A stretch of 55,144 bases of DNA, taken from contig JASGUU010000042.1 in NCBI GenBank assembly GCA_030057555.1, forward strand, positions 1 to 55,144. The letters are read 5' to 3'. The DNA is from Bacillota bacterium (GTDB lineage Bacteria > Bacillota > Clostridia > Saccharofermentanales > Fastidiosipilaceae). Position numbers and translations under genes: made by a program. The notes beneath the pieces were generated by a model that had not been told where the DNA came from, made no database searches, and saw only the letters and a program-made list of their open reading frames with translations. Numbering within the stretch: position 1 is the stretch's first letter; each line of letters opens with the position of its first letter. This document shows, one piece after another, positions 1-55,144 of this stretch.

Positions 1-43
1 CCGGAATCGCTCGTTTCTCTTGAAACTTCTGATGGTTGAGCTA

Positions 44-74
44 GTATCAGCAGCATCTAAGCTACTGCTGATAC
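44..74. other. Perfect 10-bp inverted repeat
   Basis: GTATCAGCAG at 44-53 is perfectly complementary to CTGCTGATAC at 65-74, with an 11-nt loop. It lies about 30 nt beyond the stop of the minus-strand kinase-like gene, so it may end or protect that transcript. Neither side has a T-run, so it is not a canonical intrinsic terminator. Confidence 0.4.
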
Positions 75-106
75 ATCCTCAAAAAACCACTATTCAGGGC
101 TTGACA

Positions 107-604
107 TTATATAGCTGGTCTCAGATGATAGAGCATCTGGTTCGTGGCGTCCGCCTCGTGAACAATGCGGAGATAGCGCTTTTGCTGGCGATTGACGAGA
201 TCAACGATGCGTGTGGCCTCTTTGAGCGATATCGCCTGTTCCCGTGCCACCCGTTCGGCGCAGAGATCCAGCGGAGCCCTGACGTTGACATGGAGTGCGA
301 AGGGATGTTCGCCGAGCAGCAGAGCGGAGGCAAAGCCGAGGCAGACGGCGTTGTGAAAGGCCGCCCAGGCGAGGAGCTCACGCCGCAGATAGTCGACTCG
401 CGGCAGTCCGGGCTCGAAGTCTTCGAGCAGGGCACGCGGACTCTCGTTGATCAGGTGCATCTCATGATCGCTCAGATAGGGAACGAGGAAACGGTCATAG
501 ACCCAGTCCTTGTCGATCAGCGGGATTCCCAGTCGCGTCGCTACCCGGCGTGCGATGGCCAGGGCATTGGTGCCGGGCAAATCCGTCAAGGTGATAAGTG
601 ACAT
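107..604 (-). CDS. Cytidylate kinase-like protein, short and with a degenerate P-loop
   Basis: 165 aa. The N-terminus resembles the cytidylate-kinase-like NMP-kinase fold: a short beta strand, a loop (LPGTNALAIA) where the family has a Gly-rich P-loop, then an amphipathic helix and the usual IPLIDKD segment. The GSGG-x-x-IA signature is replaced by PGTNALAIA, so ATP binding is uncertain. The helix-rich middle (ERVAREQAISLKEA) matches the lid region of the family. The protein stops about 30-40 residues earlier than typical members. I chose the ATG at 604 over an upstream ORF start because CGGGGGTG lies a few bases before it. It is divergent from the infC operon and has no operon partner in the window. 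It could be a signalling or vestigial kinase relative; the function is not shown. Confidence 0.65.
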   Translation of the reverse strand: MSLITLTDLPGTNALAIARRVATRLGIPLIDKDWVYDRFLVPYLSDHEMHLINESPRALLEDFEPGLPRVDYLRRELLAWAAFHNAVCLGFASALLLGEHPFALHVNVRAPLDLCAERVAREQAISLKEATRIVDLVNRQQKRYLRIVHEADATNQMLYHLRPAI

Positions 605-742
605 AAAGCACCCCCGAAATGTGCTGTGCCCGACCGCGGCCCGCCGTGGCACATATATTCGCTTTTCCATAGTGTATCGAATCCAGTGGAACTTGTCTCA
701 GTTTGTCCGGGCAGGAGGCCGCCGCCCGCCGCTCTGGAACGG

Positions 743-771
743 TTGACATAAAATGGCCGGGAAGCTAAGAT
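743..771 (+). promoter_or_regulatory. Sigma-70-type promoter of the infC operon
   Basis: TTGACA (743-748), a 17-nt spacer and TAAGAT (766-771) make a near-consensus promoter. Initiation would fall near 778, giving a leader of about 195 nt before infC. Confidence 0.75.
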
Positions 772-777
772 AACCAC

Positions 778-971
778 TGTTGTCAAGTAGAGGCATCCGC
801 TTCTCACCTCCAGCCTGCAGGGTAAAGAGGTACAACGGTTCTGATGTCAGGCAGTGACGCCCTCAGTGGCGCATGTGAATGATTGGGAGCCGGAGCGGAT
901 GTGGCCGCTCCGGCTTTTGCTTTGCATAAGCGGCCAAAGGCGGCAGTACCAGCGAGGGGGAGGACACAACC
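778..971 (+). promoter_or_regulatory. infC-rpmI-rplT leader with attenuator hairpin (L20/IF3-type leader candidate)
   Basis: The leader between the predicted start site and infC carries a strong hairpin: an 11-bp perfect stem, 888-898 pairing with 905-915, a 6-nt loop, followed by TTTTGCTTT. This is an intrinsic terminator placed before the first gene. In Bacillota, infC-rpmI-rplT operons are often controlled by an L20-binding leader that uses such a terminator. That assignment is by position and architecture; I have not matched the L20-binding fold base by base. The infC Shine-Dalgarno (GAGGGGGAGG, 954-963) lies just downstream. Confidence 0.65.
888..924 (+). terminator. Attenuator in the infC leader
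   Basis: AGCCGGAGCGG (888-898) pairs perfectly with CCGCTCCGGCT (905-915), followed by a T-rich tract to about 924. It lies upstream of infC within the same transcript, so it acts as a conditional terminator. Confidence 0.75.
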
Positions 972-1499
972 ATCGCCAGAAGAAGAAGTCAACAGGCGAT
1001 CAACGATCAGATTCAGTACTCCCAGGTACGCCTGATCGACGCGGACGGGGGGATGGTCGGCATCGTGCCGATCGAACAGGCACAGCAGATTGCCGATGCG
1101 AGCGGGATGGATCTCGTGCTGATTTCGCCGAATCCCGACAATCCGGTCTGCCGGGTGATGGATTACGGGAAGTATCAGTATGAACAGGCCAAGCGTGACC
1201 GCGAGGCGCGCAAACGCCAGCAGACCATCGAAGTGAAGGAAGTCGGCCTGAAACTCAGCACAGAGGAGCACGATCTGGCCTACAAACTGCGTAATGCCGA
1301 GCGCTTTCTCGGTGACGGCAATCGTGTGAAAATCTCCATTCGCTTCCGCGGCCGCGAGATGGCCTATACCAACCAGGGCTACGATGTGATGGCGGATGTG
1401 GCGAAGCGCCTGGAGGACATCGCCGTCATTGACCGCCCGGCCCGCGTGGAGGGGCGCAACATGGTCATGTTTCTGGCCCCGCGAAAGGATAACAAATAG
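972..1499 (+). CDS. infC: Translation initiation factor IF-3
   Basis: 175 aa. IF3 binds the 30S subunit, prevents premature 50S joining and checks initiator tRNA and start codon. The N-domain (about residues 1-80) opens with the expected basic segment and INDQI...VRLID. The C-domain (about 85-175) has KEVGLKLST and the KISIRFRGREM strand typical of IF3. The likely start is the AUC codon at 972, not the first ATG (1053), which would cut off the conserved N-terminal strand. GAGGGGGAGG ends 8 nt before AUC. Non-AUG starts (AUU, AUA, AUC) are the known basis of infC autoregulation, because IF3 discriminates against them. First gene of infC-rpmI-rplT. Confidence 0.95.
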   Translation: MARRRSQQAINDQIQYSQVRLIDADGGMVGIVPIEQAQQIADASGMDLVLISPNPDNPVCRVMDYGKYQYEQAKRDREARKRQQTIEVKEVGLKLSTEEHDLAYKLRNAERFLGDGNRVKISIRFRGREMAYTNQGYDVMADVAKRLEDIAVIDRPARVEGRNMVMFLAPRKDNK

Positions 1500-1560
1500 A
1501 GGCTCTTCCTGAGCTCCGAGCGAGTTCATACGAGGGAATAACAAATGAGAACGATCGCGG

Positions 1561-1585
1561 ATCCGGCCGCATCGCGCGGCCGGAT
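1561..1585 (+). other. Stem-loop between infC and rpmI
   Basis: ATCCGGCCGC (1561-1570) pairs perfectly with GCGGCCGGAT (1576-1585) over a 5-nt loop, 29 nt before the rpmI start. No T-run follows, so it is more likely an RNA processing, stability or translational-control element than a terminator. Confidence 0.5.
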
Positions 1586-1614
1586 TCCATATGTACAAAG
1601 GAGATTCATCGAAT

Positions 1615-1818
1615 ATGGCAAAGGCAAAGCAGAAATCCCACAGCGCCTCGAAGAAGCGCTATAAGATCTCCGGTACCGGGAAGGTCATTCGCTTTCAGGC
1701 CTATAAGAAGCACAAGGCCGAGGCGAAGAGCGGCAAGCGCCGCCGTCAGCTGCGCGGTTCGGTCGTGGCATCGAAGCCGGATGAGAAGATTATCAAGCAG
1801 TTGCTGCCCTATCTGTGA
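1615..1818 (+). CDS. rpmI: 50S ribosomal protein L35 (bL35)
   Basis: 67 aa, very basic, full length for L35. MAKAKQKSHS followed by SASKKRYKISGTGK is the usual KTHS...KRFK-TGTGK pattern, and the C-terminal LRGSVVASKPDEKIIKQLLPYL segment also fits. The start is the internal ATG at 1615 rather than the upstream ATG at 1591, because the family starts with MxKxK and AAAGGAGA lies about 10 nt upstream. Middle gene of the infC-rpmI-rplT operon. Confidence 0.96.
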   Translation: MAKAKQKSHSASKKRYKISGTGKVIRFQAYKKHKAEAKSGKRRRQLRGSVVASKPDEKIIKQLLPYL

Positions 1819-1870
1819 TGTGATGCGGACGGCAGCGTCACAAGCTTAGCGTGAGATTTGGAGGATAGAT

Positions 1871-2245
1871 ATGGCCAGAGTGAAACGTGGCGTCGGCAAC
1901 CGCGCCCGTCACAGGAAAGTACTGAAGCAGGCGAAGGGCTACTTCGGCCGCAAGAGCAAGACCTTTAAGGTCGCCAACCAGGCGGTCATGCGCAGTCTCA
2001 GCTACGCCTACCGCGATCGGCGTCAAAGAAAGCGCGATTTCCGCCGCCTGTGGATTACCCGCATCAACGCGGCCGCACGCCAGAACGGTCTGAGCTACAG
2101 CCGCCTGATGAACGGTCTGCGCCTCGCGAACATCGACCTCGACCGGAAGGTCCTCTCGGACATCGCGGTCACCGATGCCGCCGGCTTCAGTGCCATCTGC
2201 GAACAGGCAAAGGCGAGTCTCGACGCGAACCGGCAGACAGCCTGA
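1871..2245 (+). CDS. rplT: 50S ribosomal protein L20 (bL20)
   Basis: 124 aa. L20 is an early 50S assembly protein that binds 23S rRNA and in many bacteria represses its own operon. [19 protein letters not shown], then [17 protein letters not shown] and the [21 protein letters not shown] region are diagnostic. The length is close to the usual 115-120 aa, with a short C-terminal extension. A good Shine-Dalgarno (GGAGG) precedes the ATG. It follows rpmI after 52 nt and ends the first ribosomal operon, immediately before the pheS T-box leader. Confidence 0.97.
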
Positions 2246-2269
2246 GAGCAGATCCCGCGCGACGACGGA

Positions 2270-2532
2270 GAAGAGTCCCGAGCCTTCCAACCGGAGCGAC
2301 AGAGAAGCGCCGACCAGGCTGAGAGCGGCGCCCGCCTGCCGGGGCATACGCGGATGTTCACCTCCAGAGCGCATGCGGCTCCCACGGCTTTGTTATGGCA
2401 AAGCCATGAGCCACCGGCTGCGGACCGTTACCCCGCGACATGAGAGGCCTGCCGCCCGTAGGGGGCGGGGGCAAGCTGGGTGGTACCGCGATTGCAATCG
2501 TCCCATGCGCCTGCGGGCGGATGGGACTTTTT
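2270..2532 (+). promoter_or_regulatory. T-box riboswitch, tRNA-Phe responsive
   Basis: The leader before pheS holds a T-box sequence, GGGTGGTACCGCG (2478-2490), the part of the antiterminator that pairs with the uncharged tRNA acceptor end. It is followed by a terminator (GTCCCAT 2500-2506 pairing with ATGGGAC 2521-2527, then TTTTT). A TTC triplet at 2357-2359 followed by A, in a Stem I-like context, is a good candidate specifier codon for Phe, matching the downstream genes. The 5' limit (about 2270) is an estimate; I did not identify a separate promoter, so readthrough from rplT is possible. Confidence 0.9.
2500..2532 (+). terminator. T-box terminator upstream of pheS
   Basis: GTCCCAT (2500-2506) pairs with ATGGGAC (2521-2527), with extra pairing possible in the GC-rich middle, followed by a T-run to 2532. 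It is mutually exclusive with the antiterminator formed by the T-box bases at 2478-2490. Confidence 0.88.
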
Positions 2533-2558
2533 CATGTACAGGAGGGGAGACCAGAAAG

Positions 2559-3674
2559 ATGATAAGCCAGAAAGGGGCGGGTGGCACGGGCCGTGTCGCC
2601 GAGTATATCCGGCAGGCCTGCGAGCTCGTGCATGGTCATGCCGATTATTTTCACGGGGAGCTCGCCGGCCTGGTTGGCTGTATCGCCGCGGCCGGGAACC
2701 GCCAGGAGCTCGACGAACTGCGCCAGCGGCTGCTGGGCCGCCGCGGCGAGGTCACGACTCTGCTGAAAGCGATCGGGAAACAGGCGCCGGAACTGCGCCG
2801 TGCCTACGGACAGCTCGTCAACGAGCTGCGTATGGCGGTGACCGCGGCGCTCGAAGCGCAGGATGAGGAACTGCTGGAGGGAGCGTCGCTCTTCGCCCAG
2901 CCGATCGACCGCAGCATTCCGGGCCTGCGGAGGGCGGTGGGGGCTTTGCATCCCATTACGCAGATGCGCTATGACCTCGATGATGCGTTTCACTCGCTGG
3001 GCTTCGAGATCTACCGCGAGGATGAGATCAGTTCGGAGGCCTTCTCCTTCGACCATCTGAACTTCCCGCCCGACCATCCGGCACGCGAGTCGATGGATAC
3101 CTACTGGATTTCCGGGACGGAAGACCGGACGGGTGCCGAGCGGCTCTGCCTGCGGCCGCACCTGACCGGCGGCTCGGTGCGCTACCTGCGTGAGCATGGG
3201 GCGCCGGCGCGTTTTGTCTATCCCGGCCCCGTCTACCGCAACGAGGCCACCGATGCCCGCCACGAGCGCGCCTTCTATCAGTATGAGGCCCTCGTCGTGG
3301 ACCGCGATTTTTCCTTCGCATCGGGCCAGCTGCTGATCCGCACGATTCTCGAGACCGTCTTCGGCCGCGAGGTCGGCGTCCGGATGCGGGCGGGCTTCTT
3401 CCCCTTCGTGGAGCCGGGCTTCGAGATCGACATGGTCTGCCAGGTCTGCGGCGGCGAGGGCTGCCGCACCTGTCACGGCGCCGGCTGGATTGAGCTGATG
3501 CCGGGCGGCGTGCCGCATCCGAATGTGCTGCTGGCAGCCGGACTCGATCCTGATGAGTGGACCGGTTTCTACATCAACATCGGCCTCGACCGCCTGGTCA
3601 TGATGCGCTACGGCATCGAGGACGTCAGGCTCATGCATTCGGCCGATCTGCGCTTCCTGCGCCAGTACAGCTGA
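2559..3674 (+). CDS. pheS: Phenylalanyl-tRNA synthetase alpha subunit
   Basis: 371 aa, catalytic class II subunit of the alpha2-beta2 enzyme that charges tRNA-Phe. The N-terminal coiled-coil tRNA-binding arm occupies about residues 1-90. Motif 2 is around VYPGPVYRNEATDARHE and motif 3 is GLDRLVMMRYGI near the C-terminus. A Cys-rich insert, CQVCGGEGCRTCHGAGW, is seen in many bacterial PheS and probably binds zinc. The ATG at 2559 has AGGAGGGGAG 9 nt upstream; the reading frame is open further 5', but that part overlaps the T-box RNA. Controlled by the T-box; pheT follows after 17 nt. Confidence 0.96.
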   Translation: MISQKGAGGTGRVAEYIRQACELVHGHADYFHGELAGLVGCIAAAGNRQELDELRQRLLGRRGEVTTLLKAIGKQAPELRRAYGQLVNELRMAVTAALEAQDEELLEGASLFAQPIDRSIPGLRRAVGALHPITQMRYDLDDAFHSLGFEIYREDEISSEAFSFDHLNFPPDHPARESMDTYWISGTEDRTGAERLCLRPHLTGGSVRYLREHGAPARFVYPGPVYRNEATDARHERAFYQYEALVVDRDFSFASGQLLIRTILETVFGREVGVRMRAGFFPFVEPGFEIDMVCQVCGGEGCRTCHGAGWIELMPGGVPHPNVLLAAGLDPDEWTGFYINIGLDRLVMMRYGIEDVRLMHSADLRFLRQYS

Positions 3675-3691
3675 GAGGAGAGGGAGTCAAC

Positions 3692-6157
3692 ATGCTGCTT
3701 TCTTTGAACTGGCTACGTGATTATGTCGATCTGCCCGAGGGGCTCACCACGGACGAGCTCGCCCATGACCTGACCATGCGCACGGTCGAGGTCGAGAGTG
3801 TTACACCTGCCGATGCAGGACTCGAGAACGTGGTCGCCGGGCGGATTGTGAAGGTTGAGAGGCACCCCGACGCCGACCTGCTGCGCGTGGTCGAGGTGGA
3901 CTGCGGTTCGGCGGGGAGCCGCCAGATCGTCTGCGGCGGCGTCAATCTCGCGTCCGGGCAGATGGTCGTGGTGGCGCTGCCGGGCGCCCGGGTGCGCTGG
4001 CACGGCGAGGGCGAGCCGGTCCTGATCCGGGAGACGAAGCTGCGCGGCGTCGCCAGCAGCGGCATGATCTGTGCCGCCTCCGAGCTCGGACTTGAGGTGC
4101 TCTTCCCCGATCCCGAAGATGTCGCCGGACCGCTGATTATGGACCTGGAGGGTTTTGACGCCGAGCCGGGTGCGGCGCTGGCCGATGTCCTCGAACTGCG
4201 CGACACGGTGCTCGAGATCGACAACAAGTCGCTGACCAACCGCCCCGATCTCTGGGGTCACTACGGCATCGCGCGCGAGCTCGCCGCGATTTACGGGGTG
4301 CGGCTGGAGCCTTTGTCTGCATTCGAGCCGCCTGACGGGATAGCCGAATACGATGTCGAGATCCTGGCCCCCGACGGCTGCCGCCGCTATGTCGGCGCCG
4401 TCTATGAGGGTGTCCGGGTGGAAGCTGCGCCCTTCTGGATGCGCCGCCGTCTCTGGCTCGCCGGCCAGCGCCCGATCAACCTGCTGGTCGACCTGACCAA
4501 CTACGTGATGCTGGCGACGGGGCAGCCGACCCATGGCTTCGACCGCGACCATGTGCGCGGCGGCATCCGCGTGCGCCGGGCGGTGGCGGGCGAGAGCCTG
4601 ACCCTGCTGGACGGTGCCGAACTGGAACTCGATCCCGGCGACCTCGTGATCGCCGATCATGTTGAGCCGCTCGCCCTGGCCGGCATCATGGGCGGCGCCC
4701 GCGATTCGATTCTGCCGGAGACAGACGCGATGATCCTCGAGGTCGCGAACTTCGAGGCGCGCGGGATCCGTCGGACGGCGACCCGTGTCGAGCACCGCAC
4801 CGAGGCCTCGACCCGCTTCGAGAAGGCTGTCGACACCCAGCGTGTTGATCAGGCCCTGGCGCTCGCTCATCAACTTCTGGGAGAGCTGCAGCCCGGCTGC
4901 TGTCTGGTGGCCTTTGGCGACTGCGAGACGGAGGTGACGGAGCGGGCCCGGGTTGAGGTCACCTACGACTATCTGGGTCGTCGGCTCGGCCGTGCCGTCA
5001 CGGCGGCGGAGGTGGCCGGGACGCTCGAGCCGCTGGGCTTCGTCTGCGAGGATCTGGGCCTGAGCATGCAGGTTACCGCTCCTTCCTGGCGCTCGACCGG
5101 CGACATTTCGCTGCCGGCCGACATCCTCGAGGAAGTGGCCCGCATGATCGGCTACGAAAACTTCCCGGATCAGGTGCCGCGTTTCGCGGCGGAGGCGGCT
5201 GTCCGCCAGCCCGGGGTTACGCTCGAGCGGCGTGTCGCCGAGTACCTCGCCTTCCGCGCCGCCATGAACGAGGTCTACACCTATCCCTGGGTCGAGGACC
5301 AGTTCATCGCAGCCTTCGGCATGGAGGGGGAGGAGTGGCTTACCATCGCGAGTCCGCCGGCGCCGGACCAGGCGCGGGTGCGGCGTTCGCTGCTGCCGGG
5401 TCTCTACGGGGCGGTGGCGCGCAATCTGCGTCACGAGGATGCTTTTGGCATTTTCGAGATCGGCCAGGTCTTCGCGCCCGGGGCTGTGACGCCGCCGCAT
5501 TCGGACGAGCGGCTGCCGCGCCAGGCGCGCCATGTCGCGCTCGCGCTTACGGCGCCGATTGGGGCTGCCGGTACGCCGCTGACGGCGCGTGCCGCCGAGA
5601 CCCTGCTGCGCGAACTGCGCGGCGTGATTGAGCGGCTGCCGCGGGCCGTCCAGTGCGAGCCGTTCGCACTGGCGGTGACGGGTGAACGGCCGGCCTGGGC
5701 GGATCCCGAGGCCTGGCTGCGGATTCTTGGCGGTGACGGCGGGGTGCTGGGCGAACTCGGGCTCGTTTCGCTCGCGGCCATGCAGCAGACGGGCGTGCGC
5801 CGCTCGGCCGTCGCCATGGCCTGGCTCAATCTCGAGCTGCTTCGTGCTCTGCCTTCGCGCGATAACAGTTACCAGCCGCTGCCGCACTATCCGGAGGTCG
5901 AGGAGGACCTATCAATCGTGGTGCCGAGCGCGGTCAGCTGGGCGGAGATCGAAGCCGTCGTCCAGCCTCTCGTGCGGCGCCTGCAGTTCATGGAGGAATA
6001 TCGCGGCGAGCAGGTAGCAGAGGGGTACAAATCGGTCATGTTCCGCTTCTATCTCGGCTCGGACGAGGGCACGCTCTCGGCGGAGGAGATCGACGCACGC
6101 CGTGCCCGCATCCTGAAGAAGCTGGAGCAGAGCCACGGCGCTGTCCTGCGTTCCTGA
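3692..6157 (+). CDS. pheT: Phenylalanyl-tRNA synthetase beta subunit
   Basis: 821 aa, slightly longer than the usual 790-805. Domains in order: B1/B6-8 core start (LSLNWLRDYVDLPEG), an EMAP-II/OB tRNA-binding domain (about residues 40-155), the B3/B4 editing domain (about 210-385, with MRRRLWLAGQRPINLLVDLTN split across its start), the B5 DNA-binding-like domain, the catalytic-like core (TASWRS-type segment around 470-690) and a C-terminal ferredoxin-fold anticodon-binding domain ending near the last residue. The start ATG at 3692 follows GAGAGGAGAGGGAG. Co-transcribed with pheS under the Phe T-box and ended by the terminator at 6247. Confidence 0.96.
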   Translation: MLLSLNWLRDYVDLPEGLTTDELAHDLTMRTVEVESVTPADAGLENVVAGRIVKVERHPDADLLRVVEVDCGSAGSRQIVCGGVNLASGQMVVVALPGARVRWHGEGEPVLIRETKLRGVASSGMICAASELGLEVLFPDPEDVAGPLIMDLEGFDAEPGAALADVLELRDTVLEIDNKSLTNRPDLWGHYGIARELAAIYGVRLEPLSAFEPPDGIAEYDVEILAPDGCRRYVGAVYEGVRVEAAPFWMRRRLWLAGQRPINLLVDLTNYVMLATGQPTHGFDRDHVRGGIRVRRAVAGESLTLLDGAELELDPGDLVIADHVEPLALAGIMGGARDSILPETDAMILEVANFEARGIRRTATRVEHRTEASTRFEKAVDTQRVDQALALAHQLLGELQPGCCLVAFGDCETEVTERARVEVTYDYLGRRLGRAVTAAEVAGTLEPLGFVCEDLGLSMQVTAPSWRSTGDISLPADILEEVARMIGYENFPDQVPRFAAEAAVRQPGVTLERRVAEYLAFRAAMNEVYTYPWVEDQFIAAFGMEGEEWLTIASPPAPDQARVRRSLLPGLYGAVARNLRHEDAFGIFEIGQVFAPGAVTPPHSDERLPRQARHVALALTAPIGAAGTPLTARAAETLLRELRGVIERLPRAVQCEPFALAVTGERPAWADPEAWLRILGGDGGVLGELGLVSLAAMQQTGVRRSAVAMAWLNLELLRALPSRDNSYQPLPHYPEVEEDLSIVVPSAVSWAEIEAVVQPLVRRLQFMEEYRGEQVAEGYKSVMFRFYLGSDEGTLSAEEIDARRARILKKLEQSHGAVLRS

Positions 6158-6246
6158 GGGGAGCGCGGGACCGGAGGCCCCTGGGTGTCGACGGCCTGGG
6201 CAGGGCCGGCGGATTATCAGGGATAGAGCGGAGTCTGGTAGCAAAA

Positions 6247-6290
6247 AGCCCGGGCGGTCAGGACTGACCGTTCGGGCTTCCTCTTCTCGT
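6247..6290 (+). terminator. Intrinsic terminator after pheST
   Basis: AGCCCG (6247-6252) pairs with CGGGCT (6273-6278) and CGGTCA (6255-6260) pairs with TGACCG (6265-6270), giving a long GC-rich hairpin followed by a T-rich tract. It lies 90 nt after the pheT stop. Confidence 0.85.
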
Positions 6291-6298
6291 TTCTTTGC

Positions 6299-6441
6299 TG
6301 ACCATAATAAGGTCTTATCCAAAAGGGGATTTGGATTCCCGCCTATCTTGACCACAAAAGGCCCGTTTCTGGTCAGGATTGAGAGAAATCCAAAAGGGAA
6401 TTTGGAAAACTCCCCATCTTGACCACAAAAGGCCCGTTCCG
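6299..6441. repeat. Hairpin repeat array R1 (family A, 71-bp period, 2 units)
   Basis: Two tandem units between the convergent pheT and ktrB genes. Unit 2 (6371-6424) begins GGTCAGG and ends CTTGACC; its centre is ATCCAAA-AGGGAA-TTTGGA. Unit 1 (about 6299-6353) has a diverged 5' end but the same centre, ATCCAAA/TTTGGAT. The units are separated and followed by a 17-nt linker, ACAAAAGGCCCGTTTCT (6354-6370; variant at 6425-6441). Each unit folds into one long imperfect hairpin closed by GGTCA/TGACC. On the reverse strand the units match array R4 at 34.7 kb. No ORF is supported. Confidence 0.9.
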
Positions 6442-6494
6442 GCCACCGGTTGGGCTCTCTCCGCCCGTCAGCCCGACACCCGCCAGACCACCCG

Positions 6495-7979
6495 TCAGCC
6501 CACGTAGGTCCGCCCCTCCGGCCACACGATGCTGCTGTGCTGCGGGCGGCGCTGAGCGAGCCCCATCGCGAACGACGCGGGACCCACGCGTCCCAGAAAC
6601 ATGCAGGCAATCAGCACGATGTGCGAGAGCGGCTGCAGGGCGGAAGTCGGCGCCGATGTTACACCAACCGTGCCAAAGGCTGAGGCCACTTCATAGAGCA
6701 GATCAATCACCCGGAAGCGGTCGGCCCGGATCGCAGGCTCCTCGATGATGGCCAGCAGGAAACTCGACACGCTGAAAATCGTGATCCCCATCAGGAAGAT
6801 CACGAGAGCCCGCTGGACCACCGCCCGCGGAATCGTGCGCCGCCGCAGCACCGTCTCCTCTCGCCCCCGTGCGTTGGCGATGGCGGCTGCGAAGATGACG
6901 GCGAGGGTCGTGTGCTTGATGCCACCGCCCGTCGACGCCGGTCCCGCACCGATGAACATCAGCATGACGCCCAGCAGCTTCGAGGCATCCGTGAGCCCCG
7001 TCTGATCAATGGAATTAAAGCCGGCCGTGCGCAGTGTCACCGACTGGAACCAGGCTGCGAAGGGCTGCTGCCAGCCGGGCAGTGTGCCCAGTCCCTGAGC
7101 ACCGTGGTTGTCATGTTCAAGCAGCCAGAAACAGACGAGCCCCAGGAGCGTCAGCAGCAGCGTCAGCCCCAGCACCAGCCGCGTATGAAAGCGCAGTTCG
7201 CCATGGCCCGCCTCCGCATCGCGCTCCCGCCCGCGCCCCAGCACCCGCCGCCATACATGGCGCAGCCGCCCGAGCAGATCCTCCCAGACCACGAAACCGA
7301 GACCCCCGGTGGCCAGCAGCAGACCGGTGGTGACCAGCACGACCGGGTCGTCGTTCCATGTTGTCAGCGAACTGAAAGGGCCGGAATAATCGCCCATCAG
7401 GTCGAAGCCCGCGTTGCAGAAGGCGGAAATGCTCTGGAATACTCCGCGCCGGAGCGCCGCCGCGAGGGGCATGCGCAGCGAGAAGCGCCAGACCAGCAGG
7501 ATGGCCCCCAGAAGCTCCGTCCCGGCCGTGAACTGCACGATGCGCCAGACGAGTCTGCGGCTGTCCGCAAAGCGCTCCGAACCCATCGACTCCTGTACCG
7601 CCAGCATCGAGCGCATGCCGAGGCGCCGCCCCGTGGCCAGCAGGAAAAACGACGTAATCGTCACCAGTCCCAGCCCGCCTGCCTGAATCAGCATGATGAT
7701 CACGAGCTGTCCGAAGCCCGTCCAGTGCGTTGCCGTGTCGACCACGATCAGACCCGTCACACAGACACAGGAGGTAGCGGTAAAGAGGGCCGGCAGATAG
7801 CCGATGGAGATGCCGCTGCGGGAGGCCACCGGCAAAGTCAAAAGCAGGCTCCCGGCCAGAATCAAAAGCGCGAAGCTGAGCACAATGGTTCTGGTCGAAC
7901 TGTTTGCGATCCACTGCAGCAGGCGGTGCAGCCGTCCCTGCCGCCCGCCTGCGGGCGTCTCACGCCTCGCCGCCGTCAT
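6495..7979 (-). CDS. ktrB: Potassium uptake channel subunit, TrkH/KtrB family
   Basis: 494 aa integral membrane protein of the TrkH/KtrB superfamily. It has four M1-P-M2 repeats whose pore loops are visible: TATSCVCVTGLIVVD (P1), FQSISAFCNAGFDL (P2), FQSVTLRTAGFNSID (P3) and ASAFGTVGVTSAPTS (P4), each with the selectivity glycine. It forms a dimeric K+ (often Na+-coupled) channel gated by a cytoplasmic RCK ring. Its ATG overlaps the stop of the upstream RCK gene by 4 nt (ATGA), implying translational coupling. The length is nearer KtrB (about 450) than E. coli TrkH, with an N-terminal basic extension of about 25 residues. Confidence 0.93.
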   Translation of the reverse strand: MTAARRETPAGGRQGRLHRLLQWIANSSTRTIVLSFALLILAGSLLLTLPVASRSGISIGYLPALFTATSCVCVTGLIVVDTATHWTGFGQLVIIMLIQAGGLGLVTITSFFLLATGRRLGMRSMLAVQESMGSERFADSRRLVWRIVQFTAGTELLGAILLVWRFSLRMPLAAALRRGVFQSISAFCNAGFDLMGDYSGPFSSLTTWNDDPVVLVTTGLLLATGGLGFVVWEDLLGRLRHVWRRVLGRGRERDAEAGHGELRFHTRLVLGLTLLLTLLGLVCFWLLEHDNHGAQGLGTLPGWQQPFAAWFQSVTLRTAGFNSIDQTGLTDASKLLGVMLMFIGAGPASTGGGIKHTTLAVIFAAAIANARGREETVLRRRTIPRAVVQRALVIFLMGITIFSVSSFLLAIIEEPAIRADRFRVIDLLYEVASAFGTVGVTSAPTSALQPLSHIVLIACMFLGRVGPASFAMGLAQRRPQHSSIVWPEGRTYVG

Positions 7980-8677
7980 CCGCGCCGCCCGCCACGGCCC
8001 GTCGGCCGGATCAGCTGCGCCATGATGGCATCGTAGTCCGTCTCATCGCAGACCATCAGCATGCGGTCGCCGGCCGCCATCACGAGGTCGCCCGTCGGCA
8101 TCACGACACGTCCGTCCGTCCGCGTCACCAGCACCACCCGGCTCTCGGCCGGGAAACGGTGTTCGCTGAGGCTGCGCCCCACCGCCTCCGAGCCCGCGGA
8201 GAGCACGAACTCCACGATGGTCTTTGTGTTTTCGGGAATGCTGTAGGTCACCCGCAGCCCCTCATGCTCGATCTCCTGATCGATGGCCGCCGCGATGATC
8301 TCGGCGCTTGAGAAGACCTTGGCAATCCCCAGCCGCTCGAAGACCCCGCGGTTTTTCGGGTTGTTGATCTTGGCCATGATGGTCTTGACGCCGAAGGCAT
8401 GGCGCGCGAGCTGGCAGGCCATCAGGTTGTGCTCGTCGCGCCCGGTCAGCGCCACGAAGAGATCCACACCCGCGCAGCCCGCCTCCTCAAGCACCAGGCG
8501 GTTCGTGCCATCGCCCAGCACGACGCAGACGCCCAACTCATCCGCCATACGCTGCGCCACCGTGGCATTCTGCTCGATCACCGTGACCTGGTCGTGGACA
8601 ATGGGATTCGCCGACTGGATCAGCTGGCGAACGAGGTAGTAGGCGACTTTATCGCCGCCAATCAACATCAGGCGCAT
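7976..8677 (-). CDS. RCK-domain potassium channel regulator with degenerate nucleotide loop
   Basis: 233 aa TrkA/KtrA-type protein: RCK_N Rossmann domain (1-130) and RCK_C domain (about 145-225). The nucleotide-binding turn reads LIGGDKVAYYLV instead of the usual GxGxxG, while the rest (VIEQNATVAQRMADELG, VLGDGTNRLVLEEAG, LTGRDEHNLMACQLA, VKTIMAKINNPKN) is well conserved. It probably binds a ligand differently from its partner at 8681, or acts as the non-catalytic half of a hetero-ring. Shine-Dalgarno AGGGGAG precedes the ATG. It lies 3 nt after the other RCK gene and overlaps ktrB. Confidence 0.9.
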   Translation of the reverse strand: MRLMLIGGDKVAYYLVRQLIQSANPIVHDQVTVIEQNATVAQRMADELGVCVVLGDGTNRLVLEEAGCAGVDLFVALTGRDEHNLMACQLARHAFGVKTIMAKINNPKNRGVFERLGIAKVFSSAEIIAAAIDQEIEHEGLRVTYSIPENTKTIVEFVLSAGSEAVGRSLSEHRFPAESRVVLVTRTDGRVVMPTGDLVMAAGDRMLMVCDETDYDAIMAQLIRPTGRGGRRG

Positions 8678-8680
8678 GGT

Positions 8681-9307
8681 CTACAGCTCCCCTGCCGCAA
8701 TATGCATCAGGATCAGGCGGTCGCCCGACTCGACATGAGCGGCGTCAAAGTCGTCCGGCGGCAGCAGCACGCCGGCACGCACACAGCCGAGCAGAACCGC
8801 CGTTCCCCGGCGCACGACGGCGAGGGCCTCCCGCGCCTCTCGGCAGCCGGCCACGGCCAGCTCCTGGAAGCGCACCGCATGCCCGAAGAGTGTATAGGCC
8901 ACACTGTCCGGCCGTGCACCCAGTTCCTGCAGCATGCGTTCGACGACGATTTCCGTGCCCGACACGGTGTGAAAGTTCAGTTCCCGCAGTGTGGCGGCAT
9001 TCCAGGGCGTATACGAGCGCACCAGCACCCGCGGCACCTGGAACAGGGATCTCGCGATCTCGGCCGCCATCACGTTCATGTTCTCGCTCGGCGTACAGCA
9101 GCAGACCGCGTCCGCTGTCTCGATGCCACCCCGGCGCAGCACCTCCTGGTCGATCGGCACTCCGGCGATCGTAACGCAGTCGAGATCCGCGACGGACTCC
9201 AGCAGCCTGGCATCCTCGTCGATGACGACGACATCATGCTCGAGCCGGACGAGCTCATGTGCCAGTGTCGCACCGACACGGCCGCAGCCAATAACAATGA
9301 CCTGCAT
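8681..9307 (-). CDS. ktrA: RCK-domain potassium channel regulator (TrkA/KtrA type)
   Basis: 208 aa, first of two RCK proteins in the operon. It has a canonical dinucleotide loop (IGCGRVGATLAHEL, residues 5-18), an acidic ribose-binding segment (VVVIDEDARLLE) and a C-terminal RCK_C domain (about 130-205). Gates the K+ channel in response to ATP/ADP or NAD(H) in the family. It follows the RNA methyltransferase gene by 3 nt and precedes the second RCK gene by 3 nt, so all four genes are one transcript. Confidence 0.9.
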   Translation of the reverse strand: MQVIVIGCGRVGATLAHELVRLEHDVVVIDEDARLLESVADLDCVTIAGVPIDQEVLRRGGIETADAVCCCTPSENMNVMAAEIARSLFQVPRVLVRSYTPWNAATLRELNFHTVSGTEIVVERMLQELGARPDSVAYTLFGHAVRFQELAVAGCREAREALAVVRRGTAVLLGCVRAGVLLPPDDFDAAHVESGDRLILMHIAAGEL

Positions 9308-9310
9308 CCG

Positions 9311-10171
9311 TTATCCTCCGCGCCTGCAGCGCAGTTCCCAGACGATAATAGCCCCGGCAAGCGCCACATTGAGTGACTCGGCGCCGCCGGGCATCGGTAT
9401 TGTAATCCTGCGCCGGGCGGCGTCAAGTGTCCCGGGATCGAGGCCGTTTGCCTCATTGCCCAGCAGCAGGGCGAGAGCTTCGTCTTTGGCAAAGCCCATC
9501 TCCCCACCGAGCGGCTCCCCGCCCTCCGGAACCGCAGCCACCGTCGTCCAGCCGAGTTCCGCGAGCAGCGGCCAGATCTCCCCGTGCCGGATATCCCCCC
9601 TCTGTCTGCTGCGCAGCCGGACAACCGGCAGCTGCCAGAGCGCGCCCATCGAGGCCCGTGCCACCTTCGCCGACCAGGGGTCCGCCGAATCCCCGACGAC
9701 GAGGACGCCCGTGCAGGCGAGCGCCGCCGCCAGCCGGATCAGGGTGCCGACATTACCAGGATCCTGTACATCCTCGAGCACCAGCAGGCAGGGCGAGGGC
9801 AACCCCTCCGGCGCTCCCAGCCCCGCTGCCCGCAGTCCGCAGACGGTGGCCTCCGGCTCCGGCGGCCGATCGAGGACGAGCAGCACGCCCTGACTCGTCT
9901 CCGTCGTCGATAGCGCCGCGAAAACATCGTCCGCGAGCACCGCCGTCCCGCACACGGGATCCCGCCAGCGTGCATCCTTTGCCGCCGTCTCCGAGAGTAC
10001 AAGCAGCCGTGGCTCGGTCAGCGGCAGCAGCGTCTCCACGAGACGCAGTCCCTCGGCGGGAAACGAAGCGGCGAAGCGCCCGCTGCGTCCCATGCGCAGC
10101 AGATCCCGCACCAGCGGGTTGCGCCGCGAGCGTATGACGGGTGGGACGAATGAGGCGTTTGTGTCTTTCAT
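9311..10171 (-). CDS. SpoU/TrmH-family RNA 2'-O-methyltransferase
   Basis: About 286 aa. SPOUT enzymes transfer a methyl group from SAM to the 2'-OH of a ribose in rRNA or tRNA. The N-terminal substrate-binding domain starts at VIRSRRNPLVRDLLRM. The SPOUT domain shows all three motifs: LVLEDVQDPGNVGTLIRLA (motif 1), LLLGNEANGLD (motif 2) and ITIPMPGGAESLNVALAGAIIVWEL (motif 3, split here by its length). This is the RlmB/TsnR-like architecture. The start is uncertain: ATG at 10171 is preferred, a GTG at 10192 is possible. First gene of the operon with ktrA and ktrB. In other bacteria a SpoU gene often precedes pheST; here pheST lies nearby but convergent. Confidence 0.9.
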   Translation of the reverse strand: MKDTNASFVPPVIRSRRNPLVRDLLRMGRSGRFAASFPAEGLRLVETLLPLTEPRLLVLSETAAKDARWRDPVCGTAVLADDVFAALSTTETSQGVLLVLDRPPEPEATVCGLRAAGLGAPEGLPSPCLLVLEDVQDPGNVGTLIRLAAALACTGVLVVGDSADPWSAKVARASMGALWQLPVVRLRSRQRGDIRHGEIWPLLAELGWTTVAAVPEGGEPLGGEMGFAKDEALALLLGNEANGLDPGTLDAARRRITIPMPGGAESLNVALAGAIIVWELRCRRGG

Positions 10172-10318
10172 GATCCAATGATAGCCGAACACGGCGCTGC
10201 GGCCCGTCCAGCTTCCTGTAAAATAACGTATCCGCCAATATCGCAGTAACGCCGGCCGGAGATACTGTCATGAAAGCGTCAGCCGGACGAACCGACTGCC
10301 GCGACTGCCGCGGTTGAC

Positions 10319-10348
10319 TTGACGCCACGCAGCAGCGAGCCGGATAAT
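10319..10348 (+). promoter_or_regulatory. Promoter of the aconitase-citrate synthase operon
   Basis: TTGACG (10319-10324), an 18-nt spacer and GATAAT (10343-10348), 35 nt before the aconitase ATG. An overlapping TTGACT at 10314 is an alternative -35. The aconitase Shine-Dalgarno is TAGGAGAA. Confidence 0.65.
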
Positions 10349-10383
10349 AATATGTTCATAAACCTAACGCTAGGAGAACCGAC

Positions 10384-12330
10384 ATGGGCCTGACACTGAG
10401 CCAGAAAATCATCCGCGACCATCTGCTGACCGGTGACATGATCCCGGGACAGGAGATCGGCATCCGCATTGACCAGACCCTGACACAGGATTCGACCGGC
10501 ACGATGGCCTATCTGCAGTTTGAGGCGCTGGGCCTCGATCGCGTGCAGACCGAGCTCTCGGTGGCCTATGTGGATCACAACATGCTGCAGGCGAGCTTCG
10601 AGTCCGCCGATGACCACCTGTATCTGCAGTCGGTGGCCGCGCGCTATGGCATTCGCTTCTCGCGCCCCGGCAACGGCATCTGTCATCAGGTGCACTATGA
10701 GCGCTTTGCCATTCCCGGCAAAACTCTGCTCGGCTCCGACAGCCACACTCCGACTGCGGGTGGCCTCGGCATGCTCGCGATCGGTGCCGGCGGCCTCGAT
10801 GTCGCCGTCGCGATGGGCGGCGGCGCCTACTATACCGCCATGCCGCGCATGGTCCGGGTGCGTCTGGAGGGACGCCTCAGGGGCTGGGCCTCGGCAAAGG
10901 ACATCATTCTCGAGGTGCTGCGCCGCCTGACGGTGAAGGGCGGGGTGGGGAAGATCATCGAATACAGTGGTCCGGGCCTGGCCCATCTCTCGATCCCGGA
11001 ACGCGCGACGATCACAAACATGGGCGCGGAGCTCGGCGCCACCACCTCGATTTTCCCGAGCGACGAAGTTACCCGTGACTTCATGGCCGCCCAGGGGCGG
11101 GGCGGGGACTGGGTGCGGCTTGCCGCCGATCCCGACGCTGTCTATGACGAGGAATATGTCATTCAGCTTGATGAGGTCGAGCCGCTTGTGGCCTGGCCGC
11201 ACAGCCCCGACAGTGTGCACACAGTCGCCGAGACGGCCCGCCGGCGGATCCGGGTCGATCAGGTGACGATAGGCTCCTGCACGAACTCCTCTCTCGCTGA
11301 CATGATGAAGGTGGCGGCGATGCTGCGCGGCCGCACCATCGCGCCGCATGTCTCGCTTGTCATCGGGCCGGGCTCAAAGCAGGTCCTCAACATGATTGCC
11401 CGGAACGGCGCTCTCGCCGACATGATTGCTGCCGGTGCCCGCATTCTGGAGGCGGGCTGCGGCCCCTGCATCGGCATGGGCCAGGCTCCGCCGACCAACG
11501 GCGTCTCGGTGCGCACCATCAACCGCAACTTCCAGGGCCGCAGCGGCACGGCGTCGGCCTCGGTCTATCTGGTCAGCCCGGAGACGGCGGTGGCCACGGC
11601 GCTCATGGGCTATCTCGCCGATCCGGCGGAACTGGACATGGAAGTGCCCGTGGCGGAGCAGCCCGGAACCTATCAGCTGAACGACAACATGATCATCTTG
11701 CCGCCGGAAGATGGCAGCGGGGTCGAAATTCTGCGCGGTCCCAATATCAAGCCGCTGCCGCCGCGCGAACCGCTGACGGATCCGCTCGCGGGCGAGGTCC
11801 TGATCAAGCTCGGCGACAACATCACCACCGACCATATCATGCCCTCGAATGCGAGCCTGCTGCCCTATCGCTCGAATGTGCCCCATCTGGCGAACTACTG
11901 CCTGACTCCCTGTGATCCGGAATTCCCGGCCCGGGCGCGGGAGAAGGGTGGCGGCATCATCGTCGCCGGCCAGAACTACGGCCAGGGATCAAGCCGCGAG
12001 CATGCCGCGCTGGCTCCGGTGGAGCTGGGGGTGAGGGCGGTCGTGGCGCAGGGTTTTGCACGCATTCATCAGGCCAATCTCATCAACAACGGCATCCTGC
12101 CGCTGACACTGGTAAATGCCGCTGATTATGAGGACATCGAACAGGGCGATGCACTCGTGCTCGAGGACAGCCGCGGGCAGGTCCGACGTGCGGTTGACGG
12201 TGGGAAGCTTGTTCTTCGCAATCTGACCCGCGGGCGGACATGTCTCTGCAGGCTTGAGATCAGTCCGCGCCAGCGCGACATGCTGCTGGCCGGCGGGCTG
12301 CTCGCCGATCTCGCGCAGTCGCGCCGCTGA
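10384..12330 (+). CDS. acn: Aconitate hydratase, short clostridial-type
   Basis: 648 aa, the shorter aconitase type (about 640 aa) of anaerobes rather than the roughly 900-aa AcnA. It interconverts citrate and isocitrate using a [4Fe-4S] cluster. Cluster ligands are visible as C299 (GSCTNSS) and C359/C362 (AGCGPCIG). LLGSDSHTPTAGGLGMLAIGAGG is split across the conserved substrate-binding region of domain 1, and the swivel domain (about 470-648) carries DNITTDHIMPS and NYGQGSSREHAA. It is followed by the citrate synthase gene after 19 nt, so both are expressed from the promoter at 10319. No isocitrate dehydrogenase follows. Confidence 0.95.
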   Translation: MGLTLSQKIIRDHLLTGDMIPGQEIGIRIDQTLTQDSTGTMAYLQFEALGLDRVQTELSVAYVDHNMLQASFESADDHLYLQSVAARYGIRFSRPGNGICHQVHYERFAIPGKTLLGSDSHTPTAGGLGMLAIGAGGLDVAVAMGGGAYYTAMPRMVRVRLEGRLRGWASAKDIILEVLRRLTVKGGVGKIIEYSGPGLAHLSIPERATITNMGAELGATTSIFPSDEVTRDFMAAQGRGGDWVRLAADPDAVYDEEYVIQLDEVEPLVAWPHSPDSVHTVAETARRRIRVDQVTIGSCTNSSLADMMKVAAMLRGRTIAPHVSLVIGPGSKQVLNMIARNGALADMIAAGARILEAGCGPCIGMGQAPPTNGVSVRTINRNFQGRSGTASASVYLVSPETAVATALMGYLADPAELDMEVPVAEQPGTYQLNDNMIILPPEDGSGVEILRGPNIKPLPPREPLTDPLAGEVLIKLGDNITTDHIMPSNASLLPYRSNVPHLANYCLTPCDPEFPARAREKGGGIIVAGQNYGQGSSREHAALAPVELGVRAVVAQGFARIHQANLINNGILPLTLVNAADYEDIEQGDALVLEDSRGQVRRAVDGGKLVLRNLTRGRTCLCRLEISPRQRDMLLAGGLLADLAQSRR

Positions 12331-12349
12331 GACAGGAGGTTGATTTATC

Positions 12350-13729
12350 ATGCTGCAGTTTCATGAGAGCGAAGAGCGCACGCTGCGCATTTACCGCCAG
12401 GCGAAGAGCCGCAACCCGATTCCGCCGGAGGTCTTTCAGCGCTACGGCGTGAAGCGCGGCCTGCGCAACGAAAACGGGACGGGCGTGCTGGTCGGCATGA
12501 CGGAGATCGGCGAAGTCTATTCCTATGTGCTCGATGACATCGAGCGCCTGCCGGTGGAGGGGCGCCTCTACTACTACGGTATCGATGTGGCGGATCTGGT
12601 CCACGGCTTCTTCGAGGAGAAGCGTTTCGGTTTCGAGGAGACGGCCTACCTGCTGCTCTTCGGAGAGCTGCCGAGCCAGCCGGAGCTCGAGGAGTTCTCG
12701 ACCTGCCTCGCCCTGCATCATGACCTGCCGCCCAACTTCATCGAGGACATGATTCTGAAGCACCCGAGCCGCGACATCATGAACAAAATGGCCCGCTCCG
12801 TGCTCAATCTCTATGCTCACGACGACGCACCCGATGACATTTCGCCGGATAACGTCTTCATCCAGTGCATCAAGCTGATCTCGCGTTTCCCGGCGCTCGC
12901 AGCCTATGGCTATATGGCGAAATCACACTATATCGACAAAAAATCGCTCTTCATCCATGCCCCGCGGGTCGACTACTCGACGGCCGAAAACCTGCTCTAC
13001 CTGATGCGTCCGGACGGCCAGTTCACGGAACTGGAGGCGCGGATTCTGGATCTGGCGCTGGTGCTGCATGCCGATCATGGCGGTGGCAACAACTCGACCT
13101 TCGTGACGCGGGCGGTGACCTCGACGGGAACCGACACCTATTCGGCGATTGCGGCCGCGCTCGGCTCGCTGAAGGGCCCGCAGCACGGCGGCGCCGCGGG
13201 CAAGGCCTGGGCGATGATGCAGGACATGCAGAAAACGGTGAAGAACTGGCGCAACGAGGTCGAGATCGAGCAGTATCTCGTGAATCTGCTGGACAAGAAG
13301 GCCTTCGACCGCTCCGGCCTGATCTACGGCATCGGGCACGCGGTCTATACGCTTTCGGATCCGCGTACCAAGCTGCTGCGCGACTATGCCCGCCAGCTGG
13401 CCTTCGAGAGCGGGAAGGAGGAGGAGTACGAGTTCTATCTGCTCGTCGAGCGCCTCGCACCGCATGTCTTCCGCACGTACAAGAAACGCGATCAGGCGAT
13501 CTGTGCCAACGTCGACTTCTATTCGGGCTTCGTCTACAGCATGCTCGGCATTCCGCCCGAGCTGTTCACCCCGGTATTTGCCGTGGCCCGCATCGCCGGC
13601 TGGTCGGCGCACCGCCTGGAGGAACTGATCTCGGGCGGCCGCATCATGCGTCCGGCGTATAAGAACATCGCCCAGCGCCGGCGCTATAAGCCGATGTCCG
13701 AGCGCGACCCGCGCGTCGGCGTCGAGTAG
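12350..13729 (+). CDS. gltA: Citrate synthase
   Basis: 459 aa. Condenses acetyl-CoA and oxaloacetate to citrate. The catalytic triad aligns with H243 (HADHGGGNNS), H330 (GIGHAVYTLSDPR) and D389 (NVDFYSGFVYSML). The N-terminal 60 residues and overall length fit the larger clostridial citrate synthase group, not the 370-430-aa type, and 2-methylcitrate synthase activity cannot be excluded. A Shine-Dalgarno (CAGGAGG) lies 9 nt before the ATG. Co-transcribed with acn; the terminator at 13776 and hairpin array R2 follow. Confidence 0.94.
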   Translation: MLQFHESEERTLRIYRQAKSRNPIPPEVFQRYGVKRGLRNENGTGVLVGMTEIGEVYSYVLDDIERLPVEGRLYYYGIDVADLVHGFFEEKRFGFEETAYLLLFGELPSQPELEEFSTCLALHHDLPPNFIEDMILKHPSRDIMNKMARSVLNLYAHDDAPDDISPDNVFIQCIKLISRFPALAAYGYMAKSHYIDKKSLFIHAPRVDYSTAENLLYLMRPDGQFTELEARILDLALVLHADHGGGNNSTFVTRAVTSTGTDTYSAIAAALGSLKGPQHGGAAGKAWAMMQDMQKTVKNWRNEVEIEQYLVNLLDKKAFDRSGLIYGIGHAVYTLSDPRTKLLRDYARQLAFESGKEEEYEFYLLVERLAPHVFRTYKKRDQAICANVDFYSGFVYSMLGIPPELFTPVFAVARIAGWSAHRLEELISGGRIMRPAYKNIAQRRRYKPMSERDPRVGVE

Positions 13730-13775
13730 GGAGCTGCGCAGCCGGTCAGCTGAGAGCAAACGATCCGTTATCAGA

Positions 13776-13804
13776 GGGGTGGAACTGCGGTGCCGCCCCT
13801 TTTT
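13776..13804 (+). terminator. Intrinsic terminator after gltA
   Basis: GGGGTGG (13776-13782) pairs with CCGCCCC (13793-13799), followed by TTTTT. It is 47 nt after the gltA stop and 24 nt before the first R2 repeat. Confidence 0.85.
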
Positions 13805-13827
13805 GCTGCTTGGCGTGCGAAGCAGGT

Positions 13828-14095
13828 GTGCAGTTTTTCAAGGTTCCGCACCGGAAAGCTGCGGAAGCTTGGAATTTTGCACGAAATGGCCCGGAAATGT
13901 GCAGTATTTCAAGGTTCCGCACCGGAAAGCTGCGGAAGCTTGAATTTTTGCACGAAATGGCCCGGAAATGTGCAGTATTTCAAGGTTCCGCACCGGAAAG
14001 CTGCGGAAGCTTGAAATTTCGCACGAAATGGCCCGGAAATGTGCAGTTTTTCAAGGTTCCGCACCGGAAAGCTGCGGAAGCTTCAGATTTTGCAC
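13828..14095. repeat. Hairpin repeat array R2 (family B, exact 71-bp period, 4 units)
   Basis: Four 55-nt units at 13828-13882, 13899-13953, 13970-14024 and 14041-14095, separated by three identical 16-nt linkers (GAAATGGCCCGGAAAT). Each unit begins GTGCAG and ends TTGCAC/CGCAC. Nested inverted arms are visible: GTGCA/TGCAC, CAAG/CTTG and TTCCGCA/TGCGGAA around a CCGGAAAGC loop. Sequence differences between units cluster between the arms, while arm bases stay paired. The period is not a multiple of three and the reading frame rotates, so it is not coding. Confidence 0.93.
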
Positions 14096-14167
14096 ACCTG
14101 AGCTTCCGCGTGTCGCTGCAGCAGCTGTTTATGATTATGTTCACACCTGCGGTTTGATGAAAAACAG

Positions 14168-14255
14168 TATAATCGCAGAGAATTTGACAAAAACACGCAA
14201 AACCCTCTCGGCACCCCGACACAGCGGCAGGCAACGCCTCCGGAATCGCTATAAT
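14168..14255 (+). promoter_or_regulatory. Candidate activator-dependent promoter region of the rhamnoside block
   Basis: Two perfect -10 hexamers, TATAAT at 14168-14173 and 14250-14255, lie upstream of the first TIM-barrel gene. Neither has a recognisable -35 at 16-18 nt. A TTGACA at 14184 is not correctly spaced to either. This pattern is usual for promoters needing an activator such as the AraC protein encoded at 18630. Inference only. From 14096 to 14408 I see no gene. Confidence 0.4.
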
Positions 14256-14408
14256 GACATCGTTTATATGTTAAGAATATTTATAAATGTGCATGAGATG
14301 CGTTTAGGGGTCTGTCCCATGCGTTCGGGAATGGCTCTCAGCCCGCTTCGATATGCACACAAAGGGAAGCGGCTTCCTGATTTCAGGACTGAATGGGGGG
14401 CAGAAGCG

Positions 14409-15257
14409 ATGACGGTGCCCAGACTCGATGTGGGAATTGTGACACGCAGCTTTCCGGGACTGGACAATGCTGCGACAGCCCGCTTTATGGCGGACAACGG
14501 CTTCGCCAGCACGGAGCTTTGCCTTGTTCAGAGCGACTCCAATCGCTGGCATTACAACGGCCAGGTCGACCTCGAGGGCATGGATGGCACCCGGCTGCGC
14601 CGCATCGCCGACATCTACCGTGCTGCCGGCGTCGCCGTCCCGGCCTTTGGCATCTTCACCAATCTCATTGAAAAAGACGACGGAAAGCGCCGCGCCAACC
14701 TCGAGAACTTTGTCCTCTGCATGGAATACGCCGCCGAGGCCGGCATCAGCATCGTGGCGACCGAATGCGGCTTTGACCCCGAGTCCCGTGGCGTGATCGC
14801 CTCGGAGTACGAGACGCGCTTTAGCCGCCTCATCGAGTCGCTCGGCTATCTGACCACGGCAGCCGGACGCATCGGCGTCCGCATCGCCCTCGAACCCTGC
14901 GTCCTCGATGTCGTCCCCTCCGCCAAACGCATGGCCGACACCATCCGGCAGGTCGGCTCCGAGCACCTCGGCGTCCTGCTCGATCCGGCGAATCTCATCG
15001 CGAACTCCTCGGAGCGCGACATGTTCTGCTATCTCACCGACCACATTCTGTACTTTCACGGCAAAGACCGCCGCCTCAACGACACCTACGGCCGTGTTGT
15101 CGGCGACGGCGACATCGACTGGCCGCTTTTCCTCAGCCTCTACCACGCACACACCCCGGGCCGCCCCTTCATCCTCGAGTATGCCAATATCGACAACTGC
15201 CTCGCCATCCGCGACCGCGTCCTGGCCTATAACGCCAGCCTCGCGGGTTCCGCCTGA
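14409..15257 (+). CDS. Sugar isomerase/epimerase, xylose-isomerase-like TIM barrel (protein 1)
   Basis: 282 aa single-domain TIM barrel of the AP-endonuclease-2/xylose-isomerase-like fold. The expected metal ligands are all present: E162 (IALEPC), D192 (VLLDPAN), H217 (YFHGKD) and E257 (FILEYAN). Family members isomerise or epimerise sugars, inositols or keto-sugars, and some act as 3-keto-glycoside lyases or hydrolases. No signal peptide, so cytoplasmic. The reading frame is open upstream, but the ATG at 14409 has GGGGGG 8 nt before it and starts the first beta strand. First gene of the rhamnoside block; a second, distant TIM barrel follows after 95 nt. Confidence 0.85.
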   Translation: MTVPRLDVGIVTRSFPGLDNAATARFMADNGFASTELCLVQSDSNRWHYNGQVDLEGMDGTRLRRIADIYRAAGVAVPAFGIFTNLIEKDDGKRRANLENFVLCMEYAAEAGISIVATECGFDPESRGVIASEYETRFSRLIESLGYLTTAAGRIGVRIALEPCVLDVVPSAKRMADTIRQVGSEHLGVLLDPANLIANSSERDMFCYLTDHILYFHGKDRRLNDTYGRVVGDGDIDWPLFLSLYHAHTPGRPFILEYANIDNCLAIRDRVLAYNASLAGSA

Positions 15258-15352
15258 AGCGCCTCAATCCGCCGTAAACCCCGCGCCCGCGTGCGCAGTT
15301 CAGCAGACGCTGCCGGCCCCGCCGCCGGACAGAAGATGAGGAGGAACTCCGA

Positions 15353-16153
15353 ATGATCAAGCTGGGTGTCAACTCCGTGCTGTTCAAGACCCTGCCCTTC
15401 AGCGAAGCAGCCCGCCTGACAGCACTCTGTGGCTACGACGGCCTCGAGATTGCGGCCATCCAGGGCATGTGCGAGCATCTCGACCTCGACGTCTGGGAGC
15501 GCCAGAAAGACGAACTCCTCGCCATCATGGGCGACAACAATCTCGCGTTTCTGGCCACGGAGGTCGCCTCCCTCGATCCCGGGCGCCTGCTGCCGGCCTT
15601 CGCGGCCTGTCAGGCCCTGGGCATTCCGGTTGTCAACGTCGGCCCGGGCGGGAAGCAGGACGATCAGGCCTCGCTCGATGCCACCGTCGACAGGCTCGCC
15701 GAGATGGCCGCCGTCGCCGCCGCACATGGCGTCACCCTCTGCGTAAAGGCCCATGTCGGCGCCGCCATCCACGATACCGCCACCACCCTCTACGTCATCG
15801 AGCAGCTCAGGGGCGTCGAGGGCTTTGGCATCGACATGGATCCCTCGCATATCTACCGCGCCGGCGAGCGGCCCGAAGAGGCCCTGCCGCCCGTCCTCCC
15901 GGCGACACGCCACATCCACATCCGCGACTGCAAAGGCCCGGGCCCCTCGCCCGGAATCCCGCAGCTGCAGACCTGTGGCCGCGGCGATATCAACCTCGAT
16001 GCCTATCTCAAAGCCATGGTCGCGGGCGGCTACGACGGTCCCGTCAACCTCGAAGTCATCGGTCCCGAGCTCACGGCGGAGGAGGCTGTGGCCATCGCCG
16101 CCGAGAGCTACGGCTACATGAATGCGATCCTCGGCCGCCTCCAGGCCCGCTGA
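15353..16153 (+). CDS. Sugar isomerase/epimerase, xylose-isomerase-like TIM barrel (protein 2)
   Basis: 266 aa, same fold as the preceding gene but a different subfamily. Ligands aligned to the metal site are D163 (IDMDPSH), H189 (HIHIRDC) and E234 (VNLEVIG). The first ligand position, usually Glu, reads Lys (K132 in LCVKAH), so the metal site or chemistry may differ from protein 1. It has a clear RBS (GAGGAGG). It lies 31 nt upstream of the Thr-type sulfatase-fold gene, so it is probably co-transcribed. An exact substrate cannot be assigned. Confidence 0.83.
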   Translation: MIKLGVNSVLFKTLPFSEAARLTALCGYDGLEIAAIQGMCEHLDLDVWERQKDELLAIMGDNNLAFLATEVASLDPGRLLPAFAACQALGIPVVNVGPGGKQDDQASLDATVDRLAEMAAVAAAHGVTLCVKAHVGAAIHDTATTLYVIEQLRGVEGFGIDMDPSHIYRAGERPEEALPPVLPATRHIHIRDCKGPGPSPGIPQLQTCGRGDINLDAYLKAMVAGGYDGPVNLEVIGPELTAEEAVAIAAESYGYMNAILGRLQAR

Positions 16154-16184
16154 CGCCGCCACGAAACGAACAGGAGAACACGCC

Positions 16185-17564
16185 ATGAAAAAACCCAATC
16201 TGCTCTTCTTCGGCATCGACAGCCTGCGCCGCGACCACATGAGCCTCTACGGTTACCGGCGCCTGACGACCCCGCATATCGACCGCTATCTGGAGAAGGA
16301 CGGCGTGGTCTTCGAGCAGTGCTTCAGCCCCAGCATCCCGACGACGCCGGGCTACTCCTCCATGCTGACCGGGATGGACTGCTTCACGACCTCCGTCGTC
16401 GCCCTGCGCCACGAGGGTGAGATCCGCGCGGGCGTGCGCACACTGCCGGAGATTCTCCGCGCCGAGGGCTACGATACCAGCTGCGTTGGCTTCTCCGGCA
16501 ATGCCGGCAGCCGCGGCTTCGACAGCTACCATGACTACGAGGGCTGGGGCTCCGACGCCGACGGCTTCGCGCACAAGGCCGAGAACCTCCACAAAGTCGC
16601 CTCCGCCGAGCTCGACCGCCTGGCCGCCTCCGACCGGCCCTGGTTTCTTTTCCTGCGCCACATGGACCCGCACTCGCCCTACCTGCCCCCCGAGCCCTTC
16701 CACCGCATGTTCCACCAGACCGACCCCCGCGATCCCGCCAACAGATCCCTCGAGCCGGTCTATGCGTTCAAGCCCTTCTGCGACTACTTCAGGAGCTGGT
16801 TCCCGCCCGGCATCACGGACAAGGACTACGTCATTGCCCAGTACGATGCCGCCGTCGCCTACATGGACACGACGATTCAGCTGCTGCTCGAGAAGCTCCG
16901 CGCCCTGGGCCTCGAGGAGGACACCCTGGTGGTCTTCACCTCCGACCACGGCGAGACACTCTACGATCACGACTGCTACTTCGACCACCACGGCCTCTAT
17001 GACCCGACGCTCGTGGTCCCCTTCGCCTATCGCCGCGCCGGCCATACCGCCGCCATCCGCATCGCCGAAATCTGCGAGCACAGGGACATCGTGCCGACCC
17101 TGCTGTCGGAGCTGGGCATCCAGGTCCCGGACCCCTTCGAGGGCCGCGATCTCAGCGTCCTGCGCCACGGCGGCACGGTCGAGCCGCGTCCCGAGCACTA
17201 CCTCACCGAGGCCACCTGGATGCGCAAGCACGGCTGGCGCACCCCGCAGTGGAAGCTCATCATTGCCCTCGAGCCGGACTTCCATTTCAAGCCCGAAATT
17301 GAGCTCTACGACCTCAGCCGCGATCCCGAGGAGGAGAACAACGTCGCCGACGCATATCCGGAAGTCGTTGCCGGCCTGCGGGTCCGGATGGAGCGCCACA
17401 TAGCCGCACGTGAGGCGGCCACGGGCGGGACCAATCCGATGTACACCAATCTCAACTGGGCCGGCGACGGCATCAGTCCATTCAGAACCTCGCAGGAGGC
17501 CTACGATACGCTGCACATCGGCGACGCCTCGGCCGCCCGCAAACTGCAGGAGGACGATTCTTAG
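16185..17564 (+). CDS. Sulfatase-fold hydrolase with Thr at the formylglycine position
   Basis: 459 aa, alkaline-phosphatase/sulfatase superfamily. Metal-binding segments are present: GIDSLRRDH (D12) and TSDHGETLYDH. Aligning to the sulfatase signature C/S-x-P-x-R...LTG, the window TTPGYSSMLTG puts T53 at the nucleophile and Y57 where Arg is expected. Formylglycine cannot be made from Thr by known maturases, so this is probably a phosphodiesterase, phosphatase or transferase-like member using Thr directly, or an inactive sulfatase. Start ATG 16185 follows ACAGGAGAA; the frame is open further upstream. No signal peptide, so cytoplasmic. Flanked by the TIM barrel and a GFO/IDH/MocA gene. Confidence 0.85.
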   Translation: MKKPNLLFFGIDSLRRDHMSLYGYRRLTTPHIDRYLEKDGVVFEQCFSPSIPTTPGYSSMLTGMDCFTTSVVALRHEGEIRAGVRTLPEILRAEGYDTSCVGFSGNAGSRGFDSYHDYEGWGSDADGFAHKAENLHKVASAELDRLAASDRPWFLFLRHMDPHSPYLPPEPFHRMFHQTDPRDPANRSLEPVYAFKPFCDYFRSWFPPGITDKDYVIAQYDAAVAYMDTTIQLLLEKLRALGLEEDTLVVFTSDHGETLYDHDCYFDHHGLYDPTLVVPFAYRRAGHTAAIRIAEICEHRDIVPTLLSELGIQVPDPFEGRDLSVLRHGGTVEPRPEHYLTEATWMRKHGWRTPQWKLIIALEPDFHFKPEIELYDLSRDPEEENNVADAYPEVVAGLRVRMERHIAAREAATGGTNPMYTNLNWAGDGISPFRTSQEAYDTLHIGDASAARKLQEDDS

Positions 17565-17619
17565 AGCACAGGCAAAGACTGTGGCCGGCGACCGTCGGCC
17601 ACGGCGGGAGGGAGGACAT

Positions 17620-18636
17620 ATGCAGAGAGTGGCGGTTATCGGAATGGGTCCCATCGGGAATACCCATGCAAAGATCTACCGGGAGACAGACGAAGCCCGG
17701 CTCGTAGGCGTCTGCGACCGGATCCCGGAACGTGCGGAACAGGCGGCGAAGACCCACGGCGTGGCGTCGTGGACCAGCGCCGCGAAGATGCTCGCCGAGC
17801 TCAAACCGGATATCGTCAGCGTGGCGACGGGCGGCTACGAATACTCGAGCGACCACTACGAGCCGACCGTCCAGGCGCTGCGGGCGGGCTGTCACGTGCT
17901 TTGCGAAAAACCCATCTCCAATGATCTCGGCCGGGCGGCCGAGATGGTGCGGGTGGCCCGGGAGGAGGGACGCTGCTTCGGCATCGACTTCAACCATCGC
18001 TTCACCCCGGCCGCACGGCAGGCGAAGGCCTGGCAGGAAGCCGGCCGCATCGGCGAGCTGCTCTTCGTCAACATGGCGCTCTGGATCGGGAAGTTCGGCG
18101 ACTTCGAGACGCCCTTCTATCACCTGAAGGCGCTCAACCCGCACAGCGTCGACTTCGTCCGCCACTTCGCCGGGGACATCGAGCGCGTGCAGTGCTTCGC
18201 GATGAAGCAGGGGACGCGCAATATCTGGTCGACGCAGTCGATGAACCTGAAGTTCGCCTGCGGGGCGGTTGGGCACATCACGAGCTCCTACGACATCGCC
18301 CGCGGCCATCCGATGGAACGCTGCGAGGTCGCCGGCGTCAACGGCCGCTTCGTGGTCGAGGACATGTGGCGCCAGGCGACGCTCTATCCGGCCGAGACCT
18401 GGCTGAAGGAACAGTACAGCAACCCCGTTTTCGGCGGATATGGACAGTTCTATGATACGTTCAGGGATCGCATTCAGTCCTTTGTCCGCCAGATCGATGC
18501 CGGGGCAGGTCCTGAAGAGATCGACGGGTCAGGACGCGACGGACTCGAGGCGAGCCGTGTCATCCACGCCGCCATCGAGTCGATCCGCCGTGACGGCGAG
18601 CCGGTATATGTGAAGGAGATTGTTGACGGATGCTGA
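17620..18636 (+). CDS. GFO/IDH/MocA-family oxidoreductase (protein 1)
   Basis: 338 aa. N-terminal Rossmann domain with GMGPIG (8-13) and the family EKP motif at E96-K97-P98 (CEKPISND), then the alpha/beta substrate domain with NHRFTPAAR. The family oxidises or reduces sugars and inositols with NAD(P); many act on C3 of glycosides. It is clearly a paralogue of the protein at 19632 (shared GYE, EKP-SND and N-H-FT motifs). ATG at 17620 is preceded by GGAGGGAGG. The last 7 nt overlap the AraC gene, which suggests a tight transcript. Cytoplasmic. Confidence 0.9.
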   Translation: MQRVAVIGMGPIGNTHAKIYRETDEARLVGVCDRIPERAEQAAKTHGVASWTSAAKMLAELKPDIVSVATGGYEYSSDHYEPTVQALRAGCHVLCEKPISNDLGRAAEMVRVAREEGRCFGIDFNHRFTPAARQAKAWQEAGRIGELLFVNMALWIGKFGDFETPFYHLKALNPHSVDFVRHFAGDIERVQCFAMKQGTRNIWSTQSMNLKFACGAVGHITSSYDIARGHPMERCEVAGVNGRFVVEDMWRQATLYPAETWLKEQYSNPVFGGYGQFYDTFRDRIQSFVRQIDAGAGPEEIDGSGRDGLEASRVIHAAIESIRRDGEPVYVKEIVDGC

Positions 18637-19541
18637 CGGATCCTCATGCCGATCTGATCCCGGCATCACTCTATATCGGTCCGGAGCACGGCCTGCTCCG
18701 GGTCATGCGCCAGCAGGATCACGGCCGTATCGGCATGCACGCCCATGAGTTCATGGAGCTCGTGCTGATTGCCGAGGGTGCGACGCTGCACAGCTTTGAT
18801 GGCCAGACCCAGGTCATGACCGCCGGGGATCTCTTTGTCATCCTGCCCGGCGAGCAGCACAGCTACATTGACACGAAGCGCACCGCCCTCTACAACTGCC
18901 TCTTCATGCCCGGGCTGCTTGAGCGGCATCGCGAACGGCTCGCCACGATCCCGGCTCTGGATTTTCTCTATCGCGACAACGGCGCCGGTCCGGATCTGCA
19001 CAAGGTCCGCCTCGATGTCGTCTCGCGGCAGCGGGTCACGCGCCTGCTCGACGAGATGATCCGCGAGAGCCAGGAGCGGCGGACTGGCTGGCAGACCGAG
19101 ATGGAGGCGCTCTTCCTCTCGCTGCTGGTCATCTACGCCCGCATGGCGCAGGAGTCGCGCGTCGAGCTTGAAGAGAACAGCGCCCATTACCGCCAGGTGA
19201 TGCAGGCGGTCGAGTTTATTGAGAGCAACTATCAGAGCGACTACAGCATGGAGGATGTAGCGGCCGCCGCCGGCCTCTCGCCCTCCTATCTCACCCGCCA
19301 GTTCAGGGCCTATCTGGGCAGCACTCCCATCGCCTACGCCCGCCAGTACCGCGTCAACCGCGCGGCCGAGCTCCTGCTCGAGACGGATGACTCGCTCAGT
19401 ACGATCGCGGCCGCCACCGGCTACCGCTCGCTGAGCGTCTTCTCGCGGCAGTTCCGCCAGCTGACGGGGCAGGCGCCGTCCGTGTTCCGCCGCGAGGGCA
19501 GGGTGGCCTACCTGAATGATCCCCACATCACATATGACTGA
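18630..19541 (+). CDS. AraC-family transcriptional regulator
   Basis: 303 aa. An N-terminal cupin-like sugar-binding domain (about residues 20-110, HAHEFMELVLI and a PGEQHSY strand) is followed by a helical linker and the C-terminal double HTH (about 195-295: SMEDVAAAAGLSPSYLTRQFRAY, split here by its length, then GYRSLSVFSRQFRQLTGQ). The architecture is that of RhaS/RhaR-type regulators of rhamnose use. It overlaps the preceding dehydrogenase gene by 7 nt and sits in the middle of the block, so it is the obvious candidate activator for the -10-only promoters upstream of the TIM barrel and rhaB genes. Confidence 0.92.
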   Translation: MLTDPHADLIPASLYIGPEHGLLRVMRQQDHGRIGMHAHEFMELVLIAEGATLHSFDGQTQVMTAGDLFVILPGEQHSYIDTKRTALYNCLFMPGLLERHRERLATIPALDFLYRDNGAGPDLHKVRLDVVSRQRVTRLLDEMIRESQERRTGWQTEMEALFLSLLVIYARMAQESRVELEENSAHYRQVMQAVEFIESNYQSDYSMEDVAAAAGLSPSYLTRQFRAYLGSTPIAYARQYRVNRAAELLLETDDSLSTIAAATGYRSLSVFSRQFRQLTGQAPSVFRREGRVAYLNDPHITYD

Positions 19542-19631
19542 CAGCCGGGCCGGTGAAGACAGAGAAATGAACCAGCCGCTGCAACCCGGCGCTGCACCCC
19601 GGACAGGCCGGGGCCAAAGAAGGAGAGTTTT

Positions 19632-20735
19632 ATGGCACTGAAGATCGCAATCGTAGGCATGGGCGGCATAGGCCACACCCACGCCGCCTGCTACCGGGCC
19701 AACCCGCTCGCCGAACTCGTCGCCGTCTGCGACGTCCGCCAGGATCGCCGCGAGGAGGCGGCCGGGCGCTATGGCGTCCCCGGCGTCGCCAGCGTCAGGG
19801 AGCTTCTCGAGTGCTTCCCCGAGATCGACATCGTCGATGTGACCACTTCCGGTTATGAGAACGGCTCCTGGCACTATGTGCCGACCATGGAGGCCCTCGA
19901 TGCCGGGAAGCACGTTCTGGTCGAGAAGCCGATGTCCAACGACGTCCGCGAGGCCCGCGAGATGGTCCGCCTCGCCGCCGAGAAGAATGTCTATCTCGGC
20001 TGCAACCTGAACCACTACTTCACGGACACGGCCGCCCGCGGCGACCAGCTCATCGCCGAGGGCCGCATCGGCGAGCCTGTCTATCTGCTGCACAAGATGG
20101 GCTTCAACGGCGGCGAGACCTCCTACCGCGGCGCCGGCTCCGAGCGCTGGCACCGGCCCTATTCGCACCTGAAGGCCTTTCTCGCGCATCCCTTCTCGGT
20201 CATGCGCCATTTCGGCGGCGACATCACCCATGTCCAGGCCCACCTCGCGAAACCCGGCGTGCGGAAAACCGCCGACGACCTCATGTACTCGATCAACTCG
20301 ATCCATCTGCGCTTCGAGAACGGCTCGACGGGCTACCTGCTCTCGCAGCGCGGCGATGCGATGTTCGGCCTTGGCGGCTGGTGGAGCTTCGAGATGGCCG
20401 GCACCCGCGGCACCTTTGTCATCGAGAACTGCGTCGAAAAACTGACCTTCTGGGATGCCACCACCGCGAAGGACTCGATGTCCTCGCCGACCCCGGACGA
20501 GGTCCTCGATACCGGCATCACCGACTTTGGCCAGACCTTCCCGAACCGCCTGAACGCCTTCCTCGAGGATGTCACGAACGGCGTCCCGCGCGAATTCCTG
20601 CGCGCCTCCGGCCGCGATGCCCTGGCGACGCTCGAATACACCTTCGCCGCCATCCGCTCCTTTGAGGAGGGCGGTGCGGTGGTCCGGCCCGAGCCGCTGC
20701 CGAACATCCACGGCGATATCACCCGCCCGATCTGA
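19632..20735 (+). CDS. GFO/IDH/MocA-family oxidoreductase (protein 2)
   Basis: 367 aa. Rossmann motif VGMGGIGHTH (about residues 8-17) and the EKP motif E98-K99-P100 (VEKPMSND). The second domain carries NHYFTDTAARG and a longer loop (GGETSYRGAGSERW) than its paralogue at 17620. Probably an NAD(P)-dependent sugar or glycoside dehydrogenase. The RBS is AAGGAGAG, 7 nt before ATG. Its gene is followed after 10 nt by the Ser-type sulfatase, so the pair is likely a functional unit parallel to the TIM/Thr-sulfatase/GFO1 unit upstream. Confidence 0.9.
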   Translation: MALKIAIVGMGGIGHTHAACYRANPLAELVAVCDVRQDRREEAAGRYGVPGVASVRELLECFPEIDIVDVTTSGYENGSWHYVPTMEALDAGKHVLVEKPMSNDVREAREMVRLAAEKNVYLGCNLNHYFTDTAARGDQLIAEGRIGEPVYLLHKMGFNGGETSYRGAGSERWHRPYSHLKAFLAHPFSVMRHFGGDITHVQAHLAKPGVRKTADDLMYSINSIHLRFENGSTGYLLSQRGDAMFGLGGWWSFEMAGTRGTFVIENCVEKLTFWDATTAKDSMSSPTPDEVLDTGITDFGQTFPNRLNAFLEDVTNGVPREFLRASGRDALATLEYTFAAIRSFEEGGAVVRPEPLPNIHGDITRPI

Positions 20736-20745
20736 TCGGATCCAT

Positions 20746-22224
20746 ATGCAGGCAAAGCCTCCACGCCCCCCGAACATTCTGCTGATCCTCGGCGACCAGC
20801 ACCGGGCCGACTGTGTCGGCGTGGCGAACCGCCATGCTCCGCCGGATGTCACCGTCCAGCCGGCCGCCCTTACACCGCGACTCGACCGGCTCGGCCGGGA
20901 GGGCGCCGTCTTCACCCGCGCCTACACGCCGGCGCCGGTTTCGGCCCCGGCGCGTCAGGCCCTCCTCTCCGGCCGTGCGCCGGAGAGCTTCGGCGCGCTC
21001 TGGAACCCGAACTTCATCCCGACGCCGACGGTGAAGCCTGAGCCCGGCCAGCATGTTGCCGCCCTGCGCCGGGCGGGCTACCGCAGCTGTCTTGTTGGGA
21101 AGTGGAACAGCTCGATGGAGCACGGTCCGGCCGACTTTGGCTTCGACTGCCACATCGATCCCGCCCTCCATCTGCAGGAGCTGGCCAGGAGCCACCCGGA
21201 CCTCGAGTGGACGGGCGGCTGGCTGGGGGAGACGAGCCCGCTCACACCGGAGGAGACCGCGGTCGGCTGGGGCGCGCGGCAGGTGGAGAGGCGCCTCGCG
21301 GACTTTGCCGGGACGCAGGATCCCTGGTTCATCCGCTGGGACCTCGCCGAGCCGCATCTGCCCTGCCGTCCGCCCGCCTGCTTCATGGAGCTCTTCACCG
21401 ACAGGGAGCTCGAGCCCTGGGCCGGCTTCGCCGATCCCCTCGAGGGGAAGCCCTATATCCAGAGCCAGCAGCTGCTGAACTGGGAGCTCGAGGAACACTG
21501 GAACGACTGGGACTGGTGGCAGCCGGTCGTGCGCCGCTACCTCGCCGTGATCGCCGAGATCGACGCCGCCGTGGGCCGGGTGCTGGATGTGCTCGAGGAA
21601 ATCGGGCAGGCCCGGGATACACTCGTCATCTACAGCTCGGATCACGGCGACCTCTGCGGTGCCCACGGCATGCTGGACAAGCACTATGTCCTCTACGACG
21701 ATGTGACGCGCGTGCCGCTCCTGCTGCGCTGGCCGGCGGGTGTCCGTGGTGCTGTGGTGAGGAGTGAGCCCGTCTGCAGCATGTTTGACATCGGTGCGAC
21801 CATCATCGATGCCTGCGGCCTCGACGGCGCCGATCCCGGCCTCGGCGAATCCCTGCTGCCGCTGGCGCGCGGGGCGGAGGGGGGCGGCCGCGATGCCGTG
21901 GTCATGGCGGCGCATGGCCAGCAGTTCGGTCTCCATACCCAGCGCGGGCTGCGCACGGCCGACTGGCTCTATGTCTGGAATCTGACGGATGTCGACGAGC
22001 TCTACGACTGCCGCCGCGATCCGGGACAGCGTGAGAACCGCATCGCCGATCCGGCCTGTGCGGTCATTCTCGCGGCCCTGCGGAAACGGCTGCACAAGGA
22101 GCTCAGGCGGCGTGGCGATCCCTTCGTCGGCACGCCCTGGACCGACAGGCAGCTGCTCGATGGGCGCCAGGTAGATATGGGTCTGCGCCCTGAGCGGAGC
22201 AGCTCCGGGTTGTCCGGCAGGTAA
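20746..22224 (+). CDS. Sulfatase, Ser-type (SAPAR motif)
   Basis: 492 aa arylsulfatase-fold enzyme. The nucleophile motif is S66-A-P-A-R70 followed by QALLSG, fitting the S-x-P/A-x-R signature whose Ser is converted to formylglycine by anaerobic radical-SAM maturases (anSME/AtsB). Metal-binding motifs GDQHRAD (D17) and SSDHGDLCGAHG, and a C-terminal arginine/lysine-rich end, are present. No signal peptide, which is unusual for glycan sulfatases and suggests desulfation of imported oligosaccharides or glycosides. The start at 20746 has a weak RBS (GATCGGAT), and the frame is open upstream. No maturase gene is in the window. Confidence 0.88.
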   Translation: MQAKPPRPPNILLILGDQHRADCVGVANRHAPPDVTVQPAALTPRLDRLGREGAVFTRAYTPAPVSAPARQALLSGRAPESFGALWNPNFIPTPTVKPEPGQHVAALRRAGYRSCLVGKWNSSMEHGPADFGFDCHIDPALHLQELARSHPDLEWTGGWLGETSPLTPEETAVGWGARQVERRLADFAGTQDPWFIRWDLAEPHLPCRPPACFMELFTDRELEPWAGFADPLEGKPYIQSQQLLNWELEEHWNDWDWWQPVVRRYLAVIAEIDAAVGRVLDVLEEIGQARDTLVIYSSDHGDLCGAHGMLDKHYVLYDDVTRVPLLLRWPAGVRGAVVRSEPVCSMFDIGATIIDACGLDGADPGLGESLLPLARGAEGGGRDAVVMAAHGQQFGLHTQRGLRTADWLYVWNLTDVDELYDCRRDPGQRENRIADPACAVILAALRKRLHKELRRRGDPFVGTPWTDRQLLDGRQVDMGLRPERSSSGLSGR

Positions 22225-22350
22225 ACTGGAATGAAGTCATGGCAACAGCTTCTGTCCGTTCTGTTCATGGCTTTCAGCCTCTGCTGCCAGTCCATGCCGG
22301 AGCTTCGCCTATAATGCGTTTAGTAAGCCGCTGCGTGATTGGAGGAGCCC
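22225..22350 (+). promoter_or_regulatory. Candidate activator-dependent promoter of rhaBA
   Basis: The 126-nt gap before rhaB has a perfect TATAAT at 22310-22315 but no -35 at the right distance. This suggests a promoter needing an activator, perhaps the AraC protein. GGAGGAG at 22341-22347 is the rhaB Shine-Dalgarno. Confidence 0.4.
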
Positions 22351-23775
22351 ATGAAACACTATCTCGCGATCGATATCGGCGCGTCCGGCGGTGTGATGCT
22401 GCTGGTGGGGCGCACGGCCTCCGCCGGGGATGACCCGCGGACAGACCGGCTGGTAACCGAGCCCGTCTATCGCTTCGAAAACGGCTATGTCTCCCGCGGC
22501 GGCCATGACTGCTGGGACCTCGAGCGGCTGCTGGCCGAGATCGAGACCGGCTTCGCGGAGCTCGCCAAACGGGGGATCGCGCCGGTTTCGCTCGGGATAG
22601 ATACCTGGGGCGTGGATTTTGTCCTGCTCGATGAGAATCAGGAGATCATCGGGGATTCGGTCGCCTATCGCGATCACCGTACCGATGGCTGGCCGGAGCG
22701 CCTCGCCGATTACGTGCCCGACGATGAGCTCTATCGTGTCAATGGCCTGCAGCGCATCAACTTCAACACCATCTACCAGTTCATGGCGCTGCGTGAGACG
22801 GATCCGGAGCAGCTCGAGCGCGCGCGGCATTTCCTGATGCTGCCGGACTACCTGCACTATCGCCTTTCGGGCGTGATGACGAATGAGTATACGAATGCCT
22901 CGACGACGGGGCTGCTGAACGCCAGAACGCGCGACTGGGACCGCGGGCTGCTGGCCCGGCTCGGTCTGCCGACGGACATCTACTTCGAGCCGAAGGCGCC
23001 CGGCAGCCAGAGCCTGCCTCTGGTGGGACGGGCGGCGGAGCTTCTGGGCCCGGGCAGCCGCATCGTGGTACCGGCGACCCATGATACCGGCTCGGCCTAT
23101 GTCGCGCTGCCGGCCCGCGACGAGCGTACCGTCTACCTCTCGAGCGGCACCTGGTCCCTGATCGGGGACATCCTGCCCGAGCCGGTTCTGACGGAGGCGG
23201 CGATGCGGGCCAACTATACGAACGAGGGCGGCTACGGCGGTACCATCCGCTTCCTGAAGAACATCATGGGGCTCTGGCTCGCCCAGAACCTGCGCCGTGA
23301 GCTCTTTCCAGGTGTCTCCTGGGATGATCTCGAGGCGCGGGCCAGGCAGAGCCGCTGCGACCTCCTGATCGATGTCAATGACACGCGCTTCCTGGCACCG
23401 GAGTCCATGAGCCGGGAGGTACGCGCTTATCTTGCCGAGCGGGGTCAGTCTGCGGGAATTGAGGATATTGATCTCGTGCGGATTGTTTACCGTTCGCTTG
23501 CGCGTTCATATCAGGCAGCAGTGGAGGAGCTGGCGTCGCTGACCGGGAAGGACTATCACGCGATCCATATCACGGGCGGCGGCTGTCGTTCGGACTGGCT
23601 CAACCGCCTCTGTGTCGAGGCGACGGGGCTGGAGGTGCATACGGGACCGGCGGAGGGCTCCGCGATCGGGAATGCGATCGTGCAGATGCTCGCCGACGGG
23701 GAAATCCGGGACCTCGTGGAGGCGCATGCCCTCGTCAGGCGCTCGGAGAAGATCGGCCGCTATCCGGTGTCCTGA
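22351..23775 (+). CDS. rhaB: Rhamnulokinase
   Basis: 474 aa FGGY-family sugar kinase. Phosphorylates L-rhamnulose at O1 with ATP. The phosphate-binding N-terminus AIDIGASGG, the rhamnulokinase-typical GIDTWGVDFVLLD (D84, D89), YLSSGTWSLIG in the second domain and HITGGGCRSDWLNRL are all present. Length is normal for RhaB. The ATG at 22351 follows GGAGGAG; a TTG 12 nt upstream is less likely. Followed after 43 nt by rhaA. In E. coli the order is rhaBAD; the aldolase RhaD is missing here. Confidence 0.95.
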   Translation: MKHYLAIDIGASGGVMLLVGRTASAGDDPRTDRLVTEPVYRFENGYVSRGGHDCWDLERLLAEIETGFAELAKRGIAPVSLGIDTWGVDFVLLDENQEIIGDSVAYRDHRTDGWPERLADYVPDDELYRVNGLQRINFNTIYQFMALRETDPEQLERARHFLMLPDYLHYRLSGVMTNEYTNASTTGLLNARTRDWDRGLLARLGLPTDIYFEPKAPGSQSLPLVGRAAELLGPGSRIVVPATHDTGSAYVALPARDERTVYLSSGTWSLIGDILPEPVLTEAAMRANYTNEGGYGGTIRFLKNIMGLWLAQNLRRELFPGVSWDDLEARARQSRCDLLIDVNDTRFLAPESMSREVRAYLAERGQSAGIEDIDLVRIVYRSLARSYQAAVEELASLTGKDYHAIHITGGGCRSDWLNRLCVEATGLEVHTGPAEGSAIGNAIVQMLADGEIRDLVEAHALVRRSEKIGRYPVS

Positions 23776-23818
23776 CCGGACTTTGCAGAAGTGTGACTGG
23801 TCATTCAAAGGAGTAGAG

Positions 23819-25087
23819 ATGATGACAGAAAAGGAACAGGCTGCGATCTTCGCCCATGCCAGGAAACGCTATGAGGCCATCGGTGTGGATGTGGAGGCCG
23901 CGCTCGAGCGCCTGGCGGAGACGCCGATTTCCATTCACTGCTGGCAGGGCGATGATGTCCGTGGCTTCGAGATGGGGAGCGGAGAACTCGACGGCGGCAT
24001 CCAGGTGACGGGCTCGCATCCGGGGGCGGCCAGGACGCCCGCGGAGCTGATGGCGGATTTCCGGGAGGCGATCGCGCGCATTCCGGGACCCAAGCGCATC
24101 AACCTGCATGCGATCTACGCGGTTGTCGATCCCGACGATCCCGTGGGACGTGATGCCCTGCGGCCAAGGGACTTCGCGCCGTGGGTCGACTTCGCGCGCG
24201 ATAACGGGCTTGGCATCGACTTCAATCCGACGCTGTTCTCGAGTCCTCACATGCGTGACGGGCTCTCGCTCTCAAGCCCGGATGAGGCGACACGGCAGTA
24301 CTGGATCCGCCACTGTCAGGCGTCGCGGCGCATTGCGGCGTGGATTGCCGGGCAGCTGGGCGATGACGTACTCTGCAACATCTGGATTCCCGATGGTCTG
24401 AAGGATATTCCCGGTGATCGTAGCGGTCCGCGTGAACGCCTCGCCGACAGTCTGGACCAGATATTCGCGGAACCCCTGGACGGTGTGCTGGATTCGGTGG
24501 AGTCGAAGGTCTTCGGCATCGGCCTCGAGTCCTACACGGTCGGCAGCCATGACTTCTATCTGGGCTATGCACTGTCACGGCCGGGCGTCCTCGTCCTGAT
24601 CGATTCCGGCCACTTCCATCCGACCGAGAACGTGGCGGACAAGCTCTCGTCGCTGCTGCTTTTCTTCGACGAGATTCCGATGCACGTGACGCGCTCGGTA
24701 CGCTGGGATTCGGACCATGTGCTGGTTGTGGACAACGAACTGCTCGGTATCGCGCGTGAGATCGTGCGCTGCCACGCCCTCGACCGCGTGCGCATCGGGC
24801 TCGACTTCTTCGATGGTTCGGTGAACCGTGTAGCGGCCTGGATTTCGGGAACGCGCGCGATGCAGAAGGCGCTGCTGCGTGCCCTGCTCGAACCGGCCGG
24901 GCGGCTGCGGGAGTATCAGGACACGGCGCGCTGGACGGAGCTGCTGGTGGAGCAGGACGCCCTGTTCAGTCTGCCCTTTGGCGCTGTCTGGGATGAGTAC
25001 TGCCGTCGTCAGGGCGTGCCGGATGACTGGTCCTGGCTCGCCGATATTATGGCCTATGAGGAGGGCGTCATAGCGGCGCGCGGCTAG
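23819..25087 (+). CDS. rhaA: L-rhamnose isomerase
   Basis: 422 aa, normal length for RhaA. Converts L-rhamnose to L-rhamnulose with two divalent metals. Diagnostic segments: SIHCWQGDDVRGFE near residue 45, SSPHMRDGLSLSSPD, LESYTVGSHDFYLGYALS and LIDSGHFHPTENVADK with D262, H265 and H267. Two adjacent ATGs (23819 and 23822) both fit; AAAGGAG lies just upstream. Second gene of the rhaBA unit; followed by hairpin array R3. Confidence 0.95.
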   Translation: MMTEKEQAAIFAHARKRYEAIGVDVEAALERLAETPISIHCWQGDDVRGFEMGSGELDGGIQVTGSHPGAARTPAELMADFREAIARIPGPKRINLHAIYAVVDPDDPVGRDALRPRDFAPWVDFARDNGLGIDFNPTLFSSPHMRDGLSLSSPDEATRQYWIRHCQASRRIAAWIAGQLGDDVLCNIWIPDGLKDIPGDRSGPRERLADSLDQIFAEPLDGVLDSVESKVFGIGLESYTVGSHDFYLGYALSRPGVLVLIDSGHFHPTENVADKLSSLLLFFDEIPMHVTRSVRWDSDHVLVVDNELLGIAREIVRCHALDRVRIGLDFFDGSVNRVAAWISGTRAMQKALLRALLEPAGRLREYQDTARWTELLVEQDALFSLPFGAVWDEYCRRQGVPDDWSWLADIMAYEEGVIAARG

Positions 25088-25159
25088 CGCTGGCATCGGG
25101 GCGGCGGGCAGCTGGCGCGGGTGTCGGGGCGGCGGGGGCTGCAGAATGGCTCAGACGGT

Positions 25160-25283
25160 GGCCAAAAAATCCGCTGGTGCCCCGAAATCGGGCAGGAATG
25201 GAAATTTTGTCCAGAAAGTGGCCAAAAAATCCGCTGGTGCCCCGAAATCGGGCAGGAGCGGAAAATTTGTCCAAAAAGTGGCC
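25160..25283. repeat. Hairpin repeat array R3 (family C, 60-bp period, 2 units plus a partial)
   Basis: Two 53-nt units (25160-25212 and 25220-25272) separated by 7-nt linkers AGAAAGT and AAAAAGT, then the first bases of a third unit (GGCC at 25280). Each unit has an apical hairpin TGCCC/GGGCA and a lower stem formed by the A-rich GGCCAAAA side against TTTTGTCC or TTTGTCC. Unit differences are few. It starts 72 nt after the rhaA stop and ends 112 nt before the rhamnosidase gene. Confidence 0.88.
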
Positions 25284-25395
25284 GATAAGGAGAAGTGCCA
25301 GCACTCCCGGTGCCGCCAAATCACAGCACAACTCCCATACCAGGCCCGACCAATGATGAAAATGCCGCCACAGGTGTGGTGGACAGGAGGCTCCC

Positions 25396-27996
25396 ATGCT
25401 GACATGTACCGATCTGCGCTGTGATGGCCGCGTCAATCCCCGTGGCGTTGAGACGCTCCGTCCCGACCTCGGCTGGCGTATCGAGAGCGCTGAGCCGAAC
25501 GTCAAACAGGTGGCCTGGCAGCTGCGCGCCGCGCTCTGCGATTCCCGCGCGGTGAGCGCCGAGGAGGGCTGGTATGAGAGCGCCTGGCAGGAGGATGCGA
25601 ATTCACAGCTGCGCCTCTGGCCGGAACTCGACGGCCTCAAACTGCGTCATGACGGTCGCTACATCTGGCAGGTGCGCATCCGCGACACAATGGGCCGCGA
25701 ATCCGGCTGGAGCGAGACGGCGACCTTTGAAGTCTATCTGAGTTCGAGGGTGCACTGGCAGGCGGCCTTTATCACGTCGCCTGAGGAGCGCCGCTGCCTG
25801 TGGCTGCGCCGCCGGGTTGAGCTCGCACGGGACGACTGCCTCGTAGATGCAGTGATGCGCGCGACGGCACTCGGCGTCTACGACCTCGAACTCGACGGCC
25901 GGCCCGTAAGCAGCGACCGCCTCGCACCCGGCTGGACCGAGTACCACAGCCGTCTGCTCATCAGCACCTGCGATCTGACCGGCCTCCTGCTCGATTCTGC
26001 TGCCCGCGGCCAGTCCGCTGCCGTGCTCGATGTCCGGCTTGGCCCGGGCTGGCATAATGGCGAGCTGATGGGCCAGCATGGACAACCGGTGTATGGGGAG
26101 AGGGTTGCCTTCTTCGCAGAACTTGAACTCAGCTATGCCTCCGGTCGCCGCGAACGTATCGTCACCGACGAGAGCTGGCAGACAGCCGCCGGCGAACACA
26201 GCTATGCAGACCTCTATCACGGTGAGGTCGTCGACGCCGCCCGTATCCTCGAATGGAGCCCGGCCGTCCGCATTCCCCAGAGCTGCGAGGTTTTACGGAT
26301 GCACGACGGCCTGCCGGTACGCGAGCAGGAGGAACTGCCCGTCGTGCGGCGCATTATCACACCTGCGGGAGAGGTGGTGCTCGATTTCGGCATCAACATC
26401 AGCGGCTATGTACGCTTTACGGTATGGGGAGAAAAGGGCGACAGGGTCTGCTACGACCATGCCGAGATTCTCGACAGCGAGGGCAACTTCTACACCGCCA
26501 ACATGCGCCGCGCCCGCAACACGATCGACTACCGCCTCGCGGGCGGGAGAGAGCCGGAGACCTTCAGACCCCGCTTCACCTTTCAGGGCTTCCGCTACAT
26601 CCGCCTGCTCGACTGGCCCGGTGGTCCCGAGAGCGCCTGCCCCGGGCAGTTCCGCGCCGTCGTCATCCACTCCGACTACAGCGAAACCGCCGACTTCCAC
26701 TGCTCGCACCCCGGCCTCGTCCGCCTGCACCAGAATATCGTACGCAGCATGAAGGGCAACTTCGTCGACATCCCGACCGACTGCCCGCAGCGCGATGAGC
26801 GCCTTGGCTGGACGGGGGACGCGGAGGTCTTTGCAGAGACTGCCATGCGTCTCGGCGACACCCGCCTCTTCTGGCGCAAATGGCTGCGTGACATGGCTGC
26901 GGCCCAGCTCCCGGACGGTGGCATCCCGCACGTGGTGCCCGACATCCTGACGCAATGGGAGAACGGCGTCCCCACGGGCTACGGCGCCTGCGGCTGGGCT
27001 GACGCCGCGGTCATCGTGCCCTGGCGCCTCTTCGAGCGCTACGGCGACCTGAGCCTCCTCGCCGAACACTACCCCATGATGCGCGCCTGGGTAGACTGCA
27101 TCCGCGGCCAGGCAACGGACGGCGTGCTCTGGGATACCGGCTTCCACTTCGGCGACTGGCTCGCTCTCGATGCCGAGCCCGGCTCCTACCATGGCGCCAC
27201 CCCGAACCCGCTGACGGCGACGGCCCACTATGCCTGGTCGGTTGAGCTGCTGAGCCGCGCTGCCCGGGCACTGGGCCGCGAAGAAGAAGCGGCCGAACTC
27301 ACGGAGATCCACGCCCGCATCGTCCGCGCCTTCCAGGACCGCTTCGTCGGCCCCGACGGCTGCCTCCTCGCCCGCACCCAGACGGCCGCCCTGCTGGCCC
27401 TCCAGTTCGACCTCCTGACCCCGGCCCAGCGCGAGCTCGCCATCGGGCAGCTGCTCGAACTCATCGACGCCGCGGGCGGCGCCCTGACCACGGGTTTCCT
27501 CGGCACTCCCTGGCTCTGCGAGGTCCTGGCTGACAACGGCCATCTCGACCGCGCCTATGACCTCCTTCTGCGCGAGGACTATCCCTCCTGGCTCTACCCG
27601 CTCTCCCGGGGCGCCACGACCATCTGGGAGCACTGGGACGGCATCAAACCCGACGGCTCCCTCTGGTCCGCCGACATGAACTCCTTCAACCACTATGCCT
27701 ACGGCGCCATCGGCAGCTGGATGCACCGCGTCATCGGAGGTATCCGCTTTGGCGATCCCCGCCTGATGGGCCGCGGGTTTATCATCGCACCGCGCCCGGG
27801 CGGCGGCCTGACCTGGGCCGATCACGCCCTCGACACCGCCTACGGCCGCGTCCGTGTGCGCTGGGAGATCGCAGGAGACAGCATCACCATCGAGGTCACG
27901 ATTCCTCCCAACTGCGAGGCGGAGCTGCATCTGCCCTGGTCCGGCAGACGGATACGCCTGGGCTCCGGCCGGCATTGCCATCTGGATACCCAATGA
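25396..27996 (+). CDS. Alpha-L-rhamnosidase, GH78
   Basis: 866 aa. Hydrolyses terminal alpha-L-rhamnose from oligosaccharides or plant glycosides. Order: an N-terminal fibronectin-III-like segment (about 1-115), a beta-sandwich carbohydrate-binding-like domain (about 120-300), a further beta-sandwich, then an (alpha/alpha)6 catalytic barrel (about 420-770) and a C-terminal beta domain. The GH78 hallmark DCPQRDERLGWTGDAE starts at D462, with E468 and D475 among the conserved acids. No signal peptide, so it acts in the cytoplasm on imported substrate. ATG follows ACAGGAGG. Its stop overlaps the start of the UroD-like gene (ATGA). Confidence 0.95.
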   Translation: MLTCTDLRCDGRVNPRGVETLRPDLGWRIESAEPNVKQVAWQLRAALCDSRAVSAEEGWYESAWQEDANSQLRLWPELDGLKLRHDGRYIWQVRIRDTMGRESGWSETATFEVYLSSRVHWQAAFITSPEERRCLWLRRRVELARDDCLVDAVMRATALGVYDLELDGRPVSSDRLAPGWTEYHSRLLISTCDLTGLLLDSAARGQSAAVLDVRLGPGWHNGELMGQHGQPVYGERVAFFAELELSYASGRRERIVTDESWQTAAGEHSYADLYHGEVVDAARILEWSPAVRIPQSCEVLRMHDGLPVREQEELPVVRRIITPAGEVVLDFGINISGYVRFTVWGEKGDRVCYDHAEILDSEGNFYTANMRRARNTIDYRLAGGREPETFRPRFTFQGFRYIRLLDWPGGPESACPGQFRAVVIHSDYSETADFHCSHPGLVRLHQNIVRSMKGNFVDIPTDCPQRDERLGWTGDAEVFAETAMRLGDTRLFWRKWLRDMAAAQLPDGGIPHVVPDILTQWENGVPTGYGACGWADAAVIVPWRLFERYGDLSLLAEHYPMMRAWVDCIRGQATDGVLWDTGFHFGDWLALDAEPGSYHGATPNPLTATAHYAWSVELLSRAARALGREEEAAELTEIHARIVRAFQDRFVGPDGCLLARTQTAALLALQFDLLTPAQRELAIGQLLELIDAAGGALTTGFLGTPWLCEVLADNGHLDRAYDLLLREDYPSWLYPLSRGATTIWEHWDGIKPDGSLWSADMNSFNHYAYGAIGSWMHRVIGGIRFGDPRLMGRGFIIAPRPGGGLTWADHALDTAYGRVRVRWEIAGDSITIEVTIPPNCEAELHLPWSGRRIRLGSGRHCHLDTQ

Positions 27997-29057
27997 CGCA
28001 AAAGCCCCCACCCCGGCCGCCCCTCCCGCGCCATCGCGTTGCCGCCGCCGTTGACCGCTCCGCCCGGGATCTGACGGCCCGCAGCGCCGTTCCCGTCATC
28101 GAGGGCAAGTGGTGGGGCGACGGCCTCTACGCCCTTCACGCCGCCGAGCTCGACCGTCTCGAGGAACGCTTCCCCGATGATGTCACCATGCTCTGGTATC
28201 AGGAGCCCGGCTATGAGACCGCACCCGGCACGAATCCCGAATATCGCTTCGGCTATCTCGACGACTATTCCACGGCCGAGGTCCACGGCACCGGCCGGAC
28301 GCGTGTCCTGCTCGCCGACTGGGCCGACCTGGACCGCTTCCTCGCACATCTGCCCGATCCCAATGAGCCCGGCAACTTCGACGCCGTCCGTGCCCGGGCC
28401 GCTGCAGCCGGCTCCGGCCGCTACCGCATCGGCTGCTGGTGGCGCCTCTTCCACGAACGCTTCTGGGCCATCCGCGGCATGGAAAACATGATGCTGGACT
28501 ACTATGACGCGATGCCCGAACTAAAGCGCCTCGGCGGAGCCCTCCTCGGCTTCTACCGCGTCATCATCCGCCGCTTCGCCGAGCATGGCTGCGACGCCAT
28601 CTTCTCCTCCGACGACCTCGGCCACCAGCGCGGGCCCATGATGTCGCCCGAACATTTCCGCGAGCTCTATCTGCCCCTCTACCGTGCCTTCTGCGACGAG
28701 GTCCACGCCCACGGCATGCGCTTCATTCTCCATTCCTGCGGCGACAACAGTCTCCTGCTGGACGACCTCATCGCAGCCGGCGTCGATGTCTTTCATCCCG
28801 TCCAGAAAGGCACGATGGACCTCCCCGCCGCCGCCGAAAGATGGGGCGGCCGCATCTCCTTCCTCGTCGGCTTCGATGTCCAGCACAGCCTGATCCACTC
28901 CAGCCCCGAAGCCATCCGCGCAGAGGTCGGCGAACTGCGCCGCTGCTTCCAGCGACCGGAGGGCGGACTCCTCCTCGGCATGGGAAATGGCATCCTTCCC
29001 GGTACCCCCATCGCCAATATCGAAGCGGCGCTCGAGGCGATGTATGACTCCGACTGA
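27993..29057 (+). CDS. Uroporphyrinogen-decarboxylase-fold protein (UroD/MtaA-like)
   Basis: 354 aa. The URO-D fold occurs in heme biosynthesis but also in corrinoid-dependent methyltransferases and in uncharacterised sugar-cluster proteins. This protein has the HSCGD motif (H247, C249) and a DVFHPVQKGTMD segment like the zinc site and barrel end of the methyltransferase branch, not true HemE signatures. It is coupled to the rhamnosidase gene by a 4-nt ATGA overlap, so its role is probably linked to the same substrate, for example removal of an O-methyl group. A corrinoid partner protein is not in the window. Function is inference. Confidence 0.8.
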   Translation: MTQKPPPRPPLPRHRVAAAVDRSARDLTARSAVPVIEGKWWGDGLYALHAAELDRLEERFPDDVTMLWYQEPGYETAPGTNPEYRFGYLDDYSTAEVHGTGRTRVLLADWADLDRFLAHLPDPNEPGNFDAVRARAAAAGSGRYRIGCWWRLFHERFWAIRGMENMMLDYYDAMPELKRLGGALLGFYRVIIRRFAEHGCDAIFSSDDLGHQRGPMMSPEHFRELYLPLYRAFCDEVHAHGMRFILHSCGDNSLLLDDLIAAGVDVFHPVQKGTMDLPAAAERWGGRISFLVGFDVQHSLIHSSPEAIRAEVGELRRCFQRPEGGLLLGMGNGILPGTPIANIEAALEAMYDSD

Positions 29058-29293
29058 CGTGACATATCTGGCCAGCATCTGAAAAGAAGCCGGCAGGCCT
29101 TTGCTTTCGTTGCATGATGTCAGCAGGGAGGATAGAGCTTCAGCCAGCATCGGCATCTTTCCTGTCCATGCACTCCAATTGAGACGAAATCCCTCGCTAA
29201 ATCGATTTGAGTGCGGTTTCTCGGAGGCTCCCCGGCCGCATGCTCTTGTCACTTCAAGCGCCAATCCAGTTATATCCAGCATGCCAACTTTTG

Positions 29294-29331
29294 GAGTTGT
29301 GTCACCTTTTCCTGACACAACTCGCGTTTTT
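29294..29331 (+). terminator. Strong intrinsic terminator downstream of the rhamnoside block
   Basis: GAGTTGTGTCA (29294-29304) pairs perfectly over 11 bp with TGACACAACTC (29313-29323), then GCGTTTTT. It is 237 nt after the UroD-like stop. The stretch 29058-29293 and 29332-29471 holds no gene I can support. Confidence 0.8.
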
Positions 29332-29471
29332 GTCATCTTTAGAACACAGGACTTCTGTCATTGCTTCAACTTCGCTGTGGAGAACTGCCAGAGCAGCTGA
29401 CAGCAGCACATTTGACCCGTTTCCGGCTGTCCGGACAGAAGCGTCCTGCCGGTGTCCACATCCTGAGACAC

Positions 29472-29497
29472 AAAAAGGAACGGCCGTGGGCCGTTCC
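29472..29497 (-). terminator. Terminator of the MarR gene
   Basis: On the minus strand GGAACGGCC pairs with GGCCGTTCC (29489-29497 with 29477-29485) over a 3-nt loop, followed by TTTTTG (complement of 29472-29476). About 30 nt after the marR stop. Confidence 0.8.
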
Positions 29498-29528
29498 CCC
29501 TGCTGCTGCCAGCTGTTGTGGCCGATGA

Positions 29529-30311
29529 CTAGGTTGTTACCAGACTGCGGCGAAAACCCAGTCCACGGCCCAGACCCTGCCCACCTCCCAGGCCGAGTCC
29601 ACGACCCTGGCCCAGTCCTCTGGCGAGTCCCGGCCCGGCACCGAGTCCGCGACCGACTCTGCCACCACGTCCACGGGTTCCGAGGCCCGCACCACCGCCG
29701 CGACCCCGGCCACCTCCGGCCCGGCCGGCTCCGCCCGCGCGGCCACCACCGCCGGCACGGCCGCCGCCCCCACCGCCGCCGCGACGGCGCGTGCCGTCAC
29801 AGAAGGGACCGCCGGCACCCCTGCCCAGTCCTCTGCCGAGCCCGTCGCCGCGGCCGCGGCCGTAGCGATAGACCGGCCAGTCCTCGAGCTCGCCGCCCGG
29901 ATTCAGCACGGCCATCAGCTTCGCCGCGCTCTCCAGAAAGCTCGACTGCTCATCCGCAGACAGGGCCTCGTCGTACAGCTCCTGCTCATCCGCCCGCAGC
30001 ATGCCGACGGCCTTGATGTGCTCGCGTCCGGCAGGGGTCAGGCTGACCACGGTCACCCGCCGATCCTCCTCGGATACCCGCCGCTCGATCCAGCCGCGCA
30101 GCTCCAGCCGGCTGAGCATGCCGCTCACCGACGAGGGACGCAGATCCAGCCGGTCGGCGAGCTCATAGGCCGTGGCATCGCCATCAGCCAGTGCCAGCAG
30201 CACCTGCTGCCCGGTCTGGGGGCCGCCGGCTCCCTGCTGTGCCCGCCGCAGCGCCCGCGACAGCCGCATGATGGCGCTCGTGATTTCGTTCTTCTTAAAT
30301 GTATTCGACAT
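29529..30311 (-). CDS. MarR-family regulator with a long Gly/Arg-rich C-terminal tail
   Basis: 260 aa. Residues 1-145 are a normal winged-helix MarR protein (DNA-reading helix around LDLRPSSVSGMLSRLE, wing around RRVSEEDRRVTVVSLTPAG). From about residue 151 to 255 the protein is almost only Gly, Arg, Ala and Leu, with many RG and GRG steps and one short PFCDGTRRR island. Typical MarR proteins end near 145-160 aa. The tail could bind nucleic acid or metal, or be a disordered oligomerisation region. The coding DNA for the tail is repetitive and GC-rich but keeps frame and ends in a proper stop and terminator. RBS AAAGGA precedes the ATG. Likely autoregulated through the palindrome at 30369. Confidence 0.88.
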   Translation of the reverse strand: MSNTFKKNEITSAIMRLSRALRRAQQGAGGPQTGQQVLLALADGDATAYELADRLDLRPSSVSGMLSRLELRGWIERRVSEEDRRVTVVSLTPAGREHIKAVGMLRADEQELYDEALSADEQSSFLESAAKLMAVLNPGGELEDWPVYRYGRGRGDGLGRGLGRGAGGPFCDGTRRRGGGGGGGRAGGGGRAGGAGRAGGGRGRGGGAGLGTRGRGGRVGRGLGAGPGLARGLGQGRGLGLGGGQGLGRGLGFRRSLVTT

Positions 30312-30359
30312 AGTTATGAATCCTTTCCAGCGGTCTATTACCGCTTGTGTTCTGGCTCC

Positions 30360-30388
30360 ATATTATTAGTTAGCTAACGAAATAACAA
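30360..30388 (-). promoter_or_regulatory. marR promoter with palindromic operator
   Basis: On the minus strand: -35 TTGTTA (30388-30383), 17-nt spacer, -10 TAATAT (30365-30360). The spacer contains the perfect palindrome GTTAGCTAAC (30369-30378), a MarR-like operator placed to block RNA polymerase. Autoregulation is inferred. Confidence 0.7.
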
Positions 30389-30415
30389 GCTCCAATCGTA
30401 AACAAATGGTAAACA

Positions 30416-31192
30416 CTAGAACAGCTCGGCGAGCAGAATGTAATAGCGCACCCGCTCCGGATCCGGAGCGAGTCCCAGTTCCTGAAACAACCCGTTCTCG
30501 AGCTCCGCGAGTCCCGCCCGGCCGCCATGGTTGTAACGCAGTGAACGCAGGCACAGGGCCAGATCCAGCCAGCGATCCCCGCGCCCGCCGCGGCCGAGGT
30601 CAATGAAGTCGCTGATCCGCTTGTCATCGGCCAGAATATTAGGCAGGCAGCAGTCACCGTGGACGAAGCCGGGCTCATAGGGTGGCTGGTTTCATAGAGC
30701 CAGTGCAGCAGCGCCTCCGGCGATGGAAGCCACCCGGGCAGAAAGTCTCCGCCCCGGCCTCTTCGCTCGAAACCAGACCCGCTTCGACCCGCCGCCGGGC
30801 TTCAGCCAGTTTCCCCGCAGTTCCGGCGTCCAACGGGCAGCCCCGGCCTCGACTCCGTCCAGCAGCCGCAGAGCCTCCGTCAGCCGCGCCACGAGATAGC
30901 GGGTATTGTCCATGATCCCAGGCTCGGCGAGCATGCGTCCCGGCAGCCGCCCACTGAGCCAGGCGAGCAGCTCGCGCTCACGCCGGCTTTCTTCATCTGC
31001 GACCTGCACCTTGAGCACAAGTGACTCGTAGAGACAGATAAACGAACCGGTCCGGCCGACCATGTCGAATTCATAGCCATCATGAGCGGGGAGGAGGGAG
31101 GCGATGGACAGCGGCAGCTGCAGGCCGGAATCCCGTAGCGGCGTCCTCCCATTTTGCGTGGCTGAATCAGATGAAACAGGAACGGAAGACAT
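30416..31192 (-). pseudogene. aph(3')-like aminoglycoside phosphotransferase, frameshifted
   Basis: Read across frames this is a nearly full-length APH(3')-family kinase: an N-lobe with EFDMVGRTGSFICLYESLVLKVQ, a helical region with TEALRLLDGVEAG, then in other frames LAEARRRVEAGLVSSEEAG and LPSPEALLHWLYETSHP, then YEPGFVHGDCCLPNIL, SDFIDLGRGGRGDRWLDLAL and an end at the stop 30416. The catalytic HGD-x4-N and IDxGR motifs are intact. The frame changes three times (near 30825, 30742 and 30678), each consistent with loss of one base, and the last returns to the first frame. A strong RBS (AGGAGGAGG) precedes the ATG at 31192. It may be a recent pseudogene or a sequencing artefact. Divergence from known resistance genes cannot be judged here. 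Confidence 0.85.
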
Positions 31193-31209
31193 CACGGGAC
31201 CTCCTCCTG

Positions 31210-31244
31210 AAAAAACGAGCGACCGGCCGCGGGACCGATCGCTC
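31210..31244 (-). terminator. Terminator after tRNA-Glu
   Basis: On the minus strand GAGCGA (31244-31239) with a GC-rich middle pairs to TCGCTC (31222-31217), then GTTTTTT (complement of 31210-31216). It separates the tRNA from the aph-like gene. Confidence 0.8.
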
Positions 31245-31249
31245 ACAGG

Positions 31250-31324
31250 TGGTGACCCTAGGGAGAATCGAACTCCCGATTCCGCCTTGAGAGGGCGGCG
31301 TCTTGACCGCTTGACCATAGGGCC
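31250..31324 (-). tRNA. tRNA-Glu (anticodon CUC)
   Basis: 75 nt with encoded CCA. The acceptor starts GGCCCTA and pairs with TAGGGTC before ACCA. The anticodon stem CCGCC/GGCGG holds the loop CTCTCAA, giving anticodon CTC. The T-arm is GGGAG-TTCGATT-CTCCC. The pattern GGnCCn...TCAAGCGGT is typical of bacterial tRNA-Glu. It stands alone, with its own promoter and terminator. Confidence 0.97.
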
Positions 31325-31337
31325 GACAAGCTTGGCT

Positions 31338-31366
31338 ATCTTATCAGAGGAAGATCGGCTGTGCAA
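31338..31366 (-). promoter_or_regulatory. Promoter of tRNA-Glu
   Basis: On the minus strand TTGCAC (31366-31361), 17-nt spacer, TAAGAT (31343-31338). The tRNA 5' end lies 13 nt downstream of the -10. Confidence 0.75.
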
Positions 31367-31422
31367 GCTGTTTTTTATCACCCATTCACACGACGGTTCC
31401 GGCGTTCATCCGGCCGGGCACG

Positions 31423-32223
31423 TCACTCTCCGCGCCCGCACACCCGCAGCAGCTCAGCCTGATGCAGCGTCAGCAGGTCGCGGAGGAAGGGGGCGAGTCT
31501 CCCTCGATGCATGTTTACGAAGCAGGCAAAGTCCGCCTCCGCAGCCCGCAGCACGAGCAGCTCTTCCAGCTCGATGTCGCCGCCCGCACGCCGCCAGTCC
31601 GCCTTCTGTCGGTCATACTGCGACAGAACAGCGGCCGCGGTCCAGGGTATCCGCCACACGAGCAGTGCCGTCAACGAGGCGAGATGGAGCGGACGCGCCA
31701 TCCAGGCAAAGCCTGCCAGCTCCCCCGCCGACCCGAGCAGCGGTCCCAGCTCCTCAAGGAGCTCGCGCCGCGCGGTGCGCTCCGGCACATAGCATCCCTC
31801 GACGAAGTCGGCGCGCTCGCTGGATCCCCCGATGAACTTGATTTCGCCACTGTCGGTTTTCATCGTGGCCATGCGCCCAAAAATCAGGCAGCCGTCCTGC
31901 GTCAGAGGCAGGACAGAAGCTGCGAGGGAATGGCAGGCCCGCTGACCCACCATGAGCTCCTGTCTGGTCGCAAGATAATGGGCATACTCCGTCTCCACGA
32001 CCCTGAAGTGCCCGCAGCCCTGCCGGAAGGCCGCCTGCAGCCCGCCCTCGCTTTTTTCGAGCACCGTAAACAGCGCGCCGTTATAGTTGAGCGGCTTCTC
32101 CCTGGCATGCTCGCGCCAGACGGTATCGAGGCGGTTCCGTTCTTCCGCTGTAAAGGCAAAACGCCCTTCCTGCAGGCAAAACTGGAAATCCGGCTCCAGT
32201 GCGAACGGTGAGCTGTACTTCAT
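31423..32223 (-). CDS. Nudix-like hydrolase with an imperfect Nudix box
   Basis: 266 aa. The central region resembles the Nudix fold: FIGGSSERADFVEG followed by ARRELLEELGPLL, with R153-E154-L-L-E157-E158-L-G160 fitting the REUxEExGU half. The upstream half (G-x5-E-x7) is not at standard spacing, so a short insertion is likely between the two halves. The N-terminal 100 residues are helical and not recognised. Nudix enzymes cleave nucleoside diphosphates linked to another group; the substrate here is unknown. Start chosen at ATG 32223, with AAGGGAA upstream, rather than the longer frame at 32274. Single gene, divergent from rpiB. Confidence 0.75.
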   Translation of the reverse strand: MKYSSPFALEPDFQFCLQEGRFAFTAEERNRLDTVWREHAREKPLNYNGALFTVLEKSEGGLQAAFRQGCGHFRVVETEYAHYLATRQELMVGQRACHSLAASVLPLTQDGCLIFGRMATMKTDSGEIKFIGGSSERADFVEGCYVPERTARRELLEELGPLLGSAGELAGFAWMARPLHLASLTALLVWRIPWTAAAVLSQYDRQKADWRRAGGDIELEELLVLRAAEADFACFVNMHRGRLAPFLRDLLTLHQAELLRVCGRGE

Positions 32224-32282
32224 CAGCTGTTCCCTTTCAACCCAGGCATCCGAAACCATGGACGCGGATTGCAACTGAATCT

Positions 32283-32293
32283 ATTGTTACAAT
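32283..32293. promoter_or_regulatory. Small palindrome in the Nudix-rpiB divergent region
   Basis: ATTGTTACAAT (5-bp arms around one base) overlaps a possible -10 (TACAAT, 32288-32293) for rpiB. It is a weak operator candidate. Confidence 0.3.
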
Positions 32294-32368
32294 ATCGGTA
32301 CAGGAAGACTTTCCTGCCCGGCGCACGTCAACCGCACCGGCCACTGGCGATTACGGAGGAACGTACAT

Positions 32369-32848
32369 ATGATCGTATCACTGGGCTGCGACCATGCTGG
32401 TGTAGATTTGCGCGCGAGCCTGCGCGACCAGCTGATGGCGCGTGGCTACCGCGTCATATCCCATGGTCCCGAAGACGAAACATCCGTTGACTACCCCGAT
32501 GTGGCCATCGTTGTCTGCCGCCAGGTTCTCGACGGTGAGGCGGACCTCGGTATCCTCGTCTGTGGCACCGGCCTAGGCATGAGCATCGCCGCGAACAAGG
32601 TCCCCGGCATCCGTGCTGCCCTCCTGAGCGACTGTTATTCGGCCGTGAAGGCCCGCACCCATAACGACGCCAATGTCATCACTCTCGGCGGCCGCACTCT
32701 CGGTCCCGAGCTTGCCTGGCAGATCGTGACGAGCTTTCTCGACAACGAGTTTACCGGCGGCCGTCATCAGGTCCGCATTGACAAGCTAAGTGCCATCGAG
32801 TCCCATTACATGAATCCCGGAGCGGCAGAAGTCTCTACTGACTGCTGA
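32369..32848 (+). CDS. rpiB: Ribose-5-phosphate isomerase B family (RpiB/LacAB)
   Basis: 159 aa. Interconverts ribose-5-phosphate and ribulose-5-phosphate. CDHAGVDLR (D8-H9) at the N-terminus, the catalytic Cys C65 in LVCGTGLGMSIAANK, and RTHNDANVITLGGR (H98) are all present. LacAB or other aldose-ketose isomerase activities share these motifs, so the exact sugar is not certain. RBS ACGGAGGAACG precedes ATG. Single gene. Confidence 0.93.
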   Translation: MIVSLGCDHAGVDLRASLRDQLMARGYRVISHGPEDETSVDYPDVAIVVCRQVLDGEADLGILVCGTGLGMSIAANKVPGIRAALLSDCYSAVKARTHNDANVITLGGRTLGPELAWQIVTSFLDNEFTGGRHQVRIDKLSAIESHYMNPGAAEVSTDC

Positions 32849-32882
32849 GTCTGCAGGTGTTTTCAGGACACAGCAGCAAAGG

Positions 32883-32902
32883 GGCCGGCTCATGAGCCGG
32901 CC
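32883..32902. terminator. Perfect 20-bp palindrome between convergent genes
   Basis: GGCCGGCTCATGAGCCGGCC is fully self-complementary and lies between the ends of rpiB and the ADP-ribosylglycohydrolase gene. It is probably a bidirectional transcript end, although neither side has a good T-run. Confidence 0.45.
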
Positions 32903-32920
32903 TCCCGCTGTCAAGTCACA

Positions 32921-34564
32921 TTACCAGGCCTCGAAACCTGCTTCAGGATCCGTTTCCAGGCGGGGCGGGGACGGCAGGTCCGGGAGCCACTGGGGCTGGG
33001 ATGGATCCTCATAACAGCGGATCAGGCGCAGCCGGACGGGGCAGCTCGTATGCCGCCCGACGAGGCCGATGTCGAGCATGATGTCGGCCATGCCGTCGTT
33101 GAAGGATTCGTCAAACGTAAAGTTCAGCGTCACCTCGGCCCGCGAGCCCATGTTCGTGTTCAGCGGTCGCCTCACCCGGCATCCCTCGCGGCAGCTGACA
33201 CCCTTCGGTGTCCAGATGCACATGTCCATCCAGAACTGCTGCCTGAGTGAGTTGTTGTCGCGCAGCGAGATGCGGATGGACTTCCCCCGGACAGGATAGA
33301 AGAAGGGCCCGTCCTCGCCATAGTCGATTTCGGCCACGAAGGGCACCGCTTCGACCCACTGCGTGGTCCAGCCGGCGGCCTGCTTCTCCGCCGCGGTCAC
33401 TGACTTGTCGAAGCCGGAGCCGTTGATCAGGGGCACATAGTCCTCAGCGGGCGGCGCCAGCAGCTCGTCGGAGCCGGGCATCCGGATAAAGAAGCTGCCG
33501 TCGAGATCATGTCCGCACTCCTCGGGGCCGAGCCAGCCGGGCAGGTTCAGGAAGACCCGCCGCCCGAGCTCCGCACAGGTTTTGGGGATCCAGATCCCGC
33601 CCGAGGTCAGGTTGATGCACTTGGTCACGATCCTGTCGCCCAGCGGCTCCTGCCACTCGGCCGGAATTCCGGACGCTCCGCTGATGATCCCGAGCAGCGC
33701 TCCGAGTGTCGCCGCCGTGCAGTCGGTATCCTCGCCGGCGTTCACGGCCGCCAGCAGACTTTTGCCAAAATCACCCCCGCCGTGATACCAGCCCAGGACC
33801 GCATAGGCCAGATTCTGTGGCGCATCGAAGCCCGCCGCGCCCGGCTCGAGTCCGTGGTCCTCTGCCGACGAGACCGACAGAGGGCGCCCCTGGATCCCGA
33901 ACGAACCGGGTACCAGATCATGCACGCGCCGCCAGGTCTCCTCGAATGTCCGGCCCTCGGCCCAGTCGCTGCGCACCAGCGCCACCGCCGCGGCCAGCTG
34001 GCAGTCGGAGGGGATATAGCTGAGACCGATGTCAAGGAGTTTCTCACGGTCGCTCTCGACGAAGGCCGCCGCCTGCATGGCCGCCATGAAAACCTCGCCG
34101 TACACGCCCTCTTCCGCATGGTCGACAATTGCGTCCTCATAGGCGTAACGTGCCGCGAGGGCAGGCCTGCCGGGGCAGAGACAGGCCCAGAGCTCGGAGC
34201 GGATCCAGGCTCCGTTGCTGTCACGGTAGATGTTGTCGACATAGCCCGAAAACGGCGGCGCCAGGCCGGCCCGCAGGTTGGCTTTGCCGGTGCCATACTC
34301 CACCCAGTTCGGCGTAATGTAGCTGAGCCAGTACTCGCCCAGAATCGAGGCGTTCACCTGCCGCCCGTAGCGCTCCACGGCGTTCAGCCAGACCAGCTGC
34401 AGATCAAGGTCGTCGTTGGCCGGCGGGCCGGCACTGAGATCCTGTACGTAGCCCTTGACATCGAGCAGACCACGCGTGCATTCGAAGGGCTCGCCCAGCA
34501 CGCCGCCGATGTTTTTGCCTACCCAGCAGCCCATAATCTTGTCGATCAAAACGTCGCGCGTCAT
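32921..34564 (-). CDS. ADP-ribosylglycohydrolase-family protein with C-terminal beta domain
   Basis: 547 aa. The N-terminal about 330 residues are the DraG/ARH fold: GCWVGKNIGGVLGEPFE, the first metal cluster ANDDLDLQ (D51, D52, D54) and the second NAGEDTDCTAAT (D279, D281). Known members cut ADP-ribose from proteins or hydrolyse related N- or O-glycosides. The remaining about 210 residues look beta-rich and are not part of the classic 300-aa enzyme. No ADP-ribosyltransferase gene is near, so a nucleoside- or glycoside-hydrolase role is as likely as protein de-ADP-ribosylation. RBS GGAGGTG precedes the ATG. Cytoplasmic. Confidence 0.88.
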   Translation of the reverse strand: MTRDVLIDKIMGCWVGKNIGGVLGEPFECTRGLLDVKGYVQDLSAGPPANDDLDLQLVWLNAVERYGRQVNASILGEYWLSYITPNWVEYGTGKANLRAGLAPPFSGYVDNIYRDSNGAWIRSELWACLCPGRPALAARYAYEDAIVDHAEEGVYGEVFMAAMQAAAFVESDREKLLDIGLSYIPSDCQLAAAVALVRSDWAEGRTFEETWRRVHDLVPGSFGIQGRPLSVSSAEDHGLEPGAAGFDAPQNLAYAVLGWYHGGGDFGKSLLAAVNAGEDTDCTAATLGALLGIISGASGIPAEWQEPLGDRIVTKCINLTSGGIWIPKTCAELGRRVFLNLPGWLGPEECGHDLDGSFFIRMPGSDELLAPPAEDYVPLINGSGFDKSVTAAEKQAAGWTTQWVEAVPFVAEIDYGEDGPFFYPVRGKSIRISLRDNNSLRQQFWMDMCIWTPKGVSCREGCRVRRPLNTNMGSRAEVTLNFTFDESFNDGMADIMLDIGLVGRHTSCPVRLRLIRCYEDPSQPQWLPDLPSPPRLETDPEAGFEAW

Positions 34565-34650
34565 CGTGCACCTCCATGTGGAAATGTGGCTTCACCGGCC
34601 ATGCTCATCCCGTGTCATGATACTCTATGCCGTCGCGGCCATTCGCCGAG

Positions 34651-34868
34651 TTGACCAGAAACGGGTCACAAATGGTCAAGTTGGGGAGTTTTCCAAATTT
34701 CTTTTTGGATTCCTCGCGATCCTGACCAGAAACGGGGCACTCGTGGTCAAGTTGGGGAGAAATCCAAATCTTTTTTTGGATTACTCGCGATCCTGACCAG
34801 AAACAGTGCCCAAATGGTCAAGTCGGGGAGAAATCCAAATTTCTTTTGGATTCCTCGCGATCCTGACC
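34651..34868. repeat. Hairpin repeat array R4 (family A, 71-bp period, 3 units)
   Basis: Units at 34674-34727, 34745-34798 and 34816-34868, with a trailing end (TTGACC) of a fourth at 34651-34656. Linkers of 17 nt start AGAAAC (34657-34673, 34728-34744, 34799-34815). Each unit begins GGTCAAG, ends CCTGACC and has AATCC-AAA/TTTGGATT arms near the loop, making one long hairpin. This is the same family as R1 in the opposite window orientation. It begins 13 nt after the stop of the minus-strand GNAT gene and lies upstream of the ADP-ribosylglycohydrolase gene. Confidence 0.92.
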
Positions 34869-34881
34869 AGCCGCTTAGCGC

Positions 34882-35472
34882 TCACGGCCGCCGCCCGGCA
34901 TATTCCAGCAGCAGCTCCCGCTGCAGAGGGAAGGTGTCGAGCAACCCGTTGCGATAGGAGCGGATCAGCACGAAACCGAACGACCGATACAGCCCCAGCG
35001 CCACCCTGTTGCGCAGCTGCACGGTCAGCCGGTAGCGTTCATGGAGCCCCAGCGCCAGCGTTTCGGCCAGCAGCCGGCGTCCGAGGCCGCGCCCGCGCCA
35101 GTCCTCCGCCACCGTGACATATTCGATGAAACCCGTGCCCTCGGGCAGATCCAGCGGCTTGACGAGGGTATCGGCAAAGACCCAGGATGCTATGGTCCCC
35201 TTGATCCGGCCGGTCAGCCGGCGAAACTGCCGCGGCTCGACAGCAAAGGTCCGCCCCGAGACATCGGACAGCGCCACGCAGGCAACCACCCCTCCGTCGG
35301 CCTCGAGCACCCGGAAACGTTCCACCACGATGCCGCCCGCCATCAGCGCCGCCGCCACCTTTACATCCCGTGTCAGAATGCGAAAATCCTGCTCATAGGC
35401 CCGGGCCAGGATGGCCCCGATGGCGGCCCTGTCCTCTTCGCCGGCCGCGCGGAAAAACGCTTCAACCTGCAT
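34882..35472 (-). CDS. GNAT-family N-acetyltransferase
   Basis: 196 aa. The acetyl-CoA-binding motif A is visible as VTVAEDWRGRGLGRRLLAET, with the R/Q-x-x-G-x-G/A loop RGRGLG. The N-terminal part and the C-terminal LGLYRSFGFV segment also fit the fold. Acceptor unknown. Start ATG 35472 is chosen for the RBS GGAGGCGG; the start overlaps the end of the MATE gene by 11 nt, so the two are co-transcribed. Hairpin array R4 follows its 3' end. Confidence 0.88.
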   Translation of the reverse strand: MQVEAFFRAAGEEDRAAIGAILARAYEQDFRILTRDVKVAAALMAGGIVVERFRVLEADGGVVACVALSDVSGRTFAVEPRQFRRLTGRIKGTIASWVFADTLVKPLDLPEGTGFIEYVTVAEDWRGRGLGRRLLAETLALGLHERYRLTVQLRNRVALGLYRSFGFVLIRSYRNGLLDTFPLQRELLLEYAGRRP

Positions 35473-36883
35473 GACCCGCCTCCGCCATCCGCCGCCTCGC
35501 ATCCAGTATCGAACGGAAGCTGCTAACAAACACGATCGTTGTGACGGTTGCCGCCGTGCAGTCGACGATCGCTTCCGCGAGGAATACAGACCTGTAGCCG
35601 AACCAGCGCGGCAGGATCAGGATCAGCGGGATCAGCAGGATCAGCTTACGCAGCATGGCGAGGGCGATGGAGCGTCTGGCCTGCCCCAAAGCGACAAAGG
35701 AATTCTGCAGCGAGATCTGCAGTCCCATGAAGACCACGCCCAGCATGTACAGGCGCAGCAGGGGAGAGGTGAAGCGGACCATGTCCGGGTCCGAGTTGAA
35801 CACCCGGACAAAGGCACCCGGGAAAAGCTGCACCAGCGCGAACATCGTACCCGCCCAGATCACACTGTACGTGACCAGCTTCCGCACCGCCTGGCGCACG
35901 CGAGCGAACTCGAGCGCACCGAAGTTGTAGCTGATAATCGGCTGCGCACCCCGCGTCAGACCCGCCGTCGGCAGCAGCATGAACTGCATGATGCTGCTGA
36001 TGATGACCATCGCCCCCACTGCCGCGTCACCGCCATGGCGCTGCAGCGTGCTGTTCTGAACCACCTGCAGCAGGCCCTCCGTGGACGACATCACGAAGGG
36101 CGCGAGCCCCAGCGAAACGACGCGCCACAGGGTCTTCCAGTCGATCCGCCGCATCAGCGCCGGCCTCAGACCCACCGCGAGACGGCCCCCGGTCAGCACC
36201 CGGAGCACATAGGCCGCCGAGAGAGCCTGAGAGATGACCGTGGCGATGGCCGCCCCGCTCTCATTCAAACCCAGGCCGAAGATGAAGATCGGATCCAGAA
36301 TCAGGTTGGCCACGGCTCCCACCAGCACCGTCCGCATCCCCAGGGCGGCGAACCCCTGCGCGTTGATAAAGGCGTTCATCCCCAGGCTGATCATGACAAA
36401 GGGCGTGCCCAGTGTATAAATCGTCAGGTAGTTGCGTGCCGCCGCAAAGGTCGCTTCCGAAGCGCCGAAGTCGTAGAGGAAACGATCCTGTGTCAGCCAG
36501 ATGGCCGGCATGATCATGGCCGCGAGCAGCAGCAGATAGACAAAGGACTGATTCAGCACATGCGCCGCCCTCTCCCTGTCGCCCTCGCCGAGATGCATGG
36601 TGAGCAGAGGGGCACCGCCACTGCCGATCAGGGAGGCAGAGGCGTTGATTACCATGATGATGGCAAAGGTCACCCCAACCCCGGTCAGCAGCCGTCCCCC
36701 CACTTCCGGGATATTGCCGATGTAGACACGGTCGATGATGTTGTACAGGGCGTTTACCAGCTGGGCGACAATCGCCGGGAACGCGAGCCGCAGCAGCAGC
36801 GGGCCGACCCGCTCGCGCAGCAGCGCCTCTTCCTGCGGCGTCATCGTCTTCCGTTTCTCGCTCATGCCGGGCTCAGCGGGCAC
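35462..36883 (-). CDS. MATE-family efflux transporter
   Basis: 473 aa, about 12 transmembrane segments in two similar halves. MepA/NorM-type exporters expel cationic drugs or metabolites using Na+ or H+. LAFPAIVAQLVNALYNIIDR is the typical first helix region, and GAQPIISYNFGA lies in the middle of the second half. The best start is GTG at 36883, 7 nt after a perfect AGGAGG (36896-36891), instead of the ATG 18 nt further in or the long upstream frame. Overlaps the GNAT gene. Confidence 0.92.
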   Translation of the reverse strand: MPAEPGMSEKRKTMTPQEEALLRERVGPLLLRLAFPAIVAQLVNALYNIIDRVYIGNIPEVGGRLLTGVGVTFAIIMVINASASLIGSGGAPLLTMHLGEGDRERAAHVLNQSFVYLLLLAAMIMPAIWLTQDRFLYDFGASEATFAAARNYLTIYTLGTPFVMISLGMNAFINAQGFAALGMRTVLVGAVANLILDPIFIFGLGLNESGAAIATVISQALSAAYVLRVLTGGRLAVGLRPALMRRIDWKTLWRVVSLGLAPFVMSSTEGLLQVVQNSTLQRHGGDAAVGAMVIISSIMQFMLLPTAGLTRGAQPIISYNFGALEFARVRQAVRKLVTYSVIWAGTMFALVQLFPGAFVRVFNSDPDMVRFTSPLLRLYMLGVVFMGLQISLQNSFVALGQARRSIALAMLRKLILLIPLILILPRWFGYRSVFLAEAIVDCTAATVTTIVFVSSFRSILDARRRMAEAGHAG

Positions 36884-37090
36884 CTGGGATCCTCCTGTGG
36901 CTTTGCATCGGAGTACCATTCTACCGGATTGGCTGATGGGATGTTCTCGGGCCGTGTCATCGCCGCATCCGGGACGCGCGTCTGCTTTCACCTGCATTTC
37001 CGGCACTTCTGTGACGGACAGTTCGCGGCAAAAGACGTACCATGATCCAGATTGCATTTTTTAACGCTACGTCAGGAGAAGACCCCTTAC

Positions 37091-40156
<3,066 letters not shown>

Positions 40157-40292
40157 GAAGCGGGATTCATCATATGTTCACGACGCCGCCCGTTTTTTGT
40201 GCGATTATGGAAGCAGAACGATCGCCCGGCCGCCCTGTGCCCCGCTGGCGGCAGCGCCGGATGACAGCGATCGCGGAGAGGAATCAGAACCC

Positions 40293-42917
40293 ATGACATG
40301 CAGCAACTGCCACGAAAACGAAGCAGTTATCTTTCTTCATAACCCTGCCTTTGGCCAGAACCGCAGTCTGGACAAGGGCTACTGCCTGCCCTGCGCCATC
40401 GAGCTGGACCTCCCAGGCGTCCAGCAGGTCCTTGAGCAGATAGGGGTCAACGACGACAACATCGATCAGGTGACCGAGCAGATGAACGAAGCGATCCAGG
40501 CCATGGGCGGTCAGAACCCCATGGAGTGGCTCCAGAACACCGTGGCGCAGGTGGATCCCGGGCAGATGAGCCAGTTCATGAGCATGCTCCAGGGCCAGCT
40601 GGAGGGACAGGACGAAGACGGCGGAGACGACGAAGAGGATGAGGAGGAGGCCCCGTCCGAGGCAGCCGAAGAGGATACGGACGACGGGCGTGACGAATCC
40701 GACAAATCTGCCCGCTGGCCCAAGCCCCGTTTCCCCTATATAAAGCCGGTGGAGGATGAGGAAAAAGAGAAGGATTCCGACCGCCCCGCCGGGAATGACG
40801 GCCGCTCGGTGAGCGAGGCCATCCACATGATGTTTGGCCCGATGCTGTCCGGCCACGGCAGCCAGCTGCAGCCGGCCGCCCGCGGCAGTGACTCCGAAAA
40901 CCGCGAGGAGGACGACGGCGAGAGCGTCGGCACGGGTCGCCGCGCCCAGCGCAGCGGCCGCCGCAGCCGTCCCCGCAAGCGCCGCTTCCTCGACACCTAC
41001 GGCACCAACCTCAACCGCGCCGCCAGCAACGGCGAACTTGACCCGCTGATCGGCCGCGAGCGCGAACTCGACCGGGTCATCCAGATCCTGAACCGCCGGA
41101 CGAAGAACAACCCCGTCCTTCTCGGTGAACCCGGGGTGGGGAAGACCGCCATCGCCCATGGCCTCGCCCAGCGCATCGCGGCCCGCGAGGTTCCCTACAA
41201 GCTGCTGCCCATGGAGGTCTACCTGATCGACATGACCGGCCTCGTCGCCGGCACCCAGTACCGCGGCCAGTTTGAATCTCGGATGAAGGGCCTGGTCGAC
41301 GAAGCACGCCAGATCGGCAACATCATCCTGGTCATCGACGAGCTCCATAACATCATGGGTGCCGGCGATGCCGAAGGCGCCATGAACGCCGCCAACATTC
41401 TGAAGCCCGCCCTCGCCCATGGCGAGCTGCGCATCCTCGGTTCGACCACACTCGACGAGTATCGCCGCTTCATCGAGCGCGACTCCGCCCTCGAACGCCG
41501 TTTCCAGCGTGTTATTGTTGACGAGCCCGATGCCGAGCTCAGCCTGGCCATCCTCCGCGGTCTGGCCCCGCGCTACGAGGAGCACCACCATGTCAGCTAC
41601 TCCGATGAGGTCCTCCGCGAGACCATCCGCCTCGCCGGCCGCTATATCACCGACCGCTTCTTCCCGGACAAGGCCATTGACATCATCGACGAGGCCGGCT
41701 CGCGCGTGAATCTGACCGACCGCCAGCTGCAGGAGCGGGACGAGATGCGCCAGGAATCCGAGCTGCTCACCATCGAACAGGAACAGATCCAGACGGAGCT
41801 CGAGCAGGGCGCGGACGATGTGGCCCTCTACGAGAGGCAGGCCAACAACCGCACCCGCCGCCTGCAGCTGGAGCAGCGCCTCGCGGAGCATGAGGCCAGG
41901 ACGGCCCCGCTGCCCGTCACCAGTGCCGACATCGCCGCCGTCGTGGAGCTCTGGACCGGCATCCCCCTGGCCCGCATTTCGGAGTCCGAATCCGAGAAGC
42001 TCCTGAAGCTCGAGGAGCGCCTGCACGAGCGCGTGGTTGGGCAGGAGCAGGCGGTCAGTGCCCTCGCTCGCGCCATCCGCCGCCAGCGCGCCGGTCTCGG
42101 CCGCCGGCGCAAGCCCGCCTCCTTCATCTTTGTCGGCCCCACCGGTGTGGGCAAGACCGAACTGGTCAAGGCCCTCGCTGAAGCCATCTTCGGCTCCGAG
42201 GACGCCATGATCCGCCTCGACATGTCCGAATACATGGAGGCCCATACCGTCTCGAAGCTCATTGGCTCTCCGCCCGGCTATGTCGGCTACGGCGACGGCG
42301 GCCAGCTGACCGAGAAGGTCCGCCGCCGGCCCTACAGCGTTCTCCTCCTCGACGAAATCGAGAAGGCGCACCCCGATGTCTTCAACATGCTGCTGCAGAT
42401 CCTCGACGACGGCCGCCTCACCGACGCCCAGGGGCGCACCGTCAACTTTGAGAACACCATCCTCGTGATGACCTCGAATGCCGGCACCACTCTCAAATCA
42501 CATGCGATCGGCTTTGGCAGCGAGGGCCAGATCGCTCTCGAGAACCGTGTCCGGACCGTCCTGCGCGAGATCTTCCGTCCAGAATTCCTGAACCGCGTCG
42601 ACGAAACGATCGTCTTCCATGAGCTCAGCCGTGCTGAAATCCGCCAGATCGTGGACCTGATGCTGCGTGAAGTTTCAGAACCCCTCGCCGAGCGCGGCAT
42701 CGCCCTCAGGCTCTCCGATGATGCCAAGGACCTCCTCGCCGAGCGCGGCTACGATCCGAAGTTTGGTGCGCGTCCTCTGCGGAAGACCATTCAGCGCCTC
42801 ATCGAGGATCCTCTCGCCGAGGCGACGCTGCGCGGCGAGCTCGACGGGAAGTCCCTGCTGGCGATTACGGTGGCGGATCAGGAGGCCGGCGGCGAACTGG
42901 CCTTCGAATTCGCCTAG
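40293..42917 (+). CDS. clpE: ClpE-like AAA+ unfoldase with N-terminal zinc motif
   Basis: 874 aa. The N-terminus has C3-x2-C6 and C31-x2-C34, a ClpE/McsA-like zinc motif, followed by a very acidic stretch (about 105-160) and a basic one (about 215-230); there is no standard double Clp_N repeat. AAA1 has GEPGVGKT (about 278) and LVIDELHNI. A short middle domain follows, and AAA2 has GPTGVGKT (about 615) and LLLDEIEKAHPDVFN. I739-G-F is the loop that docks on ClpP. The protein therefore probably feeds ClpP, perhaps in a stress response. Start ATG 40293 follows GGAGAGGA. uvrA ends 136 nt upstream. Confidence 0.92.
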   Translation: MTCSNCHENEAVIFLHNPAFGQNRSLDKGYCLPCAIELDLPGVQQVLEQIGVNDDNIDQVTEQMNEAIQAMGGQNPMEWLQNTVAQVDPGQMSQFMSMLQGQLEGQDEDGGDDEEDEEEAPSEAAEEDTDDGRDESDKSARWPKPRFPYIKPVEDEEKEKDSDRPAGNDGRSVSEAIHMMFGPMLSGHGSQLQPAARGSDSENREEDDGESVGTGRRAQRSGRRSRPRKRRFLDTYGTNLNRAASNGELDPLIGRERELDRVIQILNRRTKNNPVLLGEPGVGKTAIAHGLAQRIAAREVPYKLLPMEVYLIDMTGLVAGTQYRGQFESRMKGLVDEARQIGNIILVIDELHNIMGAGDAEGAMNAANILKPALAHGELRILGSTTLDEYRRFIERDSALERRFQRVIVDEPDAELSLAILRGLAPRYEEHHHVSYSDEVLRETIRLAGRYITDRFFPDKAIDIIDEAGSRVNLTDRQLQERDEMRQESELLTIEQEQIQTELEQGADDVALYERQANNRTRRLQLEQRLAEHEARTAPLPVTSADIAAVVELWTGIPLARISESESEKLLKLEERLHERVVGQEQAVSALARAIRRQRAGLGRRRKPASFIFVGPTGVGKTELVKALAEAIFGSEDAMIRLDMSEYMEAHTVSKLIGSPPGYVGYGDGGQLTEKVRRRPYSVLLLDEIEKAHPDVFNMLLQILDDGRLTDAQGRTVNFENTILVMTSNAGTTLKSHAIGFGSEGQIALENRVRTVLREIFRPEFLNRVDETIVFHELSRAEIRQIVDLMLREVSEPLAERGIALRLSDDAKDLLAERGYDPKFGARPLRKTIQRLIEDPLAEATLRGELDGKSLLAITVADQEAGGELAFEFA

Positions 42918-42946
42918 CGGAGCAGCAAACTATTGTGTGGAACTGA

Positions 42947-43645
42947 TTAGAAGGCTACACCTTCACGCCTGATGACATAGACGATGGTCCTGATAAGAAT
43001 CCGCAGGTCGGTAAGCAGTGAAAACTGTTCCAGATACATGCGGTCGAAGTAAGCCTTCTGTTCGACAGAGACCAGATCTCTGCCGTTGATCTGTGCAAAA
43101 CCTGATATGCCTGGCTTCAGATAGTAAACTCCCGTCTGGTACCTGATGAGATCGATTTCGCTTTCCTTAAAAATGAGGGGGCGATAGCCGATAATGCTCA
43201 TATGTCCGACCAGTACGTTGAAAAACTGTGGTATTTCGTCCAGGCTCGTCCGGCGCAGAAATGAGCCCAGCTTTGTTATGTAGCCTTTGGCATTGCTGAA
43301 CTCAGTGGTTGCGAGATCGGGAGGTGCTTCGATATACATCGTACGGAACTTGAGAATCGTAAAGAGCTGACGGTTCTGTCCGAGGCGCGTCTGTTTGAAA
43401 AACACGGGTCCTTTGGACGTTGTCTTCACCAGGATCCCAATCAGGATCATAGGAACAGTGAGAACAATCAGGGCGAGAAGGCTGAAAAAGATGTCGAGGA
43501 AACGCTTTAACGGCAGGTACATACGCTGCATCGAGGTAACGTAATACATGCTGTAGGGGGATGATGGCGCATGCATCCCATGTCGATATTGTTCCAGTAT
43601 GCTGCCGTCTATTGTGGGTATTTTTTTCGTATCTGAATCAACCAC
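42947..43645 (-). CDS. Polyprenyl-phosphate sugar-1-phosphate transferase (initiating EPS transferase)
   Basis: 232 aa. Bacterial sugar transferase (PglC/WcaJ C-terminal-like) that loads the first sugar-phosphate onto undecaprenyl phosphate. One reentrant membrane helix (FLDIFFSLLALIVLTVPMI), then KTTSKGPVFFKQTRLG, LKFRTM, RRTSLDEIPQFFNVL, MSIIGYRPL and PGISGFAQINGR are in canonical order. It lacks the N-terminal multi-helix domain of the full-length WbaP type. A GTG start at 43645 with GAGGAG upstream is used; the start is moderately certain. It ends 29 nt from clpE, convergent, and begins the AT-richer EPS locus. Confidence 0.93.
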   Translation of the reverse strand: MVDSDTKKIPTIDGSILEQYRHGMHAPSSPYSMYYVTSMQRMYLPLKRFLDIFFSLLALIVLTVPMILIGILVKTTSKGPVFFKQTRLGQNRQLFTILKFRTMYIEAPPDLATTEFSNAKGYITKLGSFLRRTSLDEIPQFFNVLVGHMSIIGYRPLIFKESEIDLIRYQTGVYYLKPGISGFAQINGRDLVSVEQKAYFDRMYLEQFSLLTDLRILIRTIVYVIRREGVAF

Positions 43646-43791
43646 GTCAGCATATACTCCTCGTCTCCGCCGTGCGCGTATTTTCCATATTATAGCGAAT
43701 ATACTTCGCTATCGTATTCCGCTATCTGCTGAGAAATAATACCCACATTCCGCACCCCTAGACCCCCCTTTATCCGAGAGGTTATGACGTG

Positions 43792-45200
43792 TCATCTGAC
43801 TCCTGGCTGCAGGCAGACATTCTCATCAAGTCCAAGCCTCTCCAGATAGCGTAGTTGTCGTTCATCTGTTGGTCGCAGAAAAACCCGCTGCCCCCGGATC
43901 TTGTACACACGTATGCCTCGCAGTGCCCTTGTCAACATGTACGTCGCCGGACGATCGCTGTCCTGGCTCTTCTTCCAGCCGGGAAGCTTGCTGCCTGTCT
44001 CCTGTGAGAATCATGCCGAGGGCATCGATCCGCGAGGGCGTCTTCAGGAACAGATCGTTAACAATCAATGGGTCCTTGAGAAATGCGAAGTTCTGTTCAT
44101 CGGCGTACTGTCCCTTATAGTTTTGAAGAATGCCTCTGGCGTCGAGCGCATCCTCTGGAACATTGGTCAGGAGTACAAAAAAACCCGCCTTCTTCTCTCT
44201 GGCGGCGCCTTTGTCTTCTCTGGGGACAACACGCAACTTGAGGTCATACTTGTCCAGTGCATCGGAATAGATGACAACAGCCCGGTACCAATTGTCACGG
44301 TGGATTCTGCCGCCTGACAGCTGGCCGCCGGACGTCTGCGACTGTCGGGGACTTCATTCAATGAACCGATCTCGATCCATTGAGCTCTGTCGACGGCTTC
44401 ATGGATACTTGTGTCGCAAACCGAAAACGTCGCCGGCAGGCGACTGATGAATCGTGTGTGTCCAGGCGCAGCCAGATTCTTTGTCGTAACCATGGCCGAG
44501 TCGGCGATATAGATGAAGGCTCCTTCTCCCAGACCATGCTCCTTCATGAGAGAAGCGATCGACTTCAGAATCCGATGGTTGGATTCCTTGTCCGAGGCGT
44601 TCCCGTCAAGTATTTGACCAAAGATCGGAATGCCCATGTCAACACAGAGAAGCTCCGTCATAAACTGCTTCAGGTCCGGACGATGATCCTTGCTGTGGCC
44701 CTCTGTAAGATGGGGACCGTCCGTTTCTTCGCCAAAGAGCTCGCAGGATCCCCAGACACTCGCTGACGTCGTGTCATAGCTGATGGTCACAGGATCCAGA
44801 TGAAAACACCGTACCGCTTGAACGCCCCGTGCAGATAGAATCCGACCTGTCCCACAACGGGCAATGGCATCCAGAGAACGTCCGACATTTGTGTCACTGA
44901 GAAGACCGGGATCGATGTCCTCACCCAGCAACAGCTCCCGGTCAATCGCGGCAACAAAATCCTTCAGATGGTTGAGGGACTCTGTCGCGACAAGGCATCA
45001 AGGACCAGGGTCTGAACGACCCTGCCCGGGCGCAGCTGCTTCCCGGAAGGAACAAGCTGATCTATTGTTTCGATGAGTCCAGGTTGCCTGCAGTACGCTG
45101 CTGCCGGAACCAGAAAGGTATGAAGTCCCGCATCCTCCGTGTGACCGGCATGCAGCTGCATAAGAATCTCGAGCAATTCCTCATGACCGTACGTCGTCAT
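43792..45200 (-). pseudogene. IS1634-family transposase, frameshifted
   Basis: The parts in order: an N-terminal DUF4277-like segment (frame ending 44964, GLIETIDQLVP), continuing in another frame with LNHLKDFVAAIDRELLLG; a DDE core (DTTS...GHSKDHRPDLKQF...GNASDKESN) up to about 44310; then RDNWYRAVVIYSDALDKYDLKLRVVPREDKG in a third frame; then YMLTRALRGIRVY and PTDERQLRYLERLGLDENV in yet another to the stop at 43792. At least three frame changes, near 44975, 44315 and 44025. The element therefore cannot move with its own enzyme. Confidence 0.88.
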
Positions 45201-45522
45201 AGGCGCCCTCTTTCAAAAGTTCCAGATTGATATCGGTGATCTGCTGTAAGAGCCTGTCGATTTCCTGTCCCTGACGAAGACCTTCTCTCACCAGGATCTC
45301 ATGCTTTCTCCTCACATAGCTCTGACGCTGCCTTCCGTCCCTCATGACCGCCACATAATGACGCGGTCCATGCCGCTCTTCCTGATGACATTTACAGCCC
45401 GGCCTGACACAGGTCGAATAGCGCTCGATCCAGGTCCCCTGCAGCAGCCATGCCTGCTTTCCAAGCTCCTCAAGGAGCCGGGCACGCTCTCGCAATAACT
45501 CATCCATCTTCGCGTTTGACAT
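45181..45522 (-). CDS. Small IS-associated protein, DUF6788-like
   Basis: 113 aa. Central CVRPGCKCHQEERHGPRHYVAV contains a Cys-x4-Cys-x-Cys/His-like cluster that may bind a metal, flanked by helical, Arg/Glu-rich ends. Proteins of this type are commonly found immediately upstream of IS1634-type transposases, as here: it overlaps the start of the broken transposase by 20 nt. Its role in transposition is not known to me. Confidence 0.75.
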   Translation of the reverse strand: MSNAKMDELLRERARLLEELGKQAWLLQGTWIERYSTCVRPGCKCHQEERHGPRHYVAVMRDGRQRQSYVRRKHEILVREGLRQGQEIDRLLQQITDINLELLKEGAYDDVRS

Positions 45523-45600
45523 GCGGCAAGTATAGCGGCATATATAGCGCTATACAACAGGAGAAATAGAGTGCCGTCGAGTGACGGCACGAAAACAACC

Positions 45601-45787
45601 CTAAACCAGCTCAAAAAGGGTGCGGAATGTGGGTTGCGCCTTCTTCTGCATTGCGTTTCGGTTACACCCGTCGGTCGGAACGATGTCTCCCGTCTCGGGA
45701 TTCACTTTACCGATGAGTGTTCGTTTCGCCCTGCGCTTTATCGTTTCCTTATCCCGGTACGCCTTTGACTCGCAGGCGATGAAGCTC
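45601..45787 (-). pseudogene. N-terminal fragment of another transposase
   Basis: An open frame reads ACESKAYRDKETIKRRAKR followed by TLIGKVNPETGDIVPTDG and a stop at 45601. The segment resembles the N-terminus of IS4/IS1634-like transposases (YWDKEKK...KRKLIGKxDPETGEIVPT). It overlaps the right end of the IS element at 45618 and directly abuts the UDP-ManNAc dehydrogenase gene. There is no start or catalytic domain. Confidence 0.55.
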
Positions 45788-45790
45788 GGA

Positions 45791-47017
45791 TCACAGATAA
45801 ACTATGGTATACAAGCCATTCTTAAGAACTCGCTTGGTATCATATATAATTTTACCTTCGAGCAGATTACAGTTGTTTTTTATGTCTTCGTGACCCACCA
45901 TCAGGACCATGAGGTCAATGTCCCTGACGAAATCACTGAAACTATGATACTGGCCCTCGACCAGATCCTGCTTGACCCACGGATCATAGACTCGGAAGTT
46001 ATCGACACCTTGTTGTGATGCATGGGCAAGCAGCTGCAATGTAGGGCTTTCGCGCGTGTCATCAACGTTTTCTTTATATGTCAGCCCATACAATCCCACT
46101 CGGCCATAATCAGCGATACCCTCCTGAGCCATGATCTCCTTGATTCGATAAAACACATATGCGGGCATATTGTCATTGACTCTGCGCGCAGCGAGAATCA
46201 GGTCAACAATATCGGGATTGTCTCCTACCAGGAACCAGGGGTCAATCGGAATGCAATGTCCACCCACACCAGGACCCGGCTGCAAGATATTAACTCGGGG
46301 ATGTCTATTTGCCAGGCTGATAATCTCGTATACATCGATATCATTTGCATGACATATCTTTGCAAGCTCATTCGCAAAGGCAATGTTGATATCGCGGAAT
46401 GTGTTTTCCACGACTTTGGACATTTCAGCAGACTTTATGTCTGTTACCACAATTTCACCTTTACAGAACGAGGCGTATATATTTTTCACCCGCAGTCCAA
46501 TATCGTAATCCTCTGCGCCAATGGTTCGAGAATTTGTGACAAGCTCCTGCAACATGTTTCCGGGAAGTATTCTCTCAGGAGCATGCACCAGGTGAACATC
46601 TCTACCAGTTAAGAAACCTCGTCCCGCAATTTGTGGTTTGATACGCCTCTCAATGGTTCCAGGAGAAATAGTGGATTCAATAATGATCACAGACCCGGAT
46701 AAACAGACATCAAGAATAGAATCTATCGCAGAGACAAGGTAAGAAGGATCGATTTTCTTGGTCAACTTATCATATGGAGTTGGCACAGAAACAATATACA
46801 TGTCTGCTCTTTGGTATTCAGTTGAAAACTGGATGCTATTCTCTACTGCTTTCAGGAAAAGGTCACGGAGCCCTTCTTCTTCGAAAGTGACCTCTCCTTT
46901 TGATAATTGTTCAACCACTCTGGAGTTGATATCGGTGCCAATAACCTCTTCCCCACTCGCTGCAAACATCAAAGCAGTGGGTAAACCTATATAGCCCAGA
47001 CCAATGACATTAATCAT
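45791..47017 (-). CDS. wecC: UDP-N-acetyl-D-mannosamine dehydrogenase
   Basis: 408 aa. Oxidises UDP-ManNAc twice to UDP-ManNAcA with NAD. N-terminal Rossmann loop VIGLGYIGLPTAL, then SVPTPY, a central helical domain and the catalytic cysteine C255 in GVGGHCIPIDPWFL; the C-terminal UDP-binding domain has GLYGLTYKENVDDTRESP. The length and GG-x-C-IPIDP motif favour WecC/EpsD-type over UDP-glucose dehydrogenase. It overlaps the heparinase-like gene by 8 nt, and UDP-GlcNAc 2-epimerase is in the same operon. Confidence 0.92.
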   Translation of the reverse strand: MINVIGLGYIGLPTALMFAASGEEVIGTDINSRVVEQLSKGEVTFEEEGLRDLFLKAVENSIQFSTEYQRADMYIVSVPTPYDKLTKKIDPSYLVSAIDSILDVCLSGSVIIIESTISPGTIERRIKPQIAGRGFLTGRDVHLVHAPERILPGNMLQELVTNSRTIGAEDYDIGLRVKNIYASFCKGEIVVTDIKSAEMSKVVENTFRDINIAFANELAKICHANDIDVYEIISLANRHPRVNILQPGPGVGGHCIPIDPWFLVGDNPDIVDLILAARRVNDNMPAYVFYRIKEIMAQEGIADYGRVGLYGLTYKENVDDTRESPTLQLLAHASQQGVDNFRVYDPWVKQDLVEGQYHSFSDFVRDIDLMVLMVGHEDIKNNCNLLEGKIIYDTKRVLKNGLYTIVYL

Positions 47018-48713
47018 ATTTCATATCCCCATTTCTAAAGTCTACAATATAGCATAGATTAGGATTTTCAGTACGAAACCTGATCAATGTACATTTCTGC
47101 AGCTGACCGAAATCAGGTGCATAGAAAGTTTGCGGTCCTTCCTCCACAATCTCATACTCACTGTTAGTCGAATAAATGACGCAAACTGTCATTGCATTCA
47201 GCTCAACAATAATCCTATCCATTACCCTGTGTACGGAATATGGTTCAGCGACACGCAGATAACTCTCGAGCAGTGTCAATTCACTGCGGGTACTAAAAAC
47301 ATCAGATACAATAAGAACCCGCTTGTCAAGCTCAATTGTTCGAGAGTGTGTGTCACCCAGATAATTCCTGTATGAACCCCGGAAGCGGTTATCAACTAAA
47401 GATGCTTGATGGTGAGATGATCGTCTTGCAACCCGATGTTCACTCCAGCACTCTGATTGTTGCACAGCATTTGCAATTGCCGTGTTATGCGCTTCGGTAG
47501 ATCGAAATAAAGAACGCCAGGGTGTTTGATACGCATATGTACCTTGATTAACGAAAAGAGGCATTTCATGAACTGAGAGTTCAAAACTAAGACAGTCGCA
47601 ATGACCATGCCCTGAATTCTCATTTGGCCCCACTGCACCCGCATCAATGATCATTGATATGTCCGCATCATATAGCTTGTAAAAGCCAGAGTCTGGATAG
47701 CAGTTGCTCTGCGTAACTCGAACTCCGAATCTATCACATGAAGTTTTTAATAGTGCACTGAGATCCTTGGCTACATTATCGCCTGCATCATTGAAAAGAG
47801 GAGTCCTCCCCATACCTTCTTCCAACGAGCTGGCTGCTGAAATCATTTTTTCAACATACATTATCAAAATACGATACCGGTGCGGGTCTATCTGTTCATA
47901 GACAGCACTCACACGCAGCAGGTTTTCAAGCAGAATCTTGTGATACATCAGGCTTAGTTCATAATGCATACCATCGGGCAAAATCTGGCGCGACAGCTCC
48001 CTGATCAGGGCATCAACATGTTTAACAGCCCGATCTCGAGAGTCAAAATAAGCCGAACACAGCGCTGAAGTTAAGAGGTTCTCCAAAAGGTGATTTGCAG
48101 ATAAGTGGTGCTCTAAATTTTTGGACAGGTAGAGGTATTGTGAATACATTGAATCCAGTAAAAGCTGTCTGAAATCGTCAGGGATATCGGACTCAAGCAT
48201 GCCCAATACGACCAGCCAGTTCTGCAATCTCTTGGAGATTACGTAAGGATGATATTTGTGAGGCGACTCAGATTGCAGCCAGTCCAAAACAATATCCTCA
48301 ATCAGGATCATCCACCCGGGGTCTTTACCGACAAGATACTCATGAGCCAGAGGAATAAGATACTCCATATACTGAAGATTGAACTGCCATAAAGGCGTTG
48401 CATCTTCATGCTCTGTCCGGGAAAAAGTCAATTTCCTGCATTCGTGAAGTAAAGTGATATGGCTTTCTTTTATTTCCTCCACGTCGTAGCGTTCTTCATA
48501 GAATTCTTTCCCATCCAAATCGGGCAGAAAGAAGTTCTTCGCGGACATGCCGGGCGTGGGGGCAGGATATTGCTTGACAGCCTGGCCGGAGCTTCTCTTA
48601 ATATGATAGGTGAAACGTGACAGTATCTGTCGCAGCGAGAGATATCTAAGAGTATGAAAATACAAGCCAAAGCGAGCACGAGCAGTCTGGATGTATTTCA
48701 ATATACGGCTCAT
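47010..48713 (-). CDS. Heparinase II/III-like protein (alginate/heparinase lyase fold)
   Basis: 567 aa. An N-terminal alpha-toroid domain (about 90-330) and a C-terminal beta-sandwich (about 340-560). Signature residues: NHLLEN, followed by YHKILLENLLR and SGHGHCDCLSFELS, with GHGHCD matching the GHAH-type metal/catalytic loop of heparinase II/III. No signal peptide. In EPS gene sets such proteins trim or modify uronic-acid polymers, fitting the ManNAcA chemistry of the neighbours. A cytoplasmic location for a polymer lyase is puzzling. Overlaps wecC by 8 nt. Confidence 0.88.
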   Translation of the reverse strand: MSRILKYIQTARARFGLYFHTLRYLSLRQILSRFTYHIKRSSGQAVKQYPAPTPGMSAKNFFLPDLDGKEFYEERYDVEEIKESHITLLHECRKLTFSRTEHEDATPLWQFNLQYMEYLIPLAHEYLVGKDPGWMILIEDIVLDWLQSESPHKYHPYVISKRLQNWLVVLGMLESDIPDDFRQLLLDSMYSQYLYLSKNLEHHLSANHLLENLLTSALCSAYFDSRDRAVKHVDALIRELSRQILPDGMHYELSLMYHKILLENLLRVSAVYEQIDPHRYRILIMYVEKMISAASSLEEGMGRTPLFNDAGDNVAKDLSALLKTSCDRFGVRVTQSNCYPDSGFYKLYDADISMIIDAGAVGPNENSGHGHCDCLSFELSVHEMPLFVNQGTYAYQTPWRSLFRSTEAHNTAIANAVQQSECWSEHRVARRSSHHQASLVDNRFRGSYRNYLGDTHSRTIELDKRVLIVSDVFSTRSELTLLESYLRVAEPYSVHRVMDRIIVELNAMTVCVIYSTNSEYEIVEEGPQTFYAPDFGQLQKCTLIRFRTENPNLCYIVDFRNGDMKYD

Positions 48714-48806
48714 CTATATTATCTGCTCTTCATTTGCTGACTAAAATTTCTGCCTGGCCATTTTTAAGCGCTTCGACCTGCTCATATCTGCTGAGAACAG
48801 TCACTT

Positions 48807-49904
48807 CTACTGGTACTCTGAGGTAATAATATCTGCGATATATTTCGATGCTTTGCCATCACCGTATGGGTTAATAGCCCTGCTCATGGATTCATAGGAT
48901 TTGGGGTCCGAAAGCAGTTCCTTTAATGCATTATATATTCGGTTCTCATTTGTTCCGACCAGTCTGAGAACTCCGGCATCTACTCCTTCAGGCCGTTCCG
49001 TTGTATCTCTCAAAACCAGAACAGGTTTTCCCAAACCAGGGGCTTCTTCCTGAATGCCCCCGCTGTCGGTCAAAATCAGGTAGCTTCGTGCCATGAAGTT
49101 GTGGAAATCAAGAACATCAAGCGGTTCGATCATCCGGACACGAGTTTCATCACTCAGTATTGCGTTTGCTGCCTGTCTAACCAAAGGATTCATATGAATC
49201 GGGTAAACAACTTTAACATCAGGTGTCTCATTTACAATTCGCCTGACTGCCCGGAAAATATTCTCCATCGGTACTCCAAGGTTTTCACGTCTATGTGCCG
49301 TCAAAATGATGAGTCGACTATCGCTGGCCCATTCAAGAACAGGATGCGAGTAATTGGTTCTTACTGTGGTAGCCAACGCGTCTATAACAGTATTGCCTGT
49401 AACAAAAATCCTCTCCGGGGCCCTGCCTTCTTTCAGCAGGTTCTCTTTTGCCTGTTCCGTTGGAGCAAAGTGAAGTTTCGCCAGGATGCTGACGGCCTGC
49501 CGGTTAAACTCTTCGGGATAGGGAGAGTAGATATTATTGGTTCTGAGTCCAGCCTCAACATGACCGATGTCAATGCGGGAATAATAAGCAGAGAGGGCAG
49601 CGGTAAAAGTGGACGAAGTATCTCCGTGTACCAAAAGAAGATCCGGCTTTACCTGGTCCAGAACACTCTTTATGCCTAGCAGTATCTCAGCTGTAACATC
49701 AAAGAGCGTCTGCTTCTCTTTCATAATCCCAAGGTCGAAATGTGGTTTTACACCAAACGTTTTCAAGACCTGATCCAGCATTTCGCGATGCTGCCCGGTA
49801 ACGCACACAATCGTTTCAATTGAAGAGCGCTTCTGCAGTTCCAGAACAAGCGGACACATTTTTATAGCTTCTGGACGTGTGCCAAAGACCACCATCGTTT
49901 TCAT
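48807..49904 (-). CDS. wecB: UDP-N-acetylglucosamine 2-epimerase (non-hydrolysing)
   Basis: 365 aa. Converts UDP-GlcNAc to UDP-ManNAc, the substrate of the dehydrogenase encoded downstream. VFGTRPEAIKMCPLV at the N-terminus, VTGQHREMLDQVL, LLLVHGDTSSTFTAALSAYY, GHVEAGLRT, ILTAHRRENLG and LTDSGGIQEEAPGLGKPVL are all typical of the WecB/MnaA family. Full length. Middle of the GT4-wecB-heparinase-wecC operon (minus strand). Confidence 0.95.
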   Translation of the reverse strand: MKTMVVFGTRPEAIKMCPLVLELQKRSSIETIVCVTGQHREMLDQVLKTFGVKPHFDLGIMKEKQTLFDVTAEILLGIKSVLDQVKPDLLLVHGDTSSTFTAALSAYYSRIDIGHVEAGLRTNNIYSPYPEEFNRQAVSILAKLHFAPTEQAKENLLKEGRAPERIFVTGNTVIDALATTVRTNYSHPVLEWASDSRLIILTAHRRENLGVPMENIFRAVRRIVNETPDVKVVYPIHMNPLVRQAANAILSDETRVRMIEPLDVLDFHNFMARSYLILTDSGGIQEEAPGLGKPVLVLRDTTERPEGVDAGVLRLVGTNENRIYNALKELLSDPKSYESMSRAINPYGDGKASKYIADIITSEYQ

Positions 49905-49937
49905 ATAATCATCAGCCTGCCTTTCTTAGACATATTA

Positions 49938-51155
49938 TCACGATCTGGAGCTTAATTCCTCGAATGAAACTCTAATCAATCGTTCAAAAAGTCTGGCGCT
50001 ATTTTGCCTTGAGTAGGTTGTATGCATTAATTTAATGGCTTTGTCGCGATTTCCAAGGATTTCCTCGTAATTATCCATCATATCTTGAAATGCATCTGCA
50101 ATAGATGCAAGATTCGATACTGGCATTTTGTATCCGAACCCTGTTACATCAATCAATTCTTCTGCATCTCCGGATGCGACTAAAAAAACCGGGCAGCCGA
50201 CCCCGAATGAATCGTAGATTTTCGTAGGGATGCTGTCAGTTAGTTTGTCGTTTTTCAAAGAAACAAAACTGACATGTGCTGCCCGGAGCACCGAGTAAAC
50301 ATCTTCATATGAGATTCGCCCGTGGAAAGCTACATTCGTAATCCGTTCTTCAGCGATTCTGCTTTCCAGACGTTCGCGCTCTGCTCCATCCCCGAATAGC
50401 AAAAACTGGTACGGGCGCTCTTCATTTTGAAAGGCCTTGGCCAGGTCCAGATAGGCGTCCAGATTCTGAGCATAGCCGATGTTGCCAACATAGACTATAT
50501 TGATCTTGTCTGCCATCTTATATTTACGGATGACTGCTTCATTAAATACCGTATTGCTATATGAACAGTCAAATCCATTTGCTATTAAGTGCACTTTGTC
50601 AGACCTGTCATCTGAATTTCCAGATAGAGAGTTGCGGAGTTTACTTGCTTTCCCTTTTGAGACAGTCGTTACTATAGCGGAGGCGTTTAGCATTCGATTT
50701 TTTATCCAGGAGAACAATCGATAATAGATTCCGTCCTCCTTAATGCTATCCATTTCGACTGCTACATCTGGCCATATATCCCGTACATCATATACCAGTA
50801 ATGCGCGTTTCGCTTTCGCAATAAATAATCCGAATATACTGGCTAACGCAGGCGGCGAAGTGCACACCACAACATCCGGTTTGCTGACAAATAAGGCTGA
50901 AATAAACGCACTCAGTCCGAAAGAAAGCTGGTGTAACGCTCGTCGAAGTATTGTCTTCTTTGTCAGTGGAACAGTAAGAGAAAACAAAACTCTCTCGGCA
51001 CGTCCATTTTGCTGCCAGGACTTCTTGTGCTCCGAACTGGTTATCACGAGAACACGATGACCTTTGGATAGCAGCTCTTCGGCAAACGCTCTCATACGTT
51101 TTGCATTTGGAGAACCACCGAGGTTATATTCGTCAGTTACCAGGATAATCTTCAT
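49938..51155 (-). CDS. Glycosyltransferase family 4, EPS biosynthesis
   Basis: 405 aa GT-B fold. The N-terminal acceptor domain starts ILVTDEYNLGGSPNAKRM; the C-terminal nucleotide-sugar domain has IVYVGNIGYAQNLDAYLDL, FLLFGDGAERERLE and YEDVYSVLRAAHVSFVSLKN, the GT4 pattern with D-S-I-P-T-K. Probably transfers a UDP-sugar to the growing repeat unit; the linkage is unknown. First gene of the wecB-wecC operon with a 33-nt gap to wecB. Confidence 0.92.
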   Translation of the reverse strand: MKIILVTDEYNLGGSPNAKRMRAFAEELLSKGHRVLVITSSEHKKSWQQNGRAERVLFSLTVPLTKKTILRRALHQLSFGLSAFISALFVSKPDVVVCTSPPALASIFGLFIAKAKRALLVYDVRDIWPDVAVEMDSIKEDGIYYRLFSWIKNRMLNASAIVTTVSKGKASKLRNSLSGNSDDRSDKVHLIANGFDCSYSNTVFNEAVIRKYKMADKINIVYVGNIGYAQNLDAYLDLAKAFQNEERPYQFLLFGDGAERERLESRIAEERITNVAFHGRISYEDVYSVLRAAHVSFVSLKNDKLTDSIPTKIYDSFGVGCPVFLVASGDAEELIDVTGFGYKMPVSNLASIADAFQDMMDNYEEILGNRDKAIKLMHTTYSRQNSARLFERLIRVSFEELSSRS

Positions 51156-51932
51156 GCTGCTTTCCGCCTGTAGGCACCACGCTTCTTTTTCCTTGCCTAT
51201 TATATACAGTCTTCACATCTTTCGCGTCTCTGACAGTTTAGTCACCGTCCAGCAAATGTATTATCACGTACTCATGACTCGCCTGTGTCCATGCCACGGC
51301 CGGGCCTGGATCGCCGATCGCCATATAAATCCGGCTGGCGGCTCGCAGTGCTGAAGTGTTGCCACAGAGCTTCTGACACTTATCTCTCCGGTACCGTCGT
51401 CCTTTGCGACTGCTTACTCTTAAACAACAATCCCAAAATCTTGATTGGCCAGTGCCCGGAAATGTTCTAAGCCTGTAAGGGCAGATGAGCGCTGGATCGT
51501 GCAAAGAGCATTTTGCGTCGAGCATGCTCGTCTGCGGGCGCTTCAGCTGCAGTGTCAGGCCAGTCTTATGGATCTGTCAATGTATCCGGCATGCCTGCGT
51601 GTTTTTCCATGAAGGCAGAAGACAGGGGCAGTTGATTCCTTTCCTGATTTCACTGCTTTACATGTCCGGCAGCTGGCAAGTGGAGGAGAACACGTTCTTT
51701 GTCGCCTTCCTGGCCGCCCTCGTGCTCATACGATCACAGTGCTTGTGTCAGGGATCTCACGCAGCGACAAAACAGCAGGGATTTAGGCGAAATACATTTG
51801 AGGTAGAATACACTGCACAAATGGCAAATATGAAAGACTGGTTTTTGATGCCTGGTAGGATAGTCCGCCAGTCAGGGTTATTTACCTGATCCTGAAAAGC
51901 ATCATTGTTCAAACCGTTTGGAGGTATGAAGA
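51156..51932. other. 777-bp intergenic region, probably decayed sequence
   Basis: This lies between two divergent glycosyltransferases. Short ORFs exist on both strands but have no recognisable motif, ordinary RBS or codon pattern. Minus-strand frames contain stop-broken fragments that may be remains of a deleted EPS gene or transposase; I cannot identify them. Confidence 0.4.
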
Positions 51933-53051
51933 ATGTCACTTATGACTTTGTTTCTGCTAACTCATATGCCTAACCCAAGATTGAATAAGAGAATTCGATT
52001 GGCTAAGGAGATCGGATCAGCTGAGGTTGTCTGCATAAGAAGGGCCCAGGCCGATCTATGGGAGAAGGAACATCACGATGTTCCCCATCACATCTTCGAG
52101 CAACACTATCCAGACTCTGGTCGCATCCTTCAAAGAATCGTACCAGCGCTGAGGTTTGTGAGATACGCGTATGCTCACATGCGTAAGACCAGACCAAAAT
52201 GCATCTATGTATCGGGTTTTGAGTCTCTTATAGCAGCATCTTTGTATCGTGTAATGAAGCCTAAAACGATTCTTATTTCAGAAGTTGGTGATCTCCGGGA
52301 ACTGTATACACGGGATTCTTTTCTATCAAAAAGGATTCTTCTTACTCTAAACAAAGTCTTATACGCGCGAGTTTCATTGCTGGTGATCACATCTGAAAAG
52401 TTCTATGAGCAGTACTATCAACATCTGATCAGCAGGGAGAAAGTCGTAGTGGAACACAATATACCTGTTCTTGATGCTTTTAAATCATATGTGCGGAAAA
52501 GCAAAGGGAAATACACAGTTGGTTTTATTGGCGCGGTCAGATATATAGAACAGTTGAAGATGCTCATCAAATCAACTGCCCGGCTTCCGGTTGATGTTTT
52601 GATAGCCGGAGGTGGCGAGAACGACTCGGTGTTTGATGAAATCAAGAGATTCTCGTCCAGTTATACCCATGTGCGTATTACTGGTAAATATAACTATTCA
52701 TCGGATATTGCTGACTTGTATGGCGCAATTGATTGCGTCTATGCCGTGTATGATGCAGACCTGCTTAATGTGAGAATTGCTCTGCCCAACCGCCTGTATG
52801 AAGCTGCATATTGTGGCTTGCCCATCATAGTAGCTAAGAGAACATATTTATCTGACATAGTACAGAAGTATTCATTGGGTTACGCAGTTGAACACGATAA
52901 CGAAGCAGAGCTGACCGCCGTCATACAGAACCTGCTGGAGAATTCCGATATTACTGATACCTTCGAACATGCAGGAAGGGCTTTCATGGACACAATCGCA
53001 GCTTCTGGTGTTGACATTCATCTTCGCAGGCTGATCGGTAATGACGCCTGA
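51933..53051 (+). CDS. Glycosyltransferase family 4-like
   Basis: 372 aa, on the opposite strand to the neighbouring EPS genes. N-terminal half with SEVGDLRELYTRDSF; C-terminal GT-B domain with YTVGFIGAVRYIEQLKML, VDVLIAGGGEND and VYDADLLNVRIALPNRLYEAAYCGLPIIVA, a typical GT4 nucleotide-sugar-binding end. Start ATG 51933 has GGAGG 9 nt upstream. AT-richer than the core genes. Donor and acceptor unknown. Confidence 0.88.
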   Translation: MSLMTLFLLTHMPNPRLNKRIRLAKEIGSAEVVCIRRAQADLWEKEHHDVPHHIFEQHYPDSGRILQRIVPALRFVRYAYAHMRKTRPKCIYVSGFESLIAASLYRVMKPKTILISEVGDLRELYTRDSFLSKRILLTLNKVLYARVSLLVITSEKFYEQYYQHLISREKVVVEHNIPVLDAFKSYVRKSKGKYTVGFIGAVRYIEQLKMLIKSTARLPVDVLIAGGGENDSVFDEIKRFSSSYTHVRITGKYNYSSDIADLYGAIDCVYAVYDADLLNVRIALPNRLYEAAYCGLPIIVAKRTYLSDIVQKYSLGYAVEHDNEAELTAVIQNLLENSDITDTFEHAGRAFMDTIAASGVDIHLRRLIGNDA

Positions 53052-53374
53052 CCGCTTGCCCCTGGATTCCTGCGAGAGCTATGCCTTATCCACTTTGCGC
53101 CCCTTAGCTGATGCAGCTGCGTCATTCCAATACCATGAAGGTCCATGATCTTGAATCAGGGCCTTGACTGTCGGGCGCAGGAGGTCCTCATGGTCGATTG
53201 ATGTTACGTGAAACATCGCGCAGCAATATAAAAGATAAATGGGCGTATCGCTCTGATGTTTGTTTATGGAGGCAGCCGAAACACTGGTATTGAGAAAGAT
53301 CCAGAAGGCTTCGATGCTCTGTGCATGTGCTGTGCCGGGAGCAAAAATTGCCTATGTAAAGAACAGACTTGGCA
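53052..53374. other. 323-bp gap without a gene
   Basis: No intact ORF is supported. A minus-strand stretch around 53090-53190 can be read without stops (LLRPTVKALIQDHGPSWYW), but I do not recognise it. Probably eroded EPS or mobile sequence. Confidence 0.4.
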
Positions 53375-53804
53375 TTACTCATCAATACGGGTTCTGCGGA
53401 TCCAATTGCCTGTTCTGGTAATACGAGGATCATTCTTTGTAGAGAGACGAGCAAAACCATCAGCTTCAGCATTGACAGACGTCGAGCGGAACTTGATGAT
53501 TTCAAGCTCCTTCCCGTCCAGAGTGAGACGTGTCTGCCTGTAAAAGACCGGGCCGCCATCTTCCAACTTCATCAGTGTTACCGCCGCGCTTTTCCAGATG
53601 ATATGTGCTGAGGTTGTCCTTGAAGTTGAAGCGAAGCACAGGTGGACGAAAGAGGTAGTATTTCATCACCAGGTTCTGGCTGAATGTATGCGAAAAGGTG
53701 CCCTTTGCTGGCTGCACAAACTTCAGCAGGTCATTTCGCATGGCAGAAGGGATCCTGTACAGATAAAGCACCTCGGCTCCTTCTGCATGTTCGACACTAT
53801 ACAA
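53375..53804 (-). pseudogene. Decayed polyprenyl glycosylphosphotransferase (WbaP/EpsE type)
   Basis: Two frames carry parts of one family. Upstream (frame ending 53502) reads MRNDLLKFVQPAKGTF and LSTYHLEKR, like the linker before the catalytic region. Downstream (53572-53375) reads KLEDGGPVFYRQTRLTLDGK, then KFRS, ARLSTKNDPRIT and IRRTRIDE, with a stop exactly where the catalytic core should go on (DELPQ...). The membrane helix normally between the two parts and the whole C-terminal third are missing. This is a second, broken initiating transferase beside the intact one at 42947. Confidence 0.78.
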
Positions 53805-54027
53805 CGATCGTAGCCATCACAGATATCATAGTGCAATCATCTCAAGCTGTTTTGGGAAAGGATATTCATCCGTTCTTTGTCCCAGATATGGTTGTCATCA
53901 TATACGACTGTGGACAGTTCCAGCTCGGCGGTAACATAAGCGAACAGGCAGGTGGCTCTTTCAGAACGCGCTTTGCGCTCTGATATCAGGCCATTCAGGA
54001 CGGCGCAGCAGGCCCTGCATGTACTCC

Positions 54028-55144
54028 TCAATTTGACAGCTGAAATTCAGGTTGAGAAGAAATCAAACACTCGTCAGTTGACGTGGAGCTCAAACGTTCA
54101 AGATGCCCAACAGCAGTACCGAATATGAGCCATGGCAGAAATCCGATCGTGACATCTCTGAAGAAAAAGAATCCAGTTGAAAACACCTGGTAAATGAGCA
54201 GTCCAACAAATGAAGCGAGTGTTAATAAAAATGCTTCACGTTCATGATTCCGAAGTCGGGGAAGGGTTAATCTGGCAAAATAATATCTTAGCAATACCAC
54301 CACCAGTGAATACTGTAAGAGGACACCAAAAAGCCCGTAGTTCACAAAGATGTTGAGAGGCTCTGACTCTATTCCCCATGGGATCTTGCTCAAATTAATA
54401 ATAGGATTTGAAAGGCCGAACAAATAATCCGAGCCTCTCATTAAGGAGAAGAAATATCTTGGTTGAACAGTGAATCTTTCTCCACCGGCAGAATAAAATA
54501 ATCGCAAAAAGCGATTAAACATAAAGGTTATGTAATTATTGCCAGACAAATATAACCCCATGCATATGACAATTAAAAGCGAACCCATAATAGCAGCGAT
54601 ATAAATAATGCGTTTTCGGTTTTTTGAATAATAAAGACCAATGAGCAAGAACAATAAAATGGCAAATAAAGCTGATGCAAGTCCTGCGCGAGATAAACTC
54701 GCCAGGATATTAACAGTAGAGAAAAGCAACAACAGCAAACTGGCTCGGCGTGATGCTTTATCAGCTATGAGCACTGCAACGGAGTAGACTGCAACAAAGA
54801 CAGCAAATCCCGCATTGGCAGTGGCATTCCTCGCAAAACCATGTATCCTGGTCAGGTACAGTGGCAGGACTAACTTGTCAATTTGCAATTGCCCGTCTCT
54901 GAAAGGATATAGCTTAATAAACACGATCCGCCCCGGCCACGGAATCCATTGCAGAATACCTATGAGCATGGCGAGGATGAAAACAAAGATAAAAGAGCGG
55001 ATGATCAGCCTGGTCTTAACCAGGCCGGTGTACGACATGATAAACATGAACGTAAAAAAGATCGCTCTGGCAACATATTGTATGGTCTCTCTGGGGAATA
55101 AAAAATAGCCAAGCCGCATTCGTGTTGAAATGAACGTGGAGAGC
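54028..55144 (-). CDS. EPS polymerase / O-antigen-ligase-like membrane protein (5' end outside window)
   Basis: At least 363 aa with about ten hydrophobic segments, and one long periplasmic-type loop (ARNATANAGFA, then SRAGLASALFAI, and a later loop with GSDYLFGLSNPIIN). This is the layout of Wzy/O-antigen ligase-family proteins that polymerise or transfer polysaccharide repeat units. The frame remains open to the end of the window, and the ATG at 55119 has no Shine-Dalgarno, so the true start is probably beyond 55144. The C-terminus is complete. AT-rich composition. Confidence 0.75.
   Translation of the reverse strand, partial: LSTFISTRMRLGYFLFPRETIQYVARAIFFTFMFIMSYTGLVKTRLIIRSFIFVFILAMLIGILQWIPWPGRIVFIKLYPFRDGQLQIDKLVLPLYLTRIHGFARNATANAGFAVFVAVYSVAVLIADKASRRASLLLLLFSTVNILASLSRAGLASALFAILLFLLIGLYYSKNRKRIIYIAAIMGSLLIVICMGLYLSGNNYITFMFNRFLRLFYSAGGERFTVQPRYFFSLMRGSDYLFGLSNPIINLSKIPWGIESEPLNIFVNYGLFGVLLQYSLVVVLLRYYFARLTLPRLRNHEREAFLLTLASFVGLLIYQVFSTGFFFFRDVTIGFLPWLIFGTAVGHLERLSSTSTDECLISSQPEFQLSN

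Follow-up and report, generated by a model that had tools for sequence, protein, structure and literature searches.

Intergenic tandem arrays of imperfect palindromes, in several sequence families of one format, in a Fastidiosipilaceae genome

The window analysed here, the whole 55,144-nt stretch of contig JASGUU010000042.1, comes from a Fastidiosipilaceae genome (G000) and carries four short tandem arrays of imperfect hairpins, R1 to R4. Beyond these lies a fifth site, a single hairpin that the first-pass annotation of this DNA had overlooked.

6293..6434 (-): R1, family-A array of 2 hairpins, the one at 6371-6424 intact and the outer one at 6300-6353 degraded, between pheT and the convergent trkH
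13827..14096 (+): R2, family-B array of 4 hairpins, each 55 nt long and separated by 16-nt linkers, period 71, 3′ of the citrate synthase gene
25159..25273 (+): R3, family-C array of 2 hairpins, period 60, in the gap between the L-rhamnose isomerase and alpha-L-rhamnosidase genes
29282..29335 (+): single family-F hairpin, GGAGTTGTGTCA...TGACACAACTC, DNA-folding z -3.7
34652..34870 (+): R4, family-A array of 3 hairpins (34674-34727, 34745-34798 and a third ending at 34870), period 71

The four arrays proposed in the first-pass annotation were borne out by whole-genome searches and, for R2, R4 and R3, by Tandem Repeats Finder (scores 489, 333 and 224), which did not list R1. The 5-bp closing ends GGTCA/TGACC and GTGCA/TGCAC were likewise confirmed, and the three hairpins of R4 are preceded by the terminal bases of a fourth. 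The view that the arrays are different sequences in one format holds for the format, which is common to the families, but R1 and R4 both belong to family A, in opposite orientations, leaving three families rather than four. Linkers starting (A)GAAA, described as a general feature, occur in 38 of 39 A arrays and in part of family B (7 of 23), but in 0 of 27 C arrays, a count that depends on the chosen hairpin boundaries, which cut R3's own GAAA.

By one gene model the distance from a gene 3′ end to the array is roughly 136 nt (R1), 98 nt (R2), 71 nt (R3) and 12 nt (R4), so that the reported placement within 170 nt of a 3′ end is correct for all four window arrays; genome-wide, however, it applies to 36 of 88. 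Hairpins that follow a gene end in four of four cases could act at the RNA level, terminating transcription or protecting mRNA. Group II intron ends adjoin family-A hairpins, which fits this reading, and some group II introns of this sort home to terminators. However, a terminator-like hairpin already stands between gene and array at R2 and, less clearly, at R1 (judged by eye), and free single-strand DNA folding, whose z reaches -6.1 in one R2 unit and -3.5 in an R4 unit, is weak for R1 (-1.3), another R4 unit (-1.4) and R3 (-0.8). Moreover, of the 88 arrays flanked on either side by a called gene, 25 lie between convergent, 41 between tandem and 22 between divergent genes under a crude gene model, with the same classes when the count was redone without barring genes that overlap arrays, and the divergent cases speak against action at the RNA level, which we regard as improbable.

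G000 carries about a hundred short intergenic tandem arrays of imperfect palindromes, and called coding sequence was absent from 103 of 104 array places although the surrounding stretches are 72% coding. The families A, B, C, F and G, together with E, consist of a palindrome of ~53-77 nt and a short linker, repeated head to tail. In 92 stretches similar to the window's own units, beyond which further copies exist, we counted at least 144 A, 86 B and 103 C hairpins, partial ones included, at 41, 25 and 34 places, respectively. Whole-genome matches on both strands, query arrays included, numbered at least 112 for the R4 array, at least 62 for R2 and 71 for R3, with 40 of 89, 40 of 44 and 34 of 34 candidate regions scored, and the covariance-model search, with 150 scored candidates per genome, gives lower bounds. 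Restriction of the arrays to this assembly, a possibility that had been left standing, does not hold: G001, a sister species, has A, C, F and G, and G016, a genome from another family of the same order, has the related family E.

Linkers resemble each other more inside one array than across arrays, with identities within and between arrays of 0.86 and 0.75 for A, 0.87 and 0.60 for B, and 0.74 and 0.48 for C. A test for CRISPR character failed, as the linkers are mostly 4, 16 or 17 nt long and alike inside an array rather than unique spacers. Homogenised linkers would also suit neutral satellite DNA, formed from any palindrome by local slippage with no mobility; copying is nevertheless needed to put one 54-nt sequence into dozens of unrelated places, and we hold this explanation to be very improbable. 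For the MITE-borne part of family A, described below, it is refuted by target duplications.

No double compensatory change was found in any predicted pair of A, B or C within G000, which counts against the reading of mobile repeats given below. In G001, apical stems vary on both sides, with CCAAA/TTTGG, GGCAA/TTGCC and ACAAA/TTTGT accounting for 340, 98 and 58 of 540 regex matches on both strands, which counts in its favour. Symmetric positions 7-49, 8-48, 25-31 and 27-29 of family B pair less than independent columns predict, keeping A.A/T.T or C.C/G.G. Selection against pairing was considered for these mirror mismatches, but flipping of the hairpin interior explains them too, an alternative that arises because the arms of family A share one pool of block alleles, swapped order included.

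Many family-A loci have common flanks, and these define a MITE of ~0.4-0.9 kb with terminal inverted repeats GTGCACGTCA-N4-TGTCGGGA, ends GGGTGCACGTCA and a 9-bp target duplication. Inverted-repeat ends with at most 2 mismatches number 62 in G000, and the reversed control gave 0. Among 30 inverted-repeat pairs listed, two elements are double-listed, one 315-bp pair has no hairpin and one of 1054 bp is thought spurious. The 23 elements analysed span 0.37-0.82 kb, a range fixed by the filter used, and 17 of them have target duplications with at least 7 of 9 matching bases, whereas in 1000 shuffled pairings the mean was 1.98 and the maximum 7, the 9-bp length having been picked from a grid. MITE-borne hairpins number 1-5 per element, with single-hairpin copies at L277, L279 and L295. 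Both inverted repeats accompany 24 of 61 distinct A arrays, one accompanies 16 and none 17, while 4 lie near contig edges; at R1 and R4 the inverted repeat was absent within 420 nt at up to 4 mismatches. At the one locus compared in full, the G000 MITE is absent from G001 and the G001 MITE is absent from G000. Family A is thus supported as mobile at least in part. For B and C, where comparison of 17 and 20 loci, respectively, turned up neither a carrier nor a shared flank, we infer mobility from their dispersal.

The MITE-borne A arrays, and these arrays only, are a BOX-like composite of constant ends and variable internal tandem modules. Pneumococcal BOX (boxA-boxBn-boxC) is described as a small non-autonomous composite with predicted stem-loops and an internal module in a variable number of tandem copies, and in S. 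suis the boxB modules stay the same while the modules at the ends differ (PMC3049150). Here, by contrast, the module is a 54-nt palindrome in its own right, one genome holds several module families of this format, and for many arrays no end modules could be detected. BrickBuilt of Porphyromonas gingivalis is similarly a MITE with an internal minisatellite, described as always intergenic and present in 19 copies in one strain, but its repeat is 23 nt without spacers, as against a palindrome plus linker of 60-92 bp in the present arrays (PMC4596501). The repetitive hairpin elements of sponge mitochondria are described as also hairpin-forming and intergenic but are mitochondrial (PMC2800124).

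We consider it reasonably probable that the arrays as a whole are non-autonomous mobile tandem palindromes, occurring as one copy or as arrays, and that they represent a new variant of the BOX/MITE/BIME kind. The MITE-borne A hairpin is an internal module of that element in 1 to 5 copies, in the way that boxB is in pneumococcal BOX, and arrays may enlarge and contract in place by tandem duplication or by slippage at self-complementary DNA. MITE copies would be moved by a transposase acting in trans. The MITE is short, with no gene called over the arrays, and inspection by eye of the ends listed for G000, an assembly split into 90 contigs, turned up no long element with these inverted repeats that could serve as an autonomous partner. 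The arrays that lack a MITE (B, C, and those of family A at R1 and R4) may have spread on another carrier or one since lost, or by recombining into hairpin sites already present; the latter would explain the replacement of one family by another at a single place.

A different engine had been suggested by the first-pass annotation, which likened the arrays to REP elements copied by RAYT, a Y1 tyrosine transposase. REP/BIME elements are described as palindromes that are likewise numerous between genes, cluster in tandem with spacers particular to each cluster and keep their complementarity (PMC2817692), features matched here at more than 100 copies with array-specific linkers, and G001 holds one broken Y1_Tnp relic with 4 stops. 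However, the Y1_Tnp domain (PF01797) was found 0 times in G000 and in G016 as against 5 of 14 control genomes, no intact RAYT being found in G000, G001 or G016, and the present units are larger direct repeats, head to tail at constant spacing, whereas REP/BIME units are described as alternating (PMC2817692). The consensuses of A, B, C, F and G also lack a GTAG/GTGG head, although E in G016 starts GTAG. RAYT as the current engine in G000 and G016 is refuted unless the assemblies of these MAGs, 96% and 93% complete, miss its gene, and we give the RAYT explanation the least credence of all. A known principle, that of MITE or BOX elements whose internal tandem modules vary in number, accounts for some of what was observed.

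The collections searched yielded no described relative of the arrays: the sole Rfam match above the gathering threshold over the window was tRNA-Glu, so that the arrays match no Rfam family, and there were 0 matches in phages for the R4 region, in plasmids for R2, R4 and R3, and in viral contigs for the A and C patterns. Searches with B and C covered G000, fetched G001 loci and the plasmid (R2, R3) and viral-contig (C) tests. Family A had no match in 10 genomes from other genera of the host's own family; a weak covariance-model match in G014 (L132) looks like coding sequence by eye and was taken as chance. The A-core pattern matched G000 and G016 only among 188 genomes of the order, a weak absence, as the pattern also misses the variant sequences of G001. 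The G016 array matched 1 of 10 genomes of its own family, that is, G016 alone. A scan of named genomes returned, among the matches listed, MAG JASGUW01 (MAG87_KBP); a single Halolactibacillus match (L169), about chance expectation, was set aside.

Comparison with G001 covered two syntenic stretches with five sites in the window (1.5-36.4 kb) and three in L309, a stretch chosen for its known C and B arrays; the fetched G001 loci had been selected for family A content. G001 carries hairpins at seven of the 8 hairpin sites, compared with 1 of 17 other gaps (Fisher p 1.3e-4), where 16 control gaps were judged by unbroken alignment of near-equal length and one, the occupied gap, by an end scan, and where L309 gap 5438-5611 was left out as inseparable from its neighbour. 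The sole unoccupied site is the L309 C array, of which only one flank is conserved. At 4 of the 7 occupied sites the hairpin family differs between the species. R3 has two hairpins in G000 and one diverged C-like hairpin at the orthologous G001 site, and the F site has one hairpin in G000 and at least 5 in G001, as an F array of 70-bp period on the side of the contig that faces that place. In G001 synteny breaks at R2, where A arrays lie on either side. At the compared sites the two species thus differ in copy number and even in family.

Shared occupancy beyond the expectation for random insertion could mean function or a preferred target. If function, the arrays would be candidate double-stranded sites for a DNA-bending or DNA-wrapping protein, kept at chosen intergenic places, with the format selected and the family interchangeable, as the four family differences among seven sites would allow. 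Periods also fit, falling mostly at 59-62, 69-72, 80-82 and 91-92 bp, in steps of roughly one helical turn (8 family-by-class values, p 0.0002); family E has periods of 69-71 and 80-81 in one genome, and G has 82 in G000 and mostly 91-92 in G001. These period classes were, however, chosen post hoc, and G001 also has spacings of 78, 84, 87-90 and 106-108. Gap length confounds the site sharing, which for gaps of at least 100 nt becomes 7 of 8 against 1 of 6 (p 0.026), and the change from B to G, families with similar-looking outer ends in their consensuses and with HMM cross-matches, makes up two of the four family differences. The species-specific MITE insertions and the lack of family-A matches in the 10 genomes of other genera weigh in the same direction, and we judge such a chromosomal function unlikely. 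More doubtful still is a reading in which fixed positions must carry a helically phased tandem palindrome with an exchangeable occupant, such that place, format and period are conserved but sequence is not; it would need a reader of DNA shape or phasing rather than sequence.

One genus has at least five sequence families in one format, where bacterial repeats are usually described one sequence at a time, and from one sister species to the other both families and copy numbers turn over at intergenic places that the two have in common. This raises the questions of whether bacteria keep positions for palindromic DNA whatever its sequence and whether MITEs serve as nurseries for tandem arrays in which RAYT plays no part. 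It also carries a warning for assembly, as such genomes break in arrays: G001 contigs end in or near arrays at R1, R4, the F site and two L309 sites.

All four tandem hairpin arrays (R1 to R4) that the first-pass annotation had described in the window are present; R1 and R4, which it had taken for different sequences, are one 71-bp family in opposite orientations. We refer to this family as A, to that of R2 as B and to that of R3 as C, and a fifth hairpin site holds a single hairpin of a further family, F:
29282-29335, family-F hairpin.
The same families are dispersed through the genome that contains the window (G000; 90 contigs totalling 2.9 Mb), in which array searches, counting both strands, gave 112 matches for R4, 62 for R2 and 71 for R3. 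Profile searches of 92 merged stretches found, partial copies included, 144 A hairpins at 41 places, 86 B hairpins at 25 and 103 C hairpins at 34. No called gene is overlapped at 103 of 104 array places of families A, B, C, F and G, and less than half of the remaining place is, in stretches whose coding share is 72%. A short GC-rich 28-bp tandem repeat (25073-25136), directly after an L-rhamnose isomerase gene, adjoins R3, and L116, at positions 23004-23070 of contig C71, is a chimera with the left arm of family C and the right arm of family B.

The units consist of palindromes of 54 (A), 55 (B) and 56 nt (C), separated by linkers of mostly 17, 16 and 4 nt; spacing is 71 in 91/103 A pairs, 71-72 in 55/61 B pairs and 60 in 64/69 C pairs. 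Tandem Repeats Finder, applied to fetched stretches and unseeded by known units, added two families of palindromes: F, with a period of 70, and G, with one of 82 in G000 and of 91-92 in the sister species G001. G016, which belongs to the same order but to a different taxonomic family, carries family E, with a centre like that of A and periods of 69-71 and 80-81. Periods cluster mostly at 59-62, 69-72, 80-82 and 91-92, in steps of about one helical turn (p 0.0002, eight classes picked post hoc); given the off-cluster spacings also present in G001 (78, 84, 87-90 and 106-108), we consider this pattern suggestive. Among 118 distinct A hairpins, the outer and apical stems are paired in 92-100%, the blocks between them pair poorly, and the mismatched blocks of both arms belong to a single allele pool, found in either order. 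No double change at a predicted pair was seen within G000; G001 subfamilies differ by a double change in the apical stem, with CCAAA/TTTGG, GGCAA/TTGCC and ACAAA/TTTGT making up 496 of 540 regex matches (both strands counted). Folded as single-stranded DNA, the tested units of B, F, E and G, together with one of A, scored better than shuffles; R3, R1 and a further A unit did not clearly do so.

A RAYT transposase had been proposed as the engine, and the searches speak against it: Y1_Tnp (PF01797) was detected in neither G000 nor G016, and G001 has just one fragment, interrupted by four stops, while 5 of 14 control genomes were positive. Among 188 genomes searched in the order, the A-core pattern matches two, G000 and G016 (G001 variants escape it), and no match was found with the family-A covariance model in 10 genomes from other genera of the same family, in phages with the R4 region, in plasmids with R2, R4 and R3, or in viral contigs with A and C patterns; an Rfam scan of the window likewise gave no relative.

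Many A loci share flanking sequence outside the array, which was absent among the 17 B and 20 C loci compared; flanks of G001 F arrays appear, by eye, to be common among themselves. The A flanks constitute a MITE, a short non-autonomous transposon-like element, of roughly 0.4-0.9 kb with inverted repeats GTGCACGTCA-N4-TGTCGGGA (62 ends in G000) and 1-5 A hairpins within. A 9-bp target duplication, its length selected from a grid, matches at 7 or more of 9 positions in 17 of 23 MITEs (shuffles: mean 1.98, maximum 7; one base of slack each side in both). At a single locus, one MITE is present in G000 and not G001, and another in G001 and not G000. Within 420 nt of 61 distinct A arrays, both inverted repeats were found for 24, one for 16 and none for 17, R1 and R4 among the last, with 4 arrays near contig edges. 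The target sites of several MITEs (L288, L289, L294, L295, C69:63000 and C70:27213) resemble one another (TTCCATTTTGTCGA) and may themselves belong to a further dispersed repeat. That MITE-borne A arrays are mobile, non-autonomous tandem palindromes is well supported; for families B and C, and for the A arrays at R1 and R4, we infer the same.

G001 belongs to the same genus as G000 and is apparently the MAG named Bacillota bacterium MAG87_KBP; it carries at least 149 A hairpins by the covariance model, as well as C, F and G arrays; B is nearly absent from its loci fetched for family A (5 strand matches). Synteny was compared over two stretches, the window and L309, a G000 stretch chosen for known C and B arrays:
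R1 site: A in G000; C arrays at both facing contig ends in G001.
R2 site: B in G000; a synteny break with A arrays on either side in G001.
R3 site: two C hairpins in G000; one diverged C-like hairpin in G001.
F site: one hairpin in G000; at least five in G001.
R4 site: A in G000; A arrays at both facing contig ends in G001.
L309: of its three hairpin sites, two are filled in G001, both by G vs B in G000.
At the R2 site, the A arrays of G001 contigs C218 and C87 flank the interspecies breakpoint as if mediating rearrangement, and a different 20-bp tandem repeat (C203:1-145, L314) lies at a G001 contig end opposite an occupied site. Overall, 7/8 hairpin sites are occupied in G001, compared with 1/17 of the remaining gaps (length 40 nt or more; Fisher p 1.3e-4) and with 1/6 when control gaps are restricted to at least 100 nt (p 0.026). 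The family changed at 4 of the 7 occupied sites, two of these from B to G; as B and G have similar outer ends, exchange of an inner module is possible at those two. The oddity left is that sequence families swap while place and format persist. Target preference of mobile elements is the plainer cause, and a selected slot the bolder one.

Pneumococcal BOX (PMC3049150) and BrickBuilt (PMC4596501) elements resemble MITE-borne A arrays in having fixed ends and variable internal tandem modules, and BIMEs (PMC2817692) likewise form clusters with array-specific spacers, but no intact copy of the BIME transposase was found here. In literature covering few subscription journals, we recognised neither a description of these hairpin families nor a precedent for several palindrome families in one tandem format.

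Family-A arrays seem to be group II intron targets, as intron 3′ ends (Rfam Intron_gpII; L014:36-120 and L022:40-124, the starts of G000 contigs C4 and C1) adjoin A hairpins; the end of L002 looks like an intron 5′ end, and intron bodies coincide with contig breaks. Some B hairpins contain a second, TGCATAAATATTCA-like palindrome nested in the loop, which gives them a period of about 152:
G000 contig C23, 11893-12326 (L107).
G000 contig C24, 11957-12163 (L106).
This insert recalls an arginine-repressor box.
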